Shown in pieces: positions 1-64,000 of a stretch of 64,000 bases of DNA. The stretch covers positions 1,612,001-1,676,000 of the forward strand of contig NZ_BSNK01000001.1 in the NCBI RefSeq assembly GCF_030159955.1, read 5' to 3'. Each line of letters opens with the position of its first letter. The stretch's first letter is position 1. This DNA comes from Algimonas ampicilliniresistens (GTDB lineage Bacteria; Pseudomonadota; Alphaproteobacteria; Caulobacterales; Maricaulaceae). Under the pieces are notes generated by a model. That model searched no databases, had not been told where the DNA came from, and was given only the letters and a program-made list of their open reading frames with translations. The position numbers and the translations under genes were made by a program.

Positions 1-408
1 TGGGCAGACACGCCGACCGGTGGAACAGATACGGGCGGTCACCTAGAAATGACGGCTGCTGATTTTCACAGGCTCGGCGTCACACTGCTGGACGGAAATC
101 CGGAGATCATCTCACCCGATTGGTTTGATGAGATGGTTGGCTATCAGACGGATGTCTATGAACGCCGATCAACCTATGGCTATTTGTGGTGGCGCGACCG
201 CGTTGAAATGGATGGCCGGACGCTCGATTATCACTATGCGCATGGCAATGGCGGCAACTTCATTTTCGCCGTGCCGGACCTCGGCCTTGTCGCCTCTTTT
301 ACCGGCACAAATTTCGGATCGAGGCTGCAGTTCCAGCCTGTGTCAATCTTGCAGGATCGCATCATTCCAGCTGTGATGGACGGACTACCGTCGAGCAAGA
401 CCGAATAA
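1..408 (+). CDS. Serine hydrolase (class C beta-lactamase family), C-terminal part
   Basis: The reading frame is open from base 1, so the gene is cut by the window edge and the first ATG inside (position 49) is not the true start. The visible 135 residues start with a GGH-LEMTAADFHRLG stretch. In the beta-lactamase/penicillin-binding protein superfamily this corresponds to the 'GG-l-t--D--rfg' segment after the active-site lobe. A GYLWW strand and an HGNGG motif follow; HGNGG corresponds to the H/KxG triad region. The catalytic SxxK lies outside the window. The usual role is a periplasmic or membrane esterase or D-Ala-D-Ala-interacting hydrolase. The substrate cannot be told. Confidence 0.75.
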   Translation, partial: WADTPTGGTDTGGHLEMTAADFHRLGVTLLDGNPEIISPDWFDEMVGYQTDVYERRSTYGYLWWRDRVEMDGRTLDYHYAHGNGGNFIFAVPDLGLVASFTGTNFGSRLQFQPVSILQDRIIPAVMDGLPSSKTE

Positions 409-414
409 AACTCG

Positions 415-1224
415 CTACCCTGCAGGGTCGGACATCGCTTCCATATTCGCGTCCGCTTGACGGATCGCTGCTTCCATGCGGTCTTCCGCGCTTTGCAGGT
501 TTTTTTTCGGATCCTGGTAGAAGGCCGTCAGCTTCATGATGTTAAGGAAGGTCTTGTTGAGCACCCGCCCACCTAGTTTCATCGGGCGATCGAAATCGAA
601 CAATAGGATCACGCGTTCTTCGTCGGTTTCGTTCCACACTTCATGCTCATACGTGTCGTCAAACACGAAAATTTCGCCTTCTTTCCACGCCGTGATCGTA
701 TCATCGACGCGAATGCGGCACTTCTCTCGGTCTTTTGGAATGATCAGGCCTAGATGGCTGCGTAAAATGCCCTTGGTCACGCCTTTATGGGCGGGAATAT
801 GATAGCCCGGCGCAAGGATTGAGAACATTGCGGTCTGAAGGTTGGGGACGCCTGATAAAATATCGGCCGTTTTTGGCGTCAGCTTCGTATTTGTCTCCAT
901 CCGTTGACCAAAACCGTAGAGAATGAAGGTCTTCCAATGCTTGGCTTTGGATAGTCGGTATTGGTCGGGCGAGAGTTCGTGAAACGCCGGAATATCGTCG
1001 CGGAAAGCAAGCACGGCTTGCGCTTCCTCGCGGATCACTTCCCAATTATCGGTGAAAGCTTTCAGCCACGGAAAATGCGAATTGTCGATCTTTGGCGTGT
1101 CTGGAACCTTGGATTGCGACGACTGGAACCCAGCAATTTTGCGGACCAGCTTCTTCCCCGTCTTCTTGATGAAGGCGCGGCGCGTTTTTTTTAGGTGTTC
1201 GGGTTTTTCGACAGGATCGGTCAT
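415..1224 (-). CDS. Aspartyl/asparaginyl beta-hydroxylase family dioxygenase (LpxO/OlsC-like)
   Basis: A 269-residue protein of the Fe(II)/2-oxoglutarate-dependent Asp/Asn beta-hydroxylase family. Candidate metal and cosubstrate ligands are HIPAH at 142-146, the R-S-H at 155-157, H194 within FDDTYEHE and R204, just ahead of FDFDRP. A basic N-terminal stretch (residues 8-30) could sit at the membrane. In bacteria this family includes LpxO and OlsC, which 2-hydroxylate acyl chains of lipid A or ornithine lipids. Given its neighbours I infer a lipid acyl-chain hydroxylase. The frame runs further upstream into cfa, but the ATG at 1224 lies 11 nt after the cfa stop and fits the family length. It is the last gene of the minus-strand lipid operon. 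Confidence 0.75.
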   Translation of the reverse strand: MTDPVEKPEHLKKTRRAFIKKTGKKLVRKIAGFQSSQSKVPDTPKIDNSHFPWLKAFTDNWEVIREEAQAVLAFRDDIPAFHELSPDQYRLSKAKHWKTFILYGFGQRMETNTKLTPKTADILSGVPNLQTAMFSILAPGYHIPAHKGVTKGILRSHLGLIIPKDREKCRIRVDDTITAWKEGEIFVFDDTYEHEVWNETDEERVILLFDFDRPMKLGGRVLNKTFLNIMKLTAFYQDPKKNLQSAEDRMEAAIRQADANMEAMSDPAG

Positions 1225-1235
1225 GGCGCCGCCAC

Positions 1236-2444
1236 TTAGGACAGCAGGCCCGGCCCGTCCATCATGTAGTTCCGTGTCGGCGGCAGCGCATGCACATCTT
1301 TGGTGAGCTGAATTTGGAAGTTCATATGCTTGCCATAAAGGAACGAGAATTCTGAAATGACCAAGTAAAACTCCCACATTCGCGCGAAACGCTCATCTTT
1401 CATCGCTACGACGGCGTCGCGATTAGCCTGAAACCGCTTCTCCCATTCTGCTAATGTCCACGCATAGTGCAGCCGCAGAATTTCCATATCCGTGACCCAC
1501 AGACCGGCCTTTTCAATCTCAGCATAAGTTTCAGACAAAGCGGGGCTATAGCCGCCGGGGAAGATGTATTTGCGGATCCACTTACCCGTCGTTCCGGGAC
1601 CGCCTTTACGTCCGATTGAATGGACAAGCGCACAACCATCATCCGTCAGCACATCGCGAATTTGACCGAAAAATTCTGCATAATGCCCGACTCCGACATG
1701 TTCGAACATACCGACCGAGACAACACGATCATAAGGTCCCTTGCAATCGCGGTAATCCTGCAACCGGATCTCGACCCGGTCTTGAAGTCCCGCAGCTTCG
1801 ACACGTTCTCGCGCTAAGGCATACTGATCATTGGACAGAGTGACCCCGACCACCTGAACATCGTGTTCTTTAGCGAGGTGCATCGCCATACCACCCCAGC
1901 CGCAACCAATATCAAGAACACGATGTCCGTGCTCTAACCTCAACTTGGCGGCAATATGGCGTTTTTTGGCAAGCTGGGCCTGTTCCAACGTCATGCCGTA
2001 TTCGGGCCAGTACGCGCAGCTATATTGCATGTCTTCATCAAGGAAGAGCCGATAAAGATCGTTGGAGAGATCGTAATGGGCTTCGACATTCTTCGACGAC
2101 GCCTCACGCTTATTCCGCTGCATCGTCCGACGGAACGTTTTCTGCACCCGCTTTATCCGTTGTCGAACTGGGCCTTTGCGCAACCCATCTCGATTGTGTG
2201 CAAACACCTCTAAAAAGCCACGAATGCCGCCGTCTTCGACGATCAATGTACCGTCCATATAGGCTTCGCCAGCATAGAGTTCAGGATTCAGAAACAAGCG
2301 ACGATAGAGTTTTGGATCAGTCAACCGAACGGTCGCCGACGGCTCACCACCCGGTCCGTAATCGTGGCGGGCGCCTTTATGATCAATAATGGTCAGCCGC
2401 CCGGTTGTCACGAAACGGCGCATCATTGCGTCTAACAGTCTCAT
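1236..2444 (-). CDS. cfa: Cyclopropane-fatty-acyl-phospholipid synthase
   Basis: A 402-residue SAM-dependent enzyme that methylenates the cis double bond of membrane lipid acyl chains. The N-terminal lipid-binding domain covers roughly residues 1-115. The family hallmark EAHYDLSNDLY lies at 121-131, YSCAYW at 141-146 and the SAM-binding VLDIGCGWGG at 176-185. The length is normal for the family. It lies between the glycerophosphotransferase-like gene (54 nt upstream) and the beta-hydroxylase (11 nt downstream), all on the same strand. Cfa-type enzymes can act on phospholipids generally, so the link to sphingolipids rests on position only. Confidence 0.93.
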   Translation of the reverse strand: MRLLDAMMRRFVTTGRLTIIDHKGARHDYGPGGEPSATVRLTDPKLYRRLFLNPELYAGEAYMDGTLIVEDGGIRGFLEVFAHNRDGLRKGPVRQRIKRVQKTFRRTMQRNKREASSKNVEAHYDLSNDLYRLFLDEDMQYSCAYWPEYGMTLEQAQLAKKRHIAAKLRLEHGHRVLDIGCGWGGMAMHLAKEHDVQVVGVTLSNDQYALARERVEAAGLQDRVEIRLQDYRDCKGPYDRVVSVGMFEHVGVGHYAEFFGQIRDVLTDDGCALVHSIGRKGGPGTTGKWIRKYIFPGGYSPALSETYAEIEKAGLWVTDMEILRLHYAWTLAEWEKRFQANRDAVVAMKDERFARMWEFYLVISEFSFLYGKHMNFQIQLTKDVHALPPTRNYMMDGPGLLS

Positions 2445-2498
2445 GTGAATAGCCTACTGCCCTTAGAGCAGAGGTCCAAATCACAAAATTGAGTGCCT

Positions 2499-3722
2499 CT
2501 ATTCAGCCGCCATGAGCTCAGGCTCCAATGCAGCCTCGCGTCGGAGCCACTCGACGATCGCATCAGCCGCCTTTTCAGATGACCGACCTGTTTCGAGATC
2601 AAATGTGTCAGCAAAAGCTAAGTTTTGGGCCGGTAGATAGTCGGGATGTGTATGCTCGGCCGCGCGAACGGTTTCTATCAATCGGCTGGTATCGTCCAAA
2701 ACGGGCCCTGTGGTCCAATTTAGATAGAGCGGATTGCCTCTCCACTCTGCCTCATGGCTGTTGAGGAAAATCGTCGGACGCCGTTCATGCAAAAACTCAT
2801 AAATCTGCGACGACACGTCCCCAATGTAGATATCGGCAGCGCGCGTGTAGGTCATGTCGACACTGCGCGGGCTACCAAGGTCGACATGGATGTTAGGCAG
2901 ATCTAGGAATCGTTTAGGCAGCTGTTTGCGGCGGCGCACGCGTTTATATTCGACCGATGTGTGGATCTTGCGCTGAAAGATCATGATATGGGGCGCAAAA
3001 ATCAAATTGATATCAGGGGTTTCTGCGAACGCATCCAGTACGTCCTCACCCATTATGTACCAGCTCGATAAATGCGGGTCGAAATGTGGGTTATACAGAA
3101 CCACCGGATTATCATTGTCGAACAGTTTCGGCACGCCATCATGCGGCACAAAGTCGAATTTAGGATAACCAGCCACAGCATACTCGCCATCGCGAACCAG
3201 CCCGTGTTCTTTGTGTCTTTTCTCGTCCTTTTCACCCGCCACTAAGACGAAATCAAAATCTCGAATCGACGTTTTTTGCGCGACCGCACGATCTCCAGCA
3301 CCGTGATGCGTCAAAACGAACTTCAAATGATCCAAGCCGAACTGCTTCTTCAGAAGAAGGCTGGTGCTTTCTGGAACCACGAACACGTCGAATTGAGCCA
3401 GCGTGTCGAGGTTTTCCTGAAGAACGGAGAGACGACGCGCCGGAGCCACAGCATTGGCGGCGCGACGAATGCCACGATCCGCCTTTGTCGTATCCAATTC
3501 AACAAACTGTGCCTCTCGACACAGGTCTGGCCCCAACCCGGACAGAACGAGAGCTTTCTGCTCCTGTGTTGAGGTTAGGACGGTGACATCAACATCCGGA
3601 TGTCGGACGAGTATCTCGCGAAGGATAGGCGCCGTGTGGGGCACTTGATGCGGAACTTCATGATTATAGAGAAACGCAACCTTGAGCGGCGATCCGTCAA
3701 ATTTTTCGAGTAGCTGAGACAT
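2499..3722 (-). CDS. CDP-glycerol:poly(glycerophosphate) glycerophosphotransferase-like protein
   Basis: A 407-residue protein with a GT-B-like two-domain layout. Recognisable segments are THHGAGDR in the first half, LYNPHFD and FAPHI in the middle, and DIYIGDVSSQIYEFL near residue 310, which matches the sugar- or glycerol-phosphate transferase motif of the TagB/TagF family. That family moves phosphoglycerol from CDP-glycerol to an acceptor lipid or polymer. It has no signal peptide or membrane segment. In this locus it may transfer a phosphoglycerol-type head group or modify an envelope glycan; the acceptor is unknown. It sits 71 nt after the HAD gene and ahead of cfa. Confidence 0.6.
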   Translation of the reverse strand: MSQLLEKFDGSPLKVAFLYNHEVPHQVPHTAPILREILVRHPDVDVTVLTSTQEQKALVLSGLGPDLCREAQFVELDTTKADRGIRRAANAVAPARRLSVLQENLDTLAQFDVFVVPESTSLLLKKQFGLDHLKFVLTHHGAGDRAVAQKTSIRDFDFVLVAGEKDEKRHKEHGLVRDGEYAVAGYPKFDFVPHDGVPKLFDNDNPVVLYNPHFDPHLSSWYIMGEDVLDAFAETPDINLIFAPHIMIFQRKIHTSVEYKRVRRRKQLPKRFLDLPNIHVDLGSPRSVDMTYTRAADIYIGDVSSQIYEFLHERRPTIFLNSHEAEWRGNPLYLNWTTGPVLDDTSRLIETVRAAEHTHPDYLPAQNLAFADTFDLETGRSSEKAADAIVEWLRREAALEPELMAAE

Positions 3723-3793
3723 AAGGCGCGGGACTTAGAACAAGCCGCGAACGGCTAACACTCACAACCTGTTTCATTTCTTTCACATTTTCG

Positions 3794-4477
3794 TCACTCA
3801 GCCACAGGAATAAATCCGCTTTCCTGCTCTGACCAAGTCTGAATGGGCAGGTTCAAAGCTTCTGCATCCGTGCGTGTTTTGGGTTTTGGGTCAACAACAA
3901 TGGTTCGGTCCATGATCGGCAAGAGAGCAAAATCCGCACGACTATCCGTGTAAAAAACCATGGGTCCCGAAAGTCCTTTTTCCGAAAGATAGGCCTCAAC
4001 AGCCTGGCGTTTGGCCTCGCCGTAACAATTCTCGCTCGCGAAGTGGTCTTCCAAACGGTCCCCGTCCCAAGCCATCTCTGTGCAAACGAACCCGTCGACA
4101 TCCAGACGTTTTGCAATTGGCTCAACAACCAAATCGACCGCCGCTGAAGCGATCAACACATGATCGCCCCGGGCTTTATGATACGCCAGCGCTGCTCGCC
4201 CGCCGGGCCGCAAGCCGTCCCGAACCTCTGAGTCTGCAAAGGCGTCAGCCATCGCGACCAATTCAGATCGCGATCGGCGCATCAGGCTCCACCGCATCAT
4301 GGACCGTTTGACCGCTCCGCGAGGTCGACGGCCTGCCTTATATTCAATCTGGTCGCGGATCGTTTCGTAGAGAAGCGGGATCCAGAACCACGGCCGGGTC
4401 CTGACCGTTCGCCAGACGAACCGGCCCCATGTCCCACGCTGCGTCAGCGTATAATCAAGGTCAAAAATGGCAATCAT
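3794..4477 (-). CDS. HAD superfamily phosphatase (subclass IB, phosphoserine phosphatase-like)
   Basis: A 227-residue HAD hydrolase. The DxD nucleophile motif is IFDLDYTLT, with D6 and D8 as the predicted nucleophile and acid/base. A helical cap follows at about 20-95, the second motif is IASAAVD, and the last is FYTDSRADFALL with the metal-binding aspartates. HAD-IB enzymes remove phosphate from small phosphomonoesters such as phosphoserine or phosphoglycerol. The start overlaps the flippase stop by 4 nt (ATGA), so the two are translationally coupled. I infer a dephosphorylation step in head-group synthesis; the substrate cannot be read from the sequence. Confidence 0.75.
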   Translation of the reverse strand: MIAIFDLDYTLTQRGTWGRFVWRTVRTRPWFWIPLLYETIRDQIEYKAGRRPRGAVKRSMMRWSLMRRSRSELVAMADAFADSEVRDGLRPGGRAALAYHKARGDHVLIASAAVDLVVEPIAKRLDVDGFVCTEMAWDGDRLEDHFASENCYGEAKRQAVEAYLSEKGLSGPMVFYTDSRADFALLPIMDRTIVVDPKPKTRTDAEALNLPIQTWSEQESGFIPVAE

Positions 4478-5841
4478 TCGCAGGGCGCACGGTTCAATTT
4501 TGAAAGGGTGCGCGTGACCAGCAGCACAACAGCAATCAGGGCTACACTATAGCCGAAGAGCCAGGCCCAGCCTGTGCCGATCTCTCCCAGCCAGTTCGTC
4601 AGGACGATAAAACTGACAACGTAGGCAATAATTCCGGCGGCACGCGCATAGATGGCGCGTTCCGGCTTTCCGACTGCGTAAAAGACGGGATAGAGCGGGG
4701 CAACTGCCGCAAATACCGCTGCACCTAATACGAGCAGCACGGCCAAATTGACGGCCCCAGCATAGTCCGGCCCAAGAACGGAATCGACCGCGATCGGACC
4801 TAACCAATAAACAAGCGCTGCAATTGCCAAGCCTGCGCCCAGTGCCACGGCACTGGCTTTACTCACTAAACGTAGAATTTGCCCCCCCTGCCCCGCCGCG
4901 ACAATGCGCGCCAATTCCGGATAGATAACTTGGTCCAGCAGTTTGACGCCCTCTGAGAGAAGGCGGGCGATCTCTTCGGCAATTTTATAAACAGCAACGA
5001 AGACGGGGCCGAAAACCCCCATGACCAAGAGCACAGGAAGGTGTGAGAAGCCCGCCGCCAATGAGCTGTCCACATAGGCTTTGGAGGCGAAAACCCAGAG
5101 CCCTCTGCGAGGATGCATGAGATTGATTTTTGCGTTCAAAGCTGGCTTTAATAGGCCGCGTTTCGCCAATTCGGACAGACCTAAAGCGATGATCACCAAG
5201 TAGCGGGCCAATGCACCGAGATACCAAGCCGCGATAAAGCCGATCATGCCCCATCCCTGATAAGCCACGACTAGCACACCGATGAGACGGACGGCTGGCA
5301 TCACCAGCCAAGCAACGGCCAGACCTCGAAATCGGTCAAACAGTCGCAAAACGCCCGTACTCATGCCGATTTGTTGGAACAGAACGACCGTACAATAGAC
5401 GGCAACGAGACCAAAGAGTTTGGTGAGGTCAATCTGATCATAACCGGGCCAGAAATCTGGGAAGGCTTGCACAACCCCGACGAAAGCCCCGAACAAGGCA
5501 ATAGACCCGATATAGGCTAGCACTACAGAGACCGCATCGAGCGTCGCGGCAAATTTCACCAGACGCGCGAAAGACGCCCCATCTTTTGCTTCAACATCAT
5601 CAGACCCGAAACGAATCACGGCCTGCCATGGCTGGAACGTCATCATTTCGGCAAAGAACAGCATGTAAGCGTGTAAAAAAATCACGATGCCGAACTCAGC
5701 CTGACTATCGAGAGCCCGCGCGGTGACGACAAGGCTGATCAGCCCAAGCAAGGCGCCAATGGCTTTCGCCCCGAATAGGAGCGATGCATTGGAAGCGATC
5801 CGCGACCCGACGGTTCGCGTGCAATGGATCGACATGTCCAT
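4474..5841 (-). CDS. MOP-superfamily flippase (polysaccharide/lipid exporter, YghQ/Wzx-like)
   Basis: A 455-residue integral membrane protein with about 12-14 hydrophobic segments spread across its length and short charged loops, as in the polysaccharide-transport branch of the MATE/MOP superfamily. There is a LLFGAKAIGALLGL segment near the N-terminus. Such proteins flip lipid-linked intermediates across the inner membrane. The start overlaps the nucleotidyltransferase stop by one base, and the stop overlaps the HAD gene. From memory, E. coli carries a related pair, yghQ (flippase) and yghO (GNAT), as neighbours. The cargo could be the decorated sphingolipid or a glycan intermediate. Confidence 0.75.
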   Translation of the reverse strand: MDMSIHCTRTVGSRIASNASLLFGAKAIGALLGLISLVVTARALDSQAEFGIVIFLHAYMLFFAEMMTFQPWQAVIRFGSDDVEAKDGASFARLVKFAATLDAVSVVLAYIGSIALFGAFVGVVQAFPDFWPGYDQIDLTKLFGLVAVYCTVVLFQQIGMSTGVLRLFDRFRGLAVAWLVMPAVRLIGVLVVAYQGWGMIGFIAAWYLGALARYLVIIALGLSELAKRGLLKPALNAKINLMHPRRGLWVFASKAYVDSSLAAGFSHLPVLLVMGVFGPVFVAVYKIAEEIARLLSEGVKLLDQVIYPELARIVAAGQGGQILRLVSKASAVALGAGLAIAALVYWLGPIAVDSVLGPDYAGAVNLAVLLVLGAAVFAAVAPLYPVFYAVGKPERAIYARAAGIIAYVVSFIVLTNWLGEIGTGWAWLFGYSVALIAVVLLVTRTLSKLNRAPCE

Positions 5842-6581
5842 TATTTGCGCGCCGCAATGATGTCTTCGACAAGCGCCAAATCAGCAGGTTTATCGACGTC
5901 GATTGCCGCTTCGGCAAACGGCAATAGTACCGGTTCAGCTGTGATCTGAAGCTTCTTAGAGACTGCGGCAAATGCCCCCGCAAGGCTCAGTCTTCCAGAC
6001 GCATATTTGATACCTAAACCTAGGCCGACCGTTTTCGCCAGTTTCAACGGGTCTTTGCGGAAATCCTGCGCCGTCTGCCAGAACCGGATCGCCTCAAGCG
6101 CGCGGTCATTGGCCAGATAGAACAGATTGCATCCACTCACCGCTTGATCCGCAAACCGCAAGTAAGTCCGTTTTGTGGCTGGATAGGCAGATTGAATAAC
6201 GGCCTCCGTCGCCAATCCGACAGTAAAGTCTGCACCGGAGGCTTGTGAGTATTGGATAAAGGTATCGACCATTTCGCTCGTCAGCAAAGCATGATCACAG
6301 GTCGTCAGCAGAGCCGGAAACGCCCCGCCTGACGCCGCCATTAATGCACTATCCGCTGGCCCTCGCCCTCCCGGCACTAAGTCAAAACCGTCTCGCTCCT
6401 TGGGGTATCCTGACAAGAAAAAGGGCTCAGCCACTTTCGCGCCACGTAAAGCCTGGGCGACACGCTCAACCATCGCCATGCCGCCAACGGGAATGTCAGC
6501 CTTGAACACGACTCCTGCATGCTCGCATAGCGCATCCGGACCAGGGCGCTGTCCCGCCAGAATGATTGCGCGAACGCTCAA
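5841..6581 (-). CDS. MobA-like nucleotidyltransferase (GT-A fold)
   Basis: A 246-residue protein starting MSVRAIILAGQRPGP, the LAGxR nucleotide-binding signature of MobA-like NTP transferases. VFKADIPVGG follows at about 26-35, with the conserved lysine that contacts the phosphates, and TTCDHALLT near residue 95, a metal-binding aspartate motif. The molybdopterin guanylyltransferase function is unlikely in this context. A CTP-dependent activation of a phospho-alcohol, feeding the glycerophosphotransferase-like gene downstream, is my inference. It overlaps the GNAT gene by 4 nt upstream and the flippase by 1 nt downstream. Confidence 0.7.
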   Translation of the reverse strand: MSVRAIILAGQRPGPDALCEHAGVVFKADIPVGGMAMVERVAQALRGAKVAEPFFLSGYPKERDGFDLVPGGRGPADSALMAASGGAFPALLTTCDHALLTSEMVDTFIQYSQASGADFTVGLATEAVIQSAYPATKRTYLRFADQAVSGCNLFYLANDRALEAIRFWQTAQDFRKDPLKLAKTVGLGLGIKYASGRLSLAGAFAAVSKKLQITAEPVLLPFAEAAIDVDKPADLALVEDIIAARK

Positions 6582-7717
6582 AGCTCAGCCTCGACCATGC
6601 GGTATGTCTTATAAAGGTCCGCCCCGACCAGTTCGCAGATCGCGCTCATGCTGCGATTGCCTTCTAGGATCCAAGACAGCTCACACTGCGTAAACCCTTG
6701 TGCTTGACCCGCATCGAATGCGTCTGAACAAATTTTGGTTGTCAGAGCCACGCCCCGGCGACCTTTGTGGAATTTCCGCTTTAGACCCATCAAGGGCACG
6801 CGGCCTTTGCTGACTTTTTTAGCCTTGATCCGGTAGAGAAGCTTGGCCCATCCGAAGGGTAAAAGACGACCATCGAGCCCTTTGACGACCTCATTCAAAT
6901 CCGGAATCATCCAAATGAATGTGGCCGGTTCGCCATCGATGAAGCCGATCTGAAACCCAGTCTTGAACATGATGGGCCTCATTTCTTTGGCCATATGTTC
7001 GAATTGCTCTTCAGAGAACGGTATGAAGCCCCAATTTTCTGACCAAGCATCGTTGAAAATCTCTCGGGCCATTCGAACATCGCCGAGGAAATCTTTCGTG
7101 TTCATCGTTCGCCACGTCAGCCCCGGATCGGACTCAGCCTTAGCTCGCAGCCCTTCAACCAACTTGCCCTTGGGGGCACCGTCGTTGAGATCAGCGTTGT
7201 AGGCATAGAGATCGACAGCTTTAGAGAAACCATTGCGCTCGATAGCCTCCAACTGATGCGGATGTCCGTAAGGCATCATAACCGCTGGCGGATGATCAAA
7301 CCCATCAACCAGCAATCCCACTTCCTCATTCACGCTCCACATTGCTGGACCAATGAGCTGTGTCCGTCCCTGCGCACGTGCCCAGTCTTTCGCTGCCTTC
7401 AACAAAGCATCGGCTAAGGGCGCAGAACTCTCGCAATCGAAATAACCGAAAAACGCCGAATCTGTGCCGTGAAGCCCATCATGCGCCGCATTTAGAAAAG
7501 CTGCGATTCGCCCGATCGCGCGACCGTTTCGTCTCGCGATGAAGAACCGAGTCGTCAGAGCGCGAGAAGCCGGGTTTTTGTGGCTCAGTTGCGCTTTACG
7601 TTCCATACGCAATGGCGCGCGCCAATGAGGCTCACCTTTGTAAAGAGCATAAGGGAGCGCGACGAAGTCAGCATCCGCCTGATCAGATTCGCTTATTATG
7701 AATGACGCATCCGTCAT
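6578..7717 (-). CDS. YghO-type GNAT acyltransferase, candidate bacterial ceramide synthase (bCerS)
   Basis: A 379-residue protein of the YghO-like branch of the GNAT superfamily. The N-terminal domain has the family pattern of an aromatic/basic start, HWRAPLRMERKAQL, then the core strand AIGRIAAFLNAAHD and FFGYFDCE at about 65-100. It continues with IGPAMWSVNEEVGLLVDGFD and a MMPYGHPHQLEAIERNGF stretch, and a second acyltransferase-like half follows. In Caulobacter, as I recall, the bacterial ceramide synthase that N-acylates the sphingoid base is a GNAT-family protein encoded in the same locus as spt. This gene is the best candidate here. It leads a tightly overlapping four-gene unit and lies 48 nt downstream of the DUF2141 gene. 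Confidence 0.7.
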   Translation of the reverse strand: MTDASFIISESDQADADFVALPYALYKGEPHWRAPLRMERKAQLSHKNPASRALTTRFFIARRNGRAIGRIAAFLNAAHDGLHGTDSAFFGYFDCESSAPLADALLKAAKDWARAQGRTQLIGPAMWSVNEEVGLLVDGFDHPPAVMMPYGHPHQLEAIERNGFSKAVDLYAYNADLNDGAPKGKLVEGLRAKAESDPGLTWRTMNTKDFLGDVRMAREIFNDAWSENWGFIPFSEEQFEHMAKEMRPIMFKTGFQIGFIDGEPATFIWMIPDLNEVVKGLDGRLLPFGWAKLLYRIKAKKVSKGRVPLMGLKRKFHKGRRGVALTTKICSDAFDAGQAQGFTQCELSWILEGNRSMSAICELVGADLYKTYRMVEAEL

Positions 7718-7765
7718 ACGAGCCCACTTGGTGTCATCAGTAAAGGGGCGCTTTGGCGACCGAAC

Positions 7766-8335
7766 CTAGCCTAGGTCAACCAGATTGATGACAATGTCGC
7801 GGCCATCACTCGGAACCTCGAAACGCGTTTCTTCCCATTTCGGAAGACGTAGCGACTTTATTTCGGGGTTATTCGACAGGCCGTAGGGCTCTTTGGGTGT
7901 GAAATTCCATTTCTTGTCGAACTTCCGATCCCCATCAATGTCGTGATAACCGACGACGGCATACTCACCTGGGCCAGGTACATGGAAGCAGACCCGCATT
8001 GGGCCATCATCTGCAGGAACACGAATGCGACGGAGTTTACCGGATCGCTTCATGAAGTTCTGCTCACCAAATAGCTCGAGTTTCAGGATGCCTTCTTTGC
8101 TGACATTGTTCACAGTCACCCGAATCTGATGATAGCCCAAGATACAGCGATCTGCGGCGTCACGGTCATAAAGCTCTAACCCACGCTCGATTCCGAGCGC
8201 TGATAGAGGTTCAGGCACATCATCATCATCGGCAGCAGCAGCTGTAGCGGCGAGGCTAAAAGCGCCCACACCAATCAGTGAAACACCGCGGATGAATTTC
8301 CAGTAGGGTCTGTTCGTACGATTTGCGTTGATCAT
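7766..8335 (-). CDS. DUF2141 family secreted protein
   Basis: A 189-residue protein with an N-terminal signal: basic residues, then a hydrophobic segment at about 18-33 and an Ala-rich cleavage region (TAAAA). The mature part is beta-rich, with FHVPGPGEYAVVGYHDIDGD at about 120-139 and KFDKKWNF, the typical DUF2141 core in which 'H-D-n-n-k' precedes a small loop. DUF2141 proteins are periplasmic or surface proteins of unknown function. I recall them beside sphingolipid genes in other alphaproteobacteria. It is the first gene of the minus-strand run and is divergent from the permease genes, with a 66-nt shared promoter region. Confidence 0.8.
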   Translation of the reverse strand: MINANRTNRPYWKFIRGVSLIGVGAFSLAATAAAADDDDVPEPLSALGIERGLELYDRDAADRCILGYHQIRVTVNNVSKEGILKLELFGEQNFMKRSGKLRRIRVPADDGPMRVCFHVPGPGEYAVVGYHDIDGDRKFDKKWNFTPKEPYGLSNNPEIKSLRLPKWEETRFEVPSDGRDIVINLVDLG

Positions 8336-8401
8336 GGCTTTTCAATAGGCCCCGTGCGATGAGCCCTGCATGAACCATTTCATGCTGGACGCAGTCTGGA
8401 T

Positions 8402-9667
8402 ATGGGGCAGTTCGGTCATTATCAAAATGTGGATCGCAGGAATCGTTTGGGTCGTCTAAACACATATCTTTTCAAAAAAGCGTCGATTGCGATCGGCGGT
8501 CTTGTGGTGTTCGCCTGTTGCGTCCTCCTGCTTGAACGTTTGCTGCGTATTTTCGAAGTTGTCACGACATCGACAAAACCGGCGTCTGATGCCTCTAACA
8601 TGATCGTGTCACTGTTGCCCTATTATCTGGGCATTGCAGTTCCAATGGCGTTAATGCTGGGTACGATTATTACAGTTGATCGGTTTTCACGCTCATCTGA
8701 ACTGACGGCCGCACTCGGGGCGGGCGTTTCTTTAACCCATATGACTCGGCCTTTTCTCGCGATTGCTACGATTCTAGCAGTCGGATCGATCTTGATTGAA
8801 GGCTGGCTGCAACCCCTCGGACGCTATCAATACCGAACTGTAGAAAACACCGTCAAACAGACCAGCTTCACTGCGGCGTTGCGCGAAGGCACATTTACGA
8901 CAGTTGGATCCCGGACATTTTTCGGTGGAACAGATAAACCTGATGCCGGGATTGGACCGATTTTCATCTATGAAGCGGTCTCTGAAAACGGCCAGCAGAC
9001 CGGCTTTCGCCTGACGACCGCCAAAGAAGGCGAACTCATCGTCCGCGAAGAGACCGGCGCCCCCGTACTGCAATTGGGTTCGGGCCGCGCTTACCAGATT
9101 CTGGACAATAACCGCCTGTCTGGCGATCTCGGTTTTGGCGGATCATCCATTGCGGGCGCAGCGACGGTCGTTCCATTCCGGGCCCGGGGCAATGATGAGC
9201 GAGAGCTGACATCGTCAGAACTGTTCAAAAATCGAAAGGGCGACCTACGGACAGAGATCGACCGAAATACGAATAATGCCGCGTTACATCTTCGAATTGC
9301 GCGAACGGCCCTTCTGTTCATTCTACCTTTTATCGCCGTACCCTTCGGTTTGAATTACGGTCGCAATCCTTCCTCGGCAGGAATTTTTGTCGGCGTTGTC
9401 TTCCTCGTCTCCCTGCAAAAAGGTTTGGAATTCGCGCAATCGCTCGGCGCGGCTGGTAAGATTCCCCCTTGGCTTGGCATTTGGGGGTTAATCGCAGCTC
9501 TTACGATCTTTGCTGCGATTATCTTCCGCAAGAGCGCGTTCAAGATGGGGCAGCCACCCCTCACATCGTTCGCGCAATGGGTCAGTCACATGCAGGGGCG
9601 GATACGCTCGATTCTCAAACAAGTTCGAGACCGTCTGCGCGGCACGATGGAGGGGCGTCGTGTTTAA
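8402..9667 (+). CDS. LptF/LptG (YjgP/YjgQ) family permease, first of a pair
   Basis: A 421-residue protein of the LptF/LptG permease family. It has hydrophobic segments near residues 25-50, 65-85 and 105-125, a long periplasmic beta-jellyroll region at about 140-290, and three C-terminal membrane segments that include FILPFIAVPFGLNYGRNPSS. The canonical pair forms the inner-membrane part of the LPS exporter and is normally next to lptD/surA; here it is followed by a lipid kinase. A TTG at 8447 preceded by AGGAA is an alternative start that would remove a 15-residue non-membrane leader. Transcription starts in the short divergent gap upstream. See the findings for its proposed role in sphingolipid transport. 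Confidence 0.85.
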   Translation: MGQFGHYQNVDRRNRLGRLNTYLFKKASIAIGGLVVFACCVLLLERLLRIFEVVTTSTKPASDASNMIVSLLPYYLGIAVPMALMLGTIITVDRFSRSSELTAALGAGVSLTHMTRPFLAIATILAVGSILIEGWLQPLGRYQYRTVENTVKQTSFTAALREGTFTTVGSRTFFGGTDKPDAGIGPIFIYEAVSENGQQTGFRLTTAKEGELIVREETGAPVLQLGSGRAYQILDNNRLSGDLGFGGSSIAGAATVVPFRARGNDERELTSSELFKNRKGDLRTEIDRNTNNAALHLRIARTALLFILPFIAVPFGLNYGRNPSSAGIFVGVVFLVSLQKGLEFAQSLGAAGKIPPWLGIWGLIAALTIFAAIIFRKSAFKMGQPPLTSFAQWVSHMQGRIRSILKQVRDRLRGTMEGRRV

Positions 9668-10739
9668 GTTTTCCCTCTACCTCTCCAAATCCTTTTTGTT
9701 CACTTGGCTCACCGTTGTCTTTGGCTTTCTCGTTCTGATCGGGCTGCTGGATAGTCTGGCCAATGGCGCCGACATTGTTGCGAGCGGTGAAGGGTTCAAA
9801 GGTACGTTCAAATATATGGCGCTCCGCGCGCCTGTTATCTTCGACCGGATATTCGTGTTCACTCTCGTGGTTGCGATCTTGCTGACCTATGTGAAATTAA
9901 TCCGCCAGCATGAGCTAGTGGCCCTGCTTGGGTTTGGGATTAGCGCAACTCGTCAGGTTCTTCTGCTCGTGCCGGTCGTATTCGGCGCGGCACTGCTGTC
10001 CATCACTTTCATCGACTACACAGTGGCCCCCGCCGTTCGCGCGCTACAAGCTTGGGGAATCGGTGAGTATAAGATCAAGAACATCACGCCCGACAATCCA
10101 TTATGGCTGGAAGACAATGGCGCGATCGTGCGCGCGATTGACCGGGAATCTTACGAGACACTCGCAAAGATCGAAATTTTCCAACGCAATGAGCTGGGTG
10201 AAGTTGACTCGATTATTTGGGCTGACCGAGCGACCTATACAGGTGAAGGATGGATGCTTGATGGGGTCCGTCGCTTGGACGTTAAAGGCGCAGACGGCGA
10301 ACCTCGCGAATCTAACACCGTAGATGGGGCTGCTGTTTGGACGACGTCACAAACACCCAAATCAATCGCCCGCCTTGCCGCTGAACCGCGCGACCTGTCC
10401 TTGTCTGAAATGCGGGACTTTATGAAGCCCGGCAATAGTGGGGCAAAACCGTCCTTTGCCTATGGGTTTTGGCACGCCCATCGCCTCACCCGACCCTTAG
10501 CGGCGTTGATTCTTTTGATTGCTTGCGCAGCACTGATGCAACGAACCGGACGGGAAGATACGGGCGACCGGACACTTATTTTAGGTATCACACTCGGCTT
10601 TGTCTTTTTGATTATCGACGGTGCCATGGCGACCTTCGCGGCTTCGGGTGGCATCGCCGTCACGCCTGCTATTGCTATGCCTTTATTAGCCTTTGGTCTG
10701 CTTTCAGCGTTTCTGCTGACCCGGACTGAGGCGCTATAG
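9660..10739 (+). CDS. LptF/LptG (YjgP/YjgQ) family permease, second of a pair
   Basis: A 359-residue permease. I place the start at the GTG at 9660, preceded by a GGAGG-type site and overlapping the stop of the first permease by 8 nt. The frame open further upstream would run through the previous gene. It has membrane segments at about 15-35, 55-75 and 95-125, a periplasmic domain at about 130-265, and three more at the C-terminus, the usual LptG topology. LptF and LptG work as a heterodimer with an LptB ATPase and LptC; neither lptB nor lptC is in this window. It is followed 7 nt later by the lipid kinase, so the two permeases and the kinase are probably one transcript. Confidence 0.85.
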   Translation: MFKFSLYLSKSFLFTWLTVVFGFLVLIGLLDSLANGADIVASGEGFKGTFKYMALRAPVIFDRIFVFTLVVAILLTYVKLIRQHELVALLGFGISATRQVLLLVPVVFGAALLSITFIDYTVAPAVRALQAWGIGEYKIKNITPDNPLWLEDNGAIVRAIDRESYETLAKIEIFQRNELGEVDSIIWADRATYTGEGWMLDGVRRLDVKGADGEPRESNTVDGAAVWTTSQTPKSIARLAAEPRDLSLSEMRDFMKPGNSGAKPSFAYGFWHAHRLTRPLAALILLIACAALMQRTGREDTGDRTLILGITLGFVFLIIDGAMATFAASGGIAVTPAIAMPLLAFGLLSAFLLTRTEAL

Positions 10740-10746
10740 CCCGCGC

Positions 10747-11652
10747 ATGACTGCGTCGCTCTTTATCAATCCATACTCGGAACGCGTCGGTAAAAAAGGC
10801 TCCCGCCTCGCAACCCATGCCAGCGAGCATGATGCCCGCGTGTTCGACCTTGCCCTGTTCGAGGCTCTGCCAAGTCAGGTCGAGGCCGCGCTGGAAACCT
10901 CCGATCTAATCGTTATCGAAGGCGGTGACGGAACTGTTCAATGCGTCATGAGTGAAGTCATGCGGCAAGTTGGCGACAAGCACGACATTCCCGACTTCGC
11001 GATCGCCTCGGGCGGTATGACCAATCAAATTGCTAAGATCATTGGCATGAAACGCGTTGGTCGATCCGGCTTAAAGACCTTGCATAAGGACCCAAAGGCG
11101 CTTCAGACCCGCCTTATGCGTCTGTCCTGTGACGGCACACCTGATCAGTTTGGCTTCCTATTCTCGACGGGTGCCCTGCCTATGGTCACAGATTATACGA
11201 AAAACGAGCTGCACACGCGCGGCATCGGCGGATCGGCCGCTGTGGTTGGCGGCTTGGTCAAAGCCGTGACTGCAGAACGGGACAGTGTCATGCCCGCCAC
11301 GGACTGTGTGCTCCGGATTAATGGCGAAACACTGGCCGGCCCGCATCTCGGGACCGTTGCCACCACCCTGCCTTCCATCACTATGGGTCTTGATCCATTT
11401 TGGGGCGATGAAGAAGGTGATCTACGTCTGACCTATGTCGATGGCAGTTGCACGAAGCTCTACCGACACATCGCGGAGATTTGGGTCGGCTTTAAGGATA
11501 AGGATCGAAGACCGGACGGGTTTCATAGCTGGAACACAAGTGAAGCTGAATTCGAATATTCCGGACCCGTCATGATGGACGGCGAGCCCATTAATGTACC
11601 GGGCAACGTCTTCCGTTTAAGCGCCAGCCGACCGATTACCATTCGTCGATGA
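10747..11652 (+). CDS. cpgB: DAGK-type lipid kinase, probable ceramide kinase (CpgB-like)
   Basis: A 301-residue protein with the diacylglycerol kinase catalytic signature: LFINPYS at the start, IEGGDGTVQ at 57-65 (GGDGT phosphate-binding loop) and SGGMTNQIAK at 88-97, the substitute for the usual 'GTaNdfA'. A C-terminal beta-rich domain ends in VMMDGEPI. The family phosphorylates lipid hydroxyls with ATP. Caulobacter makes ceramide phosphoglycerate through a ceramide kinase called CpgB encoded beside spt; location and length support the same role here. Diacylglycerol kinase remains possible. It overlaps the following nucleotidyltransferase by 4 nt. Confidence 0.75.
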   Translation: MTASLFINPYSERVGKKGSRLATHASEHDARVFDLALFEALPSQVEAALETSDLIVIEGGDGTVQCVMSEVMRQVGDKHDIPDFAIASGGMTNQIAKIIGMKRVGRSGLKTLHKDPKALQTRLMRLSCDGTPDQFGFLFSTGALPMVTDYTKNELHTRGIGGSAAVVGGLVKAVTAERDSVMPATDCVLRINGETLAGPHLGTVATTLPSITMGLDPFWGDEEGDLRLTYVDGSCTKLYRHIAEIWVGFKDKDRRPDGFHSWNTSEAEFEYSGPVMMDGEPINVPGNVFRLSASRPITIRR

Positions 11653-12581
11653 GCGGAGCGGATCAGGACGCGCTTCTGGATCTGATCCAGTCTGAACAGC
11701 TAGACCCGCCCGCACGCGTTCAAGCCGTCATGAACGCGATCAGGGACCGACATCCCGACCGCGTCCTCGGCTTTGTCTATTATGGATCCAGCCTGCGCGA
11801 TCTAGATGATCCAGAGAAGATGTTAGATTTCTACGTGCTGGTCGATAGCTACCGTGCAACCCACGGCACGGGACTTTCAGGCGGGTGGCGATCCCTGACT
11901 AACCGCCTCATCCCGCCCGCCGTCTATTATCTAGAACTGAACCAAGAAAACGTTCTATCTACTTGCAAATACTCAATTATTACATTGCGTGAGTTTGAAC
12001 GACGCTGTGCGGACAGCTTTCTCAGCCAAGTTTGGGGGCGCTTCGCTCAGCCTTGCGCTCTGCTCGGCACATCGGACGCGACGATCGAAGCGCGGATCGT
12101 ACAGGCCCGCGCCAATGCTGTCTGCAAGCTCGCGAGTGAGACGGCGCCTTTGTTTGAGGAACCCGCCTCAGCTGAAGAATTTTGGGGCCGCGCTTTTTAT
12201 GAAAGCTACCGCACTGAATTGCGCCCAGAAAGCGACGATGGACGCGCCCGGGAAATCGTGGCTCGCTATCGTGATCGCTATGACGCGGTCAGCCAGACTC
12301 TATTTGGCCGTTCCACTGATGGGCGCTTTAATGTTCAAAATTATCCCGGAGCTGGATCATCGTTGCGCTGGTTTCTGCGCCGCCTCGTCGGCAGACCCGT
12401 AGCAGCCATCCGTATCCTGAACAGCGCCGCCACATTTGATGGCGGGCTGGATTATGTCTTGCGTAAAGTTGAGCGGCATTCCGGTGTGTCATTGGAAGTG
12501 ACTGAGGCACAGCGGAAACATCCGGTCCTGTGGTCACCTGTGCTGGGATGGAAATTATGGCGCCGCGGGGCGTTCGGCTAG
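11649..12581 (+). CDS. Tam41/Mmp37-like nucleotidyltransferase, candidate lipid-phosphate cytidylyltransferase
   Basis: A 310-residue protein coupled (ATGA) to the lipid kinase. Residues 44-50 (YYGSSLR) and 58-66 (MLDFYVLVD) form a nucleotidyltransferase-fold signature of Gly-Ser, then an acidic strand. An Asn-Arg-containing stretch and an aromatic YYLEL strand follow. The arrangement resembles mitochondrial Tam41, the CDP-diacylglycerol synthase ('YGSG...DFifaV'). A CTP:ceramide-phosphate cytidylyltransferase acting after the kinase is my inference. There is no signal peptide or clear membrane segment. It ends 3 nt before the stop of the convergent spt gene. Confidence 0.6.
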   Translation: MSGADQDALLDLIQSEQLDPPARVQAVMNAIRDRHPDRVLGFVYYGSSLRDLDDPEKMLDFYVLVDSYRATHGTGLSGGWRSLTNRLIPPAVYYLELNQENVLSTCKYSIITLREFERRCADSFLSQVWGRFAQPCALLGTSDATIEARIVQARANAVCKLASETAPLFEEPASAEEFWGRAFYESYRTELRPESDDGRAREIVARYRDRYDAVSQTLFGRSTDGRFNVQNYPGAGSSLRWFLRRLVGRPVAAIRILNSAATFDGGLDYVLRKVERHSGVSLEVTEAQRKHPVLWSPVLGWKLWRRGAFG

Positions 12582-12584
12582 ATT

Positions 12585-13853
12585 TTATCCACCCGCTATT
12601 TTGCGCATCATTTCATTCAAAATCTCACCACTCTGATCTTTCAGAGCACGGAACCGAGACAAAATGGCGTTCACATCCTCTTCCGTGTGAGCGGCCGAGA
12701 CGGAAATGCGCAGAAGACTGGAGCTTTGCGGCGTTCCCGGCGGAACAGCGAGATTGACATAAACGCCTTCTTTAAGAAGCCAATTCCACTCCATCGCGGC
12801 CTGCGCTTCATTGGGTCGACGGATCGCGATGACCGGACTGGCCGGTGCAGCAAGATCAAACCCCATTCGGTTCAACCCATCATGCAGTTGCGCTGCGCGC
12901 GCCATGATGTTGGTCCGCAATTCTGGGCGGGACTTGATCGCGTCGAGTGCCGCTTGGGCCGCGCAAATGTTGGACGGGGCCGCTGACGCCGTGAACATAT
13001 AAGGCCGCATAACTTTGCGAAGCAGTTCGAACTCTGGGTGCCGAGAGGCGCAGAAACCACCGACGGACGCTAAGCTTTTGGAAAATGTACCGGAGTAGAA
13101 ATCAATCTGATCCAGCACGCCCTGCTCTTCCGCGATCCCAGCGCCCGTTGCGCCAAAGACACCATAACTATGGGCTTCGTCGACATAGAGGTATGCGCCA
13201 TGACGATGGGCGACTTCGACAAATTCATCGATCGGCGCGATGTCGCCAAACATAGAATAGAGGCCTTCAATGACGACCAGCGCGTGACCGCCCTCTGGAA
13301 TGGCCTGACGGGCCAAGCGCTTGTCGAGATCGGCCGGATTATTATGGCGGAAGCGAACCGTTGTTGTCCCAGCCAAACGGGTGCCGTCAATGATACAAGC
13401 ATGCGCATCCGCATCGATGAATATGACATCGTTTGGACCAGCGAGCCCGGCCATCGCTGCCAAGTTAGTTACATATCCAGTCGTGAAAACGATGCAGGAC
13501 GGCTTGCCAAGATGTTCAGCCAAGTCTCGCTCCAGCTGCTCATGTTCGACATAAGTGCCGTTAGCGATACGTGATCCCGTTGTGCCCGTTCCGTGCCGAT
13601 CAATCGCGTCCTTTGCGGCCTGGCGCGCCGCTTCATCATAGGTGAGACCTAAATAGTTATTCGTGCCAGCGAGGATGATTTCACGATTTCCAATGCGCCC
13701 GCGTGTCGGGCCCATAATATCGTCAAATGTCATATTGAACGGGTCGACCCCGATCCTGTTGACCACATCGACACGCTGCTTGAGCGGATCATATTTGCTA
13801 AAAATCGACAGGCCAGGTGTTCCCCCAGCATCCGCTCCGCCAGTACCGCTCAT
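12585..13853 (-). CDS. spt: Serine palmitoyltransferase
   Basis: A 422-residue PLP enzyme of the alpha-oxoamine synthase family, which condenses serine with an acyl thioester to give 3-ketosphinganine. The glycine-rich GTGTTGSR is at 88-95, the ring-stacking H151 in DADAHACIID, DEAHSYGVFG at 225-234 with the cofactor aspartate and histidine, and the PLP lysine K259 in SGTFSKSL. AONS, KBL and ALAS are relatives. The choice of Spt rests on the adjacent ACP and acyl-AMP ligase, the arrangement known in Caulobacter and Sphingomonas, and on the neighbouring lipid kinase. The start overlaps the ACP stop by 4 nt. Confidence 0.88.
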   Translation of the reverse strand: MSGTGGADAGGTPGLSIFSKYDPLKQRVDVVNRIGVDPFNMTFDDIMGPTRGRIGNREIILAGTNNYLGLTYDEAARQAAKDAIDRHGTGTTGSRIANGTYVEHEQLERDLAEHLGKPSCIVFTTGYVTNLAAMAGLAGPNDVIFIDADAHACIIDGTRLAGTTTVRFRHNNPADLDKRLARQAIPEGGHALVVIEGLYSMFGDIAPIDEFVEVAHRHGAYLYVDEAHSYGVFGATGAGIAEEQGVLDQIDFYSGTFSKSLASVGGFCASRHPEFELLRKVMRPYMFTASAAPSNICAAQAALDAIKSRPELRTNIMARAAQLHDGLNRMGFDLAAPASPVIAIRRPNEAQAAMEWNWLLKEGVYVNLAVPPGTPQSSSLLRISVSAAHTEEDVNAILSRFRALKDQSGEILNEMMRKIAGG

Positions 13854-14095
13854 TGTTGCAACAATTCCTGAATAGCGAGGACCAGTTCGCCGACCGTTTT
13901 TACGTCACTGATGACTTCCATTGGCACTGAGATATCATAGTGATCCTCGAGTTCCATGATCAGATCGAAAACGGCTGTCGAGTCGACTTCGAGATCAGAC
14001 ATGATGCCCGATGTGCGCAAGATGGGTTTATTTTTGACGTTATACGGCTTGAGCAGCTCGCATATCTTGTCGAAAATTTGCTGGTCTTTAGGCAT
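13850..14095 (-). CDS. Acyl carrier protein of the sphingolipid locus
   Basis: An 81-residue acyl carrier protein. The phosphopantetheine site is Ser39 in LEVDSTAVFDLIMELED, a DST variant of the usual DSL, followed by the acidic helix II. It is divergent from the housekeeping AcpP type (DSLD), which suggests a dedicated carrier. It should receive a fatty acyl group from the acyl-AMP ligase upstream and hand it to Spt. It is coupled to spt (ATGA overlap) and lies about 100 nt downstream of the ligase. Confidence 0.88.
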   Translation of the reverse strand: MPKDQQIFDKICELLKPYNVKNKPILRTSGIMSDLEVDSTAVFDLIMELEDHYDISVPMEVISDVKTVGELVLAIQELLQQ

Positions 14096-14196
14096 GAGGC
14101 CCCTTTCAACGATCGTCGCGCCGTTACCAAGCCGATTGCCGGGCGTCCAGCTATCGGATCAGCCTCTTAAAAGAAAGAGAGCGGCGGGAGCCTGCT

Positions 14197-15939
14197 CTAA
14201 GCCTGCACAGCCCGAAGCTGTGTCGCTGCCTGCAGGTCGATGATCCCACCATCCAGATATTTCTGCTTCACCCGCGCCCGCGAAAGCTTGCCGGATGAAG
14301 TGATAATCATTGTCGATTTCGGCACCAGCATCAGCTGAACAGGCACACCCACTTCCAAGCGAATGGCCGCGGAAACCGCTGTTTCAATTTCTGTCAGAAG
14401 CCTAGGGTCCCGGGTCCGGCATTCCAGCAGGAGCATAATGGTTTTCTGATCGCCCGCACCACCGACGGAGAAGGCGCAAGCGCGGCCACAGCGATGCGGC
14501 GCGGCGGCCTGTGCTGCCCATTCAATGTCTTGCGGCCAAATATTGCGACCATGATAAAGGATGAGATCCTTATAGCGTCCCGTCACGATCAACTGGCCGT
14601 CATGCCAATAACCGAGATCGCCCGTATCGAGCCAGCCATCCTTGGAAAAGGCGGCTTCTGTCGCTTGGCTATTGCGGAAATAGCCCGGTGAAAGCGATGG
14701 CCCCTTTAGACAGATGCGGCCGACATGGTCCTCGCCCAGAACTTTATTGTCAGCGTCGCGAATTTCGACTTCGTGGTCTGGCAACCTCACACCGCAAGCG
14801 ACAAAAGTGCGCGTATCTTCTGCGGGCGTCAGATCTGTGGCCGTCACAGCCGTTGAGGTCATTTCATAACGGCGCATATCGATTGTGTGTTTAAGCAGAC
14901 CCTGGCCGCGCGGCGCGAAGGTCGCGGCCAGCGTCGTTTCCGCCATGCCGTAAGACGGCGTAAACGCACTTTCTTCAAAGCCCATTGGGCCAAACAGTTC
15001 GGAAAATTCGGTCAGAGGTTCTGGCCGCACCATATCACCGCCAATGCCGGCCGCGCGCCAAGATGACAAATCAAGTTCGCGATCTCCGCGCCAACGCCGC
15101 ACACAGAGCTCGTAGCCAAAGGTCGGTGAATAGGACAGCGTCCCCTTATTGTCGGAAATGAGCTGCAACCACGTCATTGGGCGGCGGGTAAAGTCGGTCG
15201 GGTCCATGAAGTCGACTGAGAGTTGCGCCATCATCGGTGCAATCATGCAGCCGATCAGACCCATATCATGATAAAGCGGCAACCAAGATGTTGCGCGATC
15301 GGTTTCGTTGACCTGAAGGCCATATTTCGTGATGCCGTGACAGTTGGCCGACACGGATGACTGCGTGCCGAGAATGCCCTTTGGCGACGATGTGGACCCA
15401 GACGAATACTGGATGTAGCAAAGATCGTCAGCACCAAACGGCCGCAAATCATCACCGGCAGGCAAAGCATTGACGTCATCAAATGTGAGCACGGGTGTGG
15501 CCGTGTCATTGAGCGCGGAGCTCATGATCGGTTCCATGGACGCAGGTGCGAACAGAGCGAAAAAGTCGCCTGTGTCCGCCATACGTTCCAACTGACGTTC
15601 ATAAGACGACCGGCCGCCAAGCGTCACAGGCAGTGGCAGCGGAGCAGGAACCAGGCCCGCATATTGGCAAGCAAAGAATAAAATGGCGAAATCAGGCGTC
15701 GAAACAGCCGCCAAACCGATGCGAGAATCCTTCGGGGCAAAACCGACAAGACGCTTTGCCATGTCAATCGACTGCGTTCGAAGATCCGCATAACTCAGAC
15801 TAGTGACAAGACGGCCCTTACCGTCAAAGTAATTGAACCCCGTATCCCCCGTCGCGGCATAGTCCAACGCCTCTGTCAGAGTCGGGAAATCGCCGTGGCG
15901 TAGTGGGATATTGCGAGCGGTAGGCGTCGGCTCGGTCAT
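14197..15939 (-). CDS. Fatty acyl-AMP ligase / acyl-ACP synthetase of the sphingolipid locus
   Basis: A 580-residue adenylate-forming enzyme. The P-loop YSSGSTSSPKG is at 178-188, WLPLYHDMGLIG follows, then YGMAETT, the FAAL/ACSL motif, and GWLDTGDLGYWHDGQLIVTGRYKDLI near residue 455, the A8 hinge. The short 'PLYHDMG' region and the insertion before the C-terminal domain look more like fatty acyl-AMP ligases than acyl-CoA synthetases. It would activate a fatty acid and load it on the adjacent ACP for Spt. It is first in the acyl-ligase/acp/spt unit, with its promoter in the 300-nt gap upstream. Confidence 0.88.
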   Translation of the reverse strand: MTEPTPTARNIPLRHGDFPTLTEALDYAATGDTGFNYFDGKGRLVTSLSYADLRTQSIDMAKRLVGFAPKDSRIGLAAVSTPDFAILFFACQYAGLVPAPLPLPVTLGGRSSYERQLERMADTGDFFALFAPASMEPIMSSALNDTATPVLTFDDVNALPAGDDLRPFGADDLCYIQYSSGSTSSPKGILGTQSSVSANCHGITKYGLQVNETDRATSWLPLYHDMGLIGCMIAPMMAQLSVDFMDPTDFTRRPMTWLQLISDNKGTLSYSPTFGYELCVRRWRGDRELDLSSWRAAGIGGDMVRPEPLTEFSELFGPMGFEESAFTPSYGMAETTLAATFAPRGQGLLKHTIDMRRYEMTSTAVTATDLTPAEDTRTFVACGVRLPDHEVEIRDADNKVLGEDHVGRICLKGPSLSPGYFRNSQATEAAFSKDGWLDTGDLGYWHDGQLIVTGRYKDLILYHGRNIWPQDIEWAAQAAAPHRCGRACAFSVGGAGDQKTIMLLLECRTRDPRLLTEIETAVSAAIRLEVGVPVQLMLVPKSTMIITSSGKLSRARVKQKYLDGGIIDLQAATQLRAVQA

Positions 15940-16240
15940 AAAAATCTCTCTTAGACAAGCTCTCAGCTCTGTCGGCGAACGAAAATGGAAGTGGAATGGT
16001 TATGGGCTAAGCCCGGGACCGGCAATAGTTCTCCCCCTCCAGCCGTTCCAAGTAGGTTAGCATAACCGATATAAACGATTTTTCACGTCGTCTTTCGGTT
16101 TGTAACACAGTTGTGACATCTTTCGCACTCAACTATTGCTGAACAGTAACGATCCTGAACATCATTTCGATGCATGCTAGGTGCTTGATTTCCAAGATTG
16201 CGGCGTTAAAGACCGCGCCTTCGTAAGACGATGGTCTTTC
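15940..16240. other. Intergenic region between the acyl-AMP ligase and tRNA-Val
   Basis: A 301-nt AT-richer gap that should hold the promoter of the minus-strand acyl-ligase/acp/spt unit and that of the plus-strand tRNA-Val gene. A TTGATT followed by a run ending in TTAAAG at about 16183-16210 is a weak promoter candidate for the tRNA. I see no coding potential and no strong hairpin. Confidence 0.4.
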
Positions 16241-16315
16241 GGGCGATTAGCTCAGCGGGAGAGCACTGCCTTCACACGGCAGGGGTCACTGGTTCAATCC
16301 CAGTATCGCCCACCA
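16241..16315 (+). tRNA. tRNA-Val (CAC)
   Basis: A complete cloverleaf. The acceptor stem pairs GGGCGAT (16241-16247) with ATCGCCC (16305-16311), the D-arm is GCTC-AGCGGGA-GAGC, the anticodon arm is CTGCC-TTCACAC-GGCAG with anticodon CAC, and the T-arm is ACTGG-TTCAATC-CCAGT. The discriminator A is followed by an encoded CCA (16313-16315). The 3' end of this gene is partly repeated at 18031-18063. Confidence 0.97.
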
Positions 16316-16383
16316 TTGTTTCGAGCGCGTCTTCGGATCATACGTTACAAATGAGATCATGAGGTCTTCCCCATAGCTAGACC

Positions 16384-17982
16384 CTATTTTTTACCGCAAT
16401 CTAGCCCGTTATATTGCTCGGATAGAGCGTTAGACTTTTGAATCGCCTCCATCATCGCCGTACAACTGGCAATCGCCGCTGTAGGGTCAAGCTCAAGCTG
16501 TCCGGCTAAATTATCTGAAGCCATTGTTTGGGACACCCGCACGCATTTTGACCGATCATTGCGATAAGCCTCAATGGCGTCACGCGTCGCTTTCGTGCCC
16601 CGCCACAAGCTCTTAGAAGCCGACTGATCTAAGGGTGCTTCCCTCATGGATTCTTGTCGGGAATTAAATGACGCCAGATGGGCGTTATATTCATCCACAT
16701 CGGTAGTGACCTCATCCGCCAATGGTTTATAAATAGCAAGTTTGGCACTGCCTCGTCTCCCAAGTGCAGCACGGGCTTCATCATCCGTACTGGAATCAAA
16801 CGACGCCTGAAGCTTCTTTAGTTCACCTTCCAGAACTGCCAAACTCTCTTTCTTTGCGTCTAATCGAGCCCGCTCTTCTGCGAGAGTTTTTTCCTCTGCA
16901 TGCAGAGGGGCCCACCGCCGCGTCTGCACCGCATGTTCTTGGTCTTGCGCTGCATTGTACCTTGCTTTCCAAGTCTGCAAAACTTGCCCGTAAAACGCTG
17001 TCGTCAAACGCTCCTGCTGCTTTACGTTCTGGATGCTTTGCCTATGCGCAGCGAGCAATGCCGGGCACTGATCCACATCCTCTGACTGACTATCTTGATC
17101 CTCCGCCTGAACGTCCTGAGAAATTTGCGTCAAAGCTCTGGCCATAATCGCCGACAGCTTTTGACGTTGTAAACGTGCTTCTTGGCGAATGAGGGGGCGA
17201 ACATACTCATCAACAAAGCGTTCCATGTAGCGAGCTTTGCTATTCTTCACCTGATTATAGAGGAAGTAATTGAACATTTCGCGCTCGGTCGGCACTTTGC
17301 CTCGCGCTGAAACCCACCGCGATGCCCACCCCGGCAACAACATTTGCGTCATCGCTGCATCGTCAGAAATCCATTGCCTAAACATCTGATCTTCGCGGGC
17401 CCGCATATCATCATAGATGACGCTAATCTGCGCACCAAACTGCTCATTATTCCGCAGATAAGTAATCATATAGCTAGGGATATAGGGGTCACGCCCTGTG
17501 GGCTGCGCGTAGAGTATCTCTATGAAGTTTTGATAGGCTTTGGTGTCATTCAGGCCATCAATCCACATCTGTTCAGCAGCCTTAATTCCCTCAGCCGCTT
17601 TTTTCATCACGGCAATATATTGCCCAAGTCCAGGCATATAAGACGCTATGAACAATTCCCCGCCCGCCTTGCTAGCATAATCAATATCGCCCGAACTGGC
17701 CGCTTCAATGATCTTCATCATTTCCAAACCATCGGACGGTTTAACTTTATCCTTGCCAAACACTGCATCGAACGAGGATTGAAAATATCGATCTGACGTT
17801 GATTTTAAGTCCTTCTCATTTTTTTCCGCATCCTTTTTTGCTGTCTCCCATTGGGTCACTAAATCGGGGTTTGTTTGACCTAACTGAGCAATCAGCGCGT
17901 CCCAATCACTTTGTGCGCGCGCCGGAAAAGCAGCCAATAGACCAGAGACAATCAAAAAAAACACAATCAGAATTAGCCGCAT
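16384..17982 (-). CDS. Secreted protein of unknown function, lying between tRNA-Val and a partial tRNA repeat
   Basis: I do not recognise this 532-residue protein. The start at 17982 gives a clean signal peptide (MRLILIVFF, hydrophobic to about residue 17, ending A-R-A before QSDWDAL); the frame stays open a further 12 codons. The mature part is mainly helical, with a small Gly/Ala-rich segment near 115-135. It has a long helical or coiled-coil region at about 275-430 rich in Gln, Glu, Lys and Arg, and several Tyr/Met-rich stretches. A few cysteines near the C-terminus may form disulfides. It stands alone, bracketed by tRNA-Val and the repeat of the tRNA 3' end. Periplasmic location is likely. 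Confidence 0.65.
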   Translation of the reverse strand: MRLILIVFFLIVSGLLAAFPARAQSDWDALIAQLGQTNPDLVTQWETAKKDAEKNEKDLKSTSDRYFQSSFDAVFGKDKVKPSDGLEMMKIIEAASSGDIDYASKAGGELFIASYMPGLGQYIAVMKKAAEGIKAAEQMWIDGLNDTKAYQNFIEILYAQPTGRDPYIPSYMITYLRNNEQFGAQISVIYDDMRAREDQMFRQWISDDAAMTQMLLPGWASRWVSARGKVPTEREMFNYFLYNQVKNSKARYMERFVDEYVRPLIRQEARLQRQKLSAIMARALTQISQDVQAEDQDSQSEDVDQCPALLAAHRQSIQNVKQQERLTTAFYGQVLQTWKARYNAAQDQEHAVQTRRWAPLHAEEKTLAEERARLDAKKESLAVLEGELKKLQASFDSSTDDEARAALGRRGSAKLAIYKPLADEVTTDVDEYNAHLASFNSRQESMREAPLDQSASKSLWRGTKATRDAIEAYRNDRSKCVRVSQTMASDNLAGQLELDPTAAIASCTAMMEAIQKSNALSEQYNGLDCGKK

Positions 17983-18030
17983 ATCAAACTGTAAACACCC
18001 ATCTAAAGACATGTGCAAGCACGATGAAAC

Positions 18031-18063
18031 GGGTCACTGGTTCAATCCCAATATCGTCCTCCA
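18031..18063 (+). repeat. Degenerate direct repeat of the tRNA-Val 3' end (att-like site)
   Basis: Thirty of 33 bases match the T-arm, acceptor and CCA end of tRNA-Val (16283-16315) in the same orientation. The first 20 bases are identical and three mismatches follow. The copy lacks the 5' half of a tRNA, so it is not a tRNA gene. Such partial repeats are left by integration of phages or islands into the 3' end of a tRNA. No integrase is seen in between, so the event would be old or internally deleted. Confidence 0.7.
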
Positions 18064-18099
18064 TCGGTTTTATACAAATTTTGCTGCTTGTATGACGGT

Positions 18100-18435
18100 C
18101 TAGCGCGGCCTCGCCGTTCCATATAGGGCGGCCCAATATTGACCGATCTTTTTGGCACTATCGAGGTAGCGCTGCCCGTTTGCAGACTGCACGTTCGGCC
18201 CGTCTGGACTATCAACGTCAAGCACGAGGGTTGGACAGTTCCAGCGACCGTCGCCGAGCCGCTCCACGAGGCCGGGGCGTGGATGCACGACGGGTTGATA
18301 GACGACATTGAGCGTCTCTCGTATCGCCGGGTAATAGGCCAATAGGCCCCATATCTCGGCACATTCTGGGCAATACTGCCGTTCGCCGCGATCTGCAAAT
18401 CCCGGCGGCAATAGATAAAGCGTGTCGCGGTTCAC
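18100..18435 (-). CDS. DUF3088 family protein
   Basis: A 111-residue protein with the DUF3088 pattern: TLYLLPPGFADRG at the N-terminus, YCPECAEIWGLL at 21-32 with a CxxC pair, YYPAIRETLNVVY, then a C-terminal helix. The CxxC and fold suggest a thioredoxin-like relation, but the family function is unknown. The start overlaps the upstream membrane-protein gene stop by 4 nt, so the two are co-translated. Confidence 0.8.
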   Translation of the reverse strand: MNRDTLYLLPPGFADRGERQYCPECAEIWGLLAYYPAIRETLNVVYQPVVHPRPGLVERLGDGRWNCPTLVLDVDSPDGPNVQSANGQRYLDSAKKIGQYWAALYGTARPR

Positions 18436-19079
18436 CCTGGATCCTGTTCGAGATTTTTGAGTACAAAGCCTTCCAGAGTAGGAAAGCGCTTCACAAGCTC
18501 CTCAAACTCGACATAACTAAAGGACAGTTTCGACTTGAAACAGTTCCCGAAGCCGCCTTCGAGTTCGATTGTGGCGTCCAGCACCCCATTTTCTGATTTG
18601 GGCGTCCAGAGGTCCGACCCATACATTCCATACAGAAAGCAATGAATACCGGCGACGGATTCGCCGGGTTGCATCATCGGTTTGTAATCGAATGGGTCTG
18701 GTCCGGGCTTCATCACCGGCAACCGCTGGGCTCCGGCATGTGACAGCTCGATTTCAGGCTGCGGTATATCGTAAAGCGGTGATGTTGCGGGTCGGAGGTT
18801 TCGAAGGCGGATACGCAGTTGTGTGTCGGAAATAGATGTAGGTCGGCGACCATGATTGGATCGGCCCAAATTCCCGACGACAATGTAACGCCGAATAGGC
18901 TCTGCCCGGCTGGTATCAATCAGTTCCGACCACCACATCCAGTCCCCGTCATAAACAGGTTCAACTCGAACGTCCGGCCGATCCGCTCGAAAATTCTGAA
19001 ACACGGAAAGGCCGTTGACCAAACTCATAATGCCGATCGCGGCAATGAGAATGGGTTGCCAGTCTAATCCTTCAAGCAT
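18432..19079 (-). CDS. Membrane-anchored protein of unknown function
   Basis: A 215-residue protein with one N-terminal hydrophobic segment (about residues 8-28, ILIAAIGIMSLVNGL) and a soluble beta-rich remainder containing YIVVGNLGRSNHGRRP and LRIRLRN strands. No family is recognised. It lies 12 nt after ybgC and is coupled to DUF3088, occupying the place where tolQ would be expected. Confidence 0.6.
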   Translation of the reverse strand: MLEGLDWQPILIAAIGIMSLVNGLSVFQNFRADRPDVRVEPVYDGDWMWWSELIDTSRAEPIRRYIVVGNLGRSNHGRRPTSISDTQLRIRLRNLRPATSPLYDIPQPEIELSHAGAQRLPVMKPGPDPFDYKPMMQPGESVAGIHCFLYGMYGSDLWTPKSENGVLDATIELEGGFGNCFKSKLSFSYVEFEELVKRFPTLEGFVLKNLEQDPG

Positions 19080-19091
19080 GTCTATTCCCCA

Positions 19092-19565
19092 CTAGTTGCT
19101 TAGTAAATACGGTCGCAATTTTTCAATCATCGGTTTCGGCGCGCGCCGCGGTCGACCATCAAGATCGATACAGGCCGCTTCGCTATGAGCCGTCAGAATG
19201 ATGTCTCCATCGCGTTCAATGCGCTGACTGACCATCAGTCGCGCACCTTTGAAAATGTCGTATGTCGTCACCACTGAAAGGACATCGTCGATCTTGGCAC
19301 TACTGCGATAATCCAGCGTAATTTTCCGAATGACGAAGGCCAAGGGCGGGTCACGGTCGAGCAATTCGGCGTGGCCGATCCCGGCAAGCCGGAAGAAAGA
19401 TGATCTCGCCCGTTCCAGAAATCGTAAATAATTAGCGTAGTAGACAACGCCCGAAAAATCAGTGTCCTCATAAAAAACTCGGATTGGGTAGCGATGCTCC
19501 CGACCGTCGAAATAGCCCAGCGGTGGCCGATCCCGGTCCGGAATGGCGGCGTCTTCGGCCTTCAT
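19092..19565 (-). CDS. ybgC: Acyl-CoA thioesterase YbgC
   Basis: A 157-residue hotdog-fold thioesterase of the 4-hydroxybenzoyl-CoA thioesterase/YbgC type. The active-site segment YEDTDFSGVVYYANYLRFLERAR at about 32-54 contains the catalytic aspartate in D-x-x-G-V-V-Y-Y-A-N-Y. In most proteobacteria it heads the tol-pal cluster; here ruvB lies upstream but no tolQ follows. The start overlaps the small upstream membrane protein by 4 nt. Confidence 0.92.
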   Translation of the reverse strand: MKAEDAAIPDRDRPPLGYFDGREHRYPIRVFYEDTDFSGVVYYANYLRFLERARSSFFRLAGIGHAELLDRDPPLAFVIRKITLDYRSSAKIDDVLSVVTTYDIFKGARLMVSQRIERDGDIILTAHSEAACIDLDGRPRRAPKPMIEKLRPYLLSN

Positions 19566-19813
19566 GACTTGGGCCCTTCCCGCTTGGCCTTATGGTCATT
19601 GTAGAGACCGTAAAGCGAGAAAACGACCAAGCTGATCAAGAACACATTCAGCAAATCACCCCCGTCGATAGGCGGGGTCTGACTGACCAATAAAGCTGGT
19701 AAGGACCGGATCGAAGCATAGAGAATGACCATCGCTACGGCGGGTGCCACGGTCCGTCGCAGAAAGCCGGGCGGTCGGGTGTCTTGTTCGGGATCAGGCA
19801 CTCTCGCCTCCAT
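19562..19813 (-). CDS. Small membrane protein of unknown function
   Basis: An 83-residue protein with two hydrophobic segments (about 25-43 and 55-73) and a charged C-terminal tail. The start at 19813 lies 20 nt inside the end of ruvB; the frame stays open further upstream, but that would overlap ruvB much more. It is in the ruv-ybgC operon with ATGA coupling to ybgC. No family is recognised. Confidence 0.6.
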
Positions 19814-20846
19814 CCGATCTTTCATCCTCAAACATATCGCCCGTCGGAACCACCGTCGGCGCGGGTAAGCCGATGTGAGCGTAAGCACGCGGCGTGGCGA
19901 CGCGGCCCCGCGGTGTTCGCATAAGAAAACCCTGTTGGATCAGATAAGGCTCGACCACATCTTCCAGCGCGTCGCGCGCTTCGGCCAAAGCGGCCCCCAT
20001 CGTATCTACGCCGACCGGACCACCACCAAACATCTCACACAGCGCCCGAAGGTAGCGCATGTCCTGACTGTCGAGACCAAGATGATCGACGCCCAGTTTC
20101 TTGAGCGCGGCATCGGCCGCAACCGCGTCGACCAATCTAATACCGTCATGCTCGGTCAGGTCGCGAACCCGGCGCAAAAGCCGCCCGGCGACGCGCGGGG
20201 TTCCCCTGGCCCGTCCGGCAATCTCTGCAGCTCCATCATCCGTCATCGCCAGACCGAGTTTCCCCGCCGCACGGGTGACAATATCCGTCAGATCTTCTTT
20301 GGAATAAAACTCCAGCCGCACCGGAATACCAAATCGGTCGCGAAGCGGCGTTGCTAAGAGCCCCGCACGGGTTGTCGCGCCGATGAGCGTGAAGGGCGAC
20401 AGGTCGATCTTGATCGAACGCGCAGCTGGGCCCTCCCCGATGATCAGATCCAGCTCATAATCTTCCATCGCTGGATAGAGCACTTCTTCCACGACCGGAT
20501 TCAGGCGGTGAATTTCGTCGATAAAGAGGACGTCGTTCGGTTCCAAATTCGTCAAGAGCGCCGCCAGATCACCCGCCTTGGAAATGATCGGTCCGGATGT
20601 GGCGCGAAAATTCACGCCAAGTTCGCGCGCCACGATCTGGCTGAGTGTCGTTTTGCCAAGACCCGGCGGTCCCGACAACAATAAATGGTCAAGCGGTTCG
20701 CCGCGCCTTCGCGCGGCTTCGACATAGACTTTCAGATTGGCGATGGTCTTTTGCTGCCCGCGAAAATCGACAAAGGTCAACGGACGTAACGCCCGGTCGC
20801 GCACATCCCCGGGATGGGTGTCTGAAGATGTCAGGCGGTCCTCCAT
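19794..20846 (-). CDS. ruvB: Holliday junction branch migration helicase RuvB
   Basis: A 350-residue AAA+ motor that drives branch migration with RuvA. Walker A is [10 protein letters not shown] at about 58-67, Walker B LFIDEIHR at about 107-114, sensor 1 IGATTRAG, and the arginine finger region TPLRDRFG. The winged-helix C-terminal domain includes [13 protein letters not shown]. The length is normal. The start abuts the ruvA stop (shared base region). Confidence 0.98.
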
Positions 20847-21484
20847 TAGGAGCCAAGCCGTTTCAGGGCAGACCGCACCAAGTCATCCAAGGCGGGATCA
20901 TCTTCGAATGTCTGATAGGCTTCCGCCACGGCACGAAGCGCGTCGCTCTGCCCAATGCCCAAATTAGCCAGCGCACTAATGGCGTCATTGCGTAGGCGCA
21001 TGTCGGACAGGCCTTCATTACGGGTCGCGCCGCCCACCACGTCTGAGGTGGGAGCCGTAAAGGCTGAGGTAAACCCGCGGCCCAGCGGCGGCGGTTTACC
21101 GGACAGTTCTGTCGCAATTCGCGTCGCCAGTTTTGGCCCGACCCCAGACGCGCGGGAAAACGCGGCCTTATCCTCTAATGCAGCGGCGCTCATCACGTCG
21201 CCGGGCGTCAATATGTCGAGTATTGAGAGAGCGGCTTTCGGACCCACGCCCTGGACTGCCTGCAAACGCTCAAACCAAGCGCGTTCTTCCTCGCTGACAA
21301 AGCCGAACAGGGTGATCGACTGCTCACGCACATGAGTTTCGATGTGCAGACGCACGGGCTCGCCTTCGCTCATCTCACGCAAAGTGCGCACGCCACAGCG
21401 CACAAGATAGCCAACGCCGCCGCAATCGACGATCGCTTCGCCCGTGCCTGCCATAAGGCAAGTGCCGGAAATCATGCCTATCAT
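20846..21484 (-). CDS. ruvA: Holliday junction binding protein RuvA
   Basis: A 212-residue protein that binds four-way junctions and recruits RuvB. The N-terminal OB fold starts [16 protein letters not shown], which sets the start at 21484 because RuvA normally begins MIGxlxG; the open frame runs 11 codons further. The HhH motifs ([12 protein letters not shown] at about 78-89, and [16 protein letters not shown]) and the C-terminal RuvB-binding domain III are present. ruvC lies beyond a lipoprotein gene on the other strand. Confidence 0.97.
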
Positions 21485-21638
21485 GCACCCACGTCCTGTC
21501 CGATTCGTTGTGCACAACTAGCACAGAGGCAGACCGAGGCGGATAGGATGATTCAGGAATATAGTCCCACGCGCGCACGCGTCTGGTTATCTCCCTCTTA
21601 ACCATGATTGGGATAAATGAAGCGCGGGAGACCCGACC

Positions 21639-22046
21639 ATGAACGATGTCATGACATTCAAAGCAACCCTCCTGTTCACGGTAGGGATGGTGAGCGCCTC
21701 GGCGATCTCAGGGTGTGCGGCGACAAACCACGCAGGTCGTTACGCCAACGCTGGATGTGACCCGATCGCCTGTGCGCCGGCCGTCCCTGTATCGCAGTCA
21801 CGCTACGGCGCTCCTGTCGCTCAAGACTGCTGCTTCGCCCCTCCACCCATTATGTATGTCGACAGGATCAAGACCGTTCAGGTCGACAAACCCGTCTATG
21901 TTGACCGCGAGAAAATCGTCGAAGTCGAAAAACCCGTCTATATCGAAAAAGAAGTCTTTATCGAGGTTCCAGCCGAGCCCGTGACCTGCTGCACCTATCC
22001 GGCAACGCCTATCCCAGCGCAGCCCCACTATCCCAAACGCAAATAA
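21639..22046 (+). CDS. Cysteine-rich lipoprotein with KxVxV-type repeats
   Basis: A 135-residue protein with a lipoprotein signal: a hydrophobic stretch ending in the lipobox SAISGC, with the lipidated cysteine at about residue 26. An ATG at 21651 would also fit. The mature part has paired cysteines (CDPIACAP, DCCFAP, TCCTYP). A central strand-like region alternates VDKPVYVDREKIVEVEKP and YIEKEVFIEVP at about 85-112, a repeated charged/hydrophobic pattern common in envelope proteins of this group. Its function is unknown. It is on the opposite strand between ruvC and ruvA, with its own promoter region. Confidence 0.7.
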   Translation: MNDVMTFKATLLFTVGMVSASAISGCAATNHAGRYANAGCDPIACAPAVPVSQSRYGAPVAQDCCFAPPPIMYVDRIKTVQVDKPVYVDREKIVEVEKPVYIEKEVFIEVPAEPVTCCTYPATPIPAQPHYPKRK

Positions 22047-22055
22047 GGCCCGCGA

Positions 22056-22535
22056 TCAGCGATAATGGTTCGCGTGAGTGACGGCGATGGCAAGCGCATC
22101 GGCTGCATCCCCCGCCTCCACATTCGCCCCCGGCAAGAGCAAGTTCATCATATGAGCGACCTGTGCCTTGTCCGCCGCGCCCGTTCCGACGACCGATTTT
22201 TTGACCAGCCGCGCCGCATATTCCCCAACGATCAGACCGGATTGCGTAGCAGCCAAAATACAGGCTGCGCGAGCCTGTCCCAGCTTTAACGCGCTCATCG
22301 CATTATCTTTCATGAAGGCCTCTTCCACACCTGCTTCGGACGGCGAATGGGCCTCAATCGCGTCCTGAGCCGCGACAAAGAGAAATGAGAGCCGACTGGC
22401 AAGCGGTTCTTTGCGCGGTGGCTTGATCACGCCATGCGCCACATGACGCATCTTATTGCCCAGGACATCAATGACACCCCAGCCGCATGAGACGAGCGAA
22501 GGGTCAAACCCAATGATGCGGCGCGGCTGTGACAT
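22056..22535 (-). CDS. ruvC: Holliday junction resolvase RuvC
   Basis: A 159-residue RNase H-fold endonuclease that cuts Holliday junctions. The first catalytic aspartate is D11 in IIGFDPSLVSCGWGVID, the second acidic residue lies in EAGVEEAFM and the last in EAGDAADALAIAVTHA near residue 140. Length and motifs are typical. It is separated from ruvA by the convergent lipoprotein gene. Confidence 0.97.
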   Translation of the reverse strand: MSQPRRIIGFDPSLVSCGWGVIDVLGNKMRHVAHGVIKPPRKEPLASRLSFLFVAAQDAIEAHSPSEAGVEEAFMKDNAMSALKLGQARAACILAATQSGLIVGEYAARLVKKSVVGTGAADKAQVAHMMNLLLPGANVEAGDAADALAIAVTHANHYR

Positions 22536-22879
22536 GTGTTGGACTTAGAGGGGGGCTAAAGCCCCGACAATCAAAACCGTCCCATTACTTGCCATCTTCC
22601 TGCCCAATGAGGCCATGGTGAGCCCGTCTGCCCCAGACTTTCCCGACCACTGGCCAAAACTGGCCGCATCTTGACCTGAAGACATCCACTCACCCGGTCA
22701 TCTTTCCCCCAAGAGGAGGATCGGGTTTCGCCGGGGGCGAGCGTCGGTGCGGATGATCTCTCTCCGTCCGCACCGGCTTTTCCCCGCTATCCCCAGCACT
22801 TATCCAGAGTGCAAATGTATAAATCGAGTTCCTGCTTTGTGCTGTGATATGCTTCCCCGACTCGTGACACAAAGGCGCA
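22536..22879. other. Intergenic region between ruvC and dnaB
   Basis: A 344-nt gap between divergent genes that should contain both promoters. It holds a strong hairpin (listed separately at 22745-22780). No convincing coding frame is seen; short frames crossing it lack family features. Confidence 0.5.
22745..22780 (+). terminator. Stem-loop with T tract upstream of dnaB
   Basis: CGGTGCGGA (22745-22753) pairs perfectly with TCCGCACCG (22767-22775), 9 bp with a 13-nt loop, followed by GCTTTT. It looks like an intrinsic terminator for plus-strand transcription, although no gene precedes it on that strand. It could end a small RNA or attenuate dnaB. Confidence 0.4.
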
Positions 22880-24400
22880 ATGGCCCACACACTCGACATA
22901 CCCGATTATGATTCCGCCAATGACGGAATGATGGATGGATTCGAGGCGGAGCTCGACACGACACCCCATAGCATGGAGGCCGAACAGGCACTGCTGGGCG
23001 CCCTGCTCTACGATAATGAAATCTATCACCGGGTTAGCTCGATCGTCGAAGCGAAGCACTTCTACAATCCGGTTCACGTCAACATGTATCGGGCGATGGC
23101 GAGCCTGATCGAGCATGGCAAACTCGCCGACGCAATCGTGCTCAAGAACCGATTTAGCCAAGACGATGCGCTATCCGACATTGGCGGCGTCGAATATCTG
23201 GCCCTCCTGCTGGAACAAGCGCCGCCCGGCTCGACCGCGCCGGAATATGCCAAGCTCATCTTTGACATGGCGATGCGGCGCGAACTGATCCGTCTTGGGG
23301 ACACGATGAAAGAGACCGCCAAGGATCAGAATAGCGACGACGATGCATCGGCGCAGATCCAGCAAGCCGAAATGCAGCTCTATAACCTTGCGGAAATTGG
23401 CGGCACGCAAACGGGCTTCGTCTCATTCGAAGACGCGCTAATCGACTCCATTGAAATGGCGACAGCTGCCTATCAACGAAAGGGACAGCTTTCCGGCATC
23501 TCGTCAGGCTTGGACGAATTAGATCGTCTGTTGGGCGGCTTGCATAAATCCGATTTGGTGATCCTCGCCGGACGTCCATCAATGGGGAAATCCTCTCTGG
23601 CGCTGAATATCGCCTTCCATGTCGCCAAACAGCACAAGGTGGAGCGCGATGAAAACGGTGTCGAGAAGACGACGAATGGCGGCGTCGTCGGTGTCTACTC
23701 ATTGGAAATGAGCAGCGAACAGCTCGCCACGCGCTTGCTCGCGGAACACAGCCAAGTCCCTTCCCACCGTATCCGGCGCGGCGAAATCAACCCGGAGCAA
23801 TATGAACATTTGCGAGATGCTGCTGACGAGATCAGCCGTATCCCACTGCATATTGATGACACAGGTGGCCTGTCCATCGGCGCCATGGCGGCCCGCGCGC
23901 GGCGGCTGAAACGGATGAAAGGTCTCGACCTGATCGTGGTCGACTATCTGCAGCTTCTGACCGGTGGCGCGATGATGAATAGTTCGACCAACCGGGTGCA
24001 AGAGGTCACAATGATTACTCAAGGTCTCAAGGCCTTAGCGAAAGAACTTAATGTACCCGTTCTCGCCCTCGCTCAGTTGTCTCGCCAAGTTGAGCAGCGA
24101 GATGACAAGCGTCCGCAGCTCTCAGACTTGCGCGAATCTGGTTCCATTGAACAGGATGCCGACGTCGTCATGTTCATCTATCGCGACGAATATTACCTCG
24201 CCCGCGAACAACCCGACGACGATGACCCGGAAGCCGTGATGAAGTGGCAGGCGAAAATGGATAATGCGGTCGGCAAGGCCGAAGTCCTGATCCAGAAACA
24301 ACGTCACGGCCCCATCGGCTCCGTTATGCTCAGCTTCCAGCCAGAACTCACCAAGTTCGGTAATCTGGCGCAGGGCGAAAGCGACTATTCCGAGTACTAA
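22880..24400 (+). CDS. dnaB: Replicative DNA helicase DnaB
   Basis: A 506-residue RecA-type hexameric helicase that unwinds DNA at the fork. The N-terminal primase-interacting domain is at about 30-135, the Walker A is AGRPSMGKSSLA at 230-241, VYSLEMSSEQLA carries the catalytic glutamate, and DLIVVDYLQLL is the Walker B. The DnaB C-terminal motif LSQLSRQVEQRDDKRP-type is followed by DLRESGSIEQDADVV. No intein is present. dnaG lies 28 kb away in this window. Confidence 0.98.
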   Translation: MAHTLDIPDYDSANDGMMDGFEAELDTTPHSMEAEQALLGALLYDNEIYHRVSSIVEAKHFYNPVHVNMYRAMASLIEHGKLADAIVLKNRFSQDDALSDIGGVEYLALLLEQAPPGSTAPEYAKLIFDMAMRRELIRLGDTMKETAKDQNSDDDASAQIQQAEMQLYNLAEIGGTQTGFVSFEDALIDSIEMATAAYQRKGQLSGISSGLDELDRLLGGLHKSDLVILAGRPSMGKSSLALNIAFHVAKQHKVERDENGVEKTTNGGVVGVYSLEMSSEQLATRLLAEHSQVPSHRIRRGEINPEQYEHLRDAADEISRIPLHIDDTGGLSIGAMAARARRLKRMKGLDLIVVDYLQLLTGGAMMNSSTNRVQEVTMITQGLKALAKELNVPVLALAQLSRQVEQRDDKRPQLSDLRESGSIEQDADVVMFIYRDEYYLAREQPDDDDPEAVMKWQAKMDNAVGKAEVLIQKQRHGPIGSVMLSFQPELTKFGNLAQGESDYSEY

Positions 24401-24479
24401 TAATATTCAGGGCACTGCTAAATACAGAAGGAAGGTCTCGTAGGGAACTGAACATCTACTCTGCATGAAGTCATTCGAA

Positions 24480-25382
24480 CTATTTCGCCCTATAGCTGAG
24501 CATATGTTCGACTTGTTCCAAGCCATCAATTGATACAGGATCGCCTGGAGATGAAACATACAATCTACCTCGTGAAATAAACTCTCCGTCAAAATCAAAA
24601 AGGGCATATTCAGGCCCCACAACCTGATCCATTTTAAAGAGAGACCGGTCAGATTCCTTTTTTGATAAATCCGTCAAATATATGATGAGGTTTTCTTGGA
24701 CCAGTTTTCGAGTGTTCTGAAATCTAAAAAAGCTATTTGCCGCATCCTCAATTTGGACACTAGAACCTGAATTGGGGTCGTGGCTGATTATCAGCAGCAA
24801 TTTTGAATGATAATGCGCTTCTGACATTGCAAATTGGTAATCGTCGTATGAGTTTTCTTGGAGCCAGTCGTAGCCCTCAACTCTAGACATCTCATCATTA
24901 ACAGGCCCGTCAGGAACACTAGAATCGTTCTTAATCAAAGCCTCTTCAGTAGTCTGCTTTATTGTTTCGCTTTGAATAGTAGATAGAACGATATCAGCGG
25001 CTTTATTTCCCTCAGCGATTTTTAGTTTAAGTGAAGTAATTTCGACTTCTCCATTGAGACGAACCTTCTCAATGTCTTGGTCAGCTTTATCATCGGCTTT
25101 GCGTTTATGCTTTCGAGCTGGTTCCATAAGTAGTCCCAATCCAGCTTTAAGGTAAGGCAGCACAATGGTTAGCATTAAACCCAATACAATCGGATAAACC
25201 ACTAACGTAAGCAAACTCGTTCGATCTTCGAAAAGTTGAATTCGAGTTAATGCTGATCCATTTTGAGCGAAGAGAATAAAGATTGGCTTCCAGTTAAACG
25301 CAACAAACGAAAAAACATAAGGGAAGAACACTGGGCTGTGAAACTTTGCACTTAGGGAACTTGTTAAATCATCTAATGTCAC
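24480..25382 (-). CDS. AT-rich membrane protein of unknown function
   Basis: A 300-residue protein visibly richer in A+T than its neighbours. Two N-terminal hydrophobic segments (about 19-39 and 57-86) are followed by a charged helical, coiled-coil-like linker (about 88-150) and a soluble C-terminal domain with LLLIISHDPNSGSSVQIEDA and a FDFDGEFISRGRLYVSS beta region. I recognise no family. It lies alone between dnaB and the serC leader. Base composition and isolation suggest recent acquisition; a defence or stress role is possible but unsupported. Confidence 0.6.
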   Translation of the reverse strand: MTLDDLTSSLSAKFHSPVFFPYVFSFVAFNWKPIFILFAQNGSALTRIQLFEDRTSLLTLVVYPIVLGLMLTIVLPYLKAGLGLLMEPARKHKRKADDKADQDIEKVRLNGEVEITSLKLKIAEGNKAADIVLSTIQSETIKQTTEEALIKNDSSVPDGPVNDEMSRVEGYDWLQENSYDDYQFAMSEAHYHSKLLLIISHDPNSGSSVQIEDAANSFFRFQNTRKLVQENLIIYLTDLSKKESDRSLFKMDQVVGPEYALFDFDGEFISRGRLYVSSPGDPVSIDGLEQVEHMLSYRAK

Positions 25383-25481
25383 ATCTCAGCCATTGTAATT
25401 GCTAATTTTCGGGCAAGTGTGCTCTTTGGAAGCCTACAAAGCAAATGACACCTAAGAGAAAGCCCCACTTGACTCTCTCCC

Positions 25482-25545
25482 GCGTGGCGCTATCCGGCGC
25501 GTGGGCCACGCCTCCCCACTGAGGCGCACTTCGACGGTGTACAAA
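25482..25545 (+). ncRNA. serC leader RNA candidate
   Basis: Upstream of serC, GCGTGGC (25482-25488) pairs with GCCACGC (25505-25511) and GCCTC (25510-25514) pairs with GAGGC (25521-25525). The two stems share two bases, so they compete. The alphaproteobacterial serC leader (an Rfam family) is a cis RNA immediately before serC, and position and structure fit that. I have not compared it with the consensus model. Confidence 0.55.
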
Positions 25546-25567
25546 AACGCACCCGATGGAGACATTG

Positions 25568-26731
25568 ATGACTACTCTTCCGAAGCCGGACCTGCGTCCG
25601 GCCGATCCCCGTTTCTCTGCTGGACCGACACGTAAGCGCCCCGGATGGTCGCTAGACGCGCTGTCAGATGCCGCCTTGGGACGTTCCCACCGCTCCGCGA
25701 TTGGCAAGGCTAAGCTCAAAGAGGTCATCGACCTCACCCGCGAAGTCCTACAAGTTCCTGACGGTTACCGCATCGGCATCGTGCCTGCATCTGACACAGG
25801 CGCCGTCGAAATGGCGATGTGGACTATGCTCGGCCCGAAGCCCGTTATCGTCGCCGCTTGGGAGAATTTCGGCCAAGCATGGGTCGTCGATGCTGACAAA
25901 CAGCTCCCACTGGATGACCTCACATTGCTGACCGCCGATTATGGCAAACTACCCGATTTCTCTGCCTATGATGGCTCGCAAGACCTCGTCTTCACCGCCA
26001 ACGGCACCACGTCCGGCGTCAAAGTCGCTGATTACGGGTTCATCCCGACGGATCGCGAAGGCGTCACAATTTGCGACGCGACTTCGGCCGTTTATGCGCA
26101 GGACCTGCCGTGGGATAAGCTCGATGTCGTCACTTACTCTTGGCAGAAAGTTATGGGCGGCGAGGCCGCACATGGCATGCTCATCCTCAGCCCCCGCGCC
26201 GTAGCCCGGTTAGAGAGCTATAATCCGCCTTGGCCGCTGCCAAAAATCTTCCGTCTCACCAAAGGCGGCAAGTTGATCGAAGGCATCTTTGAAGGCGCCA
26301 CCATCAACACGCCGTCCCTGCTCTGTACTGAGGACCATCTCGATGCGCTGAACTGGGCGAAGGCCAATGGCGGCCTCAAAGGTATGCATGACCGCGCCGA
26401 CGCCAATGCCAGAACCATTTGGGACTGGGTCGAACAACGCGATTGGATCGCCAATCTGTGTGAAGATGATGAGAAACGGTCCAACACCGGCGTGTGTTTG
26501 AAGATCGTGGATGCACGCGTTGCCGCGCTTCCCGCTGATGCACAGGCCGCTTTCGCCAAATCCATCGTCGCATTGCTGGGTGAGGAAAAAGTTGCGTTGG
26601 ACTTCGGCGCTTACCGCACGGCCCCTCCGGGCTTTCGCCTCTGGGTCTCCGGACACACACCCATCGATGATGTGAAAGCCGTCCTGCCTTGGCTCGACTG
26701 GGCGTTCGAAACTAAAATTGCGGAGCTGTAA
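25568..26731 (+). CDS. serC: Phosphoserine aminotransferase
   Basis: A 387-residue PLP aminotransferase converting 3-phosphohydroxypyruvate to phosphoserine. I chose the ATG at 25568 because GGAGA sits about 6 nt ahead; an ATG at 25556 is also in frame. Family features are [14 protein letters not shown] near the start, [21 protein letters not shown] and the PLP lysine in [15 protein letters not shown]. It is the alphaproteobacterial long-type SerC. serA follows one base after its stop codon. Confidence 0.96.
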
Positions 26732-26732
26732 A

Positions 26733-28307
26733 ATGCCTAAAGTTCTTATCGCGGACAAAATGTCCAACCGCGCCGTTGAAGTCTTCAAGGCTCGCGGTGT
26801 CGATGTCGATGTCATCACTGGCCTGTCCAAAGACGAGCTGATGAACATCATTGGCGACTATGACGGCCTCGCCGTTCGGTCATCCACACGCCCCGACGCT
26901 GAAATCATTGGTCAGGCGACCAATCTTAAAGTCATTGGCCGGGCCGGCATCGGCGTCGACAATATCGACATCAAGGCCGCCACAGATCGCGGCGTCGTTG
27001 TCATGAACACGCCGTTCGGCAACGCAATCACGACGGCTGAACATGCCATCGCCATGCTGTTTTCCGCCGCGCGTCAAATCCCGTCAGCCTCTACGCGGAC
27101 GCAAGCCGGGGAATGGCCAAAGTCTGATTACAAAGGCACGGAGCTGTTTAACAAAACGCTCGGTATTATTGGTTGCGGCAATATTGGCGCACTGGTCGCC
27201 GAACGCGCGCTCGGCTTGAAGATGAAGGTCATTGCCTTTGATCCCTATTTGACCCCAGAGCGGGCCGTTGAATTGGGCGTTCAGAAGGTCGAGTTAGACG
27301 AACTGTTCCAGCGCGCTGACGCGATCACGCTGCATACGCCGCTCGTTGAAAGCACGAAAAACATTGTCAATCGCGAACGGCTGGGCATGACACGCAAGGG
27401 CCTCATCTTGGTCAATTGTGCACGGGGCGGCTTGGTTGATGAAGAAGCTCTGAAAGACGCGCTGGAAGCGGGCCATGTCCGCGCAGCCGCCTTGGATGTG
27501 TTCGCTGTCGAACCCGCCAAAGACCACGCATTGTTCGGCACCCCCGGCTTCATCGCCACGCCGCATCTCGGCGCGTCGACCAATGAAGCGCAGGAAAATG
27601 TCGCCGTTCAAGTCGCTGAACAGATGGCGGATTATCTTCTCACGGGCGCCATCAGCAACGCCATCAACACGCCCTCTATTTCAGCCGAAGAAGCCCCTCG
27701 CCTCAAGCCTTGGGTCGATCTGGCGGATAAGCTCGGCACGATGATGGGGCAACTCCTACACGAGCCAGCCAAGTCGATCGAGATCGTCTATAAGGGCGGG
27801 ATCACCAGCCTGAACACAAACCCCATGAGCGCCGCTGCGCTCGCCGGACTGCTCAAAGCTGCCATGCCCGAAGTGAACATGGTCAGCGCGCCTGTGCTCG
27901 CCAAAGAACGCGGGATTGAGCTGACGGAGAGCTATATTGACGAGGCCGAACGCGCCGAGTCGCTGATCCGGCTCACGGTTGAGACGAAGGCGCGGAAATT
28001 CGCCATTGTCGGGACCATCTATCGCGGCGAACCACGCATTGTGCGTCTGTTCGGCGTGCCGATGGATGCAGCATTCGCGCCCAATATGATCTATGTGCGC
28101 AATGACGATAAGCCCGGCTTCATTGGCGACCTCGGCGGCATTCTCGGCAATGCCAAGGTCAATATCGCGACGTTCTCACTCGGCCGTATGGAACAGGGCG
28201 GCGAAGCCGTCTGCCTGATTAGCGTCGACGGCGATGTCACCGATGCCACCGCTGATGCCATCAAGGCTATTGATCAGGTCAAGATTGTGGATCGCGTCCG
28301 GCTTTAA
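26733..28307 (+). CDS. serA: D-3-phosphoglycerate dehydrogenase
   Basis: A 524-residue enzyme making 3-phosphohydroxypyruvate from 3-phosphoglycerate, the first step of serine synthesis. The NAD-binding IIGCGNIGALV is at about 145-155, NCARGGLVDE carries the catalytic Arg, and HLGASTNEAQ carries the catalytic His. The intervening domain (about 315-450) and a C-terminal ACT domain (about 452-524, with VRNDDKPGFIGDLGGILG) mark the long, regulated type. Serine from this operon also supplies Spt. The start ATG lies one base after the serC stop. Confidence 0.97.
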   Translation: MPKVLIADKMSNRAVEVFKARGVDVDVITGLSKDELMNIIGDYDGLAVRSSTRPDAEIIGQATNLKVIGRAGIGVDNIDIKAATDRGVVVMNTPFGNAITTAEHAIAMLFSAARQIPSASTRTQAGEWPKSDYKGTELFNKTLGIIGCGNIGALVAERALGLKMKVIAFDPYLTPERAVELGVQKVELDELFQRADAITLHTPLVESTKNIVNRERLGMTRKGLILVNCARGGLVDEEALKDALEAGHVRAAALDVFAVEPAKDHALFGTPGFIATPHLGASTNEAQENVAVQVAEQMADYLLTGAISNAINTPSISAEEAPRLKPWVDLADKLGTMMGQLLHEPAKSIEIVYKGGITSLNTNPMSAAALAGLLKAAMPEVNMVSAPVLAKERGIELTESYIDEAERAESLIRLTVETKARKFAIVGTIYRGEPRIVRLFGVPMDAAFAPNMIYVRNDDKPGFIGDLGGILGNAKVNIATFSLGRMEQGGEAVCLISVDGDVTDATADAIKAIDQVKIVDRVRL

Positions 28308-28328
28308 GGCTGGCTCAACAAAACTTAA

Positions 28329-28378
28329 TCCTCCGCTCTGGGCCGTTCATCTATGGTTGATCGGAACAAAGCGGAGGA
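28329..28378 (+). promoter_or_regulatory. Hairpin that covers the ribosome binding site of the next gene
   Basis: TCCTCCGCT (28329-28337) pairs perfectly with AGCGGAGGA (28370-28378), and the inner loop can add GTTC/GAAC pairs. The 3' arm contains the ribosome binding site of the DUF4440 gene. The 5' arm is thus an anti-Shine-Dalgarno, able to hide the site or to act with the end of serA. Confidence 0.45.
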
Positions 28379-28383
28379 TGGAC

Positions 28384-28857
28384 ATGACGCGATTATTAGC
28401 AACGCTTCTGATAATGGGCTCAGTCGGGTTTGTTGGCCCCGCTCAGGCCGTAGATCACCAAACGGAAACCGAAGCCAACAAAGCCGCACTCAAACAAGCC
28501 AAAGTTCACACTTGGCGCCGCCTCTATCGTGACAATGACGTCAGAGGTCTGGATGCGTTCCTATCAGACGACTTCGTTATTATCGGAGCGAACGGGACAA
28601 TCCAAACTAAAGCCCAGATCTTGGCCGAAATGAAGACCGATCCATGGACCATGCCGGACGATTTTCTATATACCGTCACAGGCATTGTCTTTCCGACACC
28701 AAGTTCCGCCATCGTTTACGGTCACGGCGACAGCACGCGCCAACAGGCAGACGGATCAACCTGTCAGCATAATTACACATCATCAAACGTGTTCCGTCTT
28801 GATACCGACGCTTGGCGACCAGTCTCTTCACACGTGTCCGACGCGAGCTGTGAATAA
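28384..28857 (+). CDS. Secreted SnoaL/DUF4440-like protein
   Basis: A 157-residue protein with a signal peptide (MTRLLATLLIMGSVGFVGPAQA). The mature part has the NTF2-like pattern of DUF4440: WRRLYRDNDVRGLDAFLSDDFVIIGANGTIQTK, ILAEMKTDPW, then a beta sheet with VYGHGDSTR. The ATG at 28384, six bases after GGAGG, is preferred over the ATG at 28378. The fold is used by small hydrolases, isomerases and binding proteins; the function here is unknown. It lies 76 nt after serA. Confidence 0.7.
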   Translation: MTRLLATLLIMGSVGFVGPAQAVDHQTETEANKAALKQAKVHTWRRLYRDNDVRGLDAFLSDDFVIIGANGTIQTKAQILAEMKTDPWTMPDDFLYTVTGIVFPTPSSAIVYGHGDSTRQQADGSTCQHNYTSSNVFRLDTDAWRPVSSHVSDASCE

Positions 28858-28864
28858 TCGACGC

Positions 28865-29986
28865 TTATAATTGGTCAATCACGGCCGCCATCGCGTCGAG
28901 TGTATCGCTACCGAGCTGTGCGCAACGATCACCACTCCAGCCGCGCGCCTCATCTGGCGCGTTGGCATTATCTTTGAACGGCATTTCCAGCGTCATGGCG
29001 AGGCAGTTATAACGCGCCGCCGTCTGGTTGGTGCACATGGATGGGTTACCCTTGCCCGGCGCCGTTTCGGGATAACCAACCTCCGTCTGGAAGTCGGCGC
29101 TAGCGGCCTTGTAAGCCGTTAGGAACGCGGCAAGATTGTCAGCCTGTTTCTGCGTGTAGCCCGGGATGCCTTCGGCCCCAGCGATGAAATTGTATGGCAA
29201 AGCCTCGTCGCCGTGAACATCAAGGCAGAGCACCGGCTTGTCCGCATCCATCGCGTCACGGACCAGCACAACTTCGGGGCTATTGTCCATCGTTGGCGTA
29301 TCCCATTCGCGGTTGAGGTTCGCACCGGCCGCATTGGTCCGGAGATGACCTCGAAACGATCCGTCCGGATTCATGTTTGGCACGATCCGGAACCGGACTT
29401 TCTTGCGCATCTCGACCGCGACGTCGTCCTCTGGATCAGTCAGTCGAGCGACGAAACCTTCCATCCACCATTCGGCCATGCTCTCACCCGGGTGCTGCCG
29501 CGCGATGACCCAGACCGTTTTGTCACCTTCGCCGATCGAAAGACAATCCATGTCGCGACCGTCGAGCGTCTGGCCTAAAACAGACAGAGACACGCCGTCA
29601 TGGGATAGCGCGTCTGCGATCAGGTCGCGGTGACGCTCCATCGTATAGGGCGCGAAGTAAGCATAATAAACGGAGTCCAAAGCCGGTGTGTGTTCGATCA
29701 CCAGCTCATCGCCAGAGAATGATGTCGGTACACGTAGCCAATCTTCGCGGTCTTCGCTCATACAGGTTTTATAGTCTTCCCAACCGCCTTTGAACGCTGC
29801 ACCGCCTGCATTCTCAATCACTAGTCGAAGCGGGATATTTTTCGCGCCCGCAACGCGAAAATGGAACCACTGATAGAAATCACTATGCGCGTCTTGACGA
29901 ATACGCAGCCGGATATTTTGCGGGTCAGTCGCATCGACCACCTCAATATTTCCGGAGTCAAAAGCGGCATTGATAGAGACTGTCAT
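28865..29986 (-). CDS. M14 family zinc carboxypeptidase (cytosolic carboxypeptidase-like)
   Basis: A 373-residue protein. The zinc motif is HPGE (H165, E168) with the third ligand in DVHGDE (H258). NPDG at 206-209 and NLNREW at about 223-228 are substrate-binding motifs, and the catalytic glutamate is in TLEMPF near 336. An N-terminal beta domain (1-130) is typical of the CCP/AGBL group. In this operon it follows the acetylglutamate synthase gene with an ATGA overlap, so action on a small N-acyl amino acid or peptide is possible, but nothing in the sequence fixes the substrate. Confidence 0.85.
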   Translation of the reverse strand: MTVSINAAFDSGNIEVVDATDPQNIRLRIRQDAHSDFYQWFHFRVAGAKNIPLRLVIENAGGAAFKGGWEDYKTCMSEDREDWLRVPTSFSGDELVIEHTPALDSVYYAYFAPYTMERHRDLIADALSHDGVSLSVLGQTLDGRDMDCLSIGEGDKTVWVIARQHPGESMAEWWMEGFVARLTDPEDDVAVEMRKKVRFRIVPNMNPDGSFRGHLRTNAAGANLNREWDTPTMDNSPEVVLVRDAMDADKPVLCLDVHGDEALPYNFIAGAEGIPGYTQKQADNLAAFLTAYKAASADFQTEVGYPETAPGKGNPSMCTNQTAARYNCLAMTLEMPFKDNANAPDEARGWSGDRCAQLGSDTLDAMAAVIDQL

Positions 29987-31128
29987 AAAGAACTCGGTTT
30001 GAAATCGTCAGGGGCGGTCGCCGCGGCGTGAATCGCATTAGGCAGGGCAGACGCCTCTAACCCTTTCCAATAGACGCGCCAATCCCCGCTCTTCTGCATT
30101 CCGTCACATGTTGACAGATACCAATCATTGAACGGATTGGTCTCACGTGATCGCCAGAAAAACCCGGGAATATTTTCGCAAATCTTTTCCCAAACATCGC
30201 GGGCCAGCCCTTCACCTTGAGCTTCAGGGACAACCCAAAATTTCGACAGATAGGGTTGATCTGCCAGCCGCGTAAAAATGGCTCCAGCGCGAAAATCCGT
30301 TTCCAGAAAAGCCGCTTCAATCGCTTGTTTTAGAAAGTCGCTGTCTAGCGTCTTCTCGAACGCCCGATCCATCGAACTGGCGAGCTCCATATGGCTAAGA
30401 TCGTCCAACTTATCATGGCGTACGATGGCCGCGCCCCGCCGGATCAACGTGCCGGAGCCCTTGGTCGTGAACAGCTCGCTCAGAAGGTTAAGAGGCGACG
30501 CCAAAACATAGGCTCGGCGGCCTTCATTGGCATCCTGCTCAATCCGCTGCACCATGCGCAAAAATGTCTGCTGACCCGGAGTTAAGGTGGCTCTATCGAT
30601 AAAGTCTTCGATCTCTGCCAGCGTCAGATTTCTTCGACGAACGCCGTCCACATCCAAGCCACCCGATGGTTGCAGCGATACAATCTTTGTCGGTCGCAAA
30701 TCATTGATGAGTTTCGGCAAAGCGCCCTGCCCGCGACGTTCGGTCATTTCCAGAACAGGGATGATCCCAGCCTGAGCCCGACGGCGGATTTCACCAATCA
30801 GACCATAGGTTTTAGTGTCGAGCTTCGCGACCTTGACACCCGAACTGTCCAGATCACGCGTCAGTCTCTGGGCTTGGAACTTGATAGATGTTCGATTGTC
30901 GTCCAGCGCGCCAATCAGCAAGGTTGGGGCCAGCCCTAGATTTGACAGAATTTGCAAATTCGATGTCAGAGCTTCCAGGAGTGGATTTTTGAGCACGCGC
31001 GGATCGAGCAGGATCAAAGCGAACCGTTCTGGGTCCTCTTTGGCAAAAAGTTCCGCATAAAATTGCGCTTCCTGCGTGGCGCCAACCGCGGATAGGGACG
31101 ATAAAACCGTCTGACGGACGCTATTCAT
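29983..31128 (-). CDS. N-acetylglutamate synthase with a degenerate kinase domain
   Basis: A 381-residue protein related to the fused N-acetylglutamate synthase/kinase of Xanthomonas and Maricaulis (about 440 residues). The C-terminal vertebrate-type NAT domain is well conserved: YLSKFWVVPEAQGEGL, then FFWRSRETNPFNDWYLSTCDG. The N-terminal amino acid kinase domain is shortened. The 'KvGGavl' phosphate loop is replaced by LLDPRVL, 'HGaGpq' by IGALDD, and the nucleotide loop is missing, so I predict acetylation only, as in fungal Arg2. It is co-translated with the argE-like gene upstream. Confidence 0.8.
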   Translation of the reverse strand: MNSVRQTVLSSLSAVGATQEAQFYAELFAKEDPERFALILLDPRVLKNPLLEALTSNLQILSNLGLAPTLLIGALDDNRTSIKFQAQRLTRDLDSSGVKVAKLDTKTYGLIGEIRRRAQAGIIPVLEMTERRGQGALPKLINDLRPTKIVSLQPSGGLDVDGVRRRNLTLAEIEDFIDRATLTPGQQTFLRMVQRIEQDANEGRRAYVLASPLNLLSELFTTKGSGTLIRRGAAIVRHDKLDDLSHMELASSMDRAFEKTLDSDFLKQAIEAAFLETDFRAGAIFTRLADQPYLSKFWVVPEAQGEGLARDVWEKICENIPGFFWRSRETNPFNDWYLSTCDGMQKSGDWRVYWKGLEASALPNAIHAAATAPDDFKPSSL

Positions 31129-32210
31129 GTCAGTCCTCCTGCCAAAACGGCGGCATAGCGGTTCTGCGCCAATTCAAGTTGTGAGAGCTCAACATATTCG
31201 TCCGGCCGATGCGCTTGTTCAAGATTGCCAGGACCAAACACAATCGCGTTGATTCCGGTTTCGCTCATCTGCGACGCCTCCGTCCAATACGGTAGATCCA
31301 CGATCTCGTCGGGCTCAAAAACGGGCTTGAAGGCTGACAGATCACGGCATGCAAAAGGCTCAAAAGCCACGATTGTATCTATTTCGGGTTTGTCAGTGAT
31401 TGACTTCGCCAACGCAATCACATCGGCTTCACGCGCCTGAACATGATCGCCGGGTGGCGGTCGCATAGATATCCACGCAGACGCGGTTGTTGGAATAACA
31501 TTATAAGCGCCGTCCGACGTCAATTCGCCAATATTGACGCAGAGACCTTGGAACGGCGTTTCGCCAAAGGTTAGGTGATCGCGTTTGTAGACCCCCAATT
31601 TCGACGCAAAGTCGGCGGCTTGTAGTAAGGGCGCGTCAATCGTGTCCGCTAGGCTGGAATGCCCCCCCGGTCCGGAGAACGTCGCTTTCATCGCCAGCAT
31701 ACCGCGATGCGCGCGCCCAACGCGACAAGAGGTCGGCTCACAAACAACGGCTTGCCGGATAGTGTCCAGATAGCCGCGTTCCAGAACAGCCGGCATCACT
31801 TCGGATCCATGCTCTTCATCGCCTGAGAACAGGATCGCGACATTGTTCGGCTCGACATCATCTAGTGCGGCAAGGATAGCCGCAGCCGCCCCTTTAATAT
31901 CCGCACTGCCAAGCCCGTAGGCCCGTCCGTCGCGAATAGTCAGGTCAAGAGGGTTGGCCGTCCAGCCTTCCCCGCTTGGCACTGTATCGATATGAACGTT
32001 CAGCACGACCGTCGGTTGACCCCAGCTGGCAAAGACGAAAGCGCTGTCCGTCTTACCGCGTGACCGCAAAACAGTTTCGACGATGATCTGATCCGGTGCG
32101 TGCGCGCGAAGTCTGTCAGCCAGCCAATTCACGCAAGCGATCTCATCACCGCTGCCATTGCGAGTGTCGAACGCGACTAGCGGACGGAGATAATCGGTGG
32201 CCTGTCCCAT
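31125..32210 (-). CDS. argE: Acetylornithine/acetylcitrulline deacetylase (M20 family)
   Basis: A 361-residue M20 metallopeptidase. Zinc-site motifs are NVHIDTVP near 70, GSADIKGA near 97, SGDEEHGSE near 128 with the catalytic glutamate, and CEPTS near 160. YWTEASQ and FGPGNLEQAHRPDEYVELSQL match the Xanthomonas argE' acetylcitrulline deacetylase, which also lies beside the fused NAGS/kinase there. The substrate may therefore be acetylcitrulline rather than acetylornithine. It is first of the argE-NAGS-M14 unit. Confidence 0.85.
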   Translation of the reverse strand: MGQATDYLRPLVAFDTRNGSGDEIACVNWLADRLRAHAPDQIIVETVLRSRGKTDSAFVFASWGQPTVVLNVHIDTVPSGEGWTANPLDLTIRDGRAYGLGSADIKGAAAAILAALDDVEPNNVAILFSGDEEHGSEVMPAVLERGYLDTIRQAVVCEPTSCRVGRAHRGMLAMKATFSGPGGHSSLADTIDAPLLQAADFASKLGVYKRDHLTFGETPFQGLCVNIGELTSDGAYNVIPTTASAWISMRPPPGDHVQAREADVIALAKSITDKPEIDTIVAFEPFACRDLSAFKPVFEPDEIVDLPYWTEASQMSETGINAIVFGPGNLEQAHRPDEYVELSQLELAQNRYAAVLAGGLT

Positions 32211-32327
32211 GAGGACGCTATGACCGCAGGACGATCAGGTTTCAATGTCTGAGCCCAATTCGGTCTTGCCAAAAGCCACTTCGCCTTATTAACCGTAACG
32301 TCTAAACAAGACACATAGGAGATCGCG

Positions 32328-32654
32328 ATGTCCGATACATGGGAATTCTACGAAGATAAGGCAGGCGAACATCGCTGGCGCTGTACAGCCTCTAACGGCA
32401 ACATTATCGGCGCCGCCACGGAAGGCTACAGCCAGAAATCCAGCTGCGTCGCAAATGCGGAACGCCATGGCTATAATGGAAACCCAAAAAGCCTCGGCTC
32501 CAAAGACAAGTGGGAGTTTTACGAAGATAAAGCCGGTGAACATCGCTGGCGCCGGACAGCAAGCAATGGCGAACCCGTTGGTCGCAGTACCGAAGGCTAT
32601 TCGTCCAAAGCGAATTGCGAGAGCAATGCCAAGCGTATGGGCTGGGCGGGTTAG
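32328..32654 (+). CDS. YegP-like protein, tandem DUF1508 repeats
   Basis: A 108-residue protein made of two copies of DUF1508. WEFYEDKAGEHRWRCTASNGN recurs as WEFYEDKAGEHRWRRTASNGE about 57 residues later, each followed by a TEGYS helix and a Cys/Asn-rich SxANAER. The copies are very alike, so the duplication looks recent or is kept uniform. AGGAGA lies 7 nt before the ATG. DUF1508 proteins are small and of unknown role. An intrinsic terminator follows at 32680. Confidence 0.88.
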   Translation: MSDTWEFYEDKAGEHRWRCTASNGNIIGAATEGYSQKSSCVANAERHGYNGNPKSLGSKDKWEFYEDKAGEHRWRRTASNGEPVGRSTEGYSSKANCESNAKRMGWAG

Positions 32655-32679
32655 ACCCATCCAACACAGTATTTTTAAA

Positions 32680-32706
32680 AGCCGCCCACTGAGGCGGCTT
32701 TTTTTT
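32680..32706 (+). terminator. Intrinsic terminator after the DUF1508 gene
   Basis: AGCCGCC (32680-32686) and GGCGGCT (32693-32699) form a 7-bp GC stem with a six-base loop, followed by eight T. It ends the DUF1508 transcript before the tmRNA gene. Confidence 0.9.
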
Positions 32707-32744
32707 GGCTATGGAATTGTCGTCAATGTTGGCCTATATAGATT

Positions 32745-33085
32745 GGGCTGGCTTGCCAGATATGACGATAAACGCGCGTGTAATAAGCGGACTGGACCCG
32801 GGGGCGGTACCCGGCGGCTCCACCATAAGCTCTCATTCTTCTCCACGGAAGAGAGAGGGCTTTTCATGGGGCCGACATAGTTTCGACAGACGCCTAAAGA
32901 CGTTAGCTTTCGTTCGTGTGGGCCCCGTTAAAGGCCTGACAACAGTAATTGCTAATGACAATTCTGCTGAGGAATTCGCTCTAGCTGCGTAAGCGGCTCG
33001 GATGATTCCGACTTTTAACTCCTAGGGCTTCAGCGCCTTAGGCGGGCTCCGGAGGGTAGCTGGCAACAGAAACCCTCCACTTTTC
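32745..33085 (+). ncRNA. ssrA: tmRNA (ssrA), permuted two-piece alphaproteobacterial type
   Basis: The acceptor piece comes first and ends GGCGGCTCCACCA at 32825. The coding piece starts GGGGCCGACATAG at 32868, and GGGGCCG (32868-32874) pairs with CGGCTCC of the acceptor end to make the tRNA-like stem. The T-arm of the acceptor piece is CCGGG-GGCGGTA-CCCGG. The resume codon begins the tag ANDNSAEEFALAA, ending in TAA at about 32990. The piece ends with the hairpin GGAGGGT (33051-33057)/ACCCTCC (33072-33078). The 42-nt spacer (32826-32867) contains AAGCTCTC/GAGAGAGGGCTT pairing and is removed. The 5' and 3' ends are approximate. The role is rescue of stalled ribosomes. Confidence 0.93.
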
Positions 33086-33155
33086 CGACAGATTATGAGG
33101 GTCCGAAGAGGGTTCAATTCATACCCAAAAAATTTCTTAACTTTTTGGGAACCAT

Positions 33156-34178
33156 TTGAAACTGTCACGCATTGTAATGCGGATGACATCATTTATGCAC
33201 TCTATCGCCGTGCGGGCGGAAAACATTATCGACACATTTCAGGACGACATCCCGCCTGAAGATATCCATCTCCAGCCTTACTTTGGCTATTCCACCCCCG
33301 ATAAGATCATTATTCGCGGTCGTGTGTTAGAAGCGGATACAAGCCGAGCCTCAAATGACACCCCGTCTCTGGTGAAAAACCTCGCCGCCATGGCGGCTTT
33401 ATTCATGACGAAAGAAGTCGAAGGTGAGACCGTCAGCCTTGGCGACGAGACAGCCATATCGGATGAAGAAGGCTATTATCGTCTCGAATTGCGGCGTAAT
33501 AATCCACCAGCCGGGTGGACTGAGGCCGTTGTCAAATCGAACCGAACCGATGAAACCGTTCATCACCCCGTCCTAATCACATCTGAGACCGCCGAGTATG
33601 GCATTATCTCCGATATTGACGACACGGTCATGCAAACCAAAGCTTGGTCGAGCCGTAAAAACCTCTGGACCAGCGTCACTGGATCGGTTGGCAGCCGATA
33701 TATTTTCCCTGATGCGGCGACGCTTTTGAAAATGATGTCCGGATCCATGTCAGGTCGCAAAAACCCCGTTTTTTATGTCAGTTCATCCCCATGGAACCTG
33801 CATGGCTTTTTAGAAGCCGTTTTCACCGCGAACGGCGTCGTCCGTGGACCCAAATTCCTGCGCGATTTTGGCATTGACCCAACTAAGATGATCACAGGAA
33901 TGCATGGTAATCATAAGGGTAACGCGATTGATACCGTTCTCGCCGCCAACCCTGACCTTCCCTTCTATCTTATCGGCGATAGCGGACAGCATGATCCTGA
34001 AGTTTATCGTGATGCTGTTCTGCGTCATCCTGGTCGCATCAAGGGCGTATTTATTCGGACGCCTGGAGGTGCCGGCATGGACGAAGAAGACCGCCTTCCT
34101 CTCAAAGAAATCGAAGCGCTTGGCATTCAGATTTTCGCTGGTGAAACATTCGAACCGTTATTGGACAACACGTTCTAG
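33156..34178 (+). CDS. App1-like phosphatase (DUF2183)
   Basis: A 340-residue protein with a DUF2183/App1 catalytic domain: IISDIDDTVMQTKAW (DxDxT-type HAD phosphatase motif) near 149-163, FYVSSSPWNLHGFL near 205, GNHKGNAID and IGDSGQHDPEVYRDAV near 272-287. Yeast App1 is a Mg-dependent phosphatidate phosphatase, so a lipid phosphatase role is plausible. An N-terminal Ig-like domain (about 45-130) precedes it. The start is unsure: TTG at 33156 has TGGGA upstream, while ATG at 33177 lacks a good site. The 3' end overlaps the convergent P450 gene by 21 nt. Confidence 0.85.
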   Translation: MKLSRIVMRMTSFMHSIAVRAENIIDTFQDDIPPEDIHLQPYFGYSTPDKIIIRGRVLEADTSRASNDTPSLVKNLAAMAALFMTKEVEGETVSLGDETAISDEEGYYRLELRRNNPPAGWTEAVVKSNRTDETVHHPVLITSETAEYGIISDIDDTVMQTKAWSSRKNLWTSVTGSVGSRYIFPDAATLLKMMSGSMSGRKNPVFYVSSSPWNLHGFLEAVFTANGVVRGPKFLRDFGIDPTKMITGMHGNHKGNAIDTVLAANPDLPFYLIGDSGQHDPEVYRDAVLRHPGRIKGVFIRTPGGAGMDEEDRLPLKEIEALGIQIFAGETFEPLLDNTF

Positions 34179-35540
34179 ACGCGCCGGTACGCCGCCTTCT
34201 GGTCTCAATGTGACAGTCATGAGTGGGCGCGGATAGACATCATCAGCGACAATAATATCGAAGTCTCGCGCCAGCGTCGCGAGCACCATCATTGATTCCA
34301 TGATCGCAAAGGCGGCTCCGACGCAAATCCGCGGACCTGCCCCGAACGGCATGTAAGGCGCGCCCTTTTTTGAGAGCAACGGATCACGAAGAAACCGATC
34401 CGGATCGAACAGAAGCGGATCAGTCCAGAGACGCTCGGTGCGGTGCATCACATAATTGTTGAGCAGCACAGCATCGCCCGGACGTAATGTTCGACCGAGA
34501 ATCTCGACGGGTTCTTGCGGCTCCCGATTTAAAATCGGAGCTGGCGGGTACAAACGCATCGTTTCATCGATTACCGCACGCGTGAAGATAAGCTGGTCAA
34601 GCTGTTCATATTCAACAGATTTTAATCCACATATTTCCAGAACTTCTGCCCGCACCCGTTCTAACGTCGGTCGATCACGGCCCAGCAGATAGAGCGCCCA
34701 CGTCAAAGTTAGGGCCGTTGTTTCATGCCCCGCAATGAAGAAACCGATGAGGTTATCCCGTCGCTCACGCTGGCTTAGATTATCTGCATCAATCAGAAGA
34801 CCAACAAGGTCGTCGGTCGGATGAACTGTCCGTTCGGCAATCAAATCATCTGCTGCCCGTTTCAATCGTCTCAGCGCCCGCGACCCGTTTGGCGTCATGG
34901 GGCGTGGCACCCATCGCGGCCAAGGCAGCAGATCGTCAGGTCGAAGCGTTCCAGCCCCTGTTACCACAGCCCGCGTCGCGACTTTCAATCGCTCACGGTC
35001 GAGCCCTTTCGGATCTCCGAGCAGCGCCTTCGCTAAAACATCGAACGTCAACTCAGCCATCGCTGTCGACAGATCCAGATTTGGCCTGTGGCCGAGTCGC
35101 TCCGTGAAACCCGCAATCGCCTCAGTCATCAGCGGCGCCAGATCAGCCATATGCCGCTTTCGAAACATGGGCGCGACAGATTTTCGTTGTCGCTTCCACT
35201 GCTCACCATGAACCGAGAGCAGACCTTCCTTCGTCGCCGGGCCGAGAATGCGCGCATCGATAGCCGTCTTCGTGAATTTGTCTGCATGGCGGACCAGAAC
35301 GTCCGTCATGCCCACCGGGTCAGAGATAATGTGAAGCGTCTGACCCATCGTCTTCGCCGTGACGATCGGTTGGCGATAGGTCAGAGGACCGAATCCCTCG
35401 ACCGGATTGCGGATAAATTTCCAAGTCGCTTCAACGAAGCTTTCTTGGCCTGTCAGAGGCTTAGCGTGAGGCGGTTGAAACAATGCTCTAGCCTGGCTGG
35501 GTGTCGGAGTATCGTTCATTACAACTTGCATACGGCTCAT
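34158..35540 (-). CDS. Cytochrome P450
   Basis: A 460-residue P450 monooxygenase. The I-helix is FFIAGHETTALTLTW (about 265-279, proton-delivery Thr), the K-helix ExxR is DETMRLYPPAP, and the heme loop FGAGPRICVG (about 398-407) carries the cysteine ligand. There is no membrane anchor. It resembles the CYP110/CYP4-like bacterial group that hydroxylates fatty or lipid substrates. No ferredoxin gene is nearby. ATG at 35519 is an alternative start. It is convergent with the App1-like gene. Confidence 0.93.
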   Translation of the reverse strand: MSRMQVVMNDTPTPSQARALFQPPHAKPLTGQESFVEATWKFIRNPVEGFGPLTYRQPIVTAKTMGQTLHIISDPVGMTDVLVRHADKFTKTAIDARILGPATKEGLLSVHGEQWKRQRKSVAPMFRKRHMADLAPLMTEAIAGFTERLGHRPNLDLSTAMAELTFDVLAKALLGDPKGLDRERLKVATRAVVTGAGTLRPDDLLPWPRWVPRPMTPNGSRALRRLKRAADDLIAERTVHPTDDLVGLLIDADNLSQRERRDNLIGFFIAGHETTALTLTWALYLLGRDRPTLERVRAEVLEICGLKSVEYEQLDQLIFTRAVIDETMRLYPPAPILNREPQEPVEILGRTLRPGDAVLLNNYVMHRTERLWTDPLLFDPDRFLRDPLLSKKGAPYMPFGAGPRICVGAAFAIMESMMVLATLARDFDIIVADDVYPRPLMTVTLRPEGGVPARLERVVQ

Positions 35541-35623
35541 CGCCTCTATTGTCTTGCGGCGCTTTCGCAGTTGGTCACAGGCTTGGCAGTTGACGCTTAA
35601 CTGCGCCGCTCTAAGGTAGCCCC

Positions 35624-36193
35624 ATGAGCCAGGACTTGATGAATTACGAACAGATGCGGAGCCTTGCGCTGCGTGGTGTCGTGCGTGATGCTATTCGTCG
35701 CGTTATCCGCGAAGACGGTCTGCCGGGCGCACACCATTTCTACATCACATTTCTGACCCGCTATCCGGGCGCAGAAATCGACGATTCGCTCGCCGAAAAA
35801 TATCCCGAAGAAATCACCATCGTTTTGGAGCATCAGTTCTGGGATCTGGCGGCCAATGCCGACGATTTCGAAGTGACACTAAAGTTTGGCGGTATTCCCA
35901 AATATCTCCGCGTTCCCTATCATGCGATTACGCGCTTTCATGACCCAAGCGTTGGCTTCTCTCTGGCATTCGATACGCCGCCAGAGCTTGAAACCGGGCC
36001 TGTGCTTGGCCTCGCGCCGACGACATCCCTTGGCGTCCCCGCGCAGACCGGTCTTGCGTCAAATGCAGGGCCAACTTTCGGGAAAGCCGCAAAATCAGCT
36101 CAAACACCGTCAGAACCCATTACGGAAGACGACGATGCCCCTGTCGAAGAGGGACCGAAGGTCGTCAGCTTGGACAGCTTCCGCAAGAAGTAG
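35624..36193 (+). CDS. sspB: ClpXP adaptor SspB (alpha-type)
   Basis: A 189-residue protein. The substrate-binding domain (about 15-115) has GAHHFYITFLTRYPGAEI and ITIVLEHQFWDL, typical of alphaproteobacterial SspB. A flexible linker rich in Ala, Pro and Ser leads to the ClpX-binding end VVSLDSFRKK. It delivers ssrA-tagged proteins to ClpXP. It lies only 2.5 kb from ssrA in this window, separated by the App1-like and P450 genes. The distance does not show co-regulation. Confidence 0.92.
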   Translation: MSQDLMNYEQMRSLALRGVVRDAIRRVIREDGLPGAHHFYITFLTRYPGAEIDDSLAEKYPEEITIVLEHQFWDLAANADDFEVTLKFGGIPKYLRVPYHAITRFHDPSVGFSLAFDTPPELETGPVLGLAPTTSLGVPAQTGLASNAGPTFGKAAKSAQTPSEPITEDDDAPVEEGPKVVSLDSFRKK

Positions 36194-36241
36194 CACGCCG
36201 AGAGGCTAGCCTGTTTACCGCGCCCCTGCTAACGGCGCAGC

Positions 36242-37633
36242 ATGACTCAATACCGCACAGAATCTGACTCCTTTGGCGAACTCAAAGTTCCGTCTGACAA
36301 ATATTACGGCGCGCAGACGGCGCGTTCGCTCATCAACTTCCCGATTGGGGTTGAGACTATGCCGCCTGCGCTGATCCGCGCGCTCGGCATCATCAAGCGG
36401 TCCGCCGCCATCGCCAATCACAAAGCCGACAATCTTGAAGCCCATCTGAAAGACGCGATCGTTCAGGCCGCCTCCGATGTGGCGGAAGGCAAGCTTGACG
36501 ACAATTTCCCGCTCTCCGTCTGGCAGACCGGATCGGGCACGCAGTCAAACATGAATTCCAACGAAGTCGTATCGAACAAAGCCATTGAAATCCTCGGCGG
36601 CGAGATCGGCTCAAAGAACCCCGTTCACCCGAACGATCACGTCAATCGTAGCCAGTCCTCCAACGACACCTTCCCAACCGCCATGCATATTAGCGCGGCA
36701 GAACAGATCGTGCACAGACTGCTACCCGAGTTACAAGTTCTGCGAAACGCCCTCAACGATAAGGCGGAAGGCTTCAAAGACATCATCAAGATTGGCCGAA
36801 CGCATACGCAGGACGCCACACCGATCACACTCGGTCAGGAATTTTCTGGCTACGTCGCGCAAATCGATCTGGGCATTGAGAGGGTCAAACGGGGCTTAGA
36901 GGAGCTCTATCCATTGGCCCAAGGTGGCACGGCTGTCGGCACGGGTCTGAACGCCAAACCCGGTTTCGCAGAGTCCTTTGCCGAGGAAGTCGCAAATTAT
37001 ACGAACCTCCCTTTTCGTACGGCAGAGAATAAGTTTGAGGCGCTCGCCGCCCATGACGCATTTGTCTCCGCCCACGGCGCCCTGAACACGGTCGCGGCTT
37101 CGCTGTTCAAAATTGCCAACGATATCCGTTTTCTTGCGTCCGGCCCGCGTTCGGGTCTGGGTGAGATTAGCTTGCCTGCCAACGAGCCGGGCAGCTCAAT
37201 CATGCCCGGCAAGGTCAATCCGACCCAGTGCGAAGCACTGACTATGGTCTGCGCGCAGGTGATGGGGAACAACACGACGATGAGCGTGGCGGGTAGCCAA
37301 GGACACTTCGAACTGAATGTCTATAAGCCCGTTATGGCGTATAATATGTTGCAGTCGATTACGCTGTTGGCCGATGCGTCGCGCAGCTTTGCTGACAAAT
37401 GTGTCGTCGGCATCACCGCAAATGAAGACCGGATCGCCGATTTGCTAGGCCGGTCTCTGATGCTTGTCACCGCTCTGGCTCCGACCATCGGCTATGATAA
37501 TGCGACGAAAGTCGCGAAGACGGCGCATAAAAACGGAACAACGCTGCGCGAAGAAGCTGTGGCGCTCGGCTTCGTGACTGAAGCCGAGTTCGATGCCGTC
37601 GTCCGGCCTGAACTGATGATTTCCCCTCGGTGA
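36242..37633 (+). CDS. fumC: Fumarate hydratase, class II
   Basis: A 463-residue enzyme that interconverts fumarate and malate. [13 protein letters not shown] at about 98-110 and [14 protein letters not shown] near 129-142 form the substrate site. The signature [16 protein letters not shown] lies near 318. The iron-sulfur-free class II layout has normal length. The DUF4169 gene overlaps its stop codon. Confidence 0.98.
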
Positions 37634-37809
37634 AGGTCATAAACCTCAGACAGGCGCGCAAACGCAAGGCCAAGGAGGCAGCCTCAAAGCAGGCTGACGC
37701 CAACCGGGTCGCGCATGGATTAAGTGCGGCAGAACGGACGTTGGCGGAATCGACCCGAAAAGCGCAAACACATAGTCTTGACGGTCATAAGCTGGACCCA
37801 ACCCTCTAG
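37630..37809 (+). CDS. DUF4169 family small protein
   Basis: A 59-residue basic protein starting at a GTG that overlaps the fumC stop codon (GTGA). It reads [17 protein letters not shown], then [13 protein letters not shown] and ends [11 protein letters not shown], which matches DUF4169, usually found beside fumC and a ribbon-helix-helix gene in alphaproteobacteria. Its function is unknown; the highly basic helix suggests nucleic acid binding. Confidence 0.85.
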
Positions 37810-37833
37810 AGAATAAGGCGAACGTTCGGACTC

Positions 37834-38079
37834 GTGAAAAAACGCTCCATTTCACTCTATGGTCACGCGACGTCTGTCGCGCTTGAACCGGAATTCTGGG
37901 CCGAATTGGACCGAGCCGCAGATGAAGAAACAACATCTGTATCTGGTCTTATCCGACGACTAGATGATAAGCGTCTGATGCAAAGCCCAGAACAGGGTCT
38001 TGCGAGCTATATAAGGGTTTGGATCCTCAAGCGCGCTGTGGAGCAGACTTCACCTCATCCCAAAGACCACTCAGAATAA
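37834..38079 (+). CDS. Ribbon-helix-helix domain protein
   Basis: An 81-residue protein from a GTG start. The N-terminal KKRSISLYGHATSVALEPEFWAELDRAADEE pattern is the RHH_4-type strand followed by two helices. The strand residues RSISL would contact DNA in an antiparallel dimer. It follows DUF4169 by 24 nt, an arrangement common in this class. The target is unknown. Confidence 0.85.
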   Translation: MKKRSISLYGHATSVALEPEFWAELDRAADEETTSVSGLIRRLDDKRLMQSPEQGLASYIRVWILKRAVEQTSPHPKDHSE

Positions 38080-38085
38080 ACGATC

Positions 38086-38808
38086 TCAGACCATTTGCGC
38101 GGCGCGCGCGACGAGGTCGAACGTCTCCATATCAACCACACCATCGACCTGTTCCTGCCGGAATCGTCGCTGGAAGGCTCGGGTAACAAGAACCGTCCGC
38201 TCGCTCATGACGCCATCGATTTCTACAGCATATCCAATGCCTGCGAGCGCGCGTTGTAGGATCGCAATACCCCTGTCCCGATCATCCGCTTCGAATAGAA
38301 CACGCCGATCACCATTTCCGTCGCCCGGCCAGAGACCTATCCCAGCAGCAGCCAGTCCACGCCAAGGAAATTTCTCGCCCGGATCGTCTTTTCGCTCTGG
38401 GGCGATGTCGGAATGACCTACCACATTATGCGGCTGAATATCGTGATCCATGATGATCCGTTTACAAAGCGGGATCAGCGCATTGATCTGTACGTCCGGA
38501 AAGTCTGGCAAGCCGAAATCATGCCCGCCATTAACGATCTCAATGCCAATACTTGCGGAATTGACGTCTGTTATTCCGGTCCAGTTTGAAACGCCTGCAT
38601 GCCAAGCGCGCTTGTCCTCTTCGACCATTCGGAAGATACGCCCGTCTTCTTCGATTAAATAATGGGCGCTAACCTTGGCTTCCGGGTCCCGTAATCGGGT
38701 CAGCGCGGCATCACCGCTCTCCATACCTGTATAGTGCAGCACCAGCAGAGAGATGGGCAGCTTGCGCTCATTCTGGTTGGGGGACGGTGCGTCGATAATC
38801 GGTGTCAT
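38086..38808 (-). CDS. N-acetylmuramoyl-L-alanine amidase (AmiD-like)
   Basis: A 240-residue amidase_2 family zinc amidase that cuts the stem peptide from MurNAc. Zinc and catalytic motifs are LVLHYTGM (H), HYLIEEDG, AWHAGVSNW (H), IGIEIVN (E) and VGHSDIAPERKDDPG (H and D). The C-terminal peptidoglycan-binding_1-like domain (about 178-236) has LQRALAGIGYAVEIDGVM. No signal peptide is seen, so it may act in the cytoplasm on recycled muropeptides. It is coupled (ATGA) to the DUF1801 gene. Confidence 0.9.
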   Translation of the reverse strand: MTPIIDAPSPNQNERKLPISLLVLHYTGMESGDAALTRLRDPEAKVSAHYLIEEDGRIFRMVEEDKRAWHAGVSNWTGITDVNSASIGIEIVNGGHDFGLPDFPDVQINALIPLCKRIIMDHDIQPHNVVGHSDIAPERKDDPGEKFPWRGLAAAGIGLWPGDGNGDRRVLFEADDRDRGIAILQRALAGIGYAVEIDGVMSERTVLVTRAFQRRFRQEQVDGVVDMETFDLVARAAQMV

Positions 38809-39239
38809 GACAGCGGATATCGCTCCGCCATGATTTCGATATCTTTGCGAATAATTTCCTTCAGCACATCCACATCAATATCCGACAGACGCTTAATGTA
38901 GAGACAGGACTTCCCTATTTTGTGCTTGCCGAGACGCGCCAGCTGGTCGCCCATATTTTCATAGCCCGGCATGATGTAGACCGAGATATTCTGCGATCGA
39001 TTGGCAAACCCCAACCGCATGAAGTCGCCTTCCCGCCCGCTCTCATACTTGTAGTGATACTCACCAAATCCAACGATGGCGCTACCCAGTGTATTGCCCC
39101 AAAGCTTGGGTTCCCAGCCCGATAATTCAGACATCATGTCCAAAATCTGCTGACAGTCCTCGCGACGCTGCGGATCTTTAATCGCGGCGATGTAGTCGGA
39201 AACTTTTAGCGCCATCGGAACAGTTTTGTTGGCCATCAT
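38805..39239 (-). CDS. DUF1801 family protein
   Basis: A 144-residue protein with the DUF1801 core: DYIAAIKDPQRREDCQQILDMM, then ELSGWEPKLWGNTLGSAIVGFG, a small alpha-beta fold of unknown function. The start at 39239 overlaps the transporter stop (ATG/TGA), where the longer open frame is shadow. It sits between the EamA transporter and the amidase in one transcript. Confidence 0.85.
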   Translation of the reverse strand: MMANKTVPMALKVSDYIAAIKDPQRREDCQQILDMMSELSGWEPKLWGNTLGSAIVGFGEYHYKYESGREGDFMRLGFANRSQNISVYIMPGYENMGDQLARLGKHKIGKSCLYIKRLSDIDVDVLKEIIRKDIEIMAERYPLS

Positions 39240-40114
39240 CAATCCTCCTGCACGGGTGGAATAGTTCCGCGTCGGGCGATGATCCAAACACAGGGTAGGA
39301 TCAACAGCGCGCCAATGATGTAGCGCGGATAAAGTGTCTCGTTCAACATCAACACGCCCAACAAGCACGCCCAAACCGTGGTCATCAGAGACAGAGGCAC
39401 AACTTGGCTGACTTCATAAGTCTGTAGCAGGCGAAAATATTGGCCATGCGCAAAGACCGAGACAAACAGAGCGGCGTAGAGGGCCACGACAACCAGCTTC
39501 CACCCCGCAGTCTCCCACGCGACTGCGTGACCCGTTTCGAACAGAGCTGTGGCCGGCAAAGATAGTGTAAACACCATCAGCGCGGTCCAAGCCACATATT
39601 GCCGCCAGTCAACGTTGGGGACTGTGCGCATCAGAACCGATCCTATGGCCAAGGCGACATACGCACAGAGAAGCAACATCATGCCTCTGTCCAGAGATAG
39701 CGCCCCCGGTTCGTAAACCATGATCATAACGCCCAAGAGCGACACACAGATCGCGACCGACCGAACCCAACCAATGCGCTCTTTCAGGAACAACACGGAG
39801 AGGACCGTCGTCATCGGGATTAGGGCCTGACTGATGATCGAACTTGCCGATGCAGGTGCGGTTTGCAGACCTGTATAGAGAAACCCTAAATGAGCGGGGC
39901 CAACACAAAACCCGACGATCAACAACCGGCCAAAAGATTCCGGCAGCGGTCGGAATAAGAACACACCCATGACCAGCAGAACAATGCCTGACCGGAATAA
40001 GGCAAGCATGAAGGGCGGAACGGGGTTAGACCCGACCACCCAAGCGCTCAGCACGAAATTGCCGCCCCAACCCAAGCAGCAGGCCATGAAAATGAGAAAG
40101 TCGCGGCCTGTCAT
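39239..40114 (-). CDS. EamA/DMT family transporter
   Basis: A 291-residue protein with about 10 hydrophobic segments in two repeats, each starting with a small-residue loop: CCLGWGGNFVLSAWVV in the first and MLLLCAYVALAIGSVLM in the second. The family exports metabolites or drugs. The substrate is unknown. It is first in the transporter-DUF1801-amidase unit. Confidence 0.88.
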   Translation of the reverse strand: MTGRDFLIFMACCLGWGGNFVLSAWVVGSNPVPPFMLALFRSGIVLLVMGVFLFRPLPESFGRLLIVGFCVGPAHLGFLYTGLQTAPASASSIISQALIPMTTVLSVLFLKERIGWVRSVAICVSLLGVMIMVYEPGALSLDRGMMLLLCAYVALAIGSVLMRTVPNVDWRQYVAWTALMVFTLSLPATALFETGHAVAWETAGWKLVVVALYAALFVSVFAHGQYFRLLQTYEVSQVVPLSLMTTVWACLLGVLMLNETLYPRYIIGALLILPCVWIIARRGTIPPVQED

Positions 40115-40132
40115 GGCCGCGCGCGTAAGCGC

Positions 40133-40489
40133 TTAGCGCTCTACGGTCCAGCCTTCCGGCGTTTCCCGGGCTTCAATAATCGGACCATCGGATGCGACGT
40201 CGACATCTGGCCGTTGATCCACGCCCATCTGACGACGGATATCAGCCATATGCGCATCCATTTGCGCGCGCGGTCCAAAAGGACGCCCGGTCAGTTTAGC
40301 GCGAATCCAGAACACACTGACCGCAATAAGAGCCAAAATAGCGATTGCGCTAATCAGCACGAGCGCAAAAGCGGCAGAGAAAAACAGCATAAACGCTGCA
40401 GCAACAGTTACGCCCGCTAGGGTCAACCAGCGACCGATCTGTCCGAACAGCCCCGCACCGGGACCTGGGAGATGTTGTGTACCTGTCAT
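40133..40489 (-). CDS. Small membrane protein of unknown function
   Basis: A 118-residue protein with two adjacent hydrophobic stretches (about 18-60), then a basic linker and a short acidic C-terminus. I recognise no family. It is on the same strand as and 18 nt upstream of the EamA transporter, and could belong to that transcript. Confidence 0.6.
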   Translation of the reverse strand: MTGTQHLPGPGAGLFGQIGRWLTLAGVTVAAAFMLFFSAAFALVLISAIAILALIAVSVFWIRAKLTGRPFGPRAQMDAHMADIRRQMGVDQRPDVDVASDGPIIEARETPEGWTVER

Positions 40490-40597
40490 TATGCGTCTCC
40501 TACTCTCTCTAGATCGGAAACAATTGCGGCGGGGTCAAGACCACACGCATTGCGATATCGTCACATCAGCGTGTAATTTCGCCCGAACTGCCCTAAA

Positions 40598-41290
40598 TCA
40601 AAGCAGAATTGCCCGCTCTTTCTTGCGTTGCGCTTTTATCTGGGCGTAGGCCCGGTTGATCATCGCCATTTTATGCGTCGCCAATCCCGTCATTTCTGGC
40701 GGCAGCCCGCGCGATATGATCCGGTCCGGGTGATTGGCGGCGGCAGCACGGCGATAAGCCTTTTTCAGCTCTTCATCGGTAACCGTCTCGTCGATGGCGA
40801 GAATAAGATAGGGGTCATTGGCATCGCGCCCAATATGGGTCGCTTTGAGACGTCCATACTCGGATTCAGAGAAGCCAAAAATCTCCGCAACACGGGCCAG
40901 ATAGTCATTCTCGTCACGTGTCAAAATACCGTCTGCCAAGGCGATATGGAATAAACCGTCCATCACATCTTCAAGCGCAGCCGGGCGTGCCCGAAAATGC
41001 CGCGCCACCCTGCGCGCATAGCGTTCAAAGCCAAGTGTAGTTTGTCGAGCGAGACGGAAGAAGCGCTGCACCATCGCGCGCGAGTTGGGCTCAGCCTTGA
41101 AGACTTGTTCAAAGGCGGCAACATCTTCGGGTCGAACTTCACCGTCGGCTTTCGCCATTTTTGCACCGAGCGCAATCAGAGCCGCAGCAACGGGGGCATC
41201 TTCGACAGAGCCTGCCGTCCCGCGACCATCGGCTGACGTCGGTGGGCCAAATAGCTGCGCTGCGGCCGTAAAAAGACGGGTCCAAATCAC
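40598..41290 (-). CDS. DjlA-like TerB/J-domain co-chaperone
   Basis: A 230-residue protein with a TerB/DjlA N-terminal domain (about 35-145, with LIALGAKMAKADGEVRPED and ADGILTRDENDYL). A C-terminal J-domain follows (about 165-230), with the HPD tripeptide in AANHPDRII. DjlA binds DnaK; here the N-terminal membrane anchor seen in E. coli is not obvious. It lies 10 nt after the metF stop on the same strand. Confidence 0.9.
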   Translation of the reverse strand: MIWTRLFTAAAQLFGPPTSADGRGTAGSVEDAPVAAALIALGAKMAKADGEVRPEDVAAFEQVFKAEPNSRAMVQRFFRLARQTTLGFERYARRVARHFRARPAALEDVMDGLFHIALADGILTRDENDYLARVAEIFGFSESEYGRLKATHIGRDANDPYLILAIDETVTDEELKKAYRRAAAANHPDRIISRGLPPEMTGLATHKMAMINRAYAQIKAQRKKERAILL

Positions 41291-41299
41291 GACTCGAAA

Positions 41300-42253
41300 T
41301 TACCTCACGAGCTGCGTTCGTCGGTGCATACCCAAAACACGGGCGACGGCCCCTGCGATTTCGGCCCGGTTCAACGTATAGAGATGATATTGGCGAACCC
41401 CACGATCATAGAGTTCTGCCGTCAATTCCGACATGAGCGATGCGGTCAGCATGTCGCGAGTCAGAGGATCACCATCCAGCCCCTCAAACAACTCAACATA
41501 CCAATCAGGAACCGCGACCCCGCAAAGCGACGACATCCGTTGGAGGCCTTTGACGTTAGGTTGCAACATCAGGCCCGGCACAATGGGAATATCAAGCCCC
41601 GCATCGAGAACGCGGTCCTGAAAGCGCCAGAAAATGTCCGGTGAAAAGAAGAATTGCGTAATCGCGCGGGTCGCGCCAGCATCAATCTTACGTTTGAGAT
41701 TATCGATCTCCGCGCGCCAGTCAGAACTTTCAGGATGAAGCTCGGGATAGGCGGACACTGAGACCTCAAAGTCGGCAATATTCTTGAGACCTGCGACCAA
41801 TTCGGATGCATAATCATAGCCGTCGGGGTGCGGTTGATAGCGCTCTCCGATACCCTCGGTCGGATCCCCGCGCAGCGCAACAATGTGGCGAATACCCGCA
41901 TCCCAATAGTCTTGCGCAATCGCGTCGATTTCTGCGCGCGGTGCGTCAACGCAGGTCAAATGCGCCGCCGGTGTGAAGCTGGTCTCCCGCGCCATACGCT
42001 CGACAGTGCGGTGCGTGCGTTCGCGCGTTGAACCCCCCGCCCCATAGGTGACGGAGACAAAGTCGGGGGCGAACGGTTCGAGTTTTTCAATCGCAGACCA
42101 GAGTCGATCTTCGGCAGCTCCCGTCTTGGGCGGGAAGAATTCGAAACTGACAGATACGTCATCCGAACCTGATCGGCTCGACACCTCAGATGATGTACGT
42201 GCGATCGCGCCAACTGGGGCGTTCGGATCGCGGCGTGGCATAGACATAGTCAT
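41300..42253 (-). CDS. metF: Methylenetetrahydrofolate reductase
   Basis: A 317-residue FAD enzyme that makes 5-methyl-THF for methionine synthesis. Motifs are SFEFFPPKTG, with the catalytic Glu, near 36-45, THLTC-type HLTCVDAPR near 98 and ALRGDPTEG near 126. The C-terminal region carries an FAD contact in ITQFFFSPDIFWRF. The 30-residue N-terminal extension (SMPRRDPN...) is not needed for the fold. It overlaps the ArsR-methyltransferase gene by 4 nt and is under the same promoter. Confidence 0.95.
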   Translation of the reverse strand: MTMSMPRRDPNAPVGAIARTSSEVSSRSGSDDVSVSFEFFPPKTGAAEDRLWSAIEKLEPFAPDFVSVTYGAGGSTRERTHRTVERMARETSFTPAAHLTCVDAPRAEIDAIAQDYWDAGIRHIVALRGDPTEGIGERYQPHPDGYDYASELVAGLKNIADFEVSVSAYPELHPESSDWRAEIDNLKRKIDAGATRAITQFFFSPDIFWRFQDRVLDAGLDIPIVPGLMLQPNVKGLQRMSSLCGVAVPDWYVELFEGLDGDPLTRDMLTASLMSELTAELYDRGVRQYHLYTLNRAEIAGAVARVLGMHRRTQLVR

Positions 42254-43215
42254 GTGACGAGTTCCGGGGTTCGGGTTGTCGTGCGGGTGGCCCGCCAGAC
42301 AAGTAGGTCAGGATGATCCGCATCAGAGGCGTCCACGCGTGTACAAACAACGTTGTGAAAGTCGGACGCGCCGATCTGATCCGCTATTTCACGCTCTGAG
42401 AAACCGAGTCGGCGGTGCGCATATTGATCGCGGAATTCCTCGCGTTCATGCTCGGCAAAATCAACAACCAGCAGAACACCGTCTGGGCGCAGCAAACGCA
42501 TCGCTTCTGACAAGGCGTCCACGGGTTGATCTAAATGGTGCAACACTTGGTGGACCGTCACGAGGTCGGCGACCCCATCGGCCAAAGGCGTCTGGCAAAG
42601 ATCGGATTGCTGAACAAAGAGATGTCCAAACCTCTCATCCCGCAAGGTATAGCGCGCAACACGCAACATATCCGGTGAGAGATCGACGCCTGTGCCCCGG
42701 CGAACGCGGTCCGCGAGTAGCGCTAGAATACGCCCTGACCCCGTACCCAAATCCACCATGAAGTCGAAAGTCCGGTCCCCGAGTTGGGCCAGAATCATGG
42801 CTTCGACGCGCGATTTCGGTAGAAACTCATGCGACAGTTGCCCGCGATTATTAGCTACATCAGCGAAAAACCGTTCAGCGCGCGTCGCCCGAGAGGCGCG
42901 GACATCTTCCAGTCGGTTGCGATCCGCGGCCAGAATTGGGTCAGCACTTGGTAGTTGTTTAAGAACACCACGCACAAGCGATGACACCGCATCGCCATCC
43001 GACCGAAGCCGAGAGAACACCCAAGAGCCTTCCCGCAATCGGTCAACGATCCCAGCATCTTCGAGTGATTTCACATATTGGGTCACGCGCGGCTGTGAGA
43101 GTTCCATGACAGACACAAGCTCGGAGACCGTTAACTCACCACGCCGCAACAATGCCAAAATTCGCAGGCGATCCGGGTGACCCAGTAGCTTCAATATGCG
43201 TGCAAATTGCTCCAT
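42250..43215 (-). CDS. ArsR-family regulator fused to a SAM-dependent methyltransferase
   Basis: A 321-residue protein. The N-terminal ArsR winged helix (about 1-90) has LGHPDRLRILALLRRGELTVSEL and the recognition helix MELSQPRVTQYVKSLEDAG. The methyltransferase part starts near 130, with MVDLGTGSGRILALLADR as the SAM site and DLVTVHQVLHHLDQP. ArsR-methyltransferase fusions ahead of metF/metH are a known alphaproteobacterial arrangement, thought to sense SAM or S-adenosylhomocysteine. A palindrome in its promoter is the likely autoregulatory site. Confidence 0.88.
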   Translation of the reverse strand: MEQFARILKLLGHPDRLRILALLRRGELTVSELVSVMELSQPRVTQYVKSLEDAGIVDRLREGSWVFSRLRSDGDAVSSLVRGVLKQLPSADPILAADRNRLEDVRASRATRAERFFADVANNRGQLSHEFLPKSRVEAMILAQLGDRTFDFMVDLGTGSGRILALLADRVRRGTGVDLSPDMLRVARYTLRDERFGHLFVQQSDLCQTPLADGVADLVTVHQVLHHLDQPVDALSEAMRLLRPDGVLLVVDFAEHEREEFRDQYAHRRLGFSEREIADQIGASDFHNVVCTRVDASDADHPDLLVWRATRTTTRTPELVT

Positions 43216-43246
43216 ATGCGCAACCTATCACGCGCGGTCCGCAAAG

Positions 43247-43268
43247 CATATAAAATTTTCTTTATATG
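43247..43268 (-). promoter_or_regulatory. Palindromic operator candidate upstream of the ArsR-metF operon
   Basis: CATATAAA (43247-43254) and TTTATATG (43261-43268) form a perfect 8-bp inverted repeat with a 6-nt spacer, 32 nt from the regulator start. ArsR-type proteins bind such AT-rich palindromes, so this is the likely autoregulatory operator of the metF operon. It lies in the 58-nt gap after the GH9 gene. Confidence 0.65.
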
Positions 43269-43273
43269 TGTAT

Positions 43274-45175
43274 TTAACGTGCGAATTTGCTAAGCAGTCG
43301 AATATAGTCGCTTTGATAGCCGAGTGAGTTTTCCGTGACAGACCAGCTATTGAGCGGCCATCCGTCGTTAAACTCCCCATAGGATTTAGCGGGCGGTTGA
43401 CCTTCTGGCGGCACAATATTCTGACGGCGGCAAAGCCGATCACCATGCCCGCCGCACACATCTTCACAACATGCGTCTCGTGCATAGCCTTCATTTGGTC
43501 CACCGACCATCAGACCAGGGGCTGGACCAAAGCGAGATGTCTTAGTGCTGTCAAAATCCCTCGATCCGTCGACAAACCAAGCGTGGTACAGGGTCGAAGC
43601 TGACCGCTCTGCGCCTGCGTGATCCATATTGGTGAGATAGACCAGCCCCATCGGATTTACGCCATGCAGGTAATGCAGGTAATGGGACGCCGCATTCAGA
43701 GCCTGCGTATGCGTCACCGGATCAACACCGCCGACAATTGCCTGCGTGTAGACAGCCCCCCGACGCGCTTTCACGCCATTACTGCCCCACCAGTATCCAT
43801 CTGTATGGGCGCCATAGGGGTCTGACGCACCGCGCACGGCCGGCCATCCGTTCCATTCATCCATAGCTGCCGCATAGTCAGAGCGCACCTTATCGGCGAA
43901 GCGCTCGGAAACGCCCTCCAATCCCACAAAGGTCAACAGAGTGAAGCCCAAATCGCCTTCAAAACCGTTGGCCGTGTCCGCCTTGACGCCGCCAACGCGT
44001 TCATAAAGTTGTTCGACTAAACGTGCATATTTGGGATCTTCCGTCAGAGGAAACAGTCGTGACGCCGCGATCAAGCGCATCTTGTTGAGGCGGTCTTGCT
44101 CGACTTCCTGCTGCCCCGCAGCGAGTCCGTCTGTGCCGTGTTCGTCGCTATTATTGTAAAACTTCACTGCCGGATTAGCCTCGGCCCAGTCCCATGCGCG
44201 GATCGCCCGTTCCCGATAACGCTTAGACCGCTTCGCCAGTTTCGGTTCGCTACGAAAGACATATGCCGCCATTGCAAAAGCCCCCGACGCTGTGACGGTC
44301 GCCGATGTATTGGCTAGACCGTAGCGTGACGGGCCGGTCGATTTGGATGGTGGAGACGCTTCGTCGCGCGCTAAGACTGACAGCATCGATCCATCACGAT
44401 TCTGCATGCGTTCGAGCCAGTCCAGCCCCCATTTCACTTCATCGAGCACATCCGGAATACCATTTCCGCTTTCTGGAATACCCATATCATCCGTCCAAAC
44501 GGCGGGGTTTTCGAGATAGGATGCGAGCAGGCTAGAGACGTAATTCGCCGTCCAACTCGTATATTGATTATAATCGCCCGCATCATACCAGCCACCGCGC
44601 AAGTCCCGCGCCGTGGTCATATCACCCACAGCGTCATAGCGCTGGGCTTCTCTATCTTGACCATGGCGGAGGTGGGACGCTCTGTCGGCATAGCCAGTGG
44701 CCACATAGGGTTCGCGTTTTTCGAACCCCGCGCGCTGATAATAGAACGCCTTGAAGGCATCGCGCAGGACGGGTCTATAAACTGTCGGTGAAATATCGAA
44801 CGGATCGCTATCGATGCGCTTATTAAGATCGCGAACCACATAGGTTCCGGGACGTGTCAGCGGGCTAAAATCAAACCACCAGATGCGGTCGCCCGATGTC
44901 TCGTCCATCTGCCCGCGCGCCCAAGCCACGGGTTCGCCTTCATAGGCCACCTGCCCCGTTTTCGTATCAATCACGACATAGGTCGGCCCGGGCGAGAAGG
45001 ACCTATCGGAGTCGAACCCAATCACTGGATCACGGATGATCGCCCGTTTTTCTAGCTTTGGTAGATAGCCAAACTGATCAACCAGAATGAACGGCGCCGG
45101 GTCCGTCGCTCGGGCCGTCGTGGCCAGAAGGAGGAGGAGGATCAGGAAAGAGAGAAGCGCGCGCATGTTTGCCAT
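43274..45175 (-). CDS. Glycoside hydrolase family 9 (endoglucanase)
   Basis: A 633-residue secreted beta-1,4-glucanase. The start at 45175 gives MANMRALLSFLILLLLLATTARA, a signal peptide. An N-terminal Ig-like domain (about 25-125, typical of CelD-type GH9) precedes the catalytic domain. The catalytic domain contains GGWYDAGDYNQYTSW with the two acidic residues, and later the WSVTEN segment carrying the catalytic Glu. A TTG at 45187 is also in frame. A Cys-rich stretch DACCEDVCGGHGDRLC lies before the C-terminus. No cellulosome dockerin is seen. Confidence 0.9.
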   Translation of the reverse strand: MANMRALLSFLILLLLLATTARATDPAPFILVDQFGYLPKLEKRAIIRDPVIGFDSDRSFSPGPTYVVIDTKTGQVAYEGEPVAWARGQMDETSGDRIWWFDFSPLTRPGTYVVRDLNKRIDSDPFDISPTVYRPVLRDAFKAFYYQRAGFEKREPYVATGYADRASHLRHGQDREAQRYDAVGDMTTARDLRGGWYDAGDYNQYTSWTANYVSSLLASYLENPAVWTDDMGIPESGNGIPDVLDEVKWGLDWLERMQNRDGSMLSVLARDEASPPSKSTGPSRYGLANTSATVTASGAFAMAAYVFRSEPKLAKRSKRYRERAIRAWDWAEANPAVKFYNNSDEHGTDGLAAGQQEVEQDRLNKMRLIAASRLFPLTEDPKYARLVEQLYERVGGVKADTANGFEGDLGFTLLTFVGLEGVSERFADKVRSDYAAAMDEWNGWPAVRGASDPYGAHTDGYWWGSNGVKARRGAVYTQAIVGGVDPVTHTQALNAASHYLHYLHGVNPMGLVYLTNMDHAGAERSASTLYHAWFVDGSRDFDSTKTSRFGPAPGLMVGGPNEGYARDACCEDVCGGHGDRLCRRQNIVPPEGQPPAKSYGEFNDGWPLNSWSVTENSLGYQSDYIRLLSKFAR

Positions 45176-45209
45176 ATGCACGCTCAATCCTTTCAGATCG
45201 CTTTCTAGA

Positions 45210-46868
45210 TTAGCGTTCGAACTTAACGAATTTCAGTTTCTTTGGAATATCGGCGTCATCACCAAGACGACGCTTTTTGTCTTCGATATAGTCCGCAAAG
45301 TTACCTTCAAACCATTCCACATGGCTATCGCCTTCATAAGCAAGAATGTGGGTCGCGACCCGGTCGAGGAAGAAGCGGTCGTGCGAGATAACCACGGCAC
45401 AGCCGGGGAATTTCTCCAAGGCGACTTCGAGACTGGCAAGCGTTTCGCGGTCCAAATCGTTGGTCGGTTCATCGAGCAACAGCAGGTTGGCTGGACGTGT
45501 CAGCATCTTAGCCAGGTTCACGCGGTTTCGCTCACCCCCAGACAGTTGGCCAACATTTTTTGACTGATCCGTGCCTTTGAAGTTGAACGCACCAACATAG
45601 GCGCGGCTTGGCACTTCACGCTTACCAAGCTGCAAAATATCCAACCCGTCAGAGATCGCTTCCCAGACATTCTTGGAATTATCCAGCGCGTCACGGTTCT
45701 GATCGACATAGCCGAGTTCAACCGTTTCACCGACTTTGAAGCTACCTTCATCGGGCTGCTCATCGCCTGTAATCATCTTGAACAACGTGGTCTTACCCGC
45801 CCCGTTCGGACCGATGACGCCGACAATCCCGCCGCGTGGCAATTTGAACGATAGATCCTTGATCAACAATTTATCGCCAAAGCCCTTGGAGACATTATCG
45901 GCTTCAACCACAATATTGCCGAGCCGTTCACCCATCGGAATGCGGATTTCAGCATGGCTGACAACCTCTTTTTCGGCTTCGTCACGCAGATTTTCATAAG
46001 CGCTGATCCGCGCTTTTGATTTTGTCTGACGCGCTTTGGGGTTGGACCGAATCCATTCCAATTCGCGCTTGAGCGCTTTGGTCTTGGAATCGCTCTCGCG
46101 ACCTTCTTGATCCATGCGCGCCGCTTTGGACGCGAGCCAAGATGAGTAATTGCCCTCATGCGGGAAGGTCCGGCCGCGATCGACTTCTAACGTCCAGTTG
46201 GTGATATTGTCGAGGAAGTAGCGGTCGTGCGTAATCAGGATGATCGCGCCTTTGTAATTGACCAGATAGTTTTCCAGCCAAGCGACCGTTTCCGCGTCCA
46301 AATGGTTGGTCGGTTCGTCCATCAACAACAAGTCAGGCTTGGCGAGCAACAGCTGGCAAATCGCGACACGGCGGCGTTCACCGCCCGACAGAGGCGTAAC
46401 ATCGGCATCCTTTGGTGGGCAGCGCAGAGCCTGCATGGCCATTTCAATTTTACTGTCGATGTCCCAAGCGTCACGCGCGTCGACTTGCTCTTGCAAGGCC
46501 GTCATTTCTTCCATCAACTCATCCGAATAGTCTTCGGCCATCTTCATGGCGACGGCATTATAAGCGTCAAAGATCGTCTTATCTTCACAGCCTGAGATGA
46601 CGTTGCCCCAGACATCCTTGTCGGGATCAAGCTTCGGCTCTTGGCTCAAATAACCAACCTTCACACCTTCAGCGGCCCAATGTTCGCCTGTGACTTCATT
46701 GTCGACGCCCGCCATGATTTTCATCAGCGTGGATTTACCAGCACCGTTCACGCCAACGAGGCCGATTTTGGCGTCGGGGTAGAAAGACAGATGGACGTTG
46801 TCGAGGATAGTCTTATTGCCGAATTTCTTCGTCAGACCCTGCATATGATAAGCGAATTGGCGAGCCAT
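45210..46868 (-). CDS. ettA: Energy-dependent translational throttle protein EttA
   Basis: A 552-residue ABC-F protein with two ABC domains and no membrane segment. The first has Walker A GVNGAGKSTLMK near 38 and signature LSGGERRRVAI; the second has GPNGAGKTTLFK and LSGGERNRVNLA. The interdomain arm motif KAARMDQEGRESDSK-type between them is the P-site tRNA interaction motif. The start at 46868 (MARQFAYHMQGLTKKFG) gives the usual EttA length; the open frame runs a further 95 codons upstream. It gates the first steps of translation according to ATP level. Confidence 0.93.
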   Translation of the reverse strand: MARQFAYHMQGLTKKFGNKTILDNVHLSFYPDAKIGLVGVNGAGKSTLMKIMAGVDNEVTGEHWAAEGVKVGYLSQEPKLDPDKDVWGNVISGCEDKTIFDAYNAVAMKMAEDYSDELMEEMTALQEQVDARDAWDIDSKIEMAMQALRCPPKDADVTPLSGGERRRVAICQLLLAKPDLLLMDEPTNHLDAETVAWLENYLVNYKGAIILITHDRYFLDNITNWTLEVDRGRTFPHEGNYSSWLASKAARMDQEGRESDSKTKALKRELEWIRSNPKARQTKSKARISAYENLRDEAEKEVVSHAEIRIPMGERLGNIVVEADNVSKGFGDKLLIKDLSFKLPRGGIVGVIGPNGAGKTTLFKMITGDEQPDEGSFKVGETVELGYVDQNRDALDNSKNVWEAISDGLDILQLGKREVPSRAYVGAFNFKGTDQSKNVGQLSGGERNRVNLAKMLTRPANLLLLDEPTNDLDRETLASLEVALEKFPGCAVVISHDRFFLDRVATHILAYEGDSHVEWFEGNFADYIEDKKRRLGDDADIPKKLKFVKFER

Positions 46869-47093
46869 GGCGGCGATTCCCGTACGAGTAATTTGCGGTG
46901 TGAGTGTCGCCGGATGTCGCGGCGCATGTTCCGACCCGCATATGTTCTCTAGAGAGCGATTTTTCAAGTCTTGAAGCCATGCAGCCACGTCCCACCAGGC
47001 ATTCCGGCAAGGTCTGGTCGCGTAGCGAACAGTTTCGCGCTCGACCCTCACCGGAACTTGACAGCGGAGCATAAAGGCTCGACGCGCTCGACT

Positions 47094-47888
47094 ATGAAAA
47101 TAGCCTCTTGGAACATCAATTCGGTCAAGGCGCGGATGCACGCGCTGACGCATTGGCTAGAGACAGCCAAGCCCGATGTGCTTTGCCTGCAGGAGATCAA
47201 GACGGTCGATGACGGGTTTCCACGTATGGAAATCGAGGCACTTGGCTACCATTGCAGCATTCACGGCCAGAAGAGCTATAACGGCGTCGCGATCCTATCC
47301 CGACAGACACCAGAGGAAGTCCGGATCGGGCTCCCCGGTGATGATAGCGACGAGCAAGCTCGCTATATTGAAGTCGTCCTGCCCGCAAAGTCAGGCGTAG
47401 TTCGGGTCGCTTCAATTTATCTACCCAATGGCAACCCGGTCGGCGAAAACGGCGATAGCGAGAAATATCGCTATAAGCTCGACTGGATGCGCCGCTTGAA
47501 AGATCACGCGGCAGAGCTGCTGACCTATGAAGAACCACTCGTTCTCGCCGGGGATTACAATGTCATTCCGCGCAATGGTGACACGCATGACCCTAAAGGC
47601 TGGTCGGGGGACGCGTTATTCCGAACCGAAACACTCGCCGCCTTTCGGACTATCAAGAACCTGGGACTCTATGATGCGTTTGAAACGCTCGATGGGCGCG
47701 ATGGCCAGTATTCATTTTGGGATTATCAGGGCGGCGCTTGGCCAAACAATCTTGGCATCCGCATCGACCACCTGCTCTGCTCAGCGCAAGCTATGGATCG
47801 GATCGAGGATGTCAGCATCGACAAGTTTGTGCGCGATGGTGAAAGGCCCAGCGACCATGTGCCGATTGTCGGGCAGTTTGAGTTTTAG
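47094..47888 (+). CDS. xthA: Exodeoxyribonuclease III
   Basis: A 264-residue AP endonuclease of the EEP family. It starts MKIASWNINSVKARM; the open frame upstream of 47094 is a shadow. Motifs are CLQEIKT with the catalytic Glu near 35, LAGDYNVIPRNGDTHDP near 150 and RIDHLLCS near 225, with SDHVPIVG at the end. It repairs abasic and 3'-blocked sites. It is divergent from ettA. Confidence 0.95.
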   Translation: MKIASWNINSVKARMHALTHWLETAKPDVLCLQEIKTVDDGFPRMEIEALGYHCSIHGQKSYNGVAILSRQTPEEVRIGLPGDDSDEQARYIEVVLPAKSGVVRVASIYLPNGNPVGENGDSEKYRYKLDWMRRLKDHAAELLTYEEPLVLAGDYNVIPRNGDTHDPKGWSGDALFRTETLAAFRTIKNLGLYDAFETLDGRDGQYSFWDYQGGAWPNNLGIRIDHLLCSAQAMDRIEDVSIDKFVRDGERPSDHVPIVGQFEF

Positions 47889-47900
47889 GTATAATCCCTA

Positions 47901-49367
47901 TCAATATTTCTTGCTGTATCCGATTGTCGAGAAATGGGCGTATTGGCTCCCAAACACGCTAGCGCAAACTGTTGCCGGGGTTTCACCAGATGCCGCCAAT
48001 GTCCAACCTTGATCATAGTAAGGCAGCGCGGGACTACGACAATTAATGATCCGATGATCAGCTTCTGTCGTCGCAATAGGTGAAATATATCCCGTTCCAT
48101 CAACAACAGCGACTGTCACACCGTCGCAATTACTGTTTCCGGTGAAAAAGACGACAAATCTTCCAGATGACTTTGTAATCTTGCAGCGATAAATTTTGCT
48201 TGAGTATTCGGCGGTCTGGCTCGCCTTCATATAGAAAGCCAACCGTCGGACGGCATAGACTCCGGTCGATGTGCCTTCGTAACCCAAAGTATAATAATGA
48301 CTGTCAGCGGGCGATAGAGCGCCTGATTTTGTAAACTCTAGATCATCATTATATTCAAAGACGGGTTTCCAAGTTAAGTCTTTGAGTCCGTTAATCGACG
48401 TTGTTGCGATCGCTTGGTAGAACATTTCGACTTGATCGGAATCCGCCCATGCTGGCGATACACTGGGCGCTATCACGGTCAGATAATTGAATGGAACAAG
48501 CCCGATGACATCATTATCATTGGCGGCCAGATCGACATATCTCGCTAAGACTTCGTTTGCACCCGTCGGACTTAGTCTCTGTGTACCCAGGGGAGGAGTA
48601 ACGTAAAATGAGTTGCTAGGATATGTTCCCGGCACAAGGAGTATATCTTGATAAGGCGCTTTATGAGATTTCAACCGAGACAGCGTTGGGCTGACGATAC
48701 TGGTCATATGGTCATCACTTTTGCAGTCCGCAGTCGAATTTAGACAATTATCAGGCTGTGTATCTGCGGAGTAATGATCGAAACCAACCCAAGTCAAATT
48801 ACCTGGAATGGCGCAATATGTTGCTTGGGGCATCATGCAGGCTGATGATCTAGCCCCCGAACATGCAAAACAATCCTGAGCAAAATTGACCCATCTGGGG
48901 ATTGAATCACTGAAATTGTAAGGACTTAGTTGGGACCTCCACCTTACATAATCCGTAGCGATTAGCAGGTCATTATAAGGAATACGGCGTCCGTCCGCAT
49001 CAAGATATGGTTCGTCAATAATTATCCATGCCTTGACTTGGGAAGCTTTCCCAGAGCTTACAATGGACGCAAAGGCGAGATTAACTTGGGTCACTATATC
49101 CGCCCGCACATCGGTCGTTCCTGACATGACGGCGCATCCGGCCACACCTTTGCAAAATAGATAGTTGGACATAGAAATAGCAATGTCGCTACTTCCAACA
49201 GTTGCCAGCTCAGATGCACCTGGACCAACTGTCTTCAGCGTGCTGTTCCGATAGGCTAGGGTGTTGTCATCTGAGAAATAGAAATACTCATCTATTCCGT
49301 TCCCGAACGCATAGGTCGGAAGAAAAACGAGAGAAAAAATGCAAACAATTCGTCCCAAGAACGTCAT
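47901..49367 (-). CDS. AT-rich secreted protein of unknown function
   Basis: A 488-residue protein with a signal peptide (MTFLGRIVCIFSLVFLPTYAFG). Part of the fold looks like a TIM barrel: KAWIIIDEPYLDADG at about 115-129, WVGFDHYS and ILLVPGTYPS are strand-like segments as in glycoside-hydrolase-type barrels. The C-terminal third is beta-rich and Cys-rich. The start is preferred because GAGG lies ahead of the ATG. It is convergent with xthA and AT-richer than its surroundings. No family is assigned. Confidence 0.65.
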   Translation of the reverse strand: MTFLGRIVCIFSLVFLPTYAFGNGIDEYFYFSDDNTLAYRNSTLKTVGPGASELATVGSSDIAISMSNYLFCKGVAGCAVMSGTTDVRADIVTQVNLAFASIVSSGKASQVKAWIIIDEPYLDADGRRIPYNDLLIATDYVRWRSQLSPYNFSDSIPRWVNFAQDCFACSGARSSACMMPQATYCAIPGNLTWVGFDHYSADTQPDNCLNSTADCKSDDHMTSIVSPTLSRLKSHKAPYQDILLVPGTYPSNSFYVTPPLGTQRLSPTGANEVLARYVDLAANDNDVIGLVPFNYLTVIAPSVSPAWADSDQVEMFYQAIATTSINGLKDLTWKPVFEYNDDLEFTKSGALSPADSHYYTLGYEGTSTGVYAVRRLAFYMKASQTAEYSSKIYRCKITKSSGRFVVFFTGNSNCDGVTVAVVDGTGYISPIATTEADHRIINCRSPALPYYDQGWTLAASGETPATVCASVFGSQYAHFSTIGYSKKY

Positions 49368-49594
49368 AGCAACCTCACACACAACTTTTCATTGTAGTAT
49401 CTCTTAACGCACTCAAGATGTTTCCACAAGGCATGCATCAAGATAGGTCTTTTTCTTGTCCTTTTATGGTCCGTAGATATTGCGCTGTATGGGACAGACG
49501 ACAGCCGCCTGACCTGATCAAAAACTCAAACGCTTAGCCCATCGCGCATCGAGAGTTTGGAATATGGCTGCGCTCAAGAGTCCGTAGAGACCGC

Positions 49595-50296
49595 CTAACG
49601 CTTTTGGCGACCCCGGTTGAAAGCCGATGCTAAAATGCCGGCTGGTAGAGCGACGGCGGCGATGCCAACGATCGCCAGCAGCGAGGCCACAACCTTCCCG
49701 GCCGCTGTGATGGGATAGACATCGCCATATCCAACCGTCGTCAAAGTCGCCACGGCCCACCACATGGCACGGGGGATCGATCCAAACGCTTCTGGTTGAA
49801 CGTCGCGCTCGACCAAATACATCCCCGTCGCCCCCATAAGAATAAACGCCACAGAGATGAGCGTTGTAAAGGCGAGCTCTTCCCAGCTGTCCCGGAACGC
49901 ACGCACCACGTCGCGCGTGGCGTCACGAACGAACTTCAACTTTAAAAGCTGGGCCAGTCTCAGCAGGCGCAGCGCGCGGATGGCGGACACATTTTGCGTT
50001 AACGCACCGATAAATATCGGTAGCGCCGCAAGAAGGTCGACAATGCCATTGAAAGAAAAGGCATATTTCAGTCTTGGGCGATCCGCGTCCGGAAAGGTCA
50101 AATCTGCGACCCAAAGTCGGAGCAGATATTCAATTACAAACACAACCCCGACCACATCAATCGCGACGCGTAAGGCATCGCTATCTGTGAATTCGGTTTT
50201 CGCAATAATTAGCCCGATTGAAATCAGAATGATCACAGCGATGAAAACAGCGCCGCGACCTGATTCATTTAGCCAATAGGCAATGCGAGCTTTCAT
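49595..50296 (-). CDS. Voltage-gated-type K+ channel
   Basis: A 233-residue ion channel with six hydrophobic segments. The S4-like segment RALRLLRLAQLLKLKF (107-122) carries regularly spaced arginines, and the selectivity filter TTVGYGD is at 186-192. The ion is K+. It has no C-terminal regulatory domain. It is on the minus strand, upstream of the convergent low-GC gene region. Confidence 0.92.
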   Translation of the reverse strand: MKARIAYWLNESGRGAVFIAVIILISIGLIIAKTEFTDSDALRVAIDVVGVVFVIEYLLRLWVADLTFPDADRPRLKYAFSFNGIVDLLAALPIFIGALTQNVSAIRALRLLRLAQLLKLKFVRDATRDVVRAFRDSWEELAFTTLISVAFILMGATGMYLVERDVQPEAFGSIPRAMWWAVATLTTVGYGDVYPITAAGKVVASLLAIVGIAAVALPAGILASAFNRGRQKR

Positions 50297-50432
50297 GGTT
50301 GATATCCCATCAGACGCACTCGCTTTATTGAGAAAATCCGATCCTGCCTATCGAAACCTATGCCAACAGCGCAGCCAAAATATTTGGCGCAACACCGCTA
50401 TGTGCGGCGCGGTAAACATCACCGCGTTTTTC

Positions 50433-50579
50433 CTATAGAACCGTGACCAGACCCTCGCCGACCCGATTAGCCGCCGTCACGGCCAGCCGCAAAGCCTCCA
50501 TCAAAGAAGGCGCGACGAGGATGGGGCAATAACCGCGATGATATTTATGAGACGCCGCACCAGGTCGCGGCAGAGCATT
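50433..50579 (-). pseudogene. Relic of NAD(P)H-hydrate dehydratase/epimerase (nnr)
   Basis: In one minus-strand frame, read in the direction of rpoD, the region codes for LPRPGAASHKYHRGY, then SLMEALRLAVTAANRVGEG and LVTVL, followed by an amber stop at 50433-50435. This matches the start of the NnrD domain of Nnr (HKYxRG, then 'GAaRLAaraAlraGaGLVTv'). Readable homology ends at the stop, with no start and no rest of the enzyme, so the gene is broken. Nnr repairs damaged NAD(P)H; an intact copy must be elsewhere. Confidence 0.6.
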
Positions 50580-50580
50580 C

Positions 50581-50625
50581 ACCCACATTATCGGGGCCAT
50601 TCTTCATGACCCCGATAATGTGGGT
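50581..50625. repeat. Perfect 16-bp inverted repeat after rpoD
   Basis: ACCCACATTATCGGGG (50581-50596) and CCCCGATAATGTGGGT (50610-50625) are exact reverse complements around a 13-nt loop. It lies 8 nt past the rpoD stop. On the rpoD strand the stem is not followed by a T tract, so it is not a standard intrinsic terminator; it may stabilise the mRNA end or be a small palindromic element. Confidence 0.85.
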
Positions 50626-50632
50626 CGAGTCG

Positions 50633-52645
50633 CTACTGATCCAAGAAGCTCCGCAATTTGCGGGAACGAGACGGGTGTTTCAGCTTGCGTAGCGCTTTCG
50701 CTTCAATCTGACGAATGCGTTCGCGAGTCACGCTGAACTGCTGACCGACTTCTTCGAGTGTGTGGTCAGTGTTCATGCCGATCCCGAAGCGCATACGTAG
50801 CACGCGTTCTTCGCGTGGCGTCAGCGACGCCAGAACCCGCGTTGTAGTTTCGCGTAGATTAGACTGGATCGCAGCTTCAATCGGCAGAATCGCATTACTG
50901 TCTTCGATGAAGTCACCGAGCTGGCTGTCTTCCTCGTCACCAATCGGTGTCTCAAGGCTGATTGGCTCCTTGGCGATCTTCATCACCTTACGAACCTTCT
51001 CCAGCGGCATAGACAGCTTGGCGGCAAGCTCTTCCGGCGTCGGCTCACGGCCGATTTCGTGCAGGATTTGACGGCTCGTGCGCACGATCTTGTTGATCGT
51101 CTCGATCATGTGGACCGGAATCCGGATCGTCCGCGCCTGATCCGCGATAGAGCGCGTAATCGCCTGACGGATCCACCACGTCGCATAGGTCGAGAACTTG
51201 TAACCGCGACGATATTCGAACTTATCGACCGCTTTCATCAGGCCAATATTGCCCTCTTGGATGAGATCCAAGAACTGCAGGCCGCGATTGGTGTATTTTT
51301 TCGCAATCGAGATCACGAGGCGCAGATTGGCCTCGACCATTTCCTTCTTGGCCTGACGCGCTTCGCGCTGACCCTTTTGGACGGTTTGAACAATGCGGCG
51401 GAACTCATCGACAGGCACGCCAGTTTCTTTCGCCATTTCGGCGATCTCAGCTCGAATTGTCTCAATTGTACCGCTCTCACGACCGATAAAGCGGTCCCAA
51501 GCATCAGATTTGCCCAATTGATCATCCAACCAGCTCGGGTTGAGCTCAGCGCCAAGATAGGCAGCGAGAAACTCTTGCCGTGGTACGCCGTTGCCGTCAG
51601 CCAAACGCATCAAGCGGCCTTCGAGCGAAATAAAGCGCTTATTAATGTGGAAGAGCTGTTCGACCAGCGCTTCGATCCGAGCATTATTGAGCTGCAGGCC
51701 TTTGATCTCTTCAACGATCCGGTCCGAAATTTCTTCATACTCAGCCCGTTGCGGCGCGCGCAGTTTCTTGCCTTTGAGACGCGCAGAAATGATCATTTGC
51801 TGCAGCTTCTGGAAGCGCGTGAAGTCTTCCGAAATCCGGTCGAGCTTCTCCATGATGTCTTCGCGCAAGGCCGCTTCCATCGCAGCCATGGAGAGGTTGG
51901 TTTTATCCTCTTCCTCATCCGTATCGTCTTCGATGGGCTTCTCGCCCGGCGCATAATTGCGTTCCGGCAGCTTGAGCTTACGCTCTTCCGCAAGACTCGG
52001 TAGATCGCCCTCTTGGGCTTCTAGTTCACCTTTTTCGATTTTCTCACGACGCACAGCGAGGTGCGAACGGTCTTCCTGAACATTGCCGATAGAGCGGTTA
52101 TAAGTCGTATCGAGATCGATAATGTCACGCAGCAGAATCGCACCATCAGCAAGTTCGTCGCGCCAGATCATCAGAGCTTCAAAGGTAAGCGCGCTTTCGC
52201 ACAGCCCTTTGATCATCGTATTGCGACCAGCCTCGATCCTCTTGGCGATGGCGATTTCGCCTTCGCGCGATAGCAGTTCAACCACGCCCATTTCGCGCAG
52301 ATACATGCGTACTGGATCGTCAGTACGGTCGAGTTCTTCTTTGGAGTTTCCGCCTTTGACGGCTGTGGTCTCAGTCCGCGCTAACGTCTTGGAGCCCAGC
52401 GTTTCCTCTTCCTTCTCCTCATGGACAGAAATGCCCATTTCGGAAAGAGCTGCGAGAACAACCTCAATTTCCTCAGCGGAAATTCCGTTGAGGTCGAGAT
52501 GCTGGTTCAGCTCCTCGGTGGTGAGTAGACCCGACTTGCGGGCCTTGGTGAGCATGCGCTTGACGTCGAGATTATCGAAGTCGAGACGGCTCTTAGGTTT
52601 GGTAGTAACGTCAGTGTTGGACGTCTTAGTATCGGCCTCAGCCAT
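50633..52645 (-). CDS. rpoD: RNA polymerase sigma factor RpoD (sigma-70)
   Basis: A 670-residue primary sigma factor. Region 1.1 is at about 25-90, followed by a long non-conserved region. The conserved core contains [17 protein letters not shown] (2.1-2.2), [15 protein letters not shown] (2.4), [12 protein letters not shown] (region 3) and a 4.2 helix-turn-helix near the end with [17 protein letters not shown]. Alphaproteobacterial length is typical. It lies directly downstream of dnaG with about 100 nt between, as usual. Confidence 0.98.
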
Positions 52646-52749
52646 GTAGGTCCGTCTCCTTGCCGCGGTGCCGAAACGTATGACCGTCCAGCCCGCACAA
52701 ACTCAAACAGCCCTCACATCCGGCATCGGACATTAGGGCCATAGATGGG

Positions 52750-54561
52750 TTACTCGCGCGCTCGCGTCTGAGCACGCATGAGGCGATGCATCGCCTCAGC
52801 ATTATCCTTACGAATAGTCTCGGCCATCCTCGACCGTGCATCGGTGGAACCTGCGTCTGTTCGGGCGTTGTCCATAAAGGTGCCGGCTTCACTCATCCAG
52901 ATAGCCGCGCGATCGCCGTTTTCCGCATTCGCACCCCCCAAGGCAGCCGTGATCAGCGTCCGCCGGGACAGGATGGTGCGTAATTCCTCCTCCAATCCGT
53001 CTTCTGACATATGCGCATGCAACCCGGTGATTTCAACCGCTTTTGTCTGACGCCAATAGCGCAAAATTGATCGTTGCAAGGCCACGTGCGCTGGATCGTC
53101 AAACTCCAGGCCAAAGACGGTCTCATCGACCTCGGAAAGTAGCTCTGGAAACAGAACGATGCCGCCGATCAGGGTCTGCGCCTGCCGCGAATTGCGGGAC
53201 AGTTTGGCAGCACCCGCTGCAACCAGTGCCTTATCTGCCTTTTTTTCACGCGGCTTGCTGCGATTCGGCGTCCAGACGCGCCCGAACTGCTTATCAAACC
53301 GACCGATCAGACTAGCTTCATAGAGCTCGCGTACTGTCGGATCCTTGATCTCACGAAGCGCGTCATAGAGCCGGGATTTCAACCCAGCTTTGGCTTCCGG
53401 AGTATTCAGAGGCTCTTTCTCGGCCTCACGGCGCCACAACATATCGACCAGCGGAACGCTGCGTTCCAGCAGGGCTTGAAAGGCAGGAGCGCCCTTCGCT
53501 TGGATCAGATCATCGGGGTCTTGGCCTTCCGGCATCATCACGAAACGCAGACTCTGACCGGGCTTTAGTAGCGGCAAAGCGCGTTCGATTGAGCGGTAGG
53601 CGGCCCGCAGCCCCGCCTTGTCCCCATCAAAACAGAGATAGCCATCCGGCCCGGCGCGCCAAAGCAGGGCGAGTTGGTCTTCTGTGAGCGCCGTCCCCAT
53701 CGGCGCGACGGCATGACGAAATCCAGCGCGGCTGAGCGCGATGACGTCCATATAGCCTTCGGCCACGATCATCCCTCGAGCCCCATTATTCGGGTCCAGC
53801 AGAGCAGCGCGCGCGCGGTGATAATTGTAGAGAAGTTGACCTTTGGAAAAGAGCCTTGTTTCGGGCGAGTTGAGATATTTCGCCTTCGCGTCTTTCTCCA
53901 TCGCGCGACCGCCAAACGCGACCAATCGCCCGCGGCTGTCATGGATCGGGAACATGATGCGGTTGCGGAACCGGTCCCAGCTGCCCCGGCTTTTATCGTC
54001 GGGTTCGATCAACAAACCTGCTTCGATCAGCTGGCGTTCCTCTGCCCCTTCCCGAATCAGATTGTCCTTAAGTGAGGAAAAACTGTCTTCGGCGAAGCCC
54101 ATACCGAACTGTTTCGCTGCCGTTTGGGTCAGACCCCGGCTTTTAAGATATTCGCGAGCCGCCTCCCCCGGGGCACGGTAGAGTGTCTTTTCAAAATGAT
54201 CAGCGGCACGCTCCATCCAACTGATCGCCGCTTTGCGTTCTTTCGCCCTCTCTTCGGCTTGAGGATCGGCGCGTGGCAATTCCATGCCCGCCATTTGGGC
54301 TAGCTGCTCCACCGCTTCGGGGAAGCTAAGACCTTGGACCTCCATCAAAAAGCTGATCGCATCGCCATGCTTTCCGCTGGAAAAACAGTGGTAAAACCCC
54401 TTTTGATCATTGACGAAGAAGGACGGAGATTTTTCGTTTGTGAAGGGCGATAAACCTGCGAACTCTCGCCCTTGCCTTCGCAGTTTCACATGTTTTCCGA
54501 TCACATCCGAGGGCCGGATGCGGGATTTCAGATCTTCAAGAAAGGCTTCGCCGAAACGCAC
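52750..54561 (-). CDS. dnaG: DNA primase DnaG
   Basis: A 603-residue primase with an N-terminal CHC2-like domain, a TOPRIM core (about 260-345, including GMIVAEGYMDVIAL with the catalytic Glu and CFDGDKAG with Asp) and a C-terminal helicase-binding domain. The zinc motif is decayed: of the C-x2-H-x17-C-x2-C ligands only C59 remains, with S38, T41 and S62 at the others. Alphaproteobacterial DnaG is known to lack the zinc site. It makes RNA primers for replication, with DnaB of this window as partner. Confidence 0.97.
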   Translation of the reverse strand: MRFGEAFLEDLKSRIRPSDVIGKHVKLRRQGREFAGLSPFTNEKSPSFFVNDQKGFYHCFSSGKHGDAISFLMEVQGLSFPEAVEQLAQMAGMELPRADPQAEERAKERKAAISWMERAADHFEKTLYRAPGEAAREYLKSRGLTQTAAKQFGMGFAEDSFSSLKDNLIREGAEERQLIEAGLLIEPDDKSRGSWDRFRNRIMFPIHDSRGRLVAFGGRAMEKDAKAKYLNSPETRLFSKGQLLYNYHRARAALLDPNNGARGMIVAEGYMDVIALSRAGFRHAVAPMGTALTEDQLALLWRAGPDGYLCFDGDKAGLRAAYRSIERALPLLKPGQSLRFVMMPEGQDPDDLIQAKGAPAFQALLERSVPLVDMLWRREAEKEPLNTPEAKAGLKSRLYDALREIKDPTVRELYEASLIGRFDKQFGRVWTPNRSKPREKKADKALVAAGAAKLSRNSRQAQTLIGGIVLFPELLSEVDETVFGLEFDDPAHVALQRSILRYWRQTKAVEITGLHAHMSEDGLEEELRTILSRRTLITAALGGANAENGDRAAIWMSEAGTFMDNARTDAGSTDARSRMAETIRKDNAEAMHRLMRAQTRARE

Positions 54562-54597
54562 GACCCAGAACTACCGCAGAAGTCAGCGCATAGCGAG

Positions 54598-55521
54598 TCA
54601 GGCCACCATATGTTTCGGTATCCCGGCATTGGGTGTGAACCCATAGAGCGGCTCACCTGGCAAACCCTCTTCGAGGAAGCGGCGGCAGGCGATCAGCTTA
54701 TTCATATTGATCCCAGTCTCGACACCCATCGCGTGAAACATCTGCACCAAATCCTCAGTCACGATATTGCCGCTTGCGCCCGGAGACGAGGGGCAACCAC
54801 CGAGCCCGCCGAGCGAGCTATCAAACGTCTCTATCCCCTCTTCCCATGCCGCAAACGCGTTGGCGAGGCCTTGACCATAGCTATTATGCAAATGAACTGA
54901 CTTAACCTTGTCAGCACCCGCCACCTCGCGCGTGCGACGGATCAGGCGTTTGACCTGAACCGGGTTCGCGTACCCAACTGTGTCGGACAGGCCGAGTTCA
55001 TCGACGCCAGCCTCGATCAGTCGTTCAGCCAGACGCAACACCGTCTCTTCAGAAATCACGCCTTCAATCGAACACCCAAAGGCTGTCGACAAAGCGCCCT
55101 CAAAGGACGGACGTTGGTCTTTTGGTTGCGTAGCAATTAAGGCCGCGATTTGGCGGACATTTTGCACGGCCTGATCATGGGTCTGGCGCAAATTCTTCTT
55201 CGAATGCGTTTCGGAGACGGACAGCGGAAAGCCCATCGCATCGACGCCCGCCGCAATCGCAGCCTGCGCCCCGCGTAGATTGGGCACCAAGGCCAGCACA
55301 CGCAACCCTGGCAAAGTTTTGGCGTGAGCCACCATCTCTGCCGTATCGGCCAGTTGCGGAAATAGTTTAGGCGGCACGAAACTTCCGACCTCAATCTCTC
55401 TGACACCCGCCTCATACAGAGCCGTGATCCAGCGTGCCTTCATATCAGTCGGCATCACACCGCGGCAATTTTGCAAACCATCGCGCGGACCGACTTCAGA
55501 AATGGTGATCTTATTGAGCAT
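54598..55521 (-). CDS. Hydroxymethylglutaryl-CoA lyase
   Basis: A 307-residue class-II-like aldolase of the HMGL family. ISEVGPRDGLQNC at 8-20 carries the metal Asp, EVGSFVPPKLFPQLAD is next, HLHNSYGQGLAN has the metal His, and LGGLGGCPSSPGASGN is the catalytic Cys loop. It cleaves HMG-CoA to acetyl-CoA and acetoacetate in leucine breakdown. A second member is at 60546. It lies 36 nt after dnaG and is the nearest minus-strand gene to the plus-strand hydrolase cluster. Confidence 0.92.
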   Translation of the reverse strand: MLNKITISEVGPRDGLQNCRGVMPTDMKARWITALYEAGVREIEVGSFVPPKLFPQLADTAEMVAHAKTLPGLRVLALVPNLRGAQAAIAAGVDAMGFPLSVSETHSKKNLRQTHDQAVQNVRQIAALIATQPKDQRPSFEGALSTAFGCSIEGVISEETVLRLAERLIEAGVDELGLSDTVGYANPVQVKRLIRRTREVAGADKVKSVHLHNSYGQGLANAFAAWEEGIETFDSSLGGLGGCPSSPGASGNIVTEDLVQMFHAMGVETGINMNKLIACRRFLEEGLPGEPLYGFTPNAGIPKHMVA

Positions 55522-55604
55522 ATTACGCTATTCCTCCGCCTGACGGCTATACGAGTTGAGCAAACGCAAGATAAGCACGACCAATATTACGTGAAAGGCT
55601 CATC

Positions 55605-56300
55605 ATGACTGACTCGACATCCCCTTCGACCATGATTCGCTCTGACAAGACCGCGCGCGAGATTTTCGAGGATATCCGCGCCAACCCGGCTCGCGCTCGG
55701 TTTGGATTTGGCGAACGGGTCGCCATCGTGAATGTCGATCCGCAAAAAAGCTATACCCGCCCCGACCTCTATAAGACGGCCTATGTCACCGATCCCCGCC
55801 AGATGGAGCATATAGACCGGATTAGCCGTAAAGCACGTGACAAGGGGCTGCCCGTGATCTGGACCCATGTCGCCTATATGGATAATGCGGCCGATGCCGG
55901 GGTTTGGGGCACGCGCACCGATACGCCCGACAGCCTGCAAAACATCAAATTTGACAGCGACCGGACAGAATTTGACGACCGTTTACACATCGATCGTGCG
56001 GTTGACGCCGTCTACACCAAGCGGATGCCGAGTGCTTTTTTCGAGACACCGCTCGCGAGTTTTCTACGTTGGCACAAAATAGATACCGTCGTGATCACGG
56101 GCGGCAGTACATCAGGCTGCGTGCGCGCCACGGCAGTCGATAGTTTGTCCTACGGCTTCCGCACCATCGTCCCGATCGAATGCGTCGCCGACAAACATGA
56201 GAGTTACCATTTCGCCAATCTAACTGACCTGCTGATCAAATATGCAGATGTTGTAGATGTGGCAGAGGTCGATGCGTGGTTGGAAGCGTACACACCTTGA
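55605..56300 (+). CDS. Isochorismatase-fold hydrolase A (N-carbamoylsarcosine amidase-like)
   Basis: A 231-residue cysteine hydrolase. The catalytic triad Asp-Lys-Cys is visible: D45 (IVNVDPQK), K139 (VYTKRMPSAFFETPL) and C172 (GGSTSGCVRATA). The 30-residue N-terminal extension and the SAFFETPL loop match N-carbamoylsarcosine amidases. These cleave N-carbamoyl or amide bonds. It is first in the plus-strand run and is followed by an overlapping low-GC gene. Confidence 0.88.
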   Translation: MTDSTSPSTMIRSDKTAREIFEDIRANPARARFGFGERVAIVNVDPQKSYTRPDLYKTAYVTDPRQMEHIDRISRKARDKGLPVIWTHVAYMDNAADAGVWGTRTDTPDSLQNIKFDSDRTEFDDRLHIDRAVDAVYTKRMPSAFFETPLASFLRWHKIDTVVITGGSTSGCVRATAVDSLSYGFRTIVPIECVADKHESYHFANLTDLLIKYADVVDVAEVDAWLEAYTP

Positions 56301-57028
56301 ACTCTGAACTTAAAAACGATCCCGAATACTCGGCGTCCTTGAATGGATTGCAAACCGCAAGTGAAGCTTTCGGTGAGCATCAGGCAACAGGCGTATTCAT
56401 TCCGCACTTCCCAGAATCATGGTTCGAACGAAGCTCGTCGCTCAAAAAAATAATATGGTGCGGCAGCGCGACGCGTAAATGGGGGGAATGTGGAGCCTTA
56501 GACCATTGTCGAACACCGGAGTTTTACGATGACGACCCTAATGACAAAGACAGACACGCTATTTCCAAATCGATATTTTGGCGGACTATGCGTTCGGTCG
56601 GATGTCACCTAGAAAAAAGCGTTACGAGTTTTGACCCAGAGTTAAAATACTCGAAGCACAACCAACCAGAGACCGTTGTTTGGTCGAACGTTTTTAGAGT
56701 TGGCGGCCCCAATGGGGAGCCTTCAAGGAGATTACAGCAAGCCCAAATACAAGATTGTATAGCGTGTCTGAAACGGGAAATTCATTTGGCAAAACCGAAC
56801 GCCGTCATATTTCACACAGGTTATCTTTCGACCAATTTTACCCAAGCCTATTTTGGGGCACAGGATGTCGGTGAGGATATTCCCGGCTGCGATGGTCGAG
56901 TAGGAGTTTACGCGCAGGCCAAAACGACTGTTCCGCACATTTGGATGACCCGGCATACAAAACATACGGATCAGATAAGAATTTCCGATGCTTTAGCCGC
57001 ACTAAATTACGCAGGTGTCTTCAAATGA
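56276..57028 (+). CDS. AT-richer protein of unknown function, inserted in the hydrolase cluster
   Basis: I do not recognise this 250-residue protein. It begins at a GTG inside the end of hydrolase A (a TTG at 56297 is alternative) and its TGA overlaps the ATG of the next gene. The middle part has a uracil-DNA glycosylase-like feel: VVWSNVFRVG, then a helix and KPNAVIFHTGYLSTN, then VPHIWMTRHTKHTDQI. The N-terminal third has several Cys (WCGSATRKWGECGALDHC). It is AT-richer than the flanking genes and has no membrane segment. A UDG-like fold is only a guess. Confidence 0.5.
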   Translation: MVGSVHTLNSELKNDPEYSASLNGLQTASEAFGEHQATGVFIPHFPESWFERSSSLKKIIWCGSATRKWGECGALDHCRTPEFYDDDPNDKDRHAISKSIFWRTMRSVGCHLEKSVTSFDPELKYSKHNQPETVVWSNVFRVGGPNGEPSRRLQQAQIQDCIACLKREIHLAKPNAVIFHTGYLSTNFTQAYFGAQDVGEDIPGCDGRVGVYAQAKTTVPHIWMTRHTKHTDQIRISDALAALNYAGVFK

Positions 57029-57963
57029 AACCCGACCCTAACCTCTACGATTACTGGCCCTATGCGGGTCGGCCGAAGATTGTTTGGCCGGGGGGCAAAA
57101 AACTCGCCTTCTGGATCGCACCCAATATCGAATTCTACGAATTCATGCCGCCGACCAATCCGCAGCGCCAACCTTGGCCGAACGCCATTCCCAATGTGCA
57201 ACAATATAGCCAGCGCGACTTTGGCAACCGGGTCGGCCATCAACGATTGATGGAGCTGCTGGATAAATACAGTCTGCGCGGCTCGGTCAGCCTCAATGTC
57301 GCACTGTGTGATCATCATCCAGAAATCATCGAGGATTGCGTTGCCCGCGATTGGGAGTTCTTCTCCCACGGAATTTACAATACTCGCTATTCCTACGGCT
57401 TATCGCCAGAACAGGAACAGGCCGTTTTAGACGACAGTATCCGTACTGTTGAGAAGGCATCCGGTCAGCGGATTCGCGGCTATCTTGCGCCAGCCCTGAC
57501 TCACACCGAACACACGCTGGACCTGATCGCGGAGAATGATTTTTGGTATAGTTGCGATCTGTTTCAGGACGACCAGCCACAACCGCTCAAGACCAAGACA
57601 GGCAAGCTCGTCTCCATGCCCTATTCGCTCGAGGTCAATGACGTCATCACCTATTCGGTGATGGGGTTTGATCCCGACCGTTATACCGACATGCTCAAGC
57701 GGCATTTCGACCAACTGCTAAAAGAAGGCGAGCGGTCGGGTACCGTGATGTGTATCCCGCTTCACGCCTATCTGGTCAGCCAACCGCACCGCATCCGCCC
57801 CTTCGAAGCGGCCCTGAAACATATCATGGCGCATCGTGACGATGTCTGGTTCGCGACGGGCCGCGAAATCGCGGAGTATTACCGCGAGCATTATTGGGAT
57901 CAGGCTATCGCGGACATCGCAGCGCGCGGCGTCGCCACGGGCGGAACGGGGTTCGCGGCGTGA
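57025..57963 (+). CDS. Polysaccharide deacetylase-fold protein 1 (PuuE/allantoinase-like)
   Basis: A 312-residue NodB-fold protein. It starts KPDPNLYDYWPYAGRPKIVWPGG; the YDYWPYAGRP and AFWIAPNIEFYEFMPP segments match PuuE-type enzymes, which open cyclic amides such as allantoin. Further conserved parts are FFSHGIYNTRYSYGLSPEQE and GYLAPALTHTEHTLDL (metal His). Its ATG overlaps the stop of the unknown gene, and its own stop overlaps the next hydrolase start. A second copy is at 58487. Confidence 0.8.
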   Translation: MKPDPNLYDYWPYAGRPKIVWPGGKKLAFWIAPNIEFYEFMPPTNPQRQPWPNAIPNVQQYSQRDFGNRVGHQRLMELLDKYSLRGSVSLNVALCDHHPEIIEDCVARDWEFFSHGIYNTRYSYGLSPEQEQAVLDDSIRTVEKASGQRIRGYLAPALTHTEHTLDLIAENDFWYSCDLFQDDQPQPLKTKTGKLVSMPYSLEVNDVITYSVMGFDPDRYTDMLKRHFDQLLKEGERSGTVMCIPLHAYLVSQPHRIRPFEAALKHIMAHRDDVWFATGREIAEYYREHYWDQAIADIAARGVATGGTGFAA

Positions 57964-58490
57964 CACGGGCATTACTTATCGTCGACGTTCAAGTGGGCAT
58001 GTATGCTTTCGAGGACTTTCAGCCCTATCGAGGCGGCGCCGTCATCGGTGCCATCAACCGTCTGATTGAAAAAGCCCGCAAAGCCGACCGCCCGGTCATT
58101 TTTGTGCGCCACGCAGGCCGTGAAGGACATCCTTTGCAAGCTGGCAGCTCAGGTCATGCGATTGATCCCCGTCTCCACATCAACGACGCAGACCCTATCG
58201 TCGACAAATCCCATTGCGTTGCTTTCCGAGGTACGACACTCGTCAAACAATTGACGGCCTTGAACGTCACGGAACTCGTCATCTGCGGATTACAGACTGA
58301 CCATTGCGTTGACAGCGCTGTAAGGATTGCCGTCGACCGAGGGTATAAGGTCATTATCGCGGCGGACGCCCATACAACATATGACACGGAATACCTCCCC
58401 GCGAAGTCGATCATCCAACATCACGAAGCTGTTTGGAGTGATAGTTTCGGATTGGTTCAGCCCGTCGAAAGCATTGAGTTTGCGGCATGA
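57960..58490 (+). CDS. Isochorismatase-fold hydrolase B
   Basis: A 176-residue cysteine hydrolase starting at a GTG coupled to the previous gene (GTGA). The triad is D9 (LLIVDVQ), K83 (IVDKSHCVAF) and C116 (LQTDHCVDSAVRIA). It belongs to the nicotinamidase-like branch with no N-terminal extension and is clearly different from hydrolase A. It would cleave an amide. Its last codons overlap the second deacetylase-fold gene. Confidence 0.88.
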   Translation: MTRALLIVDVQVGMYAFEDFQPYRGGAVIGAINRLIEKARKADRPVIFVRHAGREGHPLQAGSSGHAIDPRLHINDADPIVDKSHCVAFRGTTLVKQLTALNVTELVICGLQTDHCVDSAVRIAVDRGYKVIIAADAHTTYDTEYLPAKSIIQHHEAVWSDSFGLVQPVESIEFAA

Positions 58491-59368
58491 TGGATCCAAG
58501 CTACCTCACCTACCCCAACCGGAAACAGGGTCAGGATCACAGGCTCTACGACTGGCGGCTATCTCGGGATCGCAAACCTATTCAGTGGGACAATGGCTCC
58601 AAGCTCGCGTTGTCCTTCGTCGTTCCGTTAGAGTTCTTCTCGCTCAATCCGTCCGGCGTACCGTTCAAACACCCCGGCGCGATGGCGACGCCCTACCCAG
58701 ATCTGCGCCACTATACAGTGCGCGATTACGGCAATCGGGTCGGTGTCTACCGCATCCTTGAGGCACTCGGAAAAACACGCGCCGGGTTTGCGGTGAATGC
58801 GATGGTCGCGCAGCGCTACTCACCCCTGATGGACTACCTCAAAAGTCATGAGATCATCGCGCACGGCATCTCAACCGATCATATTCATCACGAAGGATTG
58901 AGTGAAGCCGAAGAAGACGTGCTCATCCAACAGACGCTTGAAGCCTTGCCCTCAGTCTCCGGCTGGATGAGCCCGGCGCGTAACCAATCCTCACGGACAT
59001 TGGAACGACTTGGCAAGGCCGGGTTGGATTACTGTCTGGATTGGGAAAATGAAAACGTCCCAGTCGCGACGACCGGTGTGACGCTAGTACCGAACAACTA
59101 TGAGCTATCGGATTTTACCTTGCTACATACGCGAAGGCAGACCGAGGAGAGTTGGAAGCGTCAGATATTAGAGGCGGTCGATTTCCTTGCTTCAGAACAT
59201 GACCGCTTTGGCGGGCAATCGCTCTGCGTGACGCTCACACCCTATATTATCGGTCAGCCGTTCCGCATAGCGATGCTGACCGCGTTGCTGTCCGATCTTC
59301 GCGCGCGCGGCGATGTTACCATCCTGACGCCGGGTGAGGTCGCCTCCCAATTCAAGGCTCAACAATGA
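58487..59368 (+). CDS. Polysaccharide deacetylase-fold protein 2 (PuuE-like)
   Basis: A 293-residue protein related to the first (57025). It keeps the YDWRLSRDRKPIQWDNGSKL start, the YTVRDYGNRVGVYRIL segment and GISTDHIHHEGLSE. It is less like the first copy in the central part and lacks the LTHTEHT-type His motif at the same place (SPARNQSSRTLERL instead), so one copy may be inactive or have a different substrate. It ends with an ATGA overlap into the CoA-transferase. Confidence 0.75.
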   Translation: MMDPSYLTYPNRKQGQDHRLYDWRLSRDRKPIQWDNGSKLALSFVVPLEFFSLNPSGVPFKHPGAMATPYPDLRHYTVRDYGNRVGVYRILEALGKTRAGFAVNAMVAQRYSPLMDYLKSHEIIAHGISTDHIHHEGLSEAEEDVLIQQTLEALPSVSGWMSPARNQSSRTLERLGKAGLDYCLDWENENVPVATTGVTLVPNNYELSDFTLLHTRRQTEESWKRQILEAVDFLASEHDRFGGQSLCVTLTPYIIGQPFRIAMLTALLSDLRARGDVTILTPGEVASQFKAQQ

Positions 59369-60549
59369 CCCTTCCGCTCCGACTCCCATTGGCCGGCATC
59401 AAAGTCGTCGAATTCTCGCATATGGTGATGGGGCCTGCGGCCGGATTGATGCTCGCCGACCTTGGCGCAGACGTCATCAAGGTGGAGCCGATTGGGGGCG
59501 ACAAAACACGGCGTTTGCGCGGCGCCGGCGCGGGCTATTTCCCAATGTATAACCGCAATAAGCGCTCCATTGCTGTCGATCTAAAATCGGATGCGGGCCG
59601 CGATGCCGTGCTTAAACTGATCGACGCCGCCGATGTCTTCATCGAGAACTTTCGTCCCGGCGCCTTGGACAAGTTGGGTTTCGGCTGGGACGCCGTCAAA
59701 GCGCGGAATGATCGTCTGATCTATTGCTCAGAAAAAGGGTTTCTCGACGGTCCCTATGAACACCGTACAGCGCTGGACGAAGTCACGCAGATGATGGGCG
59801 GCCTTGCCTATATGACAGGACCACCGGGGCGCCCCTTGCGCGCTGGCTCTTCTATCATCGATGTCACGGGGGGCATGTTTGGCGCGATGGGTGTGCTCGC
59901 TGCGCTGTATGAGCGCGAACAGAGCGGCAAGGGCAAACGTATTACGGCGTCTCTGTTCGAAACCACCGTCTTCCTTGTCGGGCAGCATATGGCGCAGAAG
60001 TCCGTCACCGGACAGGTCGCCGCGCCGATGCCCGCCCGCACCTCGGCATGGGCGATCTATCAACTCTTCGACACAAAGGACGGCGAGCAAGTCTTCGTGG
60101 GTGTTGTGTCAGACGGACAGTGGAAAACGCTCTGTAATGCGTTTGGCTTAGAGCATCTGTTGAACGACCCGGACTTGGTCGAAAACCGAGACCGTGTGAT
60201 CCACAAAGACAAATTCCTACCAGAAATCGAAGCGGCCTTCAAAGCACTGACGAAAGCTGACCTGATGGAGAAAATCGAGCATCTAGGTTTACCGTTTGCA
60301 CCGATTGGCAAGCCCGAAGACATGTTCGACGACCCGCATTTGAATGCCTCTGGTGGATTGCTAGAGATGGAACTGGACGACGGTCAAATCGCTAAGCTGC
60401 CCGCCCTCCCCGTCGCTTTGGACGGCGAACGCGTCGGCCTCCGCTATAACCCACCCAAAGTCGGCGAACATACGGATGCCGTGCTACGGGAAGCCGGATT
60501 GTCAGATACGCAGATTAGCGAAATGCGCGAGGGCGGCTTGGTCGCCTAA
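59365..60549 (+). CDS. Class III (CaiB/BaiF) CoA-transferase
   Basis: A 394-residue family III CoA-transferase. MVMGPAAGLMLADLGADVIKVE near the start is the CoA-binding region and D138 in TALDEVTQMMGG is the predicted catalytic Asp. It moves CoA between organic acids. In this run it would activate a dicarboxylic or hydroxy acid made by the hydrolases. Human SUGCT is a relative that acts on glutarate and HMG. It is convergent with the HMG-CoA lyase-like gene. Confidence 0.92.
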   Translation: MTLPLRLPLAGIKVVEFSHMVMGPAAGLMLADLGADVIKVEPIGGDKTRRLRGAGAGYFPMYNRNKRSIAVDLKSDAGRDAVLKLIDAADVFIENFRPGALDKLGFGWDAVKARNDRLIYCSEKGFLDGPYEHRTALDEVTQMMGGLAYMTGPPGRPLRAGSSIIDVTGGMFGAMGVLAALYEREQSGKGKRITASLFETTVFLVGQHMAQKSVTGQVAAPMPARTSAWAIYQLFDTKDGEQVFVGVVSDGQWKTLCNAFGLEHLLNDPDLVENRDRVIHKDKFLPEIEAAFKALTKADLMEKIEHLGLPFAPIGKPEDMFDDPHLNASGGLLEMELDDGQIAKLPALPVALDGERVGLRYNPPKVGEHTDAVLREAGLSDTQISEMREGGLVA

Positions 60550-61463
60550 GCGATGTCAACTTTCGGAAAACCGCCAGCCCGACTGACCATACCCGGCAGT
60601 TGTTTCTCCATGACTTTGGAGAGCCAGTGGGCCGTTTCGATAATGGCATTGAGGTCGTAACCCGTCGCGTAACCCGCGCGTTCCAACATATAGACCACGT
60701 CTTCGGACGGCACGTTTCCGGTCGCATTGGGCGCAAATGGGCAGCCGCCAATGCCGCCAATCGAAGCATCTATCGTAGTCACGCCAGCCTGAATGGCTGC
60801 ATGCACGTTTGCGAGCCCGGTATTGCGCGTATTATGGAAATGGGCACGCATGGATAGATGCGGCAATTCCCTTGCGACCCGCTCAAACATTGAACTGACT
60901 TGCCACGGATTGGCGACACCGATTGTATCGGCAATTGCGACTTCTTCAAATCCCGCATCAGCAAAACGGTGAACCATGCTGATCACTGTGTCTTCAGCGA
61001 TTTCGCCTTCGAACGGACAACCGAAAGCCGTCGCAATTGTGACATTAAATGCACGATCAGCCGTCTGTGCTTTTTCTGACATGTCGCAGGCCATTTCGAC
61101 AGACTCGTCTCGGGTCTGGTTTTGATTTTTTGTCGCGAAAGTGTCGCTCGCAGCCGCGACCAATCCCAGCTCATGAACATCCGTTTTTAGCGCCCGGTCC
61201 ACTCCCCGTTCATTCATGACCAGCCCGATGAAAGTTGCGTCTGTGTCGCGCGGGAGGCCCGCGATGACGGCTTCCGCATCTGCCATTTGCGGAACATATT
61301 TCGGGTGGGCAAAGCTCGCCACTTCAATCCGCTTAGCCCCAGCCGAAAGAGCGCGACCAATTAGGTCGAGCTTTTCTGCTGTCGAGAACATACGCGCTTC
61401 GTTTTGCAATCCGTCGCGAGCGGTGACGTCTAGGATTTCGATGGTTCGCATCGGCCCGTCCAT
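60546..61463 (-). CDS. HMG-CoA lyase family enzyme 2
   Basis: A 305-residue HMGL family lyase. ILDVTARDGLQNEARM at about 9-24 carries the metal Asp, EVASFAHPKYVPQMAD follows, and MRAHFHNTRNTGLAN has the metal His. IGGIGGCPFAPNATGN is the catalytic Cys loop. It differs clearly from the enzyme at 54598 and could be a citramalyl-CoA- or other 3-hydroxyacyl-CoA-type lyase. The ATG at 61463 abuts the SDR stop; ATG at 61451 is possible. It is convergent with the CoA-transferase and overlaps it by 4 nt. Confidence 0.88.
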   Translation of the reverse strand: MDGPMRTIEILDVTARDGLQNEARMFSTAEKLDLIGRALSAGAKRIEVASFAHPKYVPQMADAEAVIAGLPRDTDATFIGLVMNERGVDRALKTDVHELGLVAAASDTFATKNQNQTRDESVEMACDMSEKAQTADRAFNVTIATAFGCPFEGEIAEDTVISMVHRFADAGFEEVAIADTIGVANPWQVSSMFERVARELPHLSMRAHFHNTRNTGLANVHAAIQAGVTTIDASIGGIGGCPFAPNATGNVPSEDVVYMLERAGYATGYDLNAIIETAHWLSKVMEKQLPGMVSRAGGFPKVDIA

Positions 61464-62204
61464 CTAGAGGCTCATCCCGCCATCGACGTCAATCGCCGCG
61501 CCGGTGATAAAACTCGCTTCGTCAGACGCGAGAAAGGCAGCAAGCGCCGCCACTTCGTCCGCACGACCATAGCGGCCCAAGGCTGTCATCTGCTGCATCA
61601 TATCAGAGAATTGACCATCTGCCGGATTCATATCCGTGTCGATAGGCCCCGGTTGAATCGCGTTCACACGAATATTTCGCGGTCCAAGGTCGCGCGCCCA
61701 GCCTTTGGTCATCGCAGTCACAGCCGCTTTGGTCGCGCCATAAACTGCCCCACCTGGCGCGGGCATTCTGTGAGCATTAATGCTACTCATCACAATCACG
61801 GATCCACCCTCTTTAAGTAACGGAATCGCGGCGTGGGTGCCGGCATAGACGCCGTCCACATTGACTTTGAACAGCCGACGAAACTCTTCAAACCCAGTCT
61901 TTGAGACATGGCCCATGCTCGCAATCCCAGCATTATGGACCAGAATATCGATACCGCCCTGCTTGGCGGCAACATCCAAATAAGCTTGCGCCGAAGTCGG
62001 ATCGGAGGCGTCGGCTTTAACGGCAACAGCCGTTCCGCCCGCCGCAGAAATCGACGCAACCACATCATCGGCTGCGCCAGAACTGCTATTATACGTCAAA
62101 ATCACGCTCGCCCCGTCGGCGGCTAAGCGTTTGGCAACAGCCGCGCCGATGCCGCGCGATCCACCCGTTACGATCGCCACTTTTCCGCTCAAATCATAGC
62201 TCAT
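61464..62204 (-). CDS. Short-chain dehydrogenase/reductase
   Basis: A 246-residue classical SDR. The cofactor motif TGGSRGIGAA is at about 13-22, NAGIASMG near 88, and the catalytic set S141 region (VMSSINAHRM) and YGATKAA near 153 are complete. DVDGGMSL ends it. It resembles FabG-type reductases, so the substrate is open. The start at 62204 is chosen because the frame upstream lacks SDR features. It is followed directly by the HMG-CoA lyase-like gene and is separated from the MscS gene by a terminator. Confidence 0.92.
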   Translation of the reverse strand: MSYDLSGKVAIVTGGSRGIGAAVAKRLAADGASVILTYNSSSGAADDVVASISAAGGTAVAVKADASDPTSAQAYLDVAAKQGGIDILVHNAGIASMGHVSKTGFEEFRRLFKVNVDGVYAGTHAAIPLLKEGGSVIVMSSINAHRMPAPGGAVYGATKAAVTAMTKGWARDLGPRNIRVNAIQPGPIDTDMNPADGQFSDMMQQMTALGRYGRADEVAALAAFLASDEASFITGAAIDVDGGMSL

Positions 62205-62244
62205 TACGTGTCTCTCCAATTTCCGTTCGAGCATCACCTAACAC

Positions 62245-62275
62245 AAAAAAGGCCGCTCTAAAGAGCGGCCTTTTC
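62245..62275 (-). terminator. Bidirectional intrinsic terminator after the mscS genes
   Basis: GGCCGCTC (62251-62258) and GAGCGGCC (62263-62270) make an 8-bp stem with a TAAA loop. Runs of A and T lie on the two sides, so it works in both directions. It ends the minus-strand mscS transcript before the SDR gene. Confidence 0.9.
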
Positions 62276-62296
62276 ACATCATATTGATGGAGTGAT

Positions 62297-63190
62297 TTAG
62301 CCATCGAGTTCAACACTGTGTGGATAGGGAATAGTGATGCCGTTTTTGTCGAATGCTTCTTTGATCGACTTCTTCAGATCAAAATTGACGTCCCAATAAT
62401 CGGCAGCATCGCACCAGACCCGGCTTTGAATATCGACTGAACTTTCGTTCAGGGTCACCACCTTAGCCCAAGGCGCCTCGGGCGTTTTTAGGACTTTCGG
62501 ATGAGCATTGGCGACGTCGTTGATGATCTTGATCGCCTTGTCGATATCGTCGTCATAATGGATACCGTAATCCACATCGACCCGACGCACGCCCATCGAC
62601 GTGTAGTTTTTGATGGTTGTGCCCCACGCTTCAGCATTGGCAATAATCACTTTGATATTATCGAGCGTGGCGAGTTCCGTCGTAAAAAGATTAATATCTT
62701 TCACAATCCCGGCTTCACCCGCGACCTCTACATATTCACCTAGCTTGTAAGGGCGGAACAACATCAACATCACACCCGCCGCGACATTAGACAGAGTGCC
62801 CTGCAGCGCGAGACCGATGGCGAGAGTGGCGGCACCGAGCATAGCCACCAGCGAGGCTGTCTCGACGCCGATCTGTGTCACGGCAGTGACGACCACCATT
62901 GCGACAACGACATACTTAGCGATTGAAGCCAAAAAGTTGACGAGCGTTTCATCAATACCCGGCGTTTTTTCGAGTGATTTGTGAACTATTTTGTAGATCC
63001 AGCCGGCGACTTTAAAACCGATCCAGAGGATTACGAGCGCGAAGAGGATATTCAACACAGCGGGTTGAATGGAGTCCCAAAGACCCATCAAGCCTTCAGC
63101 CGAGGTCAATTGCGACCAATCAAAATCAGTTACTGCGGCATCAGCAGGTACATCTATTGCTGGCGGTTGAGTGTCGGACGTTTGTTGCAT
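62297..63190 (-). CDS. Mechanosensitive channel of small conductance (MscS)
   Basis: A 297-residue MscS-type channel. Three hydrophobic segments (about 45-65, 80-105, 115-140) are followed by the pore helix LGAATLAIGLALQGTLSNVAAG and the beta domain with FRPYKLGEYVEV. It opens on membrane tension to release osmolytes. It lies 11 nt after a second MscS gene, also on the minus strand. Confidence 0.95.
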   Translation of the reverse strand: MQQTSDTQPPAIDVPADAAVTDFDWSQLTSAEGLMGLWDSIQPAVLNILFALVILWIGFKVAGWIYKIVHKSLEKTPGIDETLVNFLASIAKYVVVAMVVVTAVTQIGVETASLVAMLGAATLAIGLALQGTLSNVAAGVMLMLFRPYKLGEYVEVAGEAGIVKDINLFTTELATLDNIKVIIANAEAWGTTIKNYTSMGVRRVDVDYGIHYDDDIDKAIKIINDVANAHPKVLKTPEAPWAKVVTLNESSVDIQSRVWCDAADYWDVNFDLKKSIKEAFDKNGITIPYPHSVELDG

Positions 63191-63201
63191 TGTCGGGTCC
63201 C

Positions 63202-64000
63202 CTAAATGTTTTTTGCCGAGTTATGGACAGAGTTCTGGTCGCGAATTTTCGCGAGTTTATTGATGCGGTTCCAAGCCTTTGAATTCGGCACGGCTTGTCT
63301 GATCTTGATGAGGTGCGGATAAGGAATGCCGATGCCTGCGGCATCAAGCTCCGCTTTGACCGGTTGAGAGAGGCTGGCCTTAAGCCCCCTATAATCATCA
63401 TAGTGGCACCAGACACGCAGCTCTATGTCGACCGAACTGTCGCCGAGATTGACGACCTTCGTCCAAGGGGCTGGGTCTGTGTGAACGCGGGCGTCGGCTG
63501 CCGCGGCATTTGCAATCGCGGTCATCGCCACGTCGATATCCGCGTCATAGGAAACGCCGAACACCATATCGAGGCGCCGCACACCATAAGCGCTATGGTT
63601 GCGAAGAACCTGCCCCCAGATTTGACCGTTGGGGATTATGATCGCGACATTGTCCCGGGTTTTCATTCGGGTCGCCGTCATCTCAATATCAGTCACAACG
63701 CCCTTGATCCCCTGTACTTCAATCTCATCTCCGACGGAGAATGGACGGAAGAATAGCATCATCGCGCCCGCCGCGAGATTAGCGAGCGGACCCTGCAAAA
63801 CAAAGGCAATGGCGATACCGCTTGCTAGGATCATGCCGGAGAGAGAGGTCGTCTCTATGCCTAAAAAGCTCAACACAGCGAGCGCGACGACGGCGAGAAT
63901 AGCAGCACGGATTAATCCCGCGATAAAGCGGGTGACAGCCGGATCTGATTTGGGGGCGAGATTGAGAGCGCGGTGAATGGCCCGCGAAACAGCCAGCGAA
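63202..64000 (-). CDS. Mechanosensitive channel MscS, second copy, cut by the window edge
   Basis: The frame is open past 63876 to the window end, so the first methionine inside the window is not the true start. The translated part upstream of it includes VTRFIAGLIRAAILAVVALA, which forms a membrane segment. The pore helix region is ILASGIAIAFVLQGPLANLAAGAMMLFFRPFSVGDEIEV. It differs from the other copy in the beta domain. Together they form a tandem pair, probably in one transcript. Confidence 0.92.
   Translation of the reverse strand, partial: SLAVSRAIHRALNLAPKSDPAVTRFIAGLIRAAILAVVALAVLSFLGIETTSLSGMILASGIAIAFVLQGPLANLAAGAMMLFFRPFSVGDEIEVQGIKGVVTDIEMTATRMKTRDNVAIIIPNGQIWGQVLRNHSAYGVRRLDMVFGVSYDADIDVAMTAIANAAAADARVHTDPAPWTKVVNLGDSSVDIELRVWCHYDDYRGLKASLSQPVKAELDAAGIGIPYPHLIKIRQAVPNSKAWNRINKLAKIRDQNSVHNSAKNI

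Follow-up and report, generated by a model that had tools for sequence, protein, structure and literature searches.

A Caulobacter-type sphingolipid locus in Algimonas ampicilliniresistens whose head-group genes and flippase look exchanged as a cassette

Our gene-by-gene analysis of a 64,000-nt stretch of the Algimonas ampicilliniresistens genome (hereafter, the window) revealed at positions 415..15939 a 15-gene locus for sphingolipid synthesis and export (Table 1), which is probably a Caulobacter-type phosphosphingolipid system carrying an exchanged head-group module. All 15 genes lie where the earlier note had put them, with two starts over-extended: the lptG2-type reading frame was listed from 9510 (the gene is taken from 9660), and that of the OlsC-type hydroxylase to 1377 (the shorter start, 1224, is likelier). 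Comparison with related genomes revealed that the genes finishing and flipping the head group look as if related species had traded them as one block, in the manner of surface-sugar genes. More tentatively, we propose that the outer-membrane sphingolipid head group may be switched like an O-antigen, through block exchange of a transferase cassette together with the flippase dedicated to it within a fixed ceramide-phosphate/export operon, and that the window's TagF-like, wall-teichoic-acid-type transferase may yield a phosphodiester head group new for bacterial sphingolipids, possibly on an unreduced 3-oxo-ceramide.

Table 1. Genes of the sphingolipid locus and their occurrence at spt loci of the order-level sample
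Gene product	Position	Strand	Match or other evidence	spt loci with gene
OlsC/LpxO-type acyl hydroxylase	415..1224	-	PF05118 180 bits; NF052565 233 bits, under cut-off 450	10/67
Cyclopropane fatty acid synthase (cfa)	1236..2444	-	PF02353 325 bits	10/67
TagF-like (Glyphos_transf) putative head-group transferase, type II cassette	2499..3722	-	PF04464 33.4 bits, cut-off 22.1
HAD-IB phosphatase (cassette)	3794..4477	-	PF12710 97 bits; TIGR01490 over cut-off; FDLDYT motif
Putative MOP-type lipid flippase, exchanged with cassette	4474..5841	-	~11 hydrophobic segments	36/67
MobA/CofC-like NTP transferase (CC_1153 position)	5841..6581	-	PF12804 36 bits
cerS-like GNAT-type N-acyltransferase	6578..7717	-	39 % identity to gene at CC_1154 position of L039	61/67
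Secreted DUF2141 protein	7766..8335	-	PF09912 81 bits	51/67
lptF2-type permease	8402..9667	+	PF03739 186 bits; copy number tracks spt
lptG2-type permease	9660..10739	+	PF03739 152 bits; copy number tracks spt
cpgB-like ceramide kinase	10747..11652	+	PF00781 34 bits; GGDGT motif	38/67
cpgC-like Tam41-fold nucleotidyltransferase, putative CDP-ceramide synthase	11649..12581	+
spt, serine palmitoyltransferase	12585..13853	-	NF047599 546.8 bits, cut-off 500
acpR-like acyl carrier protein	13850..14095	-	PF00550	64/67
aasR-like fatty acyl-AMP ligase	14197..15939	-	NF006624, 685 bits over cut-off	61/67

In the window spt is accompanied by a dedicated ACP and acyl-AMP ligase, and the cpgB- and cpgC-like genes adjoin it. 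By homology with characterised enzymes, the ligase would load the acyl-ACP for Spt, the three together giving the sphingoid base, which CerS would N-acylate to a ceramide to be phosphorylated by CpgB. CpgC, in which the Tam41 fold was recovered (at 14 % identity to the Tam41 CDP-diacylglycerol synthase, and with ceramide-1-phosphate as the expected lipid substrate), probably forms CDP-ceramide. For the MobA/CofC-like enzyme (NTase) the probable role is activation of a phospho-alcohol or phosphoglycerate. Where relatives have CpgA and CpgD, the TagF-like transferase would here attach a phospho-alcohol to the head group, and a phosphate would be taken off by the HAD enzyme. A point against this scheme is that the NTase is the only candidate CDP-alcohol synthase we could identify as a supplier of the transferase's donor. 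A MOP flippase matched to the head group would then move the lipid to the periplasmic leaflet, from which LptF2/LptG2 with the shared Lpt machinery (no LptC was found by Pfam among the 15 genes), and perhaps the DUF2141 protein, would carry it to the outer membrane, while the hydroxylase and the cyclopropane synthase would trim the acyl chains. The substrates, the structure and chemistry of the head group and the order of steps are as we infer them. The cerS-like protein had no Pfam or NCBIfam match, and the TarF match of the transferase in NCBIfam (22.5) was far under the cut-off of 550. Among solved structures, sequence searches turned up no informative match for the flippase, the transferase or the cpgC-like protein (best E 0.3) and, for the NTase, an uncharacterised protein, 2dpw.

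In 18 of 19 genomes of Algimonas and its kin (one genome was unread), a nearly constant scaffold was found to hold one of three alternative gene sets around the flippase gene: CpgA, HAD and CpgD (type I; 11/19), HAD and the TagF-like transferase (type II; 5/19, including the window), or HAD, an ATP-grasp enzyme and a second NTase (type III; 2/19). The MobA/CofC-like NTase and the CpgB/CpgC core are common to all three. CpgA and CpgD, a CDP-alcohol transferase and a phosphoglycerate cytidylyltransferase, share the same operon slot in the sister genomes, both being present in the 11 type I genomes and in none of the other 8 (at E 1e-100), whereas the window has there a transferase of an unrelated Pfam family and no second NTase. 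The glycerophosphotransferase-like gene is thus not CpgA, an identity that we considered and rejected; in a Caulobacter-like genus it stands beside cpgA, not in its place. In O-antigen and capsule loci the central genes vary and the flippase matches them; the present locus resembles them in its constant flanks, exchangeable middle and co-inherited flippase, the difference being that the variable product here would be a sphingolipid head group.

Comparison with the Caulobacter crescentus region CC_1168-CC_1152 (CPG/CPG2), for which a similar aim was proposed (PMC11324152), showed that spt, ACP, the acyl-AMP ligase, CerS, CpgB, CpgC, the CC_1153-type NTase, the flippase, LptF2 and LptG2 are common to both. 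The window locus differs in lacking cerR, cpgA, cpgD and a CC_1158-type metallophosphatase, in having the flippase in another operon, and in the HAD-IB, OlsC-type hydroxylase and cfa genes of that operon. In the entire window genome we found no match to cpgA, for cpgD a best match of only 28 bits over 73 residues, and no cerR homologue above background (54 bits, 26 %), nor does cerR stand between aasR and acp at the locus. The neighbours of aasR in relatives, a Glu/Leu-dehydrogenase-like and a CobT-like gene, were set aside as a replacement reductase since they are also present where cerR is kept. The missing reductase, a further refinement of the earlier reading, suggests that this lineage makes sphingolipids without the known enzyme, and an unreduced 3-oxo-ceramide is possible because cerR is gone.

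Since neither cpgA, cpgD nor cerR could be found, the head group of this species is, judging from gene content, probably other than CPG2. Could it nevertheless be the ceramide diphosphoglycerate of Caulobacter, the TagF-like enzyme doing CpgA's job with CDP-glycerate supplied by the resident NTase? This would fit with the NTase and CpgB/CpgC core being common to every cassette type; CDP-alcohols are substrates of TagF-like enzymes (CDP-glycerol for TagF), and CDP-glycerate chemistry has been shown for CpgD (PMC12275187). On the other hand, cpgD and cpgA are both missing here, the NTase coexists with CpgD in relatives and so need not make CDP-glycerate, and the flippase has changed with the cassette, which is unexpected if the head group stayed the same. 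We consider this explanation unlikely.

The earlier note had suggested that the entire locus forms one pathway and had proposed checking whether its permease pair, Tam41-like gene and flippase operon co-occur with spt. In an order-level sample of 201 genomes (67 spt-positive, 134 spt-negative), at least four LptF/G matches were found in 64/67 spt-positive versus 1/134 spt-negative genomes, so that a second LptF/LptG pair tracks spt, as does cpgC (52/67 versus 0/134). The TagF-like transferase occurs in 25/201 genomes, all spt-positive, two of them by fragments only; the cyclopropane synthase and the hydroxylase were found only at spt loci of the window's genus and nearby genera. The one-pathway idea is therefore well supported, but it is not new, being already largely published for Caulobacter, where the equivalent genes were assigned to ceramide synthesis, head-group decoration and LptC2/F2/G2-plus-flippase transport, the last without a study of transport (PMC11324152; for genetics and enzymology see also PMC10331486 and PMC12275187). 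Recognising the head-group module as an exchangeable cassette refines it.

Another alternative is that the transferase, HAD, NTase and flippase make a surface polymer of their own, teichoic-like or capsular, and are only neighbours of the sphingolipid genes. The PF04464 and PF01943 families are indeed chiefly associated with polymers of the wall and capsule, and the window enzyme shares its above-cut-off PF04464 domain with the TagF/TarF teichoic acid glycerophosphotransferases, from which its tie to spt in the order sample sets it apart. In some genomes the four-gene set does occur away from spt (L245), and among 80 related glycerophosphotransferase genes spt lies within 10 kb of only 4 (the NTase of 51); yet cpgC and cpgB are near 18 and 21 of the same 80, and the transferase was not found in any of the order's 134 spt-negative genomes. 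In a class-level sample 9/11 carriers are spt-positive. By the curated model the two others, G301 and G542, are not, although in G542 cpgB, cpgC, lptF2, lptG2, the NTase and the flippase stand alongside the transferase and a PLP-enzyme gene not identifiable as Spt occupies spt's place. We withdrew our reading of that gene as a diverged Spt: it scores 264 bits with the Spt profile, two other PLP-enzyme genes used as a yardstick score higher (301 and 285 bits), and bioF, the top NCBIfam match of the gene, stays under its cut-off. CC_1167, which is this gene by position, was called probably unrelated in the only sphingolipid paper on it among the matches listed in open-licence PMC, but its cofitness with spt given there is 0.57 (PMC11324152). 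Overall, a separate polymer appears quite improbable, and the CC_1167-type glycerophosphotransferase becomes a candidate sphingolipid enzyme, as does the HAD-IB phosphatase.

The tree of the flippase speaks for its exchange together with the cassette. It follows the cassette, with the five cassette-II taxa in one group (UFBoot 99), and the flippase data reject the flanking genes' history on either side, the core clade included (AU p=0.0009, Delta lnL 64). Conversely, the flippase clade is rejected by the core (AU p 1.5e-5), by cerS (p 3.7e-38) and by downstream olsC plus cfa (p 3.3e-6), which follow the core history. Between the window and a type III relative, identity is 72-89 % upstream, 61 % in the NTase, 47-49 % in the flippase and HAD, and 88 % downstream; with the NTase also lowered, the edge of the exchange is not sharp. 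Fast evolution or a paralogue mix-up could in principle produce such discordance in an alignment of only 447 columns, the more so as HAD remains compatible with the core history (p=0.085) and the four sister-genus genomes do not form one clade in midpoint-rooted trees. Against an artefact of this kind, which we hold to be very unlikely, stand the likelihood difference, the strong and opposite signals on both flanks, the confinement of the identity trough to NTase-flippase-HAD, and cassette genes that differ in kind, as no artefact could make them. Least likely of all, LptF2/LptG2 may be mere spare LPS permeases, as their common Pfam family would allow, an idea that the near-restriction of four or more LptF/G matches to spt-positive genomes speaks against.

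We found no published account of the cassette modularity in open-licence PMC literature, where among the matches listed only the Caulobacter work describes such a locus arrangement. Should a head group and the flippase that fits it be swapped together, a single recombination event could alter the identity of a surface lipid. This would provide a genetic handle on the pairing of flippases with head groups, a question that Caulobacter poses. CPG2-type sphingolipids help that organism survive without LPS and are linked to polymyxin sensitivity (PMC12275187, PMC11324152).

The DUF2141 gene was rejected as a genome-level marker of spt, as it occurs in 149/201 genomes of the order, hence in no fewer than 82 spt-negative ones; its position at the locus alone is informative. 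The encoded protein has a signal-peptide-like N-terminus (by eye and hydropathy), but with a weak structure model (pLDDT 69.7) and no PDB match reaching E 0.001, no carrier role can be claimed. Against our main reading, the 3.3 kb that adjoin cpgC on its contig in G204 (type II, of the window's genus) contain a beta-glucosidase-like gene and no spt. Also against it, PF01943 is matched by only 4/7 flippase homologues (of three scored against the cut-off, L042 alone is above it) and missed by the window flippase (at E 1) and likewise its nearest homologues, L094 and L096 (at E 0.1). In 10 of the 11 type I genomes flippase and CpgA form one open frame of 764-857 aa.

All 15 genes that an earlier note had assigned to one sphingolipid locus were confirmed as open reading frames, two of them (hydroxylase and lptG2) with over-long starts. 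Family scans recognized a fatty acyl-AMP ligase, an ACP and Spt in the spt operon; LptF, LptG and a DAGK-domain kinase in the plus-strand operon; and DUF2141, a MobA-like NTP transferase (NTase), a HAD-IB phosphatase (HAD), a TagF-like Glyphos_transf protein ("the transferase"), a CFA synthase and an OlsC/LpxO-like hydroxylase in the long minus-strand operon. The same scans gave no family for the cpgC-position gene of the plus-strand operon or the CerS-position gene of the long minus-strand operon, and no curated family for the membrane protein at the flippase position of the latter. Overlaps of 1-8 bases, as in tight operons, join HAD/flippase, flippase/NTase, NTase/CerS, cpgB/cpgC and acp/spt, and also lptF2/lptG2 if the shorter lptG2 start is used. 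In five genus relatives (G019, G114, G094, G209 and G207), the counterparts of the window cpgB share only 40-46% identity with it, compared with 70-74% for the adjoining lptG2; the gene is therefore either fast-evolving or of separate history.

Coordinates of features in the window and in loci (L) from other genomes
Feature	Location	Coordinates	Remark
Long minus-strand operon	window	415-8335
Hydroxylase	window		probable start 1224
DUF2141 gene	window	7766-8335	secreted
Plus-strand operon	window	8402-12581
lptG2	window		probable start 9660
cpgB	window	10747-11652
spt operon	window	12585-15939	cerR absent from 13850-15939
tmRNA gene	window	32730-33083
Flippase-CpgA fusion	L098	2485-4989	CDP-alcohol domain at 641-805 of 834
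Ceramide-synthase-like gene	L102 (G104)	13114-14266	split over two reading frames
Stretch beside cpgC with a beta-glucosidase-like gene	L110 (G204)	1-3300	no spt in these 3.3 kb
PLP-enzyme gene	L237 (G542)	14137-15345	adjoins cpgC in spt's place

Among the 19 sampled genomes of the window's genus, the scaffold aasR-acp-spt / cpgC-cpgB-lptG2-lptF2 / duf2141-cerS-NTase-flippase ... cfa-hydroxylase recurs wherever contigs reach, except that three genomes (G019, G029 and G104) lack cfa, a fourth (G210) gives only a partial cfa match, and the 3.3 kb next to cpgC in G204 contain no spt. The variable slot lies between NTase and cfa/hydroxylase, and by its content 18 of the 19 genomes were typed (G202 was left out because of contig ends). 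Type I, flippase-CpgA-HAD-CpgD, is found in 11 genomes (8 read as one stretch, 3 on broken contigs), cpgA and cpgD (the latter at E 1e-100) each being detected in these same 11. Type II, flippase-HAD-Glyphos_transf, comprises the window's genome, G164, G204, G019 and G114, and type III, flippase-HAD-ATP-grasp-second NTase, G104 and G024; in the sister genus (L081-L083 and L087) cfa directly follows HAD. Flippase and CpgA share one open frame of 764-857 aa in 10 of the 11 type I genomes, the eleventh being cut short at 393 aa. The split ceramide-synthase-like gene of G104 is either broken or misread.

The midpoint-rooted trees have 21 taxa, drawn from 16 of the 19 genomes of the genus, a further genus (one) and the sister genus (four), three broken loci being excluded; HAD and the downstream pair have 20 taxa each. 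The sister-genus genomes are not one clade as printed. The upstream core of nine genes, cerS, cpgC, NTase and olsC+cfa all group the type II window, G164 and G204 with the type III G104 and G024 (UFBoot 97-100), whereas the flippase tree brings all five type II taxa together (UFBoot 99). The HAD tree unites types II and III (98), with the five type II taxa at only 59. AU tests rejected the core clade for the flippase (p 0.0009, delta lnL 64), and the type II clade for the core (p 1.5e-5), cerS (3.7e-38), olsC+cfa (3.3e-6) and, weakly, NTase (0.028); for HAD the type II clade was preferred and the core clade was not rejected (0.085). The identity between the window and type III G104 is high in spt (88%), cpgC (83%), cpgB (87%), lptG2 (89%) and lptF2 (85%), lower in duf2141 (75%), cerS (72%), NTase (61%), flippase (47%) and HAD (49%), and 88% again in olsC; with type II G164 it is 72-89% across the same genes. 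We read the tree conflict, AU tests and identity profile together as an apparent replacement of the flippase and head-group genes, as a set, inside a conserved operon.

The best 80 of 393 transferase relatives (4 from the window's own clade) belong to Acetobacteraceae, sphingomonads, Kordiimonadales, Parvularculaceae, some gammaproteobacteria and Marinimicrobia-labelled bins. Within 10 kb of these 80 genes, many of whose loci reach less far, lie NTase (51), flippase (29), HAD (24), cpgB (21), cpgC (18) and spt (only 4); at many other loci, e.g. several from Komagataeibacter, none of the six was found nearby. By these neighbour counts the travelling unit is transferase plus NTase, often with HAD and flippase, and it may sit apart from spt, as in locus L245. 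One bin labelled Klebsiella pneumoniae (L200), perhaps mislabelled, carries the NTase-HAD-transferase set, elsewhere among the best 80 found mostly in alphaproteobacteria.

The co-occurrence with spt that the earlier note had anticipated for the permease pair and the Tam41-like gene (CpgC) was borne out in 201 evenly sampled genomes from the order, one being the window's own; Spt is over cut-off in 67 of them. Counts in this paragraph were tallied by hand from tables. At least four LptF/LptG matches occur in 64/67 spt-positive (all but G004, G035 and G127) vs 1/134 spt-negative genomes (G005, with three matches in G099 and G167), and CpgC in 52/67 vs 0/134, disregarding one 21-bit match in spt-negative G176; since related genomes are not independent, neither these figures nor those for the transferase are p-values. 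The transferase is present in 25 of the 201, every one spt-positive (G135 and G162 by fragments only). In a class-wide sample of 385 genomes (Spt over cut-off in 48; transferase threshold E 1e-40) it occurs in 11, of which 9 are spt-positive. In one exception, G542, the transferase lies beside cpgB, cpgC, lptF2, lptG2, DUF2141, NTase and flippase; in the second, G301, no other locus genes appear within the 13 kb read. No model names the G542 PLP enzyme Spt, its best NCBIfam match being bioF (340 vs a 426-bit cut-off). An HMM census covered all 67 spt loci, which span 8-20 kb apiece and in some cases stop at a contig end, and gave cerS 61, cerR 58, DUF2141 51, lptF2, lptG2, cpgB and cpgC 38 each, flippase 36, NTase 35, HAD 22, transferase 17, and hydroxylase and cfa 10 each.

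The proposal of a single pathway is supported, and is in large part already published for Caulobacter. PMC11324152 describes 17 genes (CC_1168-CC_1152), assigning CC_1165-1162 and 1154 to ceramide synthesis and CC_1161-1158, 1153 and 1152 to head-group decoration, proposes transport via LptC2/F2/G2 and the flippase, and judges CC_1167 and CC_1157 probably unrelated. Other papers give CpgB as ceramide kinase (PMC10331486), CDP-glycerate as the CpgD product (PMC12275187), and CerR as periplasmic, Spt and CerS as cytoplasmic (PMC11087976). We matched Caulobacter positions by gene order in L039-L050 (one genus, same order), not by C. crescentus sequence. The CC_1167 position is occupied in 12/12 loci (L045 by fragment only) by a homologue of the window transferase, 37-42% identical. 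The CC_1157 position, settled in 7 of the 12, holds DUF2141 in six (L039, L040, L043, L047, L048 and L050); in L042 it carries a HIT-domain gene. The sole CC_1168 position examined, that of L042, has a glycosyl hydrolase and no LptC2. The presence of DUF2141 at 51/67 spt loci contrasts with the published view of CC_1157, apparently the same-position gene.

The mechanism as a whole is one that we infer for the window locus. Formation of ceramide and ceramide-1-phosphate is likely in this species, judging by homology. As Tam41 makes CDP-lipids, the natural guess for the CpgC product would be CDP-ceramide; a comparable guess of an NDP-activated ceramide is voiced in PMC11324152. TagF transfers phosphoglycerol from CDP-glycerol to an acceptor (PMC12275187), and CpgA, being a CDP-alcohol transferase, could form a bond of this kind too, so the window transferase may be an unrelated enzyme filling the CpgA slot, its donor perhaps supplied by NTase. 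The flippase, being inherited with the head group and fused to CpgA in type I, would recognise the finished head group. The HAD gene is a candidate stand-in for the CC_1158 metallophosphatase, whose role its product may take; H. neptunium is without CC_1158 according to PMC11324152.

In the window's genome (99.65% complete) the best CerR match (54 bits, 26% identity) does not rise above what spt-negative genomes give, and G024 and G029 likewise have no homologue above that level. In the genus cerR is present in only 4 loci and absent from 13 of the 17 that hold the aasR-acp stretch. Without it, the reduction would fall to an unrelated enzyme, or else the lipid would remain in the 3-oxo form. 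A search of open-licence PMC found no report of an exchangeable head-group cassette with its flippase, of a TagF-like transferase as a sphingolipid enzyme or of the missing reductase. Elsewhere in the window lies a two-piece (permuted) tmRNA gene, a form usual in alphaproteobacteria.
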